Below are positions 1 through 35,720 of a stretch of 35,720 nucleotides of DNA, piece after piece. Source of the DNA: an uncultured Bacteroidales bacterium. Its GTDB lineage: Bacteria; Bacteroidota; Bacteroidia; Bacteroidales; FEN-979. Both the position numbers and the translations under genes were made by a program. The stretch is from positions 1 through 35,720 of the forward strand of contig CAIYES010000433.1 of the NCBI GenBank assembly GCA_903925275.1. The letters run 5' to 3'. Under the pieces are notes generated by a model. That model was not told where the DNA came from and ran no database searches. It saw only the letters and a program-made list of their open reading frames with translations. Numbering within the stretch: position 1 is the first letter of the stretch; every line of letters begins with the position of its first letter.

Positions 1-2
1 AA

Positions 3-59
3 CGAATCGAAAGGGCACTGCTTGCCCGTGGACTGATCGGACAAATGGTGAAATGGTGA
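3..59 (+). CDS. possible 3' end of an upstream gene (partial)
   Basis: An open frame enters from the left edge and ends at a TGA at 57-59. Its last residues read RIERALLARGLIGQMVKW. The first part has a protein-like composition, and the final residues and the stop codon fall inside the aaatggtg octamer array. The family cannot be recognised from 18 residues, and chance is not excluded. If real, the gene continues left of the window and its C-terminus has been rewritten by the tandem repeat, as seen at the radical SAM gene that ends at 34160. Confidence 0.3.
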   Translation, partial: RIERALLARGLIGQMVKW

Positions 60-106
60 AATGGTGAAATGGTGAAATGGTGAAATGGTGAAATGGTGAA
101 ATGGTG
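43..106. repeat. octamer tandem array, 8 x aaatggtg
   Basis: Eight perfect head-to-tail copies of an 8-bp unit, followed by a partial unit. The array lies just beyond the 3' end of the GT87-like gene (stop at 113) and overlaps the possible gene fragment entering from the left. The core ggtgaa is shared with the octamer arrays at 16716-16843 and 34102-34165, so these look like members of one dispersed family of short arrays. There are no spacers, so it is not CRISPR. Confidence 0.95.
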
Positions 107-112
107 AAGTAT

Positions 113-1330
113 TTACGGCCGGTTGGGTTGGTGATTGATGCTAAAAATTCCCTTTCGATATACAAGGAACATATATAATGCGATCAGTACCAGTATGAAA
201 TTGCTTAATCCCATGAGACCCGAATGTAAAATTGTATGAGAAAGATCCCTGCCCAGAAGGTCGTCGGAATTTGCCCCATAAAAAAAGAGCGGAATGACCA
301 ATATGAGTATCCACCAGTATTGTTTTCGGGAGGCGACATAGAAAACCATGAATGTGATCAGTGGCGCACTGAACAGCAGCAGCACCCAATCAGTCTTTAT
401 GAGGTTAGGCAGCAGGGCAATAAGTAAAAGCCATTCGAAGGCAAAATCAATGTTGGCAAGGCCGGGCAATGTTCCTTGTTGTTTTTCCTGGTGAATGTTG
501 TTCAGGATGAACAAAGCGGCTAACGTAAAAATGGATATAAAAATTACAAGAATCCCCCAGACAGGCCATGATGGAACGAGGTGTCTGAAGAGATAGTCGA
601 GGGAAGTCATCCCGGGAAAATCCCCACTGTGCATCAGGATAGATTTTATCCAGTCGCTATACATGTTGATGCTTATTACCGGCCCCGGAAAAATGAATGG
701 AATTATCAATCCACAGGCAGTCGTCAGTCCCAACCAGATCATCGCGTTCCATTTTTTTCGCAAAAACAGCGGAAGCAGAAGGATAAGCAGGTAGGGTTTT
801 GCCAAAACCATGATACCAAGCAGGATGCCGCCTTGCAGGTCTTTTCCTGAGAGAAAATTCCGGATAGAAAGGCAACACAACATCAGCAAAATAATGTTGA
901 TGTTGCCAATGTACATTTCCCGGGCAAAATGGATCAGGATACAGCAAAAAGCGATAAAAATAAGCCATACTTCATGCTTTAAATTCCCTGTAAAAAAGTA
1001 TTCCGTAATCAATTTACTGATGATAACGAATGTGTACCAGTAGGCAACTCCCAGGATAAAAAAGTGAATAATGGACGCTGTTTTAAAAGGGAAGCAAACG
1101 TAAGGCAGGAAAAAAAAGAGTGTCGCCGGACTATATTTGTAAAAGCCCATACCATTGTAGAACGAAACCATGTAAACCGGTCCGCCGGAAATAAAGTTTG
1201 CAGTGGCGGTGTAATAAACCCTGAAGTCACCAAGGAGAAACCGTCCATTGATCATATTCAATGCGAAGGTGAGCAAGCAGGCAATCGCCACAAAAAATGT
1301 GAAACCGTTAACAATGCCTCGCTTTTTCAT
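113..1330 (-). CDS. GT87-like (DUF2029) polytopic membrane glycosyltransferase
   Basis: A 405-residue, very hydrophobic protein with roughly ten membrane segments and a start ATG at 1330. Near the N-terminus it has the pattern expected of GT87/DUF2029 polyprenyl-phosphate-sugar-dependent glycosyltransferases: an Asp-containing first loop (GDFRVYYTATANFI), then the YKYSPATLFFFLPY segment, and later GIMVLAKPYLLIL. Members of this family transfer a hexose from a polyprenyl-phosphate donor on the outer face of the cytoplasmic membrane. The target here is unknown. The gene stands alone, divergent from the T9SS protein gene, with a candidate promoter 80 bp upstream. Nothing ties it directly to the lipid cluster. 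The fold-level assignment is fairly good; the substrate is not predictable. Confidence 0.7.
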   Translation of the reverse strand: MKKRGIVNGFTFFVAIACLLTFALNMINGRFLLGDFRVYYTATANFISGGPVYMVSFYNGMGFYKYSPATLFFFLPYVCFPFKTASIIHFFILGVAYWYTFVIISKLITEYFFTGNLKHEVWLIFIAFCCILIHFAREMYIGNINIILLMLCCLSIRNFLSGKDLQGGILLGIMVLAKPYLLILLLPLFLRKKWNAMIWLGLTTACGLIIPFIFPGPVISINMYSDWIKSILMHSGDFPGMTSLDYLFRHLVPSWPVWGILVIFISIFTLAALFILNNIHQEKQQGTLPGLANIDFAFEWLLLIALLPNLIKTDWVLLLFSAPLITFMVFYVASRKQYWWILILVIPLFFYGANSDDLLGRDLSHTILHSGLMGLSNFILVLIALYMFLVYRKGIFSINHQPNRP

Positions 1331-1410
1331 TGCACATATTTATCTTTATCAATGCAGTTTTCAATTCGCATCATGTACCAGAAAAATGATTTTTTTGTCT
1401 CTACGCGATG

Positions 1411-1418
1411 CAAATATA
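1411..1418 (-). promoter_or_regulatory. candidate Bacteroidota -7 element (TATATTTG) for the GT87-like gene
   Basis: The minus strand reads TATATTTG, a full match to TAnnTTTG, about 80 bp upstream of the ATG at 1330. No clear TTTG -33 box lies at the expected distance, so support comes from the -7 element and position only. Confidence 0.4.
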
Positions 1419-1576
1419 CTTTTTCTGACAGATTCGGTTTCATTTTCTTTACAAACCAGGATCAGCTCATACTACAAACGTACCGGGTTCTTTCTCTTTG
1501 ATGGTGATGGCCGTGCCTTATTTTGTTTGGAATGATAAATAGTTAAACGGGTTACCGCTGTCTGGAAATATTCAAG

Positions 1577-1584
1577 TATATTTG
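1577..1584 (+). promoter_or_regulatory. candidate Bacteroidota -7 element (TATATTTG) for the T9SS protein gene
   Basis: TATATTTG matches TAnnTTTG and ends 22 bp before the ATG at 1607. Transcription would then begin near 1590, downstream of the alternative GTG at 1586. This favours the ATG at 1607 as the true start. Confidence 0.5.
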
Positions 1585-1606
1585 TGTGAAAATCAAACCA
1601 GTCCTC

Positions 1607-4528
1607 ATGAAAGCACGAATTTTACTTTTTACATTCATCTTTTGCATGTTTTTTCTAGGGGGTTACCCCCAGGATATTCCGGTTCGTCCAACAACTGTTA
1701 CCACAGGAACCTATCATGGATTAAGCAAGCCTCTGCGCGATTGTCCTGTGATGACAAGGGCTGAATTTCAAAGACTTGTAATCAAGGGAAAGAACCGTGA
1801 ACTCAATGAGGGACTTAAAAAGCGTGTGTATCCTTATGCAGCCACCGCATTGCCAAAAGGTCCCGATCCGGCATGGCAGAATTTTATGGGAACCACCGGA
1901 AATAAATCCCCGATTGTGAATTTTGCTGGACAGGGATCTCCCTTTTTTCCGCCGGATTGTAATGGTACAGCAGGCCCCAATCATTTCATGCAGACGATAA
2001 ATATGGTTTACGCCATTTACGATAAATCCGGTACCATCGTTGCGGGACCTTCAAATTTAAACCAGTTGTTCAGTGGCCTACCGGGGGCAAACGATGATTT
2101 GGGTGATCCCATTATTTTATATGACGACCAGGCTGATCGCTGGGTGGTAACAGAAATAGCAGGCCCCTTTTCGGGTCCCAACTATTTTCTTATGGCTGTT
2201 TCGACGACCAACGACCCGACTGGAGCATGGCACAAATATTCTTTTCCTGTTGCCAATTTTCCCGATTACCCAAAGTTAAGTGTTTGGCGTGATGGATATT
2301 ACCTTGGTCTCAACAATGATCCTGGCAATGACATTTATGTGTTTGAACGGGAACAGGTGTTAATAGGAGGTACTGCCAGGTTAGTCGGTTTCAACAATGC
2401 ATGGCGTCCCACCTCGGTAGATGGATTTTTATGCGTACCGCCCATTGATAATGATGGTCAGTTTGCACCCGAAGGTACTCCCGGTTTGTTTATCGCTTTC
2501 AATGATGATGCGTTGGGTGGAGGTTCCGACCAACTCTGGCTTTATGAACTGGCTGTAAACTGGACGTTACCTTCTGCATCTACTTTTATCCGCACACAGC
2601 AGCTGGATGTTCTGCCGTTCAACAGCAGTTTTGGAAATAATTGGGATAACATCGAGCAAAAGGGTACCAGCCAACGGTTGGATGGTATTCCTCAGGTTAT
2701 CATGAATGTACCCCAGTATCGCAATTTTGGTAGTTATCAGACAATCGTATGTTGCCAGACAGTGAATGTTAATGGGATTCGCCATGCCGGGATCCGGTGG
2801 TACGAATTGCGTAAAACCAATACAACATGGTCGGTCAGGCAGCAAGGCACCTATGCCCCCGATTTTTATAGCCGCTGGATGGGCAGCATCATGCTCAATG
2901 GCCATAATGAAATTGCGCTGGGCTATTCCATCTCGGGTACTACCATGTACCCCAGTATTTTATATTGTGGACAGTCGGCGGCTGCCTATGCTGAAGGTGC
3001 CGGAATTCTTGATATAGCGGAGGATACCATTCAAAAGAGCACAAATTCACAAACTGCTGCCAACCGCTGGGGTGATTATTCCCAGATGTCTGTCGACCCT
3101 TCCGATGATAAAACGTTTTGGTTTACAAATGAATATGGTGGAAGTCGAAAAACAAAAATCGCCTCTTTCAAATTTAATACGCCGCCTGTCGCTGTCACTT
3201 TGCCTGCCGATTCGATAACAGTTTCCACGGCACATCTGAATGGGTCGGTAAATCCGAATGGGTTGCCGACAAATTATATTTTCCGCTATGGTACTTCGCC
3301 GTTGAGTTTGTCCGATTCAACACCGGTTTCTTCTGCAGGATCGGGTTATGCAACAGTCAATGTATTGGCCCCAATTACAGGGCTTATTGAAGGTACAACC
3401 TATTATTTCGGGATATTTTCTTCCAGTGAAGGTGGACCTGCCAACGGTGATAGTCTTTCATTTACAACTGGAATTGCTCCTTTCCTTTCGGTAACTCCTT
3501 CCATCCAGAATGTTCCTACAGTTGCCGGCAACGTCGATTTTTTCGTGAATTCAAACACCACCTGGACAGTACTCAGCGATGCGGCCTGGTGTACGGTGAC
3601 CCCCTCAGGTACCGGAAGCGATACCATTCATTCAAGTTACAGCGAGAATACATCTGTGACTCCCCGGGTGGCCAATATTACAGTGTCGGGAGCCGGCGTT
3701 TCTTCACAAATTGTTACAGTTGCCCAGGAAGGCGTTGCACCAATGTTATCTGTTACTCCGCCAAACCAGAACACAGGCGTTCAGGCAGGCAACACCCAGT
3801 TTGATGTGGCCTCCAACACTACATGGACGGTGTTGTGCGATGTTTCCTGGTGTACGGTTACTCCGTCAGGATCATTCAATGGTATCATAACCGCAACCTT
3901 TTCGGAGAATACTTCCCTGACGCAGCGTTTAGCCACCATCACGGTAACGGCCCCCGGATTAGCTCCTGTAACAGTCACGGTTACACAGGATGCCTTTGTT
4001 CCGTTGCTTTCTGTTACGCCTCCAAACCAAAACGTTGCAGCGCTATCCGGAAGTACCGCTTTTGAGGTTGCGTCGAATACCACCTGGACAGTTATCAGTG
4101 ATGCCACATGGTGCACCATAACTTCTTCAGGTTCGGGAAATGGCACCATTGTAGCCGATTATACGCAGAATCCTGCTAACCAAGCGCGTATTGCCAACAT
4201 CGAAGTAACAGTGGCTTCGCTGCCTGTAAAAAAGGTGACCGTTACGCAGGCAAAATCCAGTATCGGTGTAAATGAGCATCCTGAAAATTCAATTCAAATT
4301 TTTCCGAACCCTACCCGGGGAATTTTTAAAATCGTTCCAGCTCAATCCAATTATGGCATTCTGGATATTTGCGTCCAGGACTTAACTGGCAAGGTTGTGT
4401 TTAAGAAACAATGTAAAGGGGAAAACGATTACCAGATCGACCTTTCTTCAGCGCCTCAGGGAGCTTATCATATCATCATCAAAACTGAAACAAGCCTGCT
4501 CGTCAGAAAACTGGTAGTGATCAAATAA
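1607..4528 (+). CDS. T9SS-secreted protein with propeller-like domain, Fn3-like domain and three BACON-type repeats
   Basis: A 973-residue protein. It begins with a signal peptide (MKARILLFTFIFCMFFLGG) and has a large N-terminal region of repeated WVV/Y-rich beta segments, possibly a propeller. A fibronectin-III-like domain (about 525-618) is followed by three BACON-like repeats with an 88-residue period (starting about 624, 712 and 800; each has LSVTP, then NTTWTV and a W-C-T core). A type A T9SS sorting domain closes the protein from about 895 (IQIFPNPTRG ... KLVVIK). BACON domains occur in Bacteroidota surface proteins and are often linked to carbohydrate or mucin contexts. The sorting domain predicts passage through the outer membrane by T9SS and surface attachment or release. 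A GTG at 1586 is in frame, but the signal peptide and promoter favour 1607. No catalytic motif is evident. The 3' end overlaps the convergent ligase gene by 8 bp. Confidence 0.8.
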   Translation: MKARILLFTFIFCMFFLGGYPQDIPVRPTTVTTGTYHGLSKPLRDCPVMTRAEFQRLVIKGKNRELNEGLKKRVYPYAATALPKGPDPAWQNFMGTTGNKSPIVNFAGQGSPFFPPDCNGTAGPNHFMQTINMVYAIYDKSGTIVAGPSNLNQLFSGLPGANDDLGDPIILYDDQADRWVVTEIAGPFSGPNYFLMAVSTTNDPTGAWHKYSFPVANFPDYPKLSVWRDGYYLGLNNDPGNDIYVFEREQVLIGGTARLVGFNNAWRPTSVDGFLCVPPIDNDGQFAPEGTPGLFIAFNDDALGGGSDQLWLYELAVNWTLPSASTFIRTQQLDVLPFNSSFGNNWDNIEQKGTSQRLDGIPQVIMNVPQYRNFGSYQTIVCCQTVNVNGIRHAGIRWYELRKTNTTWSVRQQGTYAPDFYSRWMGSIMLNGHNEIALGYSISGTTMYPSILYCGQSAAAYAEGAGILDIAEDTIQKSTNSQTAANRWGDYSQMSVDPSDDKTFWFTNEYGGSRKTKIASFKFNTPPVAVTLPADSITVSTAHLNGSVNPNGLPTNYIFRYGTSPLSLSDSTPVSSAGSGYATVNVLAPITGLIEGTTYYFGIFSSSEGGPANGDSLSFTTGIAPFLSVTPSIQNVPTVAGNVDFFVNSNTTWTVLSDAAWCTVTPSGTGSDTIHSSYSENTSVTPRVANITVSGAGVSSQIVTVAQEGVAPMLSVTPPNQNTGVQAGNTQFDVASNTTWTVLCDVSWCTVTPSGSFNGIITATFSENTSLTQRLATITVTAPGLAPVTVTVTQDAFVPLLSVTPPNQNVAALSGSTAFEVASNTTWTVISDATWCTITSSGSGNGTIVADYTQNPANQARIANIEVTVASLPVKKVTVTQAKSSIGVNEHPENSIQIFPNPTRGIFKIVPAQSNYGILDICVQDLTGKVVFKKQCKGENDYQIDLSSAPQGAYHIIIKTETSLLVRKLVVIK
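3480..4258 (+). repeat. three tandem BACON-type coding repeats
   Basis: Three consecutive units of about 260 bp, beginning near 3480, 3742 and 4005. Each encodes a copy starting LSVTP, with a conserved N-T-T-W-T-V strand, a W-C-T motif, and a closing V-T-V-(A/T)-Q strand. The copies are clearly diverged at the nucleotide level, so this is an old domain duplication and not a recent slippage repeat. Confidence 0.75.
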
Positions 4529-5858
4529 TTGGAGTAAGATCAGTATAATTGCTGTTTTTTTCCCGGTTGTCGATGAATTTGACAGGTTTCCGGCTGATTT
4601 CCGGAAACTGCATTTTCTGAATTGTGCTCTCAGAGGCAAAAGTAATCAATGGCGCTACGCGTAATTTTGCGCGAAAATGATCCTTGATGTCTTTTTCTTT
4701 TTCTTCCCCGATCCCTTTTCCGCTAATATGAATAAGAATTTCATCGGTTCCGATCTGGTTTGTATAAACTTCGACAATGTAGTCGGAAACATAGGCGATG
4801 TTATCCAGAATGTCGTACAGCGCCGGTGGAAATAGGGTAGTTCCTTTGTATTTGATCATCTGGTTCTTCCTGCCAACCAACGGACCAAGCCGGATGGTGT
4901 TGCGGCCACAAGGGCATGGCTCGGTAAAATGATGACACACATCGCCGGTTTTAAAGCGAAGAAGCGGCATTCCTTCCACACCCAGGGTCGTAACAGTCAC
5001 TTCTCCTGGTTCGCCCTCTTTTACAGGCATGTCGTTATCACCAAGAAATTCTGTGATGATTAACTCCGGGTGGTGATGTCCACCTGCTCCTTCCCGGCAT
5101 TCAGTGAATGATGTGCCCATCTCGGTCGAAGCATAGGTGGAAAATAGCTTCAGTGGCCATCTTTCCTGTATTTTTCGGCCAAGCGTATTAAGGGATAAAT
5201 CTGCTTTTCGCAAAGGTTCCCCGATGCACACTGCATTTTTTATGCTGCTTTGCTGATAATCTATCCCTTGATGTTCGGCATAATCAATGATTTTAAGGAT
5301 AAACGAGGGTACAGCAATAATTGTATTAGGTTTGATTCGTTGAATGGTATCCCATTGCAACTCTGGAATCCCGTTGCCGACCCTTACAACACTTGCCCCA
5401 AGCATCCTGATCCCGAGAAAATAAGCCAGACCGGCCATGAATCGCCGGTCGATGGTGGTCATGAGTTGATAAACATCGCTGGAACTACCCCCGGCACACG
5501 TAAATGAAATGGCTTCATTGTAGGCGAGCCTGTCCAGATCTTTATCGGTCATTGCAAAGGTTACCGGATCGCCCAGGGTTCCTGAAGTCGTTATATAATC
5601 AATGATCAGTGTTTTCGGAACACATAGAAAGTCATCATTCCTTTGCTGCAGGTCGTCTTTAGTAGTGACCGGAATTTGAACCAGGTCGGCAATTGTTTTA
5701 ATTTTATTTACATCGATACCATGTTTGACAAATAACTCCCTGTAAAAGGGGGATTTCGCCAAAAGGTATGAAAAGGCTTGCTGAAGCCGCTGGTTTTGAT
5801 ACCGGGAAATATTTTGCTGAGACTCTTTCTCGATTTCCGGAAAAAAAGCACCGCTCAT
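4521..5858 (-). CDS. PaaK-like acyl/aryl-CoA ligase (adenylate-forming enzyme)
   Basis: A 445-residue protein with the length and layout of phenylacetate-CoA ligase relatives. The phosphate-binding loop TTSGTLGDP is at 90-98, the adenine-side motif YASTE at 242-246, and RFKTGD (the Asp that binds ribose) at 301-306. A C-P-C-G-R segment follows at 315-319, and then GRKNQMIKYKGTTLFPPALYD, typical of the PaaK C-terminal domain. The family activates a carboxylic acid with ATP and passes it to CoA. The acid could be aryl or fatty and cannot be read from the sequence. It starts 2 bp downstream of the outer-membrane barrel gene and is probably cotranscribed with it. It could supply a starter or side-chain acyl group to the neighbouring cluster, but that link is inferred. 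Confidence 0.82.
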   Translation of the reverse strand: MSGAFFPEIEKESQQNISRYQNQRLQQAFSYLLAKSPFYRELFVKHGIDVNKIKTIADLVQIPVTTKDDLQQRNDDFLCVPKTLIIDYITTSGTLGDPVTFAMTDKDLDRLAYNEAISFTCAGGSSSDVYQLMTTIDRRFMAGLAYFLGIRMLGASVVRVGNGIPELQWDTIQRIKPNTIIAVPSFILKIIDYAEHQGIDYQQSSIKNAVCIGEPLRKADLSLNTLGRKIQERWPLKLFSTYASTEMGTSFTECREGAGGHHHPELIITEFLGDNDMPVKEGEPGEVTVTTLGVEGMPLLRFKTGDVCHHFTEPCPCGRNTIRLGPLVGRKNQMIKYKGTTLFPPALYDILDNIAYVSDYIVEVYTNQIGTDEILIHISGKGIGEEKEKDIKDHFRAKLRVAPLITFASESTIQKMQFPEISRKPVKFIDNREKNSNYTDLTPII

Positions 5859-5860
5859 CG

Positions 5861-6580
5861 TTAGAATTTCAAACCAATCATGATCCTCACATTATTTGCC
5901 TGGATGGTCTGAGTGGGACGTGTGTTATCGAAATTATCATACGTCATGTTTCCGAAACTATATTGAACAGAAAATTTCATGATACTGTAACGAATGGCGA
6001 GACTTACTTCGCTCTGTAAAAGATTTGCCCCGTATTTAGAATAATCTGCATTGAGAATATCGTGCCATTCATCGAAATGATAGGCGAAATTGGCATTCAG
6101 TTTATAGGAAAGATCAATCATCAGGCGGTCGATAGGGTTGATGGTGAACACAGGTCCGAATTTTTGCCCGGCATAATAATAATAATGTTCATAGCTGTTT
6201 TTTGTGTCCTGGATGGGTTTGGTAGAATTGAACCACAGACTCAGGAAAGTGGCGTCGATTCCGGCACGGAGGTGGTTTCCGGCAAAGGAAGGGCCAAGAT
6301 AGATTATGAAACCCATATCCATCGCAGCACCCATCTTTGCAGGCAGGTATTGAAGGCCTTTACCAGGTTTCGAATAGGTACCGGATGTAGTCGGGACACT
6401 TTTTAATGTAGCATATTCTCCATTGGGAAAAACAGGGCCGATCTGGAAATAGAATCCGCTGTTGATGTAATTTTTGCGTGCAGGAGTTGGTGCTTTATAA
6501 GCATTCGTGGAATCCTGGGCATTGAGCATGTTTGAAATAACAACACAAAGACAAACTGCAAGGATGATGGCTCGTTTCAT
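5861..6580 (-). CDS. outer-membrane beta-barrel protein
   Basis: A 239-residue protein with a signal peptide (MKRAIILAVCLCVVISNMLNAQ) and then alternating beta strands such as GFYFQIGPVFP, MGAAMDMGFIIYLGPSF and VSLAIRYSIMKFSVQYSFG. It ends in an aromatic residue (MIGLKF), as expected for Bam-inserted barrels. Length and pattern suit a small 8- to 10-stranded barrel. The specific family is not recognised. It is the first gene of a likely two-gene operon with the PaaK-like ligase, behind a good -7 promoter element. Pairing of a barrel with an acyl ligase suggests a role in envelope lipid handling, but no motif proves transport. Confidence 0.7.
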   Translation of the reverse strand: MKRAIILAVCLCVVISNMLNAQDSTNAYKAPTPARKNYINSGFYFQIGPVFPNGEYATLKSVPTTSGTYSKPGKGLQYLPAKMGAAMDMGFIIYLGPSFAGNHLRAGIDATFLSLWFNSTKPIQDTKNSYEHYYYYAGQKFGPVFTINPIDRLMIDLSYKLNANFAYHFDEWHDILNADYSKYGANLLQSEVSLAIRYSIMKFSVQYSFGNMTYDNFDNTRPTQTIQANNVRIMIGLKF

Positions 6581-6612
6581 GGGGATTTTAAATTAGCAAC
6601 AATAATTTTTTC

Positions 6613-6644
6613 CAAAGTTACAATAATGTTAGAAATTACAACAA
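6613..6644 (-). promoter_or_regulatory. candidate promoter for the barrel-ligase operon
   Basis: The minus strand carries TTGTTG (6639-6644), an 18-bp gap and TAACTTTG (6613-6620), close to the Bacteroidota TTTG / TAnnTTTG pattern. It sits about 33 bp upstream of the ATG at 6580, in a 108-bp gap with no other feature. Confidence 0.55.
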
Positions 6645-6688
6645 TGCTAGTCAGGAAGTTGAAATATTTTATGCCGGTTAAGTTTTAC

Positions 6689-7771
6689 TTATTGATATTC
6701 ATGATTTTTCATATGCAGGATCAGTTTTTCCCTGATGTAAGATTTTTCCCCGGGCGTCAATGAAAATTCATTTTTCCGAAAATTAATAGTTTCCCGGAGG
6801 AAATCCTTGATATTTTCTTCAAATTTATCGGTAAACTGTAAATTAAGTAATTGATATATCTTTTTTAAAACATCCACAGGATTCTTTTCAAGATCTTCAA
6901 AACGAATTTCAACAAAGTGCCCCGGCTGAAGTTGCATGCGATCAGTTTCAATGGCTGTTAAAAGACTCTCCAAAACCCCGACAGTCTCGTTAAAATCAGG
7001 ACGGTTAACGGGGAAATTTAACCGGTTCTGTTGCTGAACAATATCCCACATATAGATCGTTGAAGGGATCACATCATCCGGATGGCGCACAATGTGGATG
7101 AACTTTGATCGGGGGAACATTTCGCATAAGGTCTTTATCCTGTATGAGTTGAATGGATTTTTCGAAATAATTCTTTTTTTTGTTTTAAAATGTAATTTCC
7201 TGTAGAAAGCTTTTACATCGTTTTTCCATTCTTCGAGTTTATCACCGGAGGGTAAAAATGGTGTCCCGTGGTTGAGAAAGTATGACCCGGATTTGGCAAA
7301 TACTAGGTTCTCGAGTGGCGAATAGCTTGTGAGCCTGTAGATGGCATATTCATCTTCCTGCGGCTCATCCATGCCTATTTTAACCTGATCCATCGGACGA
7401 TGTTCAGAAATAACCTGTTTGAAAATCGGACGATAATATGGATGCGAAACCAGGAAACTGTCGGGCACAGCTACCTGAAACAGGGTAGGGGCGCTCAGTT
7501 GAGGATCAAGGCTCATCAGCTGATGCAATAAAGTGGAACCTGTTCTCCAGTGTCCGATGATAAATATGGGATCATCAGGAACAGGTGCATTGTGCAAGGC
7601 TTTGGAGTACCTTGCTTTTTCGACCCATGAAAAAAAAGACGACCAGCCGGCGCTTTGAATCAGAAAGGCCAGACGAAATATATTTTTGGCAGTAAAAGAT
7701 AATTTGTTCCGTTTTAACAGCCGAAACAATTGATCCAATCTGATTCCGGCTGTAAGGTAGGAATCTCTCAC
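6689..7771 (-). CDS. sulfotransferase-family protein (PAPS-dependent)
   Basis: A 360-residue protein with the two PAPS-binding signatures of the sulfotransferase superfamily. The 5'-phosphosulfate loop lies at 68-83 (DDPIFIIGHWRTGSTL), and the 3'-phosphate site at 223-236 (FIHIVRHPDDVIPS, Arg228 and Ser236). Later come the RFEDL and N-P segments typical of the family. The expected reaction moves sulfate from PAPS to a hydroxyl or amino group of a small molecule, sugar or lipid. The start is a GTG at 7771: an in-frame stop lies 24 bp upstream and no ATG precedes the catalytic loop. It lies 26 bp downstream of the ACP gene and is the last gene of block A. This suggests sulfation of the cluster product, though the acceptor is unknown. 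Confidence 0.8.
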   Translation of the reverse strand: MRDSYLTAGIRLDQLFRLLKRNKLSFTAKNIFRLAFLIQSAGWSSFFSWVEKARYSKALHNAPVPDDPIFIIGHWRTGSTLLHQLMSLDPQLSAPTLFQVAVPDSFLVSHPYYRPIFKQVISEHRPMDQVKIGMDEPQEDEYAIYRLTSYSPLENLVFAKSGSYFLNHGTPFLPSGDKLEEWKNDVKAFYRKLHFKTKKRIISKNPFNSYRIKTLCEMFPRSKFIHIVRHPDDVIPSTIYMWDIVQQQNRLNFPVNRPDFNETVGVLESLLTAIETDRMQLQPGHFVEIRFEDLEKNPVDVLKKIYQLLNLQFTDKFEENIKDFLRETINFRKNEFSLTPGEKSYIREKLILHMKNHEYQ

Positions 7772-7797
7772 AAGAATGGCAGTTAGGTGAAGTTATT

Positions 7798-8082
7798 TTA
7801 TGATGTAGGATTTGCGCGTTGGTCAGTGATAAACTGTGCAATGCTGTTTACCGAGCGTACAACCTCGCGGGCCAGGTTCTGATCGGCAATGCGGATCCCG
7901 TAATTTCGCTGGATGGCCATGATGATCTCAATGGCGTCAACAGAATCAAGGGTGAGCGCATTATCTCCGCCGAAAAGAGGCTTTTCATCATCCACGTCAT
8001 CCGGATTCACATCTTCGATAGCAAGCGTAGTCATGATCAACTTCTTGATTTCAAGTTTCAGATCCTCAGTAGGAATTGTCAT
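7798..8082 (-). CDS. acyl carrier protein (first of two)
   Basis: A 94-residue acidic protein with the phosphopantetheine attachment motif TLDSVDAIEI; the predicted modified residue is Ser47. The preceding LFGGDNALTLDS segment resembles ACPs of aryl polyene and flexirubin-type clusters more than housekeeping AcpP. Once 4'-phosphopantetheinylated it would carry a growing or starter acyl chain as a thioester. It lies 21 bp downstream of the BtrH-like gene and 26 bp upstream of the sulfotransferase gene. The BtrH-like enzyme next door could unload this carrier, as BtrH does for its ACP in butirosin synthesis. Confidence 0.9.
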   Translation of the reverse strand: MTIPTEDLKLEIKKLIMTTLAIEDVNPDDVDDEKPLFGGDNALTLDSVDAIEIIMAIQRNYGIRIADQNLAREVVRSVNSIAQFITDQRANPTS

Positions 8083-8103
8083 ATGTAAAAGTTTAATATT
8101 CGT

Positions 8104-9111
8104 TTATTTAATGGCTTTTGACAGGGTTTTAAAAAATCGTTCTTCCACATCTGCCCTGTCGGATATCATTTCGCTGAGTTGTTTCAATTTTTCCGGGCCA
8201 AGATCCCTGTTTTTGCCAATACGGGCAGAGAAAAGGGAGATTTCCCTCCATCCATCGCCGATTTTCATCAGTTCACCTGAAAGTTCTTTAAGTTGAGGTT
8301 TGTTGATTAATTCAGCAGCTTGCTGGAGGAATGTAGCATAGATAAATCGGAAACCGGCTCCACCGGTGCCCTGATCTTCCAGCAGGATGTTGATTTTCAT
8401 GATTTCATGCGACAGATGCTCGGTATCACGGGCAAACTTAGGCCATTCCACCACTTTTCGGGCAAACATCCGCATGCCTTTTATACCAATAAAAGGAATA
8501 GGGAGGCTTAACATATAAAAACAGGCTTTGTTTATACCTTTCGTGATGGCCTTGTTGTAATCAATTTCAGCAGGGAGTTTGTCAAGATGAAAAATAAAAC
8601 CTTTAGGCGACATGTTGCCCCCGGCAAATCGACCCTTTTCAAGCGAGGATGCATCAAGTTCAACCATTTTTGGGAAATAGGCATCGCTTATGGTGTATTT
8701 GTTATCAGCTTTGCCTGTAACCACCAGAAAATGAACATTGATGTGAACACGTTCCCACGACGGAACATAGTCCATATAGAAAAAATCAACCTGGGCAGCT
8801 GTAGGGATATCCTTCAGCAGTAATTGATCCAGAAGTTGTTGCCCCTTGAAGGGATCTTTAAAATCGTAGGTTTTAAAACGCACACCGATACGCTTTTCAA
8901 GGTTAGTGCGCATCTGCCCGGGTTTATTTCTGACGATAAAAGTCGGGAATGCGAAGGCTTTCATTTTGTGAAAGTAACCAAAGAAGATACCACTTGAGAT
9001 GCCGAAAACCAAGGGTTCACTTATTTGTAGTCCCCCATGGTTCAGCAAAGCGGTGATTGTCCCCGATTCGCAGTGGGCGGCCATTTTATGGTTGAAATTC
9101 CGTGAAATCAT
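8104..9111 (-). CDS. BtrH-like (DUF4872-type) ACP-dependent acyltransferase
   Basis: A 335-residue protein whose first 45 residues match the BtrH N-terminal pattern: a Cys in a HCESGT context (Cys14), then LLNHGG, a short SEPLVFGISSG stretch and a hydrophobic segment. A candidate catalytic triad is Cys14, His127 (HFLVV) and Asp143 (SDAYF). In butirosin biosynthesis BtrH transfers an acyl group from an ACP to an amine. Homologues recur in Bacteroidota flexirubin-type clusters. Adjacent to an ACP gene, this protein probably moves an acyl chain from carrier to acceptor. The C-terminal 130 residues are helical and less recognisable. The start codon directly follows the stop codon of the HTH-like gene, so the two are likely translated together. 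Confidence 0.7.
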   Translation of the reverse strand: MISRNFNHKMAAHCESGTITALLNHGGLQISEPLVFGISSGIFFGYFHKMKAFAFPTFIVRNKPGQMRTNLEKRIGVRFKTYDFKDPFKGQQLLDQLLLKDIPTAAQVDFFYMDYVPSWERVHINVHFLVVTGKADNKYTISDAYFPKMVELDASSLEKGRFAGGNMSPKGFIFHLDKLPAEIDYNKAITKGINKACFYMLSLPIPFIGIKGMRMFARKVVEWPKFARDTEHLSHEIMKINILLEDQGTGGAGFRFIYATFLQQAAELINKPQLKELSGELMKIGDGWREISLFSARIGKNRDLGPEKLKQLSEMISDRADVEERFFKTLSKAIK

Positions 9112-9618
9112 CTATTTCCTTTCTTCTATTTTAGTCAGCACAACATAAGGGTTGCCTGTAGGTGTTTGATCGACAGAAATTTTCTCTGCTTTATTTTCAA
9201 GCAGAAGATTTGATTCAAAATTACCCTTGTCATTCACCAGAACAACCTGCAAAAGGTTTGCCGCAGGAACATTGAATACTGCCGCGTATTGGCGGAGTTC
9301 ATCTACTGATACATCGCCGAACTGCTTCGGATCAAGATGCTTTTTTACCCGTGATTGCCTCACGCCCGCCCTGGCTGATAATTCGGAGAGGGTGAGGTCC
9401 TCGAGCACCATGAAATAGTTTACCGGGCTGATGCTGCCTTTGATCAGTTGCTCTCTCAGTTCAAGCTCCAGGTTCCTGCGTTTATAGAGGTAATCATCCA
9501 TATAGTTGGCCGAGATGTATGAACCTGTCTGCATTGGGCCATATTTTCCATCATCCTTCTCGACATAGAGGATCATCTGCTGTTCAGGATAATCAACAAA
9601 TCCGTCTTTTTCTTTCAT
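9112..9618 (-). CDS. small protein with HTH-like segment, function unknown
   Basis: A 168-residue soluble protein starting at the ATG at 9618. A longer reading from 9666 would overlap the permease gene. The segment LTLSELSARAGVRQSRVKKHLD, followed by a helix-rich stretch (VDELRQYAAVFNVPAANLLQ), resembles an XRE-type helix-turn-helix core. The N-terminal 60 residues and the C-terminal region are not recognised. It sits between the ABC permease and the BtrH-like gene in the same transcription unit. It could be a cluster regulator, or a non-DNA-binding partner of the acyltransferase. Confidence 0.55.
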   Translation of the reverse strand: MKEKDGFVDYPEQQMILYVEKDDGKYGPMQTGSYISANYMDDYLYKRRNLELELREQLIKGSISPVNYFMVLEDLTLSELSARAGVRQSRVKKHLDPKQFGDVSVDELRQYAAVFNVPAANLLQVVLVNDKGNFESNLLLENKAEKISVDQTPTGNPYVVLTKIEERK

Positions 9619-9640
9619 TGGATGAAATTTAAAAATCCTT

Positions 9641-10828
9641 CTATTTTCGTTTTGCAAAAATAGCAATGCTTGAGATCATTGCAAAACCGAAAAACAGGAT
9701 AAGCAAAATCGTATTTGGCAGGATACTCATAACGTTTCCTTCACGAATAAAGATGTTCAGATAATTATCAATACCCCAACGGATGGGGGAGAGGTAACTT
9801 AAATACTGAATAAATTTCGGCATGAGGTGGATTGGCAAAAAAGTTCCGCTGATAATGCCCAGTAAAACTACCATTACTGAGCCGAACAAGGCCGCCTGGT
9901 TATGCGTGGTTGCTGCTGCCCCAACAATTATTCCGAAACCAATGGCAGCCAAGGAAGCAGCCACCGTTGCAATGGCAATGGCCAGGTACTGATGGCCGAG
10001 CTGAAGCTGAGGAAATCCGAAGAATGTCGGGAAAACCCAGGTTCCGATGGCCATCATAAGTATGAATTGCAGGAGACAAACAACCAGGTAGGCCAATACT
10101 TTCCCGCCAAGAATTGCCGAAAGTCGCACCGGTAGCGAACGCAGCCGCTGAAAGCTGCCTTCGTTTTTTTCCGTGATCAGACTGCCGGCCAGGGGAATTA
10201 CGATAAAAAACATGGCAAACAGGATAAAACCGGGAACATTGTTCTGGATCACGTTGGGCTCGATGGCTGATTTCTCCTTCAGCGCGTATGTTTCGTGAAT
10301 GGGAGGGAGTTTTTGCATTGACTGGGCAACCATTCCAAGGATAACAGGCTTCATGTTTTCAGGGAGATTGCCTAAAATACCATTCATGGCTTCCTTTGTT
10401 GCAGTACCCTTGATAATATAACTGAGCGAGTTTGTCACCGAAGTTTTAAAGGTTTCCTGCAGGGTTGGGTCAATAAGCAGGATTATCGCCGAATCGGCAG
10501 GCAGAACGATTACCCCAAACTTGTAATCACCTCGCTCAATCAATGTTCTTGCCTGTGAGATGGTTACGGGTACCTTATCGATTTCAGCCACCGGGTGAAA
10601 AAAACCGGATGAATCGAGATTCGACTGAAGTTTGGCTGAAAAAAGGCTTTTTGATTCATCAACAAACAGGATCCGTGTTTTGGAGTTCTGGCTTTTCAGG
10701 GCATTTTCCTGCGCCAGGGTCACAACAAAAATCAAAAGGATAGGCATCATGAAAAGGATGATCAATCCCGGAATATCCCTGTAGAGTAACAGAAATTCTT
10801 TTTTCAGGATAAACCACAGTTTTCGCAT
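9641..10828 (-). CDS. ABC-2 type transporter permease
   Basis: A 395-residue membrane protein with the ABC-2 layout: one N-terminal membrane helix (about 21-39), an extracytoplasmic domain of about 160 residues, then five helices (about 199-218, 242-262, 281-304, 312-332 and 372-390). The EKNEGSFQRLRSLPVR loop is typical of ABC-2 permeases with DrrB/NodJ-like membranes. Such permeases export lipids, polyketides or drugs with a separate ATPase. No ATP-binding subunit with Walker motifs is encoded in this window, so the partner is elsewhere or lost. The gene lies 19 bp downstream of the methyltransferase gene in block A. Confidence 0.85.
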   Translation of the reverse strand: MRKLWFILKKEFLLLYRDIPGLIILFMMPILLIFVVTLAQENALKSQNSKTRILFVDESKSLFSAKLQSNLDSSGFFHPVAEIDKVPVTISQARTLIERGDYKFGVIVLPADSAIILLIDPTLQETFKTSVTNSLSYIIKGTATKEAMNGILGNLPENMKPVILGMVAQSMQKLPPIHETYALKEKSAIEPNVIQNNVPGFILFAMFFIVIPLAGSLITEKNEGSFQRLRSLPVRLSAILGGKVLAYLVVCLLQFILMMAIGTWVFPTFFGFPQLQLGHQYLAIAIATVAASLAAIGFGIIVGAAATTHNQAALFGSVMVVLLGIISGTFLPIHLMPKFIQYLSYLSPIRWGIDNYLNIFIREGNVMSILPNTILLILFFGFAMISSIAIFAKRK

Positions 10829-10847
10829 GGAGCAAAAATAGGAAGAT

Positions 10848-11951
10848 TTATCTGATTTTTTTTGCCGTAATCATGCTGATCGGTGCAATGGTGGGAATAA
10901 TTTGTGAAAGCCTGAAACCGGATTTTTCAAGCAGGAAACTATACTCATTCGCAGTACGCTCTTTTCCTCCCTGCATGGTGGCCATCATCTGGATATCCAG
11001 CAATTTGGCCAATGATGGCTTACTGTCCGGTGAAACCACCATTTCGATGATCAGCAGGAGGCTGTCTGTTCCGGTAGCCTGATGGATATTTTTCAGTAGT
11101 TCAATCGACTCTTCATCACCCCAGTTGTGGATGATGTTTTTGAGAATGAAGAGATCACCGGATAAGGGGATGGCATTGAAGAAATTACCTGGAATGATCT
11201 GTATCCTGTTTTCGACCTGATACCTGGCAACCATTTCAAACGCTTTCTCAAGCGCCTGAGGGGTGTCAAAAAGAATGCCCCGGCATCCGGGATTGAAATG
11301 AAGGATATTGGCCAGGAGAAATCCTTCGCCCCCCCCGATGTCAGTTATCAAAGGAAATTTCGAGAAATCAAAGGCATTGAGAATGGGTCGCAGTCCGATA
11401 TCCGAAAGGTTCGACATTGATTTATCAAACAGGGAACTTTCCTCCGGATGATCCTTGAGAAATTCATATATTTCCTTGCCATATTTATCCGTAAAGGCAT
11501 CTTTCCCGGTACGCACTGCATATTCCAGGTTGCTCATTAAATTCCAGTTCACAGGACCCAGATGATGGAGGATCATATGTCGCAGAGAGCCAGATTCATC
11601 CAGAAGAGCCCGGGACATTCCGTTAAGGGCAAAACGTCCGTCGCGGGTTTGCTTAAAAACACCCTGGCTGGAAAGTGTACGTAAAATACGTGAGACATTA
11701 GTCTCATCTAAGGAAAGACGCTCAGAAATTTCCCCGGCGGTAAGCGGTTTTTCTTTCAGGATGGCTGCAATGTCGAGTTTTGCTGCAACGTAAATGGATG
11801 GTAAAAGCCAGAATTGCTGAAATTGTTCAAAAAGCACGACATTTCCAGGGAATAATTTCCTGTTCAATTGCAATAAAAATGTGCGAAAAGCATTGATGGC
11901 CCTGATGAACCACACAGGTGGGAGTTTTTCGATGGAAGGTGGTTTACTCAT
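10848..11951 (-). CDS. O-methyltransferase (family 2, CrtF-like)
   Basis: A 367-residue protein with a winged-helix dimerisation domain (about 45-110, including LTAGEISERLSLDETNVSRILRTL split over helices) followed by a SAM-binding Rossmann fold. Motif I is ITDIGGGEG at 202-210, and the candidate catalytic base is His275 in LKNIIHNWGDEE. Family members include CrtF/acetylserotonin-type and polyketide O-methyltransferases, which methylate hydroxyls on hydrophobic small molecules. It lies in block A between the flavoprotein and the permease. Methylation of a hydroxyl or phenol of the cluster product is the simplest reading. The 103 bp upstream of its start contain no clear promoter, so it is probably transcribed from the promoter near 13.86 kb. 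Confidence 0.82.
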   Translation of the reverse strand: MSKPPSIEKLPPVWFIRAINAFRTFLLQLNRKLFPGNVVLFEQFQQFWLLPSIYVAAKLDIAAILKEKPLTAGEISERLSLDETNVSRILRTLSSQGVFKQTRDGRFALNGMSRALLDESGSLRHMILHHLGPVNWNLMSNLEYAVRTGKDAFTDKYGKEIYEFLKDHPEESSLFDKSMSNLSDIGLRPILNAFDFSKFPLITDIGGGEGFLLANILHFNPGCRGILFDTPQALEKAFEMVARYQVENRIQIIPGNFFNAIPLSGDLFILKNIIHNWGDEESIELLKNIHQATGTDSLLLIIEMVVSPDSKPSLAKLLDIQMMATMQGGKERTANEYSFLLEKSGFRLSQIIPTIAPISMITAKKIR

Positions 11952-12054
11952 GTCGTTTGTTCACCCGGGTCAGCGCAGATATTCAACCAGCCTGGTGCAG
12001 AAAACCTGCTTTTTTTGTAAAGATCTGATGGAAATTTTATTTCAACTGATGGTG

Positions 12055-13842
12055 TTACCTGGCAGGAAGGTTCTTCAACTGAAGTTCGAATTTTTCAAGA
12101 TCTGAGATAAGTTTGGCTTTTTTATCCTGGAGGTTTATTTTAACATTTGCAAACAACTCCTTATAATATTTGATGCCTTTGTCAAGGTTTTCAACGAATG
12201 TGGTGAAATATTCCTCCTGCTTTTCTGACCAGGGCCGGGCAGTCTCATCCATTTTGTTTTTCAGGTAATCGATGTACATCTTCAGTTCCTTCATGAACAT
12301 GTTGGGCCTGTCATTCCGTTTGATTACATTGATTTTACCATAGATATGATCCACCATCTCTTTCAGCGTCATCACTTCTGAGAAATAGGCCAGATTTGGT
12401 CCCGGACAAACAGACACGCCTGGTTTTTCTACTTTGGTATCCAGGTGGTTGACTAAAAGGGCAGATGTCCCGAGGCCAACACACAGACAAGCTTTTTCGA
12501 CAATTTTATCGTATTCGTGCTGAAATTCATTTTCAGGCAAACCTCGTGTTTTCAGTTCCTCAATTTTCTGTTTTTGATATTTTCTTGAAGCTGTGCAAAG
12601 CGGCGGAAATCCGAACTCTTCGCTGAGGGCTAAGTAGTTTTTCGGACAGGGATTTCCTGGTGTGTGGTTGTGGATATATGCCTCTTTTTCGATGTCTTTT
12701 GTATTTCCCCTTATATTGTTGAAAGGAACGTTGAGTGGGCTGACATTGCTGACAAAAAGGTCATCTTCTTTTGCTTCGCATAAGAGTTTCAGTGTTTTTT
12801 CATCAACGTTTACCACTTCAGGAACCAGCAGGAACGGAGTTCCCCAACCAACAGAATCAAGTTGGTAATGGTCTGCAAGAAATTGATGTTCTTCCGCTGT
12901 TCCAACTCCGCCCTGGGCTGTGATTTTAATTTCAAGAGGTTCGGGAGGGCAGGGACGGTTTTTTGCCTTCAGCGCTATTTTTAACAGCGTGAAAGTTTGA
13001 TTGATGAGGTCTTCACGATTATTATTGATCTCCTCAAGCACTGGTCCAAGCAGGAATCCTGTAGTTGGAAAGGCGTGTCCACCGCAATTTAACCCTGATT
13101 CAATGCGGTATTCAGAGACCCATATTCCCTTTTTCGCCAGGAATTTCCCCTGTATGATGGCTGATCGGAAATCACTTACTTTCAAGGTGATTTTCTTTTT
13201 TAACCAGAAATTGCTGTCAGGATAGAATTCATCAAAGGTCTCAAGGTAATTATATAAACGGGGGCTCATCCCTGCCGACATCACAAGCGATGAAGATAGG
13301 TCGCTTTTGACAAATCCGCGTACTGCGGCATATGCATTATTGTATTCGACCGGAAGCTTTTCATGATTTCGGTAATTTTCCTTATCCACTTTGGTCATGA
13401 TGTTCACATCGATGCTGCCCATGGTGAGGTTTTCGTGAATCCATTGCTTCACATCCAGGTCATTCCAGTTTTGTTTCAACTGTTCAAATTTCTGTTTCAG
13501 TTGTGATGAATCCTGCAATAGTTCGATATATTTCGAAAATTCACTGTTTTTTTGTGCGTATGATGTTTTAAGTTCTTCAAATTTGTCTTTGGCAAGTTTC
13601 TGAACGAGGTTAAGATAGGCTGTAATTCTTTTAGCTCTGAAATCGTCGATTTTATCAGTAATAGCCTGAAAAGGAAGATCAAATTTTCTGCTGTAGAACT
13701 CCCTGAGTTTTTCTATCAATATGTCATCCCCAAGCGATATCACAGATGAGATTCCCAGATGAGCTACCTTGACAGGTGTATCGATGGAATATCCGATTCC
13801 CAGTATCGGGATATGGAATGAATGGGGGGTGCTTTTATTCAT
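12055..13842 (-). CDS. PfaD/nitronate-monooxygenase-like flavoprotein with coiled-coil insert
   Basis: A 595-residue protein. It opens with FHIPILGIGYSIDTPVKVAHLGISSVISL (split strands of a TIM barrel) and later has two NMO/PfaD landmarks: a G-x-x-x-GGH site (GLNCGGHAF, 250-258) and ITAQGGVGTAEEHQFLADHY followed by VGWGTPFL (307-338). These are FMN-binding features in nitronate monooxygenases and in the PfaD-type enoyl reductases of PUFA and trans-AT polyketide systems. Unlike those, it carries a long helical insert (about 80-130), a C-terminal helix pair (540-590) and eight cysteines, five of them at 399, 416, 452, 454 and 479. The ATG at 13842 is preferred because the longer reading overlaps the receptor gene and lies upstream of the promoter. 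It might reduce double bonds on an ACP-bound chain. The family is moderately sure, the function is not. Confidence 0.6.
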   Translation of the reverse strand: MNKSTPHSFHIPILGIGYSIDTPVKVAHLGISSVISLGDDILIEKLREFYSRKFDLPFQAITDKIDDFRAKRITAYLNLVQKLAKDKFEELKTSYAQKNSEFSKYIELLQDSSQLKQKFEQLKQNWNDLDVKQWIHENLTMGSIDVNIMTKVDKENYRNHEKLPVEYNNAYAAVRGFVKSDLSSSLVMSAGMSPRLYNYLETFDEFYPDSNFWLKKKITLKVSDFRSAIIQGKFLAKKGIWVSEYRIESGLNCGGHAFPTTGFLLGPVLEEINNNREDLINQTFTLLKIALKAKNRPCPPEPLEIKITAQGGVGTAEEHQFLADHYQLDSVGWGTPFLLVPEVVNVDEKTLKLLCEAKEDDLFVSNVSPLNVPFNNIRGNTKDIEKEAYIHNHTPGNPCPKNYLALSEEFGFPPLCTASRKYQKQKIEELKTRGLPENEFQHEYDKIVEKACLCVGLGTSALLVNHLDTKVEKPGVSVCPGPNLAYFSEVMTLKEMVDHIYGKINVIKRNDRPNMFMKELKMYIDYLKNKMDETARPWSEKQEEYFTTFVENLDKGIKYYKELFANVKINLQDKKAKLISDLEKFELQLKNLPAR

Positions 13843-13861
13843 AGGTTTGGTTATGGAACTG

Positions 13862-13869
13862 CAAAGATA
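13862..13869 (-). promoter_or_regulatory. candidate -7 element (TATCTTTG) driving block A
   Basis: TATCTTTG on the minus strand matches TAnnTTTG exactly and lies 20 bp upstream of the ATG at 13842, in the 38-bp gap after the TonB-dependent receptor gene. A TTTTG occurs farther upstream but at shorter spacing than usual, so the -33 box is uncertain. It would start the flavoprotein-to-sulfotransferase unit. Confidence 0.5.
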
Positions 13870-13880
13870 CGGCTTTTTTT

Positions 13881-16250
13881 TCAAAACTGTATCCGCCATG
13901 TGCCCATGGGGAAAAATCCCATTGTTAGAAACTCTCTGATTTCCCCCGTTTTAGGGTCGATCCGCTGAAGGGAGATGTTGGTAAAACTTGTCCGGTACTG
14001 CAAATCCATAAAGAATTCAATGTTATAACCCGGCAGATTTCGCCTGATCCCGAAACGGAATGCAATCCGCTTGTATTCGGGAAACCTGGGATTATATGCC
14101 TGTTTCCAGTCGTATACCGGTTCTCCGCAAGCCACGGTGGCATTTACATCGTAGGGTATGTAAGGACTTCCTCCGGCCCATGTGCCCCTTAAACCAAAAG
14201 ACATCACTCCCCATTTGCGTTTTCCCATGATGAATTCGTATCCGCCTGCTGCATTCAGGGCATAGTTGACATTGAAGGCTGAATTGCGGATAATGTTGTC
14301 ATAACCAGTATAAACCGAGTTAAAAGCGGAAGCTGTAAACAGGAAGTAGTAGTTTTTTTTGAAAAATCGCTCGAAGGTGCATTCTATGCCATAATTTTGT
14401 CCGGTCCCTTTATTGACTAGACTATCAGCATATTGGCGATCGATGAAAAACTCATGACCCTGGTTGCTGAGTGCATACTGAGGGATGGATTCTTTTACCG
14501 GGATATCGAATAAATACTGATAGTACAGTTCGGTTTTGAACCGAAGGTCTTTGTTCAGCAGGTAGTTATACCCCAATGCGATTTGTGCGCTTTTGGTATA
14601 CCCTAGGTCAAGGTTGGGTTGTATCACATTTCCCCCCGGTTGGTGTGAAAGGATGAAGTAGATTACCCTGGGTTGCATCTGGCTGTAAAGGCCTGTGCCA
14701 AAGTTGATCGAATGCTTTTCGTTGATATTCCAGTCGAATCCGATCCGTGGTTCAACCGACCATGAATTGTTGAGTGTCAGCCACGATCCGTATATTCCCA
14801 GGGTGGAGGAAAATTTTTCACTGAAATTATGTTGCAACAGCGAAAATCCCCGCAATAGCTGCATGTTCTCCTTTGAACTTGTATTCAACAGAAAAACCGC
14901 TTTGTATATCATGCTGTCTGCGAATGACATCTGGTAGAAATCCCAGTAAATGCCACTGATTAGCGTATTACTTGGCGAGAATTTTTTTGTCAGTACCGAG
15001 GAGAACGAATACTTGATTTCCGTGGATCGTTCTCCGGCCCAGTTTGACGGTACTTGCTGTATATATGAAAAGGTGTCGATTTTGGTGCGTGTATCGGAGG
15101 CAACCAGATACAATATGTTTTTCCACCTCAGTCCCTTCCTGAGAAAAAGCTGATGTGAAACTCCCAGGACTCCCAGGTTTGATCCATTGGAGATGTTTTC
15201 GCCATAATCAGGGAATAACCATTTGGATTGATCTTTCCGGCTGTCAAATAGTTCAATATTGCTGAGTCCGCCAATGGCTGTAATTGTGAAAGTGCCGGCC
15301 CGACTGGTCGGAAGATTGATTTTAATATTGAGGTCCTGGTATTTGGGTACGATCCCGATGTTGAGGTTGAACCAGTTGAGAAACTGCAGCGGGGAATAAC
15401 GGTATGAAATAAGGTAGGATGCCCGGTGTTTTTTAGAAAAGGGACCTTCGGCACCGAACTCCAGTCCGTTCCATCCGATTTCGAACCAGTATTCATGCTT
15501 CTCTGCATTTCCATTTCGCATCTTCAGATCGAAGATACCTGCGAGGGTGTTGCCATATTGAGCAGGGAAGGCGCCAGTGAAAAAATCGGAATTGGTTACC
15601 AGATTGTTGTTCAACACGGTAACCGGGCCGCCCGTTGTTCCCACTGCCGCAAAATGGTTCGGGTTGGGAATTTCCATGTCGTCGATTCGCCATTGCAGGC
15701 CTGTTGGTGCATTTCCCCGCACGATGATATCGTTCCGGTTGTCGATGCCACTGGTAACGCCTGCAAAATTGGCCGCCATACGGGCAGGGTCGTTGTAACT
15801 GCCTGCGAATCGGAAGGTTTCGTCCACGCTGAAAGATCTTACACTCACTGTGGCTATTTTGTTAATGGCTTCATTTTTGCGGTAACCTGCCCTGATTTCG
15901 ACTTCCCCGGCACTGACCGAGGTTTCTTTCATTAAAATGGTGGTCATGGTCTCTTTTCCGCTGACTACAATGAGCGGATCGGTAATGACTGTGGCATAAC
16001 CCATATAGGAAACCCGGAGTTGATATTGGCCTATCTTTACGGGTGGAAACCTGAAGTGCCCCTGGATATCGGTAACCGTACCAACCAAGGGGTCGGTACC
16101 AATAATGATCACCGTTGCTCCCAGCAGCGGAGCCTGCGTTTGATTATCAAGTACAATGCCCTGAAATCCCGATTTGAGAATTTGCTGAGCTATACAGCAA
16201 TTATCAAACAGAAAAAAGAGAAACATTAATGAAAACAGGCGATTCCTCAC
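13881..16250 (-). CDS. TonB-dependent receptor with carboxypeptidase-regulatory-like N-terminal domain
   Basis: A 789-residue outer-membrane protein. A signal peptide (RNRLFSLMFLFFLFDNCCIAQ) is followed by a CarboxypepD_reg-like beta-sandwich (about 27-108: FQGIVLDNQTQAPLLGATV ... DIQGHFRFPPV). A plug domain (NDIIVRGNAPTGLQWRIDD, DFFTGAFPAQYGN) and a 22-stranded-type barrel then end in the aromatic WRIQF. The receptor takes up, or possibly secretes, a ligand across the outer membrane using TonB. The ligand is unknown, and there is no SusD partner. The start is GTG at 16250, which gives a proper basic signal-peptide N-terminus. The next ATG would remove it. It is placed between two parts of the lipid cluster on the same strand, so a role in handling the product is possible. 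Confidence 0.88.
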   Translation of the reverse strand: MRNRLFSLMFLFFLFDNCCIAQQILKSGFQGIVLDNQTQAPLLGATVIIIGTDPLVGTVTDIQGHFRFPPVKIGQYQLRVSYMGYATVITDPLIVVSGKETMTTILMKETSVSAGEVEIRAGYRKNEAINKIATVSVRSFSVDETFRFAGSYNDPARMAANFAGVTSGIDNRNDIIVRGNAPTGLQWRIDDMEIPNPNHFAAVGTTGGPVTVLNNNLVTNSDFFTGAFPAQYGNTLAGIFDLKMRNGNAEKHEYWFEIGWNGLEFGAEGPFSKKHRASYLISYRYSPLQFLNWFNLNIGIVPKYQDLNIKINLPTSRAGTFTITAIGGLSNIELFDSRKDQSKWLFPDYGENISNGSNLGVLGVSHQLFLRKGLRWKNILYLVASDTRTKIDTFSYIQQVPSNWAGERSTEIKYSFSSVLTKKFSPSNTLISGIYWDFYQMSFADSMIYKAVFLLNTSSKENMQLLRGFSLLQHNFSEKFSSTLGIYGSWLTLNNSWSVEPRIGFDWNINEKHSINFGTGLYSQMQPRVIYFILSHQPGGNVIQPNLDLGYTKSAQIALGYNYLLNKDLRFKTELYYQYLFDIPVKESIPQYALSNQGHEFFIDRQYADSLVNKGTGQNYGIECTFERFFKKNYYFLFTASAFNSVYTGYDNIIRNSAFNVNYALNAAGGYEFIMGKRKWGVMSFGLRGTWAGGSPYIPYDVNATVACGEPVYDWKQAYNPRFPEYKRIAFRFGIRRNLPGYNIEFFMDLQYRTSFTNISLQRIDPKTGEIREFLTMGFFPMGTWRIQF

Positions 16251-16288
16251 GTTGATGTTACGAAATATGAGGTAAATATAGGAAGAAT

Positions 16289-16675
16289 TTACGCTTCCAT
16301 CATTTCATCTACCTTATCATTGGTGATGCGGGACCATTTGGGATTTACGAGGTTCTGACCCGAGAAATCAAAGTTTACCAGGTCAAACGTTTCTCCATAG
16401 AATGTCAGCTTGCTGTGCAGATCGGGTGTATGTTCAATAAAAATAAAGTTTCCGGGTGTGCAGTTCAGTTCGTTCATGATGCAGGTTGCCAAAGGGGCAC
16501 ACCATTCAGTAACAGGTGTTCCGGGGTTCTGCCGGTAGATTTCAGTGGCTATGGCCAATATTTTGCCATCTTTCCTGGAAATGACCTTTAATCCGCATTT
16601 AGAGGGACTTTCCCATTGTCCAAGATAGTCAAAGTAGCGGTCCATGTATTTGTTAAAGTCGGGATTGGTCTCCAT
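16289..16675 (-). CDS. small conserved-looking protein, function unknown
   Basis: A 128-residue soluble protein read from the ATG at 16675. The reading from a TTG at 16681 adds only two residues. It has no signal peptide or membrane segment. Visible features are an aromatic N-terminal part (YMDRYFDYLGQWES), three cysteines and a mixed alpha/beta central region (ILAIATEIYRQ, GNFIFIEHTPDL). I do not recognise a family. It lies 38 bp upstream of the TonB-dependent receptor start and is separated from the radical SAM gene upstream by 246 bp of tandem repeats. The clean frame and codon use favour a real gene. Confidence 0.6.
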   Translation of the reverse strand: METNPDFNKYMDRYFDYLGQWESPSKCGLKVISRKDGKILAIATEIYRQNPGTPVTEWCAPLATCIMNELNCTPGNFIFIEHTPDLHSKLTFYGETFDLVNFDFSGQNLVNPKWSRITNDKVDEMMEA

Positions 16676-16715
16676 CGGCAAGTGATCGGGTTAGCTGGTT
16701 AGGTTTTGGTGAAAT

Positions 16716-16843
16716 GGGTAAACGGGTGAACGGGTGAACGGGTAAACGGGTGAACGGGTGAGCAGGTGAACGGGTGAACGGGTGAACGGGTGAACGGGTG
16801 AACGGGTAAACGGGTGAGCAGGTGAGCGGGTGAGAGGGTGAAC
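16716..16843. repeat. octamer tandem array, 16 x gggtgaac-like
   Basis: Sixteen contiguous 8-bp units of consensus gggtgaac with variants gggtaaac, gggtgagc and aggtgaac. The array occupies half of the gap between the small unknown gene and the radical SAM gene. The same unit set recurs, reverse-complemented, at 34102-34165. The frames through the array are open by periodicity alone and should not be called genes. Confidence 0.95.
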
Positions 16844-16854
16844 ACACGAACACC

Positions 16855-16917
16855 TGCATTTTTTGCATTTTTTGCATTGTCTGCACTGTTTGCATTTTTT
16901 GCATTGTCTGCATTATT
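16855..16917. repeat. 9-bp tandem array, 7 x tgcattttt-like
   Basis: Seven contiguous 9-bp units (tgcattttt, tgcattgtc, tgcactgtt, tgcattatt variants) end 4 bp from the stop codon of the radical SAM gene at 16922. They directly follow the octamer array but have a different unit and length, so two unrelated arrays have accumulated side by side. Confidence 0.9.
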
Positions 16918-16921
16918 TTCA

Positions 16922-18193
16922 CTAAGCTACCTTTGCAACTTTCTTCCCAAAGCTCAGATCGGCGATATCGCGACGGCGCGGAGTATAGGTTCCGTCGGCA
17001 ATTTCACGCGAAACAACCCGGTTGATGAGGTTGAACATCTTCATCGTTTGGGGTTCATCTTTATAGAAAGTATCCCATGCATATTGATACAATTCGGTTA
17101 ATCTTTCAGGCGACATGTGCTTTGGCTGGTAAACAACTTTTCCGGCATTGTAATGGTTCCAGTCGGTATCGAAGATGCGGCCCTGCTTCATCAGGTCGCT
17201 GTATGCTTTCGTGTGAGGGAACGGTGCCAGAACCGTGAATTCGGCAAGGTCAAGGTTGATTTCAAGCAGGAAATCAACCAGCCGCTTGATATCATCCTCT
17301 GTCTGGTTGTCAAGTCCCAGTAAAATCGTGCCTTCAACGGCAATGCCATATGCATGGTACTGCTTAATGCGATTCTTGATGTAATCGGATGTATCAAACA
17401 CAGCCTGATACACATACCAAGCTCCTGCCTGTGCGGCCAGATCCAGTACTTCGTCTTTATCTTCGATGGTATGGCTTACCCATTTTTTCTTCAGGGGGAT
17501 CATGGCTTTGAACAAATCCTTTTCCCATTGGGTATCCAACGCCAGTGAATTATCAACGATGAACAAACGATTGTTGTCCATTTGCGATAACTCTTCCACC
17601 ACCCGGTCGATGGGTCGGGGACGGAATCCCCGGCCTCCAAGGTAACGTACGGCGCAAGGATAGCAATCGTAGATGCATCCGCGGGAGGCATGAAAAAGAT
17701 CAACCATCCGGAACCCTTTGTGATAGTAGAGGTCTTTTTTCAGGATATCGCGCCTGGCTGGCCCGATCAGACTCATATCAGGCGGTTTGCTCAGAAAGTT
17801 ATAGATTTTCTTCAGGTCGTTTTTGTGAAAATCCAGAAATATCTGGCCAAGGCGGCCTTCCACCTCGCCCAGAAAGATCGAATCGGCATGAAGCATGGTT
17901 TCTTCGGCATGGAGCATGGTCGAAATCCCGCCAAAAATAACCTTTTTGCCAAGTTTGCGGTACTGGTCAGCAATTTCCCAGCCACGTTTAACCTGCGTGG
18001 TGAGCATCATCGAAATCCCAACAAAATCAGGGCTTTCGTCGATAACCAGGTCTTCTACATTCTCATCCGTAAATTCAATTTCAATATTTTCCGGAATTTC
18101 GGCGGCCATGACCACCGGACCGTGCGGAGGAAGATTGAAAATAGTTTGACCTTCAAGTTTTTCCCAGCGGGGGTATATCAGTTTAAATTTCAT
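16922..18193 (-). CDS. B12-binding radical SAM enzyme (1 of 4)
   Basis: A 423-residue protein. The N-terminal part (about 1-125) has a cobalamin-binding Rossmann-like layout: PDFVGISMM, KVIFGGIS, and FLGEVEGRL in place of the usual GEGE. The radical SAM cluster motif is SRGCIYDCYPC, with Cys173, Cys177 and Cys180 (CX3CX2C) to hold a 4Fe-4S cluster. A TIM-barrel segment follows (LFIVDNSLAL, GIAVEGTILLGLDNQTEDD). The family includes methylases of unactivated carbon and ring-forming enzymes such as BchE. The reaction here is unknown. The gene lies in an 88-bp gap from the C45-type gene upstream and no promoter was recognised, so it may be read through from block C. Confidence 0.88.
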   Translation of the reverse strand: MKFKLIYPRWEKLEGQTIFNLPPHGPVVMAAEIPENIEIEFTDENVEDLVIDESPDFVGISMMLTTQVKRGWEIADQYRKLGKKVIFGGISTMLHAEETMLHADSIFLGEVEGRLGQIFLDFHKNDLKKIYNFLSKPPDMSLIGPARRDILKKDLYYHKGFRMVDLFHASRGCIYDCYPCAVRYLGGRGFRPRPIDRVVEELSQMDNNRLFIVDNSLALDTQWEKDLFKAMIPLKKKWVSHTIEDKDEVLDLAAQAGAWYVYQAVFDTSDYIKNRIKQYHAYGIAVEGTILLGLDNQTEDDIKRLVDFLLEINLDLAEFTVLAPFPHTKAYSDLMKQGRIFDTDWNHYNAGKVVYQPKHMSPERLTELYQYAWDTFYKDEPQTMKMFNLINRVVSREIADGTYTPRRRDIADLSFGKKVAKVA

Positions 18194-18281
18194 TGAAATT
18201 GTTTTCAGTTATTAGAATTGTTCAATTTGTTACACCAGACTTTTTATCGTTCTTAAATTCCTGTATATCAACTAGTCAGGA

Positions 18282-19979
18282 TCATTTTCGAACATTGCAA
18301 TCTGCAAGCTTTTTAATAATCTTTTCCTTTTCATTCCAGCGGGGGATAACCAATGACAGTGCATGATGGTATTCAGCTTTTGCCAGATTAAATTCACCCT
18401 GTTTAAAATAATAATCCCCAATCAGGTCAAAAACCTCGTAATACATTGGATTAGAAGCCCGGAAATCATCAATAAAAGAACCTGGAAGCAGATCAGTTTT
18501 ATCGGCCCGAAGTTTTTGTTTCAAGTCTTTCTTCATTTCACTGAAGCGGATAAATCGCTCATAATCAGTGGATTTAAGAAAAGAATCCGGCGGAATGGTT
18601 TTATCCGGTTCCGTCAAATCAACATTTTGCTGAGGGCCGGCAAAGTTATGAAAAATTTTATATAGGTCATAACATACATATGGCCCCAGTTGCCAGGGAG
18701 ATGTGGAAACCCAAACAAGCAGCTTTTCCGGCATAAAAATAATGGAATGGTGGGCAATAAGCTGGTTTATGGCCTTCTCGTTACCCATCCCGATATCGTT
18801 GTCATTCAGTCCTTGCCGGTCGCGAAGAATTGCCGCCATATCCCTGTAATCCAATGGCATACTGTTGGTAATATCCTGAATAAGCCGTTTATACCGATAC
18901 ACCGACGCATTTTCATTTTTATTTCTGATGTTCAGCGGATCTGAAGAGAATTCCTCAGATTGAAAATGGTTTGCACAAGCCAGGTAATTTTCAGTGGGCA
19001 TTACCATGGCCATTTTAAAAGGTGATTTTTCGATGATGACGGCATGCTTGTCATGAGCTGAACCGATGAATATTGACTCTGAGACAAAGGTCTCGCGCTT
19101 TTTAGCGATGGCGAATGCTTCACTGATGTTTGAGGCATATTGCAGGATTTCACGGGCCACGATGGAGATTGGTGTACGTGCAGCAGCCGGGATTTCTGAT
19201 TTGGCAGCATTTATTGTTACCGTAAGACCCTCATCGTTCATCCCCGAAACGGCTCCGATCATGCCGCCCCAGGTAATCATCATGAATCCGTGGCCATGTT
19301 CAGGTTTTTCGAAACAGATGATCTTGTTTTCAGCAAATTCATCGCCCATAAAAAAATCAAAATTCCGGCCAATGATCATCGACCCGTCTTTGGATTTATC
19401 GCCCCAAACGCCGAAGCTGGTGCATCCTACGAGGCTGTAGTCCTGCAAAGCATGGCCGATATCGTGTGCCGAATGATAATTGAGGATGCGCTGATAATTT
19501 GAGCCGATAAATGAATATTTTTCTGAGGCCGAAAGTGAAATGCCGTAAATTTCCTGTTTGTATTCTTCAGTTAAAAACCGGTCAAGGTCACGGTTAAACC
19601 AATAGATGAAATATTTAAGAAAACGCAGGTAAAATTCTGATGGGATCATCTCCCTGATTTGGTCAATGAATGCCTTTTCCTGAGCTGCAATGAGCCGTTT
19701 CGACAGTTTTCCATTGATAACGCCCCGGTCGAAGGGCTTTCCTTCGATGTACATTTCCCACAAGCCGGTTGAACTTCTTTTCAGCCAGTTCCGGCCGATC
19801 CGGTAAAAGTCACGGGAAGGGTTTTCAACAGTCAGTTTTACGGATTCAGAATTTTCAACGAGCGGAATATCGATTTTTGTGTAATGATGAAACCACACTG
19901 AAAATATCACCAAGATCGTGGCGATCACCAGGATGATGATACCAGCACGTTTAGCCCAACGATGTTTACGTTCAGCCAT
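18282..19979 (-). CDS. membrane-anchored C45/acyl-CoA:6-APA acyltransferase-like NTN hydrolase
   Basis: A 565-residue protein with one N-terminal membrane helix (about 12-31) and a large outside domain. The sequence SLVGCTSFGVWG places Cys186 where C45 peptidase / penicillin acyltransferase relatives have the autocatalytic N-terminal cysteine. The following GSMIIGRNFDFFMGDE, and later GMIGAVSGMNDEGLTVTINA, are typical of this NTN fold. Known relatives form or cleave amide bonds with acyl groups. The C-terminal 60 residues look TPR-like. Unlike soluble family members, cleavage at Cys186 here would separate a membrane-anchored N-terminal piece from the catalytic piece. It overlaps the CrtI-like gene by 8 bp (ATGGCTGA). 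C45-type genes are recurrent members of flexirubin-type clusters. Confidence 0.78.
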   Translation of the reverse strand: MAERKHRWAKRAGIIILVIATILVIFSVWFHHYTKIDIPLVENSESVKLTVENPSRDFYRIGRNWLKRSSTGLWEMYIEGKPFDRGVINGKLSKRLIAAQEKAFIDQIREMIPSEFYLRFLKYFIYWFNRDLDRFLTEEYKQEIYGISLSASEKYSFIGSNYQRILNYHSAHDIGHALQDYSLVGCTSFGVWGDKSKDGSMIIGRNFDFFMGDEFAENKIICFEKPEHGHGFMMITWGGMIGAVSGMNDEGLTVTINAAKSEIPAAARTPISIVAREILQYASNISEAFAIAKKRETFVSESIFIGSAHDKHAVIIEKSPFKMAMVMPTENYLACANHFQSEEFSSDPLNIRNKNENASVYRYKRLIQDITNSMPLDYRDMAAILRDRQGLNDNDIGMGNEKAINQLIAHHSIIFMPEKLLVWVSTSPWQLGPYVCYDLYKIFHNFAGPQQNVDLTEPDKTIPPDSFLKSTDYERFIRFSEMKKDLKQKLRADKTDLLPGSFIDDFRASNPMYYEVFDLIGDYYFKQGEFNLAKAEYHHALSLVIPRWNEKEKIIKKLADCNVRK

Positions 19980-21501
19980 TTTTAATTTTTTTGAGGAGGT
20001 GTTCCAATCCTAAAATTTCACCACAGGTTACTACAGCTCCAATCGTAACGCCGAGCACACCATGCAGGTTGGTATTCTGCCCGGTAAAATAAAAATTTGG
20101 TATTTTGGTTTTCGGCATCACGGTTGTCAGCAGCGGCTCATGATAATTTTTCTGGATTCCGTAAAGCGATCCTTCCGGAATGCCTGTATAATCGCGGTAG
20201 GTGAGGGGAGTGGAGATATCCATGTGGCTTATGGCAGCATTTATTGCTGGAAACCTTTGAGAAACAAGCCGCAACAGTTTTTCTGCTTTTTCATGTTTAA
20301 AATCCAGGTATGCTGCACCTCTTTTTCCCGTGACGGTATCTTTCCACCTTGCAACTTCATCATAATGCATGTAGGTAAGAATGGTTGCGGTTTCTGCAAA
20401 TTCCTGCTCCTTTTTGTGGCAGGCTGTTGAAAGAAGAAACATACCAGGCCATTGTGAACCGGTAATTCCGGATTCCGCCCAGGGATCAGCGGCCGCATGA
20501 TGGTAATAATTGTAATTAAGGTAGGGAAAGGTTCCGGGCTTAAAAGAGAGATATAAGATGAAGGAAGCTGCAGTATTATCCAATGAATCAATACGCTTCT
20601 GATAAGCGGGACGGACCATTTCAGCTGGCATCATGGATAATGTTGCTGCCGGATGGATATCGGAAATTATTCTGGTCGAAAAATATACATCACCTGCTGT
20701 TGTTCCTATTGAAAACTTTTGCCTGACATTGTCAATCGCTGTGACTTCATGGTTGGTGATGATGGTTCCACCCTGCATCCTGATAGCCCTGACCAGAATA
20801 TGTGCGATCTGGTCGCTGCCCCCAATGATCCTGTAGGCGCCGGAAATAAACGAATGGTTGATCAGGGATGCAACATGCAACGGAGTTACCCGACTTCCGC
20901 CATACAGGTAGTTGTTTCCTGCAAGGACAGCGGAGAGTGGGATTTGGCATTTCGGATTTGGAAATTTGGATTTGGGAATGGGGATTTGGGAAAGTTTCGT
21001 TAAAAATTCGTATGCACTTTGTGTTGTGTAGTGATGTTCCCGGTGATCAACGGGTAGTTCAAGGTTGTATAACGGAAAGGCTGAGACAACTTCGGCGATT
21101 TTATCGATGTATGCAGTTAACCCGGACCGGGCATCCGGAAACATCGGAAGCAACTGTTCAATGAAGTTCCCAAAGCCCTGTGCCAGTGGAAATTCGCATT
21201 CATCAAATCCGATTCTGTCGAAACAATCCTGATCAAGCTGCTGCAGGGGTAATTCATCAATTAACCCGAAATATTTCCAGTACCGTGACAAGGTCTGGTT
21301 CGGCCCAAGTGCGCCGGTATAATGAACACCTGTCTCAAATTTGTATCCTGACCTGGTAAAGGTTTGCAGGTTTCCGCCGGGTTGCCGTTGTTTTTCAATG
21401 ATGCAAACTTTGAATCCCTCTTTGGTAAGGATATATCCGCATAACAATCCCCCTAAGCCTGAACCGATGATGATTACGTCGTAATGATTCATTTCGTTCA
21501 T
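19972..21501 (-). CDS. CrtI/phytoene-desaturase-like FAD oxidoreductase
   Basis: A 509-residue flavoprotein. The N-terminal dinucleotide-binding motif is VIIIGSGLGGLLCGYIL (9-25), followed by IIEKQRQPGGNLQTF, the hallmark of the phytoene desaturase/retinol saturase/amine oxidase group. The C-terminal FAD motif is NFYFTGQNTNLHGVLG. It likely desaturates, saturates or isomerises a hydrophobic chain. No carotenoid synthesis gene (phytoene synthase) is present in this window, so a role on the cluster lipid is more likely than on carotenoid. Residues 171-188 (SQIPIPKSKFPNPKCQIP) are a low-complexity insert encoded by a tandem DNA repeat. The ATG at 21501 overlaps the stop of the upstream gene in an ATGA, so translation is probably coupled. 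Confidence 0.85.
   Translation of the reverse strand: MNEMNHYDVIIIGSGLGGLLCGYILTKEGFKVCIIEKQRQPGGNLQTFTRSGYKFETGVHYTGALGPNQTLSRYWKYFGLIDELPLQQLDQDCFDRIGFDECEFPLAQGFGNFIEQLLPMFPDARSGLTAYIDKIAEVVSAFPLYNLELPVDHREHHYTTQSAYEFLTKLSQIPIPKSKFPNPKCQIPLSAVLAGNNYLYGGSRVTPLHVASLINHSFISGAYRIIGGSDQIAHILVRAIRMQGGTIITNHEVTAIDNVRQKFSIGTTAGDVYFSTRIISDIHPAATLSMMPAEMVRPAYQKRIDSLDNTAASFILYLSFKPGTFPYLNYNYYHHAAADPWAESGITGSQWPGMFLLSTACHKKEQEFAETATILTYMHYDEVARWKDTVTGKRGAAYLDFKHEKAEKLLRLVSQRFPAINAAISHMDISTPLTYRDYTGIPEGSLYGIQKNYHEPLLTTVMPKTKIPNFYFTGQNTNLHGVLGVTIGAVVTCGEILGLEHLLKKIKNG
20938..20991. repeat. tandem repeat inserted in the CrtI-like coding region
   Basis: About 54 bp of imperfect repeats of a gatttgg-type unit lie inside the oxidoreductase gene and keep its frame. 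They encode the SQIPIPKSKFPNPKCQIP stretch, rich in Pro, Lys and Ser. It looks like the same class of short-repeat growth seen between genes, here tolerated within a protein. Confidence 0.7.
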
Positions 21502-24500
21502 GGTAAATCAGAAAGATTGGTTACAGGTTGATCTTTGCTTAACACATACAGGTTGTTTGAAGTCGTTTTCTTATTGTCGATGACTTGCATGGTCAACCCG
21601 AATTCCGATGCAATCACCCTTATTTGGTCTGCAGATGTAAAATAAAGCTGTTTTTCAATGGTTTGCGTTTTATTAAAACCGATGTTGGTGGATAGGAATT
21701 CGGTAAGCATCGATCGTTTATGGCGGTGTTTCAATGCCGCATTTGCTTCGCGGATCAACACAGTGCCTCCGGGTTTCAGGTTTGCAAAACAATTTCTCAG
21801 CAGATTGTGCTGTTTTTCGGGTGTAAGATAATGAAGGACATCACTAAGCAGAAATCCATCCATTGGCGTTATTTCATAATCCGAAACATCGGCACAGATA
21901 AAACTGATCCTGTCGTTTTTTGAATAGCAATTTGCTGCAACTGAAATTTTTTCGGCATCATAATCCACTGCGGTAATTCTGCGATCATCCCCGGTAAACA
22001 TCAGCATGTAGGCTATAAATCCGTACCCGCAACCCAGGTCAAGGATTTCACCATGGCGTGGCATCAACCGGTTGTAAATTTCATAGTCGTTCTCCAATTT
22101 CAACTTTACACGCATATACCATTCAAGGATAGGTCCCTTCAAAACGTAGTTCAGCGCCAGTTTACGGCGATAATAGTGGGTGTCGCCTTCTTCAGTTTTG
22201 AAATTTGCATAGTGGGAGATATAAAACCGGCGGAATTGTTTCGCGCGATCCTGATAGGTCAGGCCAAATGAAGGATCATCGAAGGAAACCCTGTTCAGTA
22301 TCTTCATCCTGAAACTGTTCGGCCTGCCCCAGAATGCACTTTTTCCAAGGAAATCGCCGGTTCCAAATACCATGATGGGCAGAATATCGATCTTCAGTTT
22401 TTCTGCAAGGTAGAATGCTCCCCTGTGAAAACGCTGAATTTTATGATCTGCCGAGCGATGGGCTTCCGGAAAAATCAGGATGGAAAATCCTTCATCCACT
22501 TTTTCTTTGAGTTGGCCGATAATGCTGTCAATTCCGTGATCAACATTGTAAAAGTCAGCCAGACGGGCGATAGGGCCAAAAACAGGAGAGCGGTAAACCC
22601 AAGATGTGGTGAGGATAATGATCCTGGGATATAACCTTAAAAATGCAGGGGTTTCAATGAGACTTTGATGATTGCTGATGATGATGGCCGGTTTGGTGAA
22701 ATCTTCACCAGGGTCATTGATCAATTTGCGGTCGAAGGCAAAGGTAAATGCAATGTAGGCTTTTGTCAACCAATAAAATAGATGGTGAAAAAGTATCTTT
22801 TTTTTCTTCCGTTTTACAGGCAGCAGGAGGTTGATCATTCCACCCACGATCATCAGGATAACTGCGATCAGAACGATATTTCCCCAGGTCACGATGGTCT
22901 TGATCAAAATCCGGAAGGTGACAGGAAATTTATGCTCCTTTTGCCTTGAAAGGATAATCCCGTTGAAGATCAGCGGCTGAAAAACGAAAGATAGGATAAC
23001 CACACCCACAATGCCTGCAACCGATATCATGGCAATAGAATTAAGTGCAGGATGTCGTGCTGTAAAGAGGGCACCAACGCCGAAAAGTGTGGTTAATGAC
23101 GAAAGCAGAACCGAAACTTTGTAAGGATGAAGATCGTCTTTGCCCGATTTAAGGGAATGCTGCAATCCGCGCATCATCAGGATGCTGTAATCAACACCTA
23201 ACCCAAAGATGAAGGATGAGATGATAATGTTGAAAATATTGAATCTGATGCCGGTCACTCCCATAAAACCAAGGGTAATCAACCAACTGAAAAACATCGG
23301 CAACGCGGTCATCAGGCCAAGACCAAGCCGGCCAAATGAAAAGATGAGTAACAAGGTGACGAAAATCATTGAAAGGGTGACCAACAGATTGAAGTCGTGC
23401 CTGACGTTATCAACAAACCTGCTGGTGAGGCTCTGTTTGTCAAACAAAACATAGTGAGGATTCGGGGGAAATGCCTGGTAAATCTTCTCTTTATTCGATT
23501 CGCTGACTTTCAGGATGGTCGGTGCCAATACCATTTCCTTCTTTACTGAAATCCAATCGGAGATCAAGTGGTTGCCGGCAATATCAGGAGAACTGATTGA
23601 AAGCGGCTTGAAGGGCAGCGTAACCAGGTTGAAAAATGAGTCGAAGGCAGATGGACTGTATCCGAATTTTTTGGATTGAAAAAGCAAAGTTGTTTTCAAC
23701 TGATTAATTCTTTCAGTTGTCCAATATTGCGTCCATCGTGTGATTTTCAACTGTTGTAATGAATCGGAAGTCAGCAGATAACCGGCATTGGAGATGCCGT
23801 GGATGGTTCCGTTTTTTACAAGGCGTTGAATGTCAATGGCCAGTCGTTCCTGAATTCTCAGGGTTGCTTCAATATTTTTTCCGGTAGAAACGAGATAAAT
23901 GTTTTTAAGCTTGAAGTTGCTGATTTTATCGAGATCTGATTCTGCTTTGGCCAGTTGCGGCGTTACAAAACTCAGGGATAACATGTTTTTTTCAAATTTC
24001 ACTTTTCCTGAAAAATAGATGGATAAAATCCCAATGATCAGCAATAGTGCGATAAGCCAGTTTTTCTTCTCATAACGGATGGCTGCCAAACGGTCGATAA
24101 ATGTTATCCGTTGAACATTTTTCAGCGGCAACAATTTTTCATTCAGAAATTGGGGAAGTACGACAAGTGTAAAAACTGCAGCACCAACCACGCTGAATGC
24201 CGAGAACCACCCAAGATCCTGCAACACCACTGAATTCAAAAAGGTAAGGCAAAGAAATGCTCCAGCCGAAGTGAGACTGCATAACACAATGGTCAGCGAC
24301 ATCTCCTTCAGGGTGAGTTCAATGTCATGCCTCCTTCTGAAATGGTTTATAAGATACAGCGCATAATCTACAATCAGTCCGAGGATGACTGAGCCAATGC
24401 CCAATGAAATGGCAGAAACTTTTCCCTTCACCAGGAACAGGATGGCCAATGACAGGGTGCCACCGAAGATGGCAGGCAAAAATCCCATCAGCGGAACCCT

Positions 24501-25385
24501 GACACTTTTGAAATACCAGCCTATCAGCAAAAAAATCAACACAATGGCGATGAACAGGGTAAGCATGATATCCTTTTTCAGTTGCCTGGCATTGGAAACA
24601 GCTACGGCGACACCACCGAAATATTGCATCCTGACCTGCTGATGTTGCCCATTTGTCAGGGTCCGGATGATGTCATCAAGGCCTGATATCAGCTTTTCAT
24701 TACGCTGTGTTTCGGCTGATGGGTTGGAAGGTTCGATAATAATAAGCAAATGACGAAAATCGCCGGAATAGATGCACCCGTCCCTGATTTCGAAATTATC
24801 ACCTGCCCGCAATGACTTCAACTTGGCAAAAGCAATGTTCGAAATCCCAAGCGGATCCTGCTGTATACGTTTTTTCAGAACCATGCTTGCAGGGGAAACG
24901 AGAATTTTATAATCTTTTTCAAGGGCTTTTTCAATGGCACCGGGTTTCAGGATGCTGTCGAGAGATATATAATCGACTTCATCAAAAAATACGGGCAGAT
25001 GCTCCATCACCAAGGCCATCAACTCATCCATAGCGGTGTCGGATGCATTGAATGTGATGTTGCGGATGGTTCCGCTGTCGAATCGCGCTTTTAAGGAATC
25101 TGCAAAACTTTGACCGGCCAATTTTAACAGATCCGGGTCAGCAGGGGCAAGTGAATCAGCAAGAGTAAAGTCAACAATCAGCTTATCGCTCAGCTTTAAA
25201 TTCCTGACTACATAACCTGTGTTGTCATCCTGACTCTTACCGGAAACTGATTGTGAAATATCTTCTTCAAACCCGATTCTTGAAGCAATGATGACGATTG
25301 CTAATGACGCCAATGCAAGCAGTAAATAGAAAGCTGTCTTCCTTTTTCGAAAAAACCGGTAAATATGTATGAAAAAATCAGACAT
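21498..25385 (-). CDS. trifunctional MMPL exporter / PlsC acyltransferase / SAM methyltransferase
   Basis: A 1295-residue fusion. Residues 1-860 form an MMPL-type RND transporter with two repeats. Each has an outside domain and a helix bundle, and the conserved GLIVDY (Asp340) and GLGVDY (Asp732) helices carry the likely proton-relay Asp. Residues 898-1015 are a PlsC-like acyltransferase: SNHQSLIE (His906, Glu911, where Asp is usual) and FPEAHRS (972-978, where FPEGTRS is usual). Residues 1108-1280 are a class I methyltransferase with DLGCGYG (1116-1122). Similar three-part proteins occur in Bacteroidota flexirubin-type clusters. The fusion suggests that acylation, methylation and export of one lipid are coupled at the inner membrane. 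It overlaps the genes on both sides by 8 and 4 bp. Confidence 0.92.
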   Translation of the reverse strand: MSDFFIHIYRFFRKRKTAFYLLLALASLAIVIIASRIGFEEDISQSVSGKSQDDNTGYVVRNLKLSDKLIVDFTLADSLAPADPDLLKLAGQSFADSLKARFDSGTIRNITFNASDTAMDELMALVMEHLPVFFDEVDYISLDSILKPGAIEKALEKDYKILVSPASMVLKKRIQQDPLGISNIAFAKLKSLRAGDNFEIRDGCIYSGDFRHLLIIIEPSNPSAETQRNEKLISGLDDIIRTLTNGQHQQVRMQYFGGVAVAVSNARQLKKDIMLTLFIAIVLIFLLIGWYFKSVRVPLMGFLPAIFGGTLSLAILFLVKGKVSAISLGIGSVILGLIVDYALYLINHFRRRHDIELTLKEMSLTIVLCSLTSAGAFLCLTFLNSVVLQDLGWFSAFSVVGAAVFTLVVLPQFLNEKLLPLKNVQRITFIDRLAAIRYEKKNWLIALLLIIGILSIYFSGKVKFEKNMLSLSFVTPQLAKAESDLDKISNFKLKNIYLVSTGKNIEATLRIQERLAIDIQRLVKNGTIHGISNAGYLLTSDSLQQLKITRWTQYWTTERINQLKTTLLFQSKKFGYSPSAFDSFFNLVTLPFKPLSISSPDIAGNHLISDWISVKKEMVLAPTILKVSESNKEKIYQAFPPNPHYVLFDKQSLTSRFVDNVRHDFNLLVTLSMIFVTLLLIFSFGRLGLGLMTALPMFFSWLITLGFMGVTGIRFNIFNIIISSFIFGLGVDYSILMMRGLQHSLKSGKDDLHPYKVSVLLSSLTTLFGVGALFTARHPALNSIAMISVAGIVGVVILSFVFQPLIFNGIILSRQKEHKFPVTFRILIKTIVTWGNIVLIAVILMIVGGMINLLLPVKRKKKKILFHHLFYWLTKAYIAFTFAFDRKLINDPGEDFTKPAIIISNHQSLIETPAFLRLYPRIIILTTSWVYRSPVFGPIARLADFYNVDHGIDSIIGQLKEKVDEGFSILIFPEAHRSADHKIQRFHRGAFYLAEKLKIDILPIMVFGTGDFLGKSAFWGRPNSFRMKILNRVSFDDPSFGLTYQDRAKQFRRFYISHYANFKTEEGDTHYYRRKLALNYVLKGPILEWYMRVKLKLENDYEIYNRLMPRHGEILDLGCGYGFIAYMLMFTGDDRRITAVDYDAEKISVAANCYSKNDRISFICADVSDYEITPMDGFLLSDVLHYLTPEKQHNLLRNCFANLKPGGTVLIREANAALKHRHKRSMLTEFLSTNIGFNKTQTIEKQLYFTSADQIRVIASEFGLTMQVIDNKKTTSNNLYVLSKDQPVTNLSDLP

Positions 25386-26565
25386 GTTTTTTCCTGAAAA
25401 CAGTCAGAAGAATGTAGGCAACAGGTCCGAGTACCAGGGAAAGAAGAAATCCAAGGATCAGACTGCCCAGCAGATACTGGATCAGGTTTTCTTTTATCCA
25501 TTGAAAACCAAGCCCATGAATGTAATGCAGGTTCGACATTTCAACCCCCATCACCCATCCGCCTAACATATAGCTCAGGAAAATAATGAAGGGAAGCATG
25601 GGAGGAAGGCTGATATTTGAGAAGGTGACAGCAACAAATTTGTTTAATTTGAAAAGGTGTGCCAGTCCGAATGTCGTTACAATCTGCCATCCCCAGATAG
25701 GGGTGACACCGACGAAAAGCCCCAGTGCGACCGACATGGCAAGTTTTGAATTTGAATCCTGGCTGTTGACAACATATTCCATGAAAAATTCACGGATTGA
25801 CTTTTTCCGGAGCCCTTTAAAGAATGACAACGGGCGAACCCAAAGCAACGCCATGAAAACCAGGATGCTGTTTGCAATGCTGACCCGGGTAAAATCTTTG
25901 AACTTTCTGAAATGTGAAACACGAATTTCCTTGGGTGCGTAATAAACTTTTACCGGTACCGAAAGAATGTTCACGCCTTGCCAGGCAAGCCGGACTAATA
26001 TTTCGACTTCATATTCATATTTTTTCGAAACAACCCATCTGATCTCTTTTATCCGGTTGAGTGGATAGAGTCGAAAACCGGTCTGCACATCCAACACTGT
26101 AATCCCGGTTTCAACTTTAAACCAGAAAATCGAAAATTTGTGCCCGAAATTGCTTGTTCCTGGTACAGCTTCCTGCACCATGTCGCGGGCTCCGAGGATC
26201 AGTGAATCGGGTTGCTCCTCAATCAGATCAAGAAATAAAGGCAGATCTTCAGGGAAATGCTGTCCGTCGCTGTCGATGGTGATGGCATACCGGTATCCTT
26301 GTTTGATTGCATGTGCAAAACCTTGCCGCAAAGCCCATCCTTTGCCGGTATTCACAGGTATGGTAATTTTCTGAATCATGGGAATCCGGTCAAGAATGGC
26401 TTTGGTTTGATCCGTTGACCCGTCATTGACCACAATCACATGATCGGTATATGCCAAAACCCCGGAAATAACACTTTCCAACGCGTGGTCGTTATTATAA
26501 GTCGGGATAATGATGCAACAATTCAGTTCGACAAATTTTTGCCGTACCAGGGGCAAGTTGAGCAT
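25378..26565 (-). CDS. GT2 glycosyltransferase fused to DUF2062 membrane domain
   Basis: A 395-residue protein. The N-terminal 230 residues are a family-2 glycosyltransferase: CCIIIPTYNN at the start, VVNDGSTDQT (46-55), and TIDSDGQHF with the metal-binding DSD at 98-100. The C-terminal part has a K-x4-FF motif (RKKSIREFF), then SVALGLFVGVTPIWGWQ and three or four membrane helices, matching DUF2062. Polyprenyl-phosphate sugar synthases have a similar N-terminal domain, and the fused form is common in Bacteroidota lipid clusters. It is the first gene of block C. Its 3' end overlaps the fusion gene by 8 bp (ATGTCTGA). It may add a sugar or other glycan unit to the lipid. Confidence 0.88.
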   Translation of the reverse strand: MLNLPLVRQKFVELNCCIIIPTYNNDHALESVISGVLAYTDHVIVVNDGSTDQTKAILDRIPMIQKITIPVNTGKGWALRQGFAHAIKQGYRYAITIDSDGQHFPEDLPLFLDLIEEQPDSLILGARDMVQEAVPGTSNFGHKFSIFWFKVETGITVLDVQTGFRLYPLNRIKEIRWVVSKKYEYEVEILVRLAWQGVNILSVPVKVYYAPKEIRVSHFRKFKDFTRVSIANSILVFMALLWVRPLSFFKGLRKKSIREFFMEYVVNSQDSNSKLAMSVALGLFVGVTPIWGWQIVTTFGLAHLFKLNKFVAVTFSNISLPPMLPFIIFLSYMLGGWVMGVEMSNLHYIHGLGFQWIKENLIQYLLGSLILGFLLSLVLGPVAYILLTVFRKKHV

Positions 26566-26643
26566 ACAGGAGATTCAATGACGCATTTGGTCTTATCTGC
26601 TTCACCCTGAGAGGCTGTCTTAAAAGTCTGAATTGCTTTATTC

Positions 26644-26716
26644 ACCGCGAAGACGCTAAGGAGCTAAGAATTGAAAATCAATAATATTTATTTTCGCGTC
26701 TTTGCGACTTTGCGGT
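26644..26716. repeat. imperfect inverted repeat in the divergent intergenic gap
   Basis: The arms accgcgaagacgc (26644-26656) and gcgactttgcggt (26704-26716) pair at 11 of 13 positions around an AT-rich middle. Sequences of this accgcaaagacgc type are dispersed in many Bacteroidota genomes. It lies in the 266-bp gap between the GT2 gene (-) and the second radical SAM gene (+). It is not placed like a terminator for either gene. Confidence 0.6.
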
Positions 26717-26743
26717 AAAAAATGACTTTTGAGATAACCGCAA

Positions 26744-26783
26744 CTCCCTTTCTCCTTGCGCAGAAGGGGCCGGGGGATGAGGT
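26744..26783. repeat. dispersed GC-rich intergenic repeat fragment
   Basis: The stretch ctccctttctccttgcgc followed by agaaggggccgggggatg resembles a diverged form of the paired repeat at 28242-28284 and 28323-28365: a CCCT-rich arm, short loop, GGGG-rich arm and ggggatgagg tail. It is AT-flanked and non-coding. Confidence 0.45.
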
Positions 26784-26819
26784 AATTTTTTGTGCTCAAC
26801 AAAAGTAGTAAAAATCAAC

Positions 26820-26827
26820 TAAATTTG
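26820..26827 (+). promoter_or_regulatory. TAAATTTG element just before the second radical SAM gene (uncertain)
   Basis: TAAATTTG matches TAnnTTTG but ends only 5 bp before the ATG at 26832. It could only act as a promoter if the message were leaderless or if the true start were downstream, and the strand-1 motif KILLINPP argues against the latter. It may be coincidental. Confidence 0.25.
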
Positions 26828-26831
26828 GCGA

Positions 26832-28172
26832 ATGAAAATCCTTTTAATCAATCCACCACGTTCTCCTGAGAACAACATTCTCAAGTTTGCACCGGAGGAG
26901 GCGAAACGGTTCATACATAAGAAGCTGATCGGGCCGCCACTCGGGCTGCTCACCATTGCCGCTGCGGTTAAGGATCACGATGTGGTGGTTTTTGATATGA
27001 AAGGGGAATATGATCTTGACCCGGATACACCGCCATTAGATCTCCTGGTAGAATTGCTGGTAAACAAGCATAAGCCTGATCTGGTAGGCGTTACAGTCAT
27101 TACGTCTGAATTTGATTATTGCGTTGAAATTTGCCGCACCGTAAAAAAAATTAATCCTGCAATCCTTACTGTTGCAGGTGGTTTGCATGTCACCTTGTGT
27201 CCTGATGATTTTTCTGATCCGTCTTTTGATGTCGTTATTCCCGGGCAATGTCCGCATACCTTCAGGGAGGTCGTCAGGGTGAAGGAAGCGGAAGGTTCGT
27301 TTGCTTCAATTCCGGGAATTATTATCAACACAGCCGGGGGATTGAAAAGAACCACAGGAAAACCTGTTCCCTGGGACGGTGCTGATGCCAATTACCTCAT
27401 GCCCGACCGGAGTCATATCAAACGATGGATCGACACATACAAAGTTGGCAACAGCCCTTTTCCCAGTACCTATGTTTTTACTTCGCTTGGTTGTCCGTAT
27501 AAATGTACTTTCTGTTCGATCTGGACCCAATTCAAAGGGAAATATTACCAACGAACAGTCGAAAGCCTGATTACTGAGTTGAAAAGCATTGAAGAATATC
27601 CGGTGGTGCGTTTTGCTGATGCAAATACGGTGGTGGATGAAAATTTCATCATGGAACTCTTCAGACGAATCGAAGAGGAGGATATACGCAAAACATTCAT
27701 TATGGATATCCGCGCCGATGTGGCAGCAAACCGGCCCGACATCATCGAAAGGCTTGCCAAAGGCGGGTTAAAGGTTGTTATCTGTGGGTTTGAATCATTT
27801 CGCGATGAAGAGTTAAAAAAGTACCATAAAGATTCACCCGCCGTTGATAACCAGGAAGCGGTTAAGGTGTTTGAGCAAAATGGCATCATGGTGCGCGGAA
27901 ATTATGTGGTGCCTCCCGATTATAATGTGAAGGATTTTGAGGCGCTTTCAGCGTATGCCGACCGCAACCGTGTCGTATATGCAGGTTACACTGTGCTGAC
28001 GCCTATGCCAGGTACTATATATTACCAACAGGTTAAAGATCAAATTATTGATCATAATTACCGGAAGTATAACTTCTTCAATTCGGTGATGAAAACTACT
28101 TTGCCGCATGATGAATTTCATACCCGGATTGGAAGCCTGTGGCTGATTAAAAAGGGGACGGATGTGATATAA
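26832..28172 (+). CDS. B12-binding radical SAM enzyme (2 of 4)
   Basis: A 446-residue protein. It starts with the strand KILLINPP and has a cobalamin-binding Rossmann-like domain to about 150, with GVTVITSEFDY and VAGGLHVTLCP. Where family members usually have a G-E-x-E segment, this protein has VVIPGQCPHTF. The cluster motif is SLGCPYKCTFC with Cys221, Cys225 and Cys228. A TIM-barrel region follows (VVRFADANTVVDENF, VVICGFESFRDEELK). Such proteins use adenosylmethionine and often methylcobalamin to methylate or rearrange unactivated carbons. The substrate is unknown. It is transcribed divergently from block C and 235 bp upstream of a second member. Confidence 0.88.
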   Translation: MKILLINPPRSPENNILKFAPEEAKRFIHKKLIGPPLGLLTIAAAVKDHDVVVFDMKGEYDLDPDTPPLDLLVELLVNKHKPDLVGVTVITSEFDYCVEICRTVKKINPAILTVAGGLHVTLCPDDFSDPSFDVVIPGQCPHTFREVVRVKEAEGSFASIPGIIINTAGGLKRTTGKPVPWDGADANYLMPDRSHIKRWIDTYKVGNSPFPSTYVFTSLGCPYKCTFCSIWTQFKGKYYQRTVESLITELKSIEEYPVVRFADANTVVDENFIMELFRRIEEEDIRKTFIMDIRADVAANRPDIIERLAKGGLKVVICGFESFRDEELKKYHKDSPAVDNQEAVKVFEQNGIMVRGNYVVPPDYNVKDFEALSAYADRNRVVYAGYTVLTPMPGTIYYQQVKDQIIDHNYRKYNFFNSVMKTTLPHDEFHTRIGSLWLIKKGTDVI

Positions 28173-28241
28173 AGTGTTAAGTGTAAAGTGTTAAGTGTTA
28201 AGTTTTAAGTGTTAAGTACTTTATTTCCGGGTTTGGTGGAT

Positions 28242-28284
28242 GTGCTCCCCTCCCTGTTTCGGGGAGGGGTTGGGGGTGGGGTAT
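28242..28284. repeat. 43-bp direct repeat copy 1 with a hairpin
   Basis: This copy contains a perfect 8-bp stem (CCCCTCCC 28247-28254 with GGGAGGGG 28262-28269) and a ttgggggtgggg tail. It is followed 81 bp later by a near-identical copy. The tail has no T run, so a terminator is unlikely. Confidence 0.75.
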
Positions 28285-28322
28285 AGACGTTAAGTTTAAC
28301 CTCGGGATCAACTTTGGTGAAG

Positions 28323-28365
28323 GTGCTCCCCACCCTGTTGCGGGGAGGGGTTGGGGGTGGGGTAT
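28323..28365. repeat. 43-bp direct repeat copy 2 with a hairpin
   Basis: This near-copy of 28242-28284 differs at few positions. In the stem, one pair is A-A instead of T-A (28328-28335 against 28343-28350). The second copy is therefore slightly decayed, or the first is the conserved one. Confidence 0.75.
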
Positions 28366-28407
28366 GAAAGTTTTAAGTGATTAAGTTTTAAGTGTTAAGT
28401 GGTGGCA

Positions 28408-29835
28408 ATGAAAAAAGTTCTTCTTATAAATACCAACATTGAAAAGGGGCCTTATCCTGTGCCACCACTTGGTTTGTGTATGCTTGCTGCCTGCCTGGAG
28501 GATTCATATCAGGTTAGAATTTATGATGGGGTGTTTGATGAAGGAAGAGGGCTTGTTGAAGAGGTTCAACAGTTCAACCCTGATTTTATCGGCTTCAGCA
28601 TCCGGAATATCGATGATGTTGTGATTGACAGGGTAATATTTTACATCGATGACATCCTGGAGAAGTTTATTCAACCGGTAAAAAAAATCACAAATGTCCC
28701 GATAATTTTAGGAGGCAGCGGATTCAGCATATTTCCGGTCGAGTTGATGGAACTTACCGGCGCCGATTTTGGAATTGTCGGGGAGGCAGAAGAGATTTTA
28801 CCCGCTTTACTTTTAAGGATTCAGCATAATCAGGATCCTTCAGATCTTCCCAACCTGATAACAGCAAAAGCACTGAAAATCAGTAAAGAATCGGGTTTTT
28901 CCAATATAAAGCCAACAGGTATGCGATTTTCTGAAATTGACCGGTGGATTGATTTCAGACCCTACCAACCCAAAGGCGTTTATTCCATCCAAACCAAGCG
29001 TGGCTGTTCTCATGGATGCATTTACTGCACCTATCCTTTAATTGAAGGCCGGAAATTCAGGACACGGGCGCCTGCCAATATTGCCGACGAGATCGAACAA
29101 GCCTCTAAGCGACTGGGCTATATTACTTTTGAATTTGTCGATTCAACATTTAACGATCCCAGGGGACATGCTGAATCGATTTGCCGGGAAATAATTAAAA
29201 AAAACATCAGGGTCAGGCTGCGGACAATGGGCATAAATCCCCGGCATTCGAGTGAGGAGCTGTTTGAACTGATGCTAAAAGCCGGCTTTGTGCAGATCGA
29301 TGCAACACCAGATAGCGCATCACCCAGGATGCTTCATAATCTTGACAAGGGTTTTTCCCTTCCTGAAATTGAAAAGATGGCACTGATGATCAAAAAAATC
29401 AACATCCCGACGATGTGGTTTTTCCTTTTTGGCGGACCGGGTGAGAATGAGGATACTTTTCGTGAAACACTTGATTTTATTGATAATTATATCAGCCCGG
29501 CGGATATGGTATACATGAATACCGGTTTGCGGATCTACCCCAACACTCCCTTATTTGACATTGCTGTAAAAGAGGGTAGAATTGCTCCCGGACAATCATT
29601 ATTTCAACAGGCAGCATATTATTTTTCTGATAAAATTTCCAGGAACCGATTGAATGAGTTGATTAAGGAAGCTTCTTTGTTGCGACATAACTGTCTTTCG
29701 TCTGCCGAAACAAAACCTTCTCCCGCTATGATGGCAGAAGCCAATACGTTACGAAAAAATAGTGAGGTTCAGGAACCTGTGTTCCGAACATTATTGAAAA
29801 TCAGGAAGCGATGGAGAGAAGAGGGCAAAATCTGA
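28408..29835 (+). CDS. B12-binding radical SAM enzyme (3 of 4)
   Basis: A 475-residue protein starting at the ATG at 28408. An upstream GTG at 28399 is in repeat DNA. It opens with KKVLLINTN and has a cobalamin-binding-like domain: PDFIGFSIRN, PIILGGSGF and FGIVGEAEE (the expected GEAE). The cluster motif is KRGCSHGCIYC with Cys200, Cys204 and Cys207. The barrel continues with FEFVDSTFND, and a loop WFFLFGGPGENEDTF is a typical SAM-binding GGPGE. It is a different subtype from the gene before it, since GEAE is intact. It ends 16 bp from the convergent acyltransferase gene. Reaction and substrate are unknown. Confidence 0.88.
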   Translation: MKKVLLINTNIEKGPYPVPPLGLCMLAACLEDSYQVRIYDGVFDEGRGLVEEVQQFNPDFIGFSIRNIDDVVIDRVIFYIDDILEKFIQPVKKITNVPIILGGSGFSIFPVELMELTGADFGIVGEAEEILPALLLRIQHNQDPSDLPNLITAKALKISKESGFSNIKPTGMRFSEIDRWIDFRPYQPKGVYSIQTKRGCSHGCIYCTYPLIEGRKFRTRAPANIADEIEQASKRLGYITFEFVDSTFNDPRGHAESICREIIKKNIRVRLRTMGINPRHSSEELFELMLKAGFVQIDATPDSASPRMLHNLDKGFSLPEIEKMALMIKKINIPTMWFFLFGGPGENEDTFRETLDFIDNYISPADMVYMNTGLRIYPNTPLFDIAVKEGRIAPGQSLFQQAAYYFSDKISRNRLNELIKEASLLRHNCLSSAETKPSPAMMAEANTLRKNSEVQEPVFRTLLKIRKRWREEGKI

Positions 29836-29851
29836 CACCCGAATTTGAAAA

Positions 29852-30760
29852 TTATTGAAGCAGAAACGAATCGAGGGCGAAAAAACGATAATTGCCATCT
29901 ACGAATTTGGCATTTTTTACCAAATCTTTGGAAGTACCACATTCGACAAACGTTGTAATCTTTTTATCAAGCATCATCCTGTTTGTGCTGAACCAGTTCA
30001 AAGGTTGAAAAAGGTTGCGGATCACCTCATTGCGCATCGATTCTGCTGTTACAAGAATTGTTTGATCGATAAGTGAGATGATCTGGTTGCCCTGAGATGA
30101 GAATTTGAGATGGCCAATCCTGCGTGCGAATTCCATGGCGCCTTCCTTTACAAACCGGGAATGATAGGGAAGCGACACACCCAGGTCACGTACATGCAGC
30201 GCCCCTTCCTCCTTTGAATGCTCCAGTAGTTTCGTGAGATCTTCACGGAAACCTGAAACCACGAATGAATGTGGTGCATTTTGGTTGGTGATTTCAACCC
30301 GCAAACCGAAATGATTGATCAGTTGCTGGATGTCCTCGCTGTTCAGACCAATGAGAATTCCCATCCCGAACCGGCCAATTTTCAATGAATCAAGCAGTGA
30401 ATGGTATGCCAGCCTGATAAGTTCCAGGCCGGTTTCAAAAGAGACCACACCCGCATCAAACATTGCAGCATAGATACCCATGCTGTAACCTGCTGTATAT
30501 AAGGGATAAAAGTTATGTTTTCTCAGAATTACGGAAGCTGTACAACTGTATATGTAAGTGAGGTATTGGGTGCGCAGTTCATCTTCAGGAAATGTTTGTC
30601 CGTTGAAATGGAAGTCGGATAAGACAGAATCAACAGTTTCAGCTCCTGTATGAAGGAGTTGCGAGAATTGTTCATCAAACCCGGGCAGGTTTTGTCCGGG
30701 ATGATCGATATAATCGCGGGTGAATGCCGGGAAGATAAATGATAAACTGGTATCTGCCAA
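29852..30760 (-). CDS. divergent FabD-like acyltransferase
   Basis: A 302-residue protein with the acyl-CoA:ACP transferase fold pattern. The nucleophile elbow is AGYSMGIYAA (Ser93), the Arg is in GLELIRL (Arg116), and the His in LPYHSRFV is His200. Deviations from FabD are marked: the leading FPGQGSQ is replaced by FIFPAFTRDY, and the GHSLGE elbow reads GYSMGI, with Tyr for His and Ile for Glu. It may load an acyl group other than malonyl, or load an ACP in a non-canonical way. The start is TTG at 30760, since an in-frame stop lies 9 bp upstream. It follows the second ACP gene by 14 bp and is likely part of the ketosynthase transcription unit. Confidence 0.75.
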   Translation of the reverse strand: MADTSLSFIFPAFTRDYIDHPGQNLPGFDEQFSQLLHTGAETVDSVLSDFHFNGQTFPEDELRTQYLTYIYSCTASVILRKHNFYPLYTAGYSMGIYAAMFDAGVVSFETGLELIRLAYHSLLDSLKIGRFGMGILIGLNSEDIQQLINHFGLRVEITNQNAPHSFVVSGFREDLTKLLEHSKEEGALHVRDLGVSLPYHSRFVKEGAMEFARRIGHLKFSSQGNQIISLIDQTILVTAESMRNEVIRNLFQPLNWFSTNRMMLDKKITTFVECGTSKDLVKNAKFVDGNYRFFALDSFLLQ

Positions 30761-30774
30761 AACGTTAAGTCAGG

Positions 30775-31083
30775 TTATTTATCAAGTTCCATTAGCCGGT
30801 TTTCATGTTCAATGATAAGAAGTTGCATTTCGATCAATTGACCGATGGTTGCAACCGGGTGTTTAACAGCGTATTTGCCAATTACCTTGAGTTCAATATC
30901 GAGATTGTATTTTTTCTTGAAAATTTCAATCAGTTCGAGGAACATCAGCGAGTCTCCATCAAGATCATTGATTATACTGGTATTATCATTGATTTGTTCA
31001 ATGTCAGCTTCACATTCTTCGGCAAAAAAACTGTAAACGATCTCTTTGACTTCGCTCTTTGTTCTTTCTGTAATTGTAGCCAT
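30775..31083 (-). CDS. acyl carrier protein (second of two)
   Basis: A 102-residue acidic protein with LDGDSLMFLELIE around the predicted phosphopantetheine site Ser45. The ATG at 31083 is preferred over a TTG at 31104. It has the helical ACP pattern (a hydrophobic first helix, VYSFFAEE; then NDLDGDSL). A charged C-terminal tail extends the usual length by about 20 residues. It lies between the ketosynthase and the divergent acyltransferase, so these three probably form one loading and elongation set. It differs from the ACP of block A and may carry a different chain. Confidence 0.9.
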   Translation of the reverse strand: MATITERTKSEVKEIVYSFFAEECEADIEQINDNTSIINDLDGDSLMFLELIEIFKKKYNLDIELKVIGKYAVKHPVATIGQLIEMQLLIIEHENRLMELDK

Positions 31084-31101
31084 GGTATCTTTACTTTTTT
31101 G

Positions 31102-31109
31102 CAAAAATA
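31102..31109 (-). promoter_or_regulatory. possible -7 element (TATTTTTG) ahead of the second ACP gene
   Basis: TATTTTTG on the minus strand matches TAnnTTTG and lies 18 bp upstream of the ATG at 31083, in the 44-bp gap behind the ketosynthase gene. It could give extra, independent expression of the ACP and acyltransferase. No -33 box was identified. Confidence 0.3.
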
Positions 31110-31127
31110 TGATTTTTTTCTAAAATG

Positions 31128-32348
31128 TCATTCCTGATATTTTTTTAATACCAGACATGCATTATGACCGCCAAAACCAAAAGAGTTGGACAGTGCCACC
31201 CTGATATCCTTTGATCTTGAAGTATTTGGTATATAATCGAGATCCAGGTCTGGATCAGGCTCATGGTAGTTTATGGTAGGAGGTAGAATTCCATGCCTGA
31301 GACTCATGGCCGTTATGATGGCCTCAATGGCTCCGGCAGCGCCAATGGTGTGGCCGAGCATCGATTTTGAGGACGAAACTGGAATGTGGTATGCAAGATC
31401 ACCGAAAACCTGTTTGATGGCCATGGTTTCGTAACGGTCATTGAGTTCGGTTGAGGTACCGTGTGCATTGATATATCCGACGTCACTTTTTTGAATGTCA
31501 GCATTTTTCAGCGCCAGCTCCATGGTTTGCGCCATGCCTTCGCCATCTTTCATAGGTGCCATGATATTGTATCCTTCGCTTGTGAGGGCATAGCCGGCAA
31601 TGGTGGCATGAATCTGACCATTTCGGGCCAGGGCATGTTCCTTCGATTCAAGCAGGAGCACCCCGGCACCTTCGCCGATCACGAAGCCATCACGATTTTT
31701 TGAAAAAGGTTTACTGGCCTCAGCGGGAGGATCATTGGCAACGGATAATGCAAACAATGCATTAAATCCCTTGATCTCCTCAGCATTGATTATGGAATCG
31801 GCCCCCCCGACAATGACCACATCTGCCTGACCATTTTTAATCATCTCATACCCAAAGGCTATCGCATAAGCAGAGGAAGCACATGCTGTGTTGACTGCAA
31901 AGTTGGGCCCCATAAGGCGGTATTCAAGGGAAATCCATGCGGGCATTGAGTTTGTCATGGTTTTAAAAACCGTATTTTGCAGGGTAGTATCTTTTTCAGC
32001 ACTTGAATTGCCCGTGTTAACAACACCCATGATGACGCTGCACCGCGTCCGGTCAAGTTGGTTAAAGTCAATACCGGAATCTGCGACGGCTATCTTTGCT
32101 GCAGCGACACACATGCGTGTGACTCTGGTCATTTGACTCGCAGCACGTTTTTTGATATAATTGCGTGAAAGTTCTTCAAATTCGGGGGGCACTTCAGCCG
32201 CAACCCTTGTTGCACAAGAACTTGCATCGAACAGGGTGATGTTTTTGGTACCACTTTTACCTGCAACGATGTTCTTCCAGTTTTCTTCCAATGACAAACC
32301 CAGGGATGAGATAAGTCCCATCCCCGAGATAACAACTTCTTTCGACAT
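31128..32348 (-). CDS. beta-ketoacyl-ACP synthase, FabF/KAS II type
   Basis: A 406-residue ketosynthase with the complete catalytic triad: Cys156 in VNTACASSAYA, His296 in NAHGTST and His333 in MLGHTIGAAGA. The C-terminal NSFGFGGHNA glycine-rich segment is also present. It joins an acyl chain to malonyl-ACP with loss of CO2. Full catalytic residues rule out a chain-length-factor role. It lies 8 bp downstream of the haem protein gene and upstream of an ACP and an acyltransferase. That context marks it as the chain-building enzyme of the cluster, separate from housekeeping fatty acid synthesis. No second ketosynthase is in the window. Confidence 0.95.
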   Translation of the reverse strand: MSKEVVISGMGLISSLGLSLEENWKNIVAGKSGTKNITLFDASSCATRVAAEVPPEFEELSRNYIKKRAASQMTRVTRMCVAAAKIAVADSGIDFNQLDRTRCSVIMGVVNTGNSSAEKDTTLQNTVFKTMTNSMPAWISLEYRLMGPNFAVNTACASSAYAIAFGYEMIKNGQADVVIVGGADSIINAEEIKGFNALFALSVANDPPAEASKPFSKNRDGFVIGEGAGVLLLESKEHALARNGQIHATIAGYALTSEGYNIMAPMKDGEGMAQTMELALKNADIQKSDVGYINAHGTSTELNDRYETMAIKQVFGDLAYHIPVSSSKSMLGHTIGAAGAIEAIITAMSLRHGILPPTINYHEPDPDLDLDYIPNTSRSKDIRVALSNSFGFGGHNACLVLKKYQE

Positions 32349-32356
32349 CCTGATAA

Positions 32357-32749
32357 TTATTTCTGCAAACTATTGGCCCACCTGCAAACCATATCAATTT
32401 CGGCCTGGGTTGGAACGTTTGTTGGATTATTTTTACGCCATTTAGAGGGAGGCATGTCACTTTTTGTAAGGGCTTTGCAAATTGCTTTTGCTTTATCCAT
32501 CTGTTTTTCAGCAGTGTACGCGTCCCAGTTCGAAAAATTCACCTTGCCTTTTGCCATAAAATTTCCATCGTCAGCATGGCAATCCATACATGTTTTCTGT
32601 ACAAACTTAAGAACGCTGTCGGGAAGGGCAGTACCAGGTCCGGCCGGTACGGGTTTTTTGGATCCGATAACCGTTTGCGGATTTAATACCAGCATAAAAG
32701 CAAAAATAGCACTAATTGCTATGAGAGAAAATAACGCAATTTTTTTCAT
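32357..32749 (-). CDS. membrane-anchored monohaem c-type haem-binding protein
   Basis: A 130-residue protein with a signal/anchor helix (KKIALFSLIAISAIFAFMLVL) and a covalent haem motif TCMDCH (Cys54, Cys57, His58). An M-P-P segment with Met99 is the likely axial ligand, followed by S-K-W. This is the pattern of the small haem-binding domain common in Bacteroidota. The ATG at 32749 is chosen; the longer reading begins at a TTG and lacks a signal start. It probably faces the periplasm and passes electrons. It is the first gene of the ketosynthase unit, 8 bp from the ketosynthase start. That is an unusual partner for fatty-acid-type enzymes. Confidence 0.8.
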   Translation of the reverse strand: MKKIALFSLIAISAIFAFMLVLNPQTVIGSKKPVPAGPGTALPDSVLKFVQKTCMDCHADDGNFMAKGKVNFSNWDAYTAEKQMDKAKAICKALTKSDMPPSKWRKNNPTNVPTQAEIDMVCRWANSLQK

Positions 32750-32773
32750 TGTTTGTATAGTTTTTGTTGTAGG

Positions 32774-32781
32774 CAAAGGTA
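32774..32781 (-). promoter_or_regulatory. candidate -7 element (TACCTTTG) for the ketosynthase unit
   Basis: TACCTTTG on the minus strand matches TAnnTTTG and lies 25 bp upstream of the ATG at 32749. The gap (32750-32891) has no other feature. A clean -33 box is not evident. Confidence 0.45.
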
Positions 32782-32891
32782 ATCAAGAAAACGATCAGCC
32801 TGTAAAGAAATATGATCAAACCTTCAATAGACTTTCAATTATCAATAAACATGATTGTTAATACAAAAATAAATTTAACAATCGGGAACGG

Positions 32892-33923
32892 CTAACATTT
32901 TTCGAACGGCCCGTGTTCGATACCAAAATACTCTTTAATTGCATGGTTCATCCTGTCAGTTGCCACAGATGAAAGCGCCGTAAAACGTTCGCAGGAAGAA
33001 AGCCATGTTTGACGCAAATGTTCTATAATTTCCAATGCATGTTCCGGGTCGTTACTAGTTATATCTTCCATTGGATAGCTATAGAATCCTTGAAGCGTTT
33101 TAACACCTGATTTTCCTGCTGCAACAAGGTCAGTCAATCTGGCTATAAATAAAGCATAGTTGCTTTTATCTGGATAATCCCTTGAATAATTCTGAATTGA
33201 GGCCAGCATGGTGTCCAGACCAACGCTGTCGCAGAAATCAAAAACCCCGAATGGGAAGAAGTTATTTTTAACTAATTGGTCCATTTGATAATAAGTACAT
33301 GTTTCGTTGTGAACGAACAGGAAGGCTTCATTTTGAAAATCAAGGAAAATTTTATTGAGGATAAAACTGTTTTGCTCATCAAGAATGATGTAGCGACGAT
33401 GAATTGTATTCAGAAAAGATTCAATTATTGTGCAGGTAAGAGCCGTTGTTGACGATGCAAGAGTGACTTCTGCAATGTCTTTCAATGGCACCGGATAGAA
33501 AAAATGAATACCGGCAAACTGACGATTGCCTGCAGTTTTTGGCATCATGCAGGATGGGTTGATAGAGGATGAGTTGGATGTAAAGATGGCCTCAGGATTA
33601 ACAATTTTATCCAATTGATGAAACAGTTTTTTCTTCTCTGCAATATCCTCAGGGATTGCTTCGATAATCAGATCACAATCCTGTAACTTATCAATATCAG
33701 TGGTGATGGAGGTTTGGATAAGCTTGTCATACCTCGCCTGGTCAATGCTCCCTGAATCAAACAACCGTCTGATGCGCCTCTCTAACTGCCTGGTGAGTTT
33801 TTCTATGTCTGCATCCTGACTGCAAAACCATACCAGCTCAAACTGAAAATCAAGCAGGTAAAAAAAAATGCTGGTGCCCATTTTACCCTCACCAATGATA
33901 CCCACCTTTTTGATACTGATCAT
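32892..33923 (-). CDS. 3-hydroxyacyl-CoA dehydrogenase family protein
   Basis: A 343-residue protein, starting at the ATG at 33923, with an NAD-binding motif GIIGEGKMG (8-16). Its catalytic residues match the family: His140 in GIHFFYPVP, Glu152 in IAEV and Asn190 in FILNKIF. Ser117 and Ser119 lie in TSNSSSI. A C-terminal domain ends in GFYSYP. It would interconvert 3-hydroxyacyl and 3-oxoacyl groups, usually on CoA. It could therefore be the ketoreducing step of the cluster, because no FabG-like reductase is seen here. A reading from 34082 would add 53 residues encoded only by a heptamer tandem repeat, which is rejected. No promoter motif was recognised between the repeat and the start. Confidence 0.82.
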   Translation of the reverse strand: MISIKKVGIIGEGKMGTSIFFYLLDFQFELVWFCSQDADIEKLTRQLERRIRRLFDSGSIDQARYDKLIQTSITTDIDKLQDCDLIIEAIPEDIAEKKKLFHQLDKIVNPEAIFTSNSSSINPSCMMPKTAGNRQFAGIHFFYPVPLKDIAEVTLASSTTALTCTIIESFLNTIHRRYIILDEQNSFILNKIFLDFQNEAFLFVHNETCTYYQMDQLVKNNFFPFGVFDFCDSVGLDTMLASIQNYSRDYPDKSNYALFIARLTDLVAAGKSGVKTLQGFYSYPMEDITSNDPEHALEIIEHLRQTWLSSCERFTALSSVATDRMNHAIKEYFGIEHGPFEKC

Positions 33924-33930
33924 TTTTAGT

Positions 33931-34084
33931 GACAAATGACGAATGACGAATGACGAATGACGAATAACGAATAACGAATAACGAATAATGAATAACGAAT
34001 AACGAATAACGAATAACGAATAACGAATAACGAATAACGAATAACGAATAACGAATAACGAATGACAAATGACAATTGACAAAT
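33931..34084. repeat. heptamer tandem array, 22 x aacgaat/gacgaat
   Basis: Twenty-two contiguous 7-bp units (aacgaat, gacgaat, gacaaat, aatgaat variants) end only 7 bp before the ATG of the dehydrogenase gene. The reverse frame stays open with a 7-residue period (SLFVIRY), because three units make 21 bp. Its position in the 5' leader means that copy-number changes would alter the leader length. Confidence 0.95.
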
Positions 34085-34101
34085 GACTTGATACTAATCC
34101 T

Positions 34102-34165
34102 GTTTACCCCTTCACCCGCTCACCTGTTTACCCGTTTACCCGTTTACCCGCTCACCCGCTCACCC
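34102..34165. repeat. octamer tandem array, 8 x gtttaccc/gctcaccc
   Basis: Eight contiguous 8-bp units. Reverse-complemented they read gggtaaac and gggtgagc, the same set as at 16716-16843. The stop codon of the fourth radical SAM gene (34160-34162) and its last codons lie within it, so the protein C-terminus is set by repeat DNA. Confidence 0.92.
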
Positions 34166-35701
34166 GCTCTTCCTCCAAGGCCCTTTATCCTGTTCCATTA
34201 CAATTTTCCGGTATTCTGCCATGTTCCGCTTGTGTGCAAGGATATGCCTGTGGTACCCGAGCATCGAAAGCATGAAGCCAAGTCCTTTGTCGATGGCAAT
34301 TTGCTTGGAAAGAATCAATTTTAAAATAAACGAGAAGAGTTTTTTTCGTTCCGGGTCGGTTGTCAGGACAAATTCCTTGAAGGTGATCCAGGAGAGTCGT
34401 GCTTTCATTAATGCCGGAATATCACCTCCCGGGCGGATAAAGGCACCATTGCTCAATAATGCTTCGGCCTTTTTACGGATGGTGTCGAAAGAATAGAGCC
34501 GGGCAATAGTCTCCATGTATTTGTCGAAGATGTCAATTTGCGACATATTCATATAGTGCAGGGTGGGGAAGTGACCGACCCCCAGTTCCGGATCACAGGA
34601 AAGTAAACGTCCCTCTTCGGTGAATTTTTTGTTGGTTTCGGTTCCGGGAGGGGCATTAAGCAGATGCAGATTAACATTTGCAAGATGGTGTAGCATGGTG
34701 AAATCGAAAATCCGATCGAATTCATCGAGCGTATCGTTGTCGAAACCAACAACGAAGCTTGCATTTATCTGGATTCCTGCTGCGTGTATTTTACTGATGG
34801 CCTCTGCATAAATTTTTCCACCGCGATTATGATGTTTATGCGATTCGTCAAGACTGTCGGGGTTTAACGATTCAAATCCCACAAGGATATTGAAACAACC
34901 TGCATCGGCCATCAATTTCAGGAGTTCATCATCTGTGGCCACATCCAGGCTGCACATACAGCCCCAGGATATTTTTAACGGAATAATGGCCCTCATCAGC
35001 TCTTTGGCATATTTCTTATTGATGGTGAGATTGTCATCGACAAAAAAGAAATATTTGGAAGGTGCTGCCTTGATTTCATCCACAACGTTTTCGATTGCAC
35101 GATAACGCATTTTTGTACCGAAGTTTTTAGAAACCAGACAAAAATCGCAATTGAAGGGACATCCGCGTGAAACCTGAATAGCCACCTGGAATATCCGTTT
35201 CATATTTACCAGATCCCAGCGGGGAGGTTTCTGTGTTTTATATTCAACGAATGTTTGCGATTCATATACTGGTTTCATGCAGCCGTTTTCAAAATCTGCA
35301 AGGCACCTTTCCCATTTGCCTTCTGCTTCGCCAACAATAACACAATCGCCATGTTTAAGCGCTTCATCCTGCATAAAAGATGCAAAGGGTCCGCCAAAGA
35401 TAACCTTAGCTCCCATGGCACGATACCTGTCGCCCAGCTCAAAACTCCGTTTGCCTGTCGCTGCCAGCGTGGTTATTCCTACGATGTCAGGTTTTTCGTT
35501 TTTTGGCAACGCTTCGATCTCCTCATCAAAAATCCGGATGTCGTAATGATCAGGCGTAAGCGCTGCAATGGTAGGAAGAGCGAGTGGAATCATAAACCTC
35601 CTCTTGCCGAACATCTTAGCCATTTCACTGTGGGCAGGGTAGTTGATAAACCGCTGCTGTGGTGAAATCAAAAATAACGTATATCTCTTATAATCAGACA
35701 A
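34160..35701 (-). CDS. B12-binding radical SAM enzyme (4 of 4), DUF4070-type C-terminus
   Basis: A 513-residue protein. A cobalamin-binding-like domain (to about 140) has PDIVGITTLA, KVIFGGPF and VIVGEAEG. The cluster motif is VSRGCPFNCDFC, with Cys181, Cys185 and Cys188. A barrel follows with FFFVDDNLTIN and GFESLN, and the roughly 150-residue C-terminal region resembles DUF4070, as in hopanoid methylase-type proteins. The start is TTG at 35701. An in-frame TAA lies directly upstream, and later ATGs would remove the first strand, so a non-ATG start is the best reading. It is related to the radical SAM protein that ends at 16922. The last two codons lie in the octamer array. Reaction and substrate are unknown. 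Confidence 0.85.
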   Translation of the reverse strand: MSDYKRYTLFLISPQQRFINYPAHSEMAKMFGKRRFMIPLALPTIAALTPDHYDIRIFDEEIEALPKNEKPDIVGITTLAATGKRSFELGDRYRAMGAKVIFGGPFASFMQDEALKHGDCVIVGEAEGKWERCLADFENGCMKPVYESQTFVEYKTQKPPRWDLVNMKRIFQVAIQVSRGCPFNCDFCLVSKNFGTKMRYRAIENVVDEIKAAPSKYFFFVDDNLTINKKYAKELMRAIIPLKISWGCMCSLDVATDDELLKLMADAGCFNILVGFESLNPDSLDESHKHHNRGGKIYAEAISKIHAAGIQINASFVVGFDNDTLDEFDRIFDFTMLHHLANVNLHLLNAPPGTETNKKFTEEGRLLSCDPELGVGHFPTLHYMNMSQIDIFDKYMETIARLYSFDTIRKKAEALLSNGAFIRPGGDIPALMKARLSWITFKEFVLTTDPERKKLFSFILKLILSKQIAIDKGLGFMLSMLGYHRHILAHKRNMAEYRKIVMEQDKGPWRKSG

Positions 35702-35720
35702 TTAATTAATAATTAATATT

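Follow-up and report, generated by a model that had tools for sequence, protein, structure and literature searches.

The window, a stretch of 35,720 nucleotides that forms one whole contig of an uncultured Bacteroidales bacterium, is explained here as the distal portion of an aryl-polyene supercluster of the flexirubin type together with a second module, and this explanation as a whole is held with fair confidence. The second module is the unusual feature of the cluster. Flexirubins serve as chemotaxonomic markers; the host of the present cluster is probably anaerobic. The original prediction of a lipid or polyketide cluster with flexirubin-type tailoring and export genes and an unusual content of cobalamin (B12)-binding radical SAM genes was right. 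Its further claim, that an aryl-pigment core is lacking and the product therefore another lipid, does not hold beyond the window, where the core was found on three other contigs of the same genome (C46, C87 and C571) and is contiguous in relatives. From the sequence evidence, the 'different lipid' would be best read as an aryl polyene with a second arm. The cluster appears to make a membrane pigment resembling flexirubin, linked to a second lipid part.

The contig ends within the cluster, which overruns the right end (35720) and continues on contig C11 of the same genome; the two contigs share an exact, partly A/T-rich, end overlap of 34 bases. The span first assigned to the cluster (6689–35701) is too short, since FlxY (4521–5858) lies just beyond its start and the cluster also exits at the right. 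Comparison of gene order, as originally suggested, found the order of 20 or more of the window's cluster genes preserved, single losses aside, in seven of 18 other genomes of the genus and likewise in G317, from another genus. The grouping is more than chance. An intact cluster measures about 56 kb, taken from the FlxA-to-FlxY run in G315.

Polyene genes in and beyond the window

The window genes of the polyene part, and one neighbour, are:

4521–5858, minus strand: FlxY, which marks the left edge of the cluster and serves the polyene part as aryl-acid CoA ligase (716.5 bits against the NCBIfam FlxY cut-off of 520)
5861–6580, minus strand: conserved 239-aa protein matching no family, kept in G303, G301, G306 and G317
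18282–19979, minus strand: C45 autoproteolytic acyltransferase (227.7 bits, cut-off 85)
19972–21501, minus strand: CrtI/CrtD-like oxidoreductase (Pfam and NCBIfam models)
21498–25385, minus strand: MMPL-PlsC-methyltransferase fusion (Pfam and NCBIfam models)
25378–26565, minus strand: GT2-DUF2062 (Pfam)

FlxY exceeds its curated cut-off, one mark of a flexirubin-type aryl-polyene cluster, and is the final gene of polyene clusters in relatives. Polyene clusters that have no second module end with GT2, MMPL-PlsC-methyltransferase, CrtI and FlxY in G528, G556, G440, G518, G567 and, as far as it was read, G238, and C45 is present in those of G528, G556 and G238. FlxY, C45, CrtI, MMPL-PlsC-methyltransferase and GT2-DUF2062 are ordinary polyene-cluster genes.

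The same genome (94.9% complete) carries FlxA at C46:6745–8286 (825 bits). Its core is spread over contigs, with FlxA and FlxB on C46, FabF, LPLAT and the start of a TIGR04072 gene on C87, and the rest on C571. The reported absence of DarA/DarB and an ammonia-lyase holds for the window; at genome level no DarA/DarB was found, but the ammonia-lyase FlxA is present. Both had been named as finds that, just outside the window, would overturn the original prediction, and only the ammonia-lyase was found. In relatives, window-type genes run on into a block with FlxA (tyrosine ammonia-lyase; 856.7 bits, cut-off 700), FlxB (396.6, cut-off 340), KS/CLF pairs, LolA2 (216.8, cut-off 125), LolB2 (87.7, cut-off 60), DarG and DarH (388 and 404, cut-off 300). 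FlxA and the window-type module share a single contig in G315, G341, G342, G344 and G351 and, in a different arrangement, in G432 and G531.

Within the genus of the window the module and the polyene block are not on one contig, and the case for their being coupled there comes from the relatives. Across the order, the radical SAM gene at the module core (rSAM2) is present in 14 of 247 genomes, and FlxA in 10 of these 14 versus 36 of the 233 others (Fisher p 1.2e-5). The remaining four rSAM2 genomes gave no FlxA match (G382, G383, G486, G559), and no strong match was seen in four of 18 genomes with a second such gene, rSAM3 (G348, G349, G350, G352); the module can therefore occur without FlxA.

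An unlikely alternative is that the cluster product is an envelope lipid with no relation to aryl pigments, that flexirubin genes were borrowed only for its tailoring and export, and that the polyene block elsewhere in the genome makes a separate pigment. The separation of the two blocks within the genus would fit this, as would G490, where the module stands alone on contig C9 and FlxA lies with DarA/DarB on C5, and Spirochaetes locus L077 (a MAG), which has module genes in a genome without a strong FlxA match. However, the window itself holds five genes that belong to polyene clusters elsewhere, module and polyene cluster form one run in two arrangements (the G315 type, and that of G432 and G531), and rSAM2 and FlxA co-occur above expectation.

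The second module and its ketosynthase III

Window genes of the aryl polyene's putative second arm, and their neighbours, are:

6689–7771, minus strand: sulfotransferase (Sulfotransfer_3, 1.7e-33), which G432 and G531 likewise carry in their module arm
7798–8082, minus strand: ACP1, partner of DarH (PP-binding; phosphopantetheine Ser in 15/15 rows)
8104–9111, minus strand: DarH, BtrH-related acyltransferase (325 bits, cut-off 300; Cys in 16/16)
9112–9666, minus strand: DarG-like protein, below both cut-offs (DarG, 56.7 of 170 bits; DarG family, 54.6 of 70)
9641–10828, minus strand: ABC-2 permease (ABC2_membrane_3, 7.6e-35)
10848–11951, minus strand: O-methyltransferase-type enzyme (Methyltransf_2, 1e-45; FlxJ model 38.9 of 560 bits)
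12055–13899, minus strand: 614-aa family, matched in 20 of 41 relatives
13881–16250, minus strand: TonB-receptor-like outer-membrane protein with a CarbopepD_reg start (Pfam; neighbourhood comparison)
29852–30760, minus strand: FabD-like acyltransferase without the malonyl-binding Arg (NCBIfam fabD, 3.8e-33; Pfam below cut-off)
30775–31104, minus strand: ACP2 (PP-binding; Ser in 31/31 rows)
31128–32348, minus strand: FabF-type ketosynthase (fabF, 461.6 bits, cut-off 493.75; PRK07314, 450.8, cut-off 387)
32357–32776, minus strand: small haem-binding protein (Haem_bd, 2.6e-10; CxxCH in 23/23 rows)
32892–34082, minus strand: 3-hydroxyacyl-CoA dehydrogenase (3HCDH_N, 1.2e-36)

The module comprises the FabF/ACP/FabD/3HCDH genes, DarG, DarH and ACP, and four B12 radical SAM genes, and contig C11 adds the run from KASIII through hotdogDH, with a DarB-like KASIII, two crotonases and a thioesterase. 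Pfam and NCBIfam models bore out the original assignments of the ketosynthase, two ACPs, FabD-like acyltransferase, dehydrogenase and CrtI-like oxidoreductase, as well as those of the BtrH-like and C45 acyltransferases, MMPL-PlsC-methyltransferase fusion, GT2-DUF2062, ABC-2 permease and sulfotransferase. The exception is the supposed PfaD-like flavoprotein (12055–13899), which gave no significant match in Pfam, NCBIfam or PDB sequences; its AlphaFold model, built from two sequences, is unusable (mean pLDDT 38). Among the genomes searched, those of the genus of the window and G317, G329 and G335 have this 614-aa family, which is absent from the G315 cluster. The ketosynthase retains Cys-His-His in 28/28 rows, while the malonyl-binding Arg of the FabD-like enzyme is Ala in 33/33. 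The true start of the dehydrogenase is probably near 33929, the upstream stretch reading a repeat.

A model search of the genome found no DarB at or near cut-off, the best match being the KASIII (82.5 of 550 bits), and no DarA match at 1e-10. Given this, the cluster is classed by its sequence as flexirubin-type, and not as a flexirubin cluster proper. In all 22 distinct module KASIII proteins the Cys is kept, the catalytic His is replaced by Asn and the catalytic Asn by Tyr, so they lack the DarB-type Cys-His-Asn triad, of which His and Asn are retained in the three DarB compared. These replacements bear on the idea of an alternative dialkylresorcinol pathway to an ordinary flexirubin, in which KASIII takes on the condensation of DarB and the place of DarA is filled by a flavoprotein or a radical SAM enzyme. 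It would account for the missing DarA/DarB, and there are resemblances: of the NCBIfam models, the StlD/DarB subfamily fits the G317 KASIII orthologue best (104 bits, cut-off 450), the PDB sequences that best match the KASIII of the window's genome include StlD, and DarH, ACP and ABC-2 permease are common to the module and the dialkylresorcinol loci of G528 and G556. Against these stand the low DarB score, the loss of His and Asn, and the presence of true DarB alongside rSAM2 in five of the 14 rSAM2 genomes, and we regard the idea as quite improbable.

Cobalamin-binding radical SAM enzymes and FlxJ

The predicted four B12-binding radical SAM genes were upheld by family models and by a CxxxCxxC motif intact in all rows compared. 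With a small partner, they are:

16289–16681, minus strand: 130-aa partner of rSAM1, adjoining it in the window, G432, G531, G518, G578 and G315
16922–18193, minus strand: rSAM1 (Pfam B12-binding above cut-off, Radical_SAM slightly below), 89–95% identical among relatives compared for gene order
26832–28172, plus strand: rSAM2, module core (Pfam, NCBIfam)
28399–29835, plus strand: rSAM3, paralogue of TIGR04072
34160–35701, minus strand: rSAM4 (Pfam, NCBIfam)

The name of family TIGR04072 ('rSAM_ladder_B12') refers to the ladderane pathway. rSAM3 falls short of membership (326.9 bits, cut-off 360; E-value 1.6e-97), and a separate TIGR04072 gene above cut-off is present in 16 of the 18 rSAM3 genomes, contig ends cutting it in the window's genome and G339. 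For both groups the nearest solved relative is TsrM, a cobalamin-dependent tryptophan C2-methylase (6wte, 125.8 bits for rSAM3). Like TsrM, they have the equivalent of Arg69 under the cobalamin (23 of 23 distinct TIGR04072 and 26 of 27 distinct rSAM3 proteins, the sole miss being N-terminally cut); unlike TsrM, they lack Glu273, which sits on the unique iron and is replaced by Val/Ile in TIGR04072 and Thr in rSAM3.

In the 46 FlxA genomes, TIGR04072 is found in 18, the FlxJ methyltransferase in 25 and both in none, where TIGR04072 was searched for in FlxA genomes and the rSAM3 set, only 12 of the 25 FlxJ calls exceed the FlxJ cut-off, and the TIGR04072 gene of the window's genome is split across contigs. 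The two mostly occupy a common gene slot (TIGR04072 in 17/18, FlxJ in 19/25), the other six FlxJ genes lying away from polyene genes. On the FlxA tree there are nine label changes between them, at least four on starred branches; the label is clustered (6–8 of 500 shuffles were as low), and supported independent pairs are too few for significance (p 0.125). The flexirubin ring methyl derives from methionine, according to the relevant passage of PMC3992019. Since it never co-occurs with FlxJ and mostly takes the same slot, TIGR04072 is probably the ring C-methylase of the pigment, in place of FlxJ.

A ladderane-like cluster appears very improbable. In it, following the proposal for anammox bacteria, TIGR04072-type radical SAM enzymes, CrtI-like enzymes and ketosynthase paralogues would make hydrocarbon lipids that are strained or polyunsaturated. 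rSAM3 does resemble TIGR04072, and the clusters of Rattray et al., as far as the excerpted text describes them, have SAM radical, phytoene-dehydrogenase-like, glycosyltransferase, phenylacetyl-CoA-ligase and FabF genes (PMC2649909). Yet rSAM3 is below cut-off, the genes above it occupy the FlxJ slot in FlxA/FlxB polyene clusters, and FlxY, FlxA and FlxB pass flexirubin cut-offs.

Proposed pathway and related systems

All chemical steps of the proposed aryl-polyene pathway are inferred, while gene sets, linkage, mutual exclusion and active-site residues are observed. By homology to flexirubin clusters, FlxA would produce 4-coumarate and FlxY activate it, type II KS/CLF/FlxB/FabZ enzymes would build the polyene, and GT2-DUF2062, MMPL-PlsC-methyltransferase, CrtI, C45 and LolA2/LolB2 would finish and export it. 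The extra window genes with the KASIII, two crotonases and thioesterase of C11 would form the second module, which follows the layout of a dialkylresorcinol locus (KASIII, ACP, DarG, DarH, ABC-2 permease) with different enzymes. ACP2, FabF, the 3HCDH reductase and the crotonases may supply special acyl chains, which the Cys-only KASIII could join without decarboxylating malonyl; the O-methyltransferase and sulfotransferase may decorate the product, and DarH with ACP1 may connect that product with the polyene acid. The B12 radical SAM enzymes would methylate carbon: TIGR04072, outside the window, the tyrosine ring of the polyene in place of FlxJ, rSAM3 a ring in the second part, and rSAM1, rSAM2 and rSAM4 other carbons. 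We tentatively propose, as a possibility just short of an even chance, that TIGR04072 methylates aromatic carbon with the help of cobalamin and has traded places with FlxJ several times in pigment clusters of the flexirubin type, that a second arm, made by the His/Asn-less KASIII and the Arg-less acyltransferase, is the target of rSAM3 and the three other B12 enzymes, and that the resulting bipartite aryl-polyene lipids of Bacteroidales, which are probably methylated and sulfated, amount to a new class.

By family models, the cluster shares FlxA, FlxB, FlxY, DarG/DarH, LolA2/LolB2 and KS/CLF sets with the flexirubin clusters of Chitinophaga pinensis and Flavobacterium johnsoniae (flxA–flxY with darA/darB), and deacetylase, PlsC, GT and exporter genes are also common to them, as given in the sections of PMC3992019 that treat these clusters. 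It differs in the second KS/ACP module, the four extra B12 radical SAM genes, the sulfotransferase, the failure to find true DarA/DarB in its own genome and the replacement of FlxJ by TIGR04072. With darA/darB dialkylresorcinol loci it has in common a KASIII of the StlD/DarB neighbourhood together with DarG, DarH, ACP and ABC-2 permease, whereas its KASIII lacks His/Asn, DarA is missing and it has its own FabF/FabD/3HCDH/crotonase set. Predicted anammox ladderane clusters have a related radical SAM gene and, by the part of the published description used (PMC2649909), similar gene types; the flexirubin markers and the sub-threshold window gene set the present cluster apart from that description. 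From the Cariaco Basin, PMC9902471 reports antiSMASH 'ladderane' clusters of unknown function in many phyla that are not anammox.

That B12 radical SAM genes and ordinary methyltransferases trade places in a single slot makes a sharp prediction for TIGR04072. If it is true, the family would gain a testable job, caution would be due in taking the gene as evidence of ladderanes outside anammox bacteria, and part of the 'ladderane' gene content of non-anammox genomes would be pigment methylation. Through its second module, the cluster also points to a lipid class not described before.

Gene content and continuation of the window cluster

The window is one complete contig of 35,720 bases, from a genome of 5.65 Mb in 574 contigs (94.9% complete), and 26 genes were accepted in it. 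Pfam and NCBIfam bore out nearly all of the genes listed in the original prediction. That prediction began the cluster at 6689, which misses FlxY (4521–5858), the aryl-acid CoA ligase gene, itself a cluster member. It had also read the 614-aa protein (12055–13899) as a PfaD-like flavoprotein, an identity for which nothing was found in Pfam, NCBIfam, PDB sequences or AlphaFold (pLDDT 38). Two further features are:

113–4528, left of the cluster: genes for a GT87 glycosyltransferase and for a BACON-domain protein of 980 aa that ends in a type IX secretion tail
32357–32776, inside the biosynthetic operon: a small protein whose CxxCH haem motif is kept in 23/23 rows

The genes at 113–4528 lie outside the cluster in relatives, except for a match to the BACON protein in G317. 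A 27th ORF (16653–16922) is a repeat read as coding and is probably not a gene. Such tandem repeats between genes, found also at 33930–34082, at the right end of the window and at the ends of loci L125 and L126, mimic ORFs or N-termini, and the contigs of this genome break at them (window right end, L125/L126 ends).

Where flanks were read, at least 20 of the cluster genes recur in seven genomes of the same genus (G297, G301, G303, G306, G308, G309 and G312) and in one of another genus (G317). Partial sets were found in G298, G302, G307 and G310, mostly because contigs end, and a reduced set in G313. The 614-aa protein is present in 20 of 41 genomes (its own, 16 of the 18 others of the genus, G317, G329 and G335). 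The stretch read in G296, G299, G304 and G311 covers about 4.8 kb. Beyond rSAM4, the last of the four B12-binding radical SAM genes (rSAM1–rSAM4), relatives carry KASIII, two crotonases (ECH-a and ECH-b) and two hotdog enzymes, a thioesterase and a dehydratase. All five are on contig C11 of the window's own genome, the end of which shares a 34-base exact overlap with the right end of the window. The cluster extends past the contig edge.

Relatives also differ in what they have lost. The reduced locus of G313 (C86, about 432559–441500; L023–L024) retains seemingly intact genes for FlxY, the 614-aa family, a 130-aa partner, rSAM1 (95%) and GT2-DUF2062; DarG and the O-methyltransferase are present only as fragments (49 and 208 aa matched), KS, MMPL, CrtI and DarH have no match there, and it is as if the retained genes served some other use. 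In G297 (L051/L062), C45, CrtI and MMPL-PlsC-MT are gone between rSAM1 and GT2, with intact flanks. The identity of rSAM1 (16922–18193) is 89–95% among relatives whose FabD identity is 46–59%, which points to very strong constraint on rSAM1. The rSAM3 gene is gone from its slot beside rSAM2 in three genomes of the genus (G303, L028–L030; G301, L047–L049; G306, L035–L036), and would thus represent an optional, dispensable step.

Linkage to a flexirubin-type polyene block

A search of genome contigs with rSAM3 gave 28 loci, of which 26 are titled as Bacteroidales, Bacteroidetes or Draconibacterium MAGs. The others are L075, an 'uncultured bacterium' whose contigs correspond to those of G375 in the window's order, and L077, a Spirochaetes MAG. 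Isolate names, as we read them, point to anoxic lakes, a fen, the Black Sea, Zodletone spring and sulfidic caves among the sources. The phylum sample was uninformative for rSAM3, which at E ≤ 1e-60 was found in 1 of its 296 genomes, the window's own. G343, G340, G347 and G336 agree in contigs and lengths with G315, G317, G375 and G308, respectively, and were taken to be the same genomes. All 18 rSAM3 genomes checked carry a separate gene of the TIGR04072 ('ladderane' radical SAM) family, above the curated cut-off in 16 and cut by contig ends in the other two (the window's genome, C87/C571; G339, 357.6 bits). Where read, the surrounding block holds FlxA, the tyrosine ammonia-lyase (856.7 bits, cut-off 700), and FlxB (396.6, cut-off 340), together with KS/CLF pairs, DarG, DarH, an ABC transporter, a deacetylase, LolA2 and LolB2.

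FlxA shares one contig with the window-type genes in G315, G341, G342, G344 and G351, and in G315 the full run from FlxA to FlxY occupies about 56 kb. In G350 the remainder is contiguous, and FlxA was not found there. In G432 and G531 these gene types have another layout, an intact FlxA-to-FlxY cluster lying between two arms of genes from the second module described below. Within the window's genus the two parts are on separate contigs (C62 and C140 in G308/G336); C46 carries FlxA and FlxB in the window's genome and shares a 50-base overlap with C87, and the remaining block is on C87 and C571, which have no end overlap with each other. Judged by the relatives, the flexirubin-type polyene block probably belongs to the window's cluster. 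The reading of the window as a stand-alone lipid cluster, apart from an aryl pigment, is weakened by this contiguity in relatives. The original prediction had reported both the ammonia-lyase and DarA/DarB (dialkylresorcinol synthesis) as absent: FlxA was found outside the window, on C46 and in the clusters of relatives, while neither DarA nor a true DarB was found in the window's genome (best DarB 82.5 of 550 bits). The DarA query was the DarB neighbour in G556, which we take to be DarA; it matched in 9 of 27 genomes, all nine with DarB of at least 536 bits and eight above the cut-off. G238 has DarB at 498.9 bits and no DarA match. NF053538, tried as a DarA model, is another family and matched nowhere.

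Polyene clusters in genomes of the order without rSAM2 (G528 and G556; largely also G238, G440, G518 and G567) have the order FlxA, FlxB, FabF, LPLAT, TIGR04072 or FlxJ, FabZ, TE, KS, ACP, FabF2, CLF, deacetylase, LolA2, hotdogDH, GT2-DUF2062, MMPL-PlsC-MT, CrtI, C45, FlxY. Local variation was seen in G440, G518 and G567, which are without C45, and G518 has rSAM1 and its partner. By this order, five window genes are standard polyene genes, and a second module is inserted at two points in the window's family, between hotdogDH and GT2 and between C45 and FlxY. At L162 (G463:C91), FlxA is adjoined by a DarA-like gene and rSAM1 (78%), and the usual polyene genes are not in the stretch read. In the control genome Bacteroides ihuae, the models for FlxA and for the methyltransferase FlxJ both score above their cut-offs, so flexirubin-type polyene genes occur also in Bacteroides.

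The recurrent core of the module is FabF, ACP2, a FabD-like protein, 3HCDH, KASIII, ECH-a, ECH-b, thioesterase and rSAM2; DarG, DarH, ACP1, O-methyltransferase, sulfotransferase, rSAM1 with its 130-aa partner, rSAM3 and rSAM4 are variable. In the Spirochaetes locus L077, 21 kb hold FabF, ACP2, rSAM2, KASIII, ECH-b, ECH-a, thioesterase, 3HCDH, rSAM3, DarG, DarH and ACP1, and that genome has no strong FlxA (best 205.8 bits, 31% identity). Among 247 genomes of the order, 14 carry rSAM2 (E ≤ 1e-80), and FlxA is found in 10/14 of these versus 36/233 of the others (Fisher p 1.2e-5, genomes treated as independent). Simple replacement of DarAB does not suffice as the sole explanation of the module: DarB is above the cut-off in 5 of the 14, so the module is more than that, and its KASIII lacks the active-site His and Asn. 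At L132 (G531:C25) and L111 (G432:C8), two small genes are located beside ACP2 and between the crotonases; by eye, their translations resemble holo-ACP synthases (4′-phosphopantetheinyl transferases).

Probable exchange of TIGR04072 and FlxJ

Among 46 FlxA-positive genomes of the order sample, TIGR04072 is above the cut-off in 17 and is split between C87 and C571 in the window's genome; FlxJ (E ≤ 1e-20) is found in 25, in 12 of them above its cut-off. The two never occur together (0/46; Fisher p 5e-10, genomes treated as independent), and G418, G463 and G520 have neither. TIGR04072 adjoins LPLAT, FabZ or FabF in 17/18 (exception G322), and FlxJ does so in 19/25 (exceptions G417, G434, G487, G490, G519 and G532); in G453, FlxJ is near FabZ, yet between two KS genes. 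In a tree built from 45 FlxA proteins (all but the one of G578), the label changes nine times, at least four of these on strongly supported branches. Shuffled labels gave a mean of 13.4 changes, so the label is also clustered on the tree. A sign test gave p 0.125, with only five supported independent pairs, which puts significance out of reach. The pattern is naturally read as non-orthologous replacement that has recurred at a single step. TIGR04072 without FlxA was examined in the 18 rSAM3 genomes, 14 of which have a strong FlxA. At L179 (G436:C9) the order is LPLAT-TIGR04072-DarA-DarB, so the exchange is seen also where a true DarB is present.

A ladderane cluster was the first strong lead, from a TIGR04072 match at 1.6e-97. 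It is downgraded by the position of the TIGR04072 equivalogs, which adjoin FlxA/FlxB in the FlxJ slot; the single rSAM3-based scan of genome contigs returned no anammox locus.

The ring methyl of flexirubin is described as methionine-derived and carried on a tyrosine-derived ring (PMC3992019); FlxJ would be the enzyme adding it. Among solved structures, TIGR04072 is closest to TsrM (103 bits), which methylates an aromatic carbon and in which the lower face of the cobalamin is blocked by Arg69 (PMC8992657, PMC13331322). An equivalent of Arg69 is found in 23/23 distinct TIGR04072 and 26/27 distinct rSAM3 proteins (26 and 28 rows before repeats were removed), the one miss being cut at its start, and is absent from rSAM1, rSAM2 and rSAM4 of the window. 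Glu273, which in TsrM keeps SAM off the cluster, is Val/Ile in TIGR04072 and Thr in rSAM3. These residues support a TsrM-like cobalamin site in TIGR04072 and rSAM3, but not a TsrM-like non-radical mechanism.

Active sites and a proposed pathway

Residues were counted with proteins below length and identity limits left out. KASIII (23 rows, 22 distinct) keeps its Cys, with His replaced by Asn and Asn by Tyr in 22/22 distinct sequences; DarB keeps all three residues (Cys, His and Asn) in 3/3 proteins. In 33/33 rows of the FabD-like protein, Ser and His are conserved but Ala stands in place of the malonyl-binding Arg. FabF keeps Cys-His-His (28/28), and CxxxCxxC is kept in 19, 36, 28 and 23 distinct rows of rSAM1 to rSAM4, respectively. 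From these residues we infer that KASIII is unlikely to decarboxylate malonyl; the acyl group transferred by the FabD-like protein is probably a non-carboxylated one.

Alongside the observed gene content, linkage, exclusion and residues, a pathway can be proposed in which TIGR04072 would methylate the polyene ring, and its paralogue rSAM3, as a dispensable step, a ring of the second part. The other radical SAM enzymes (rSAM1, rSAM2 and rSAM4) would modify other carbons, DarH and ACP1 may join the two parts, and the O-methyltransferase and sulfotransferase would act on hydroxyls.

To our knowledge, flexirubin-type clusters that contain B12 radical SAM enzymes have not been described. The open-access literature, outside of which most subscription papers lie, gave no paper on flexirubin together with radical SAM, nor any on aryl polyene, cobalamin and radical SAM combined. 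The product class of the cluster is possibly new, and a concrete, testable function is proposed for TIGR04072.
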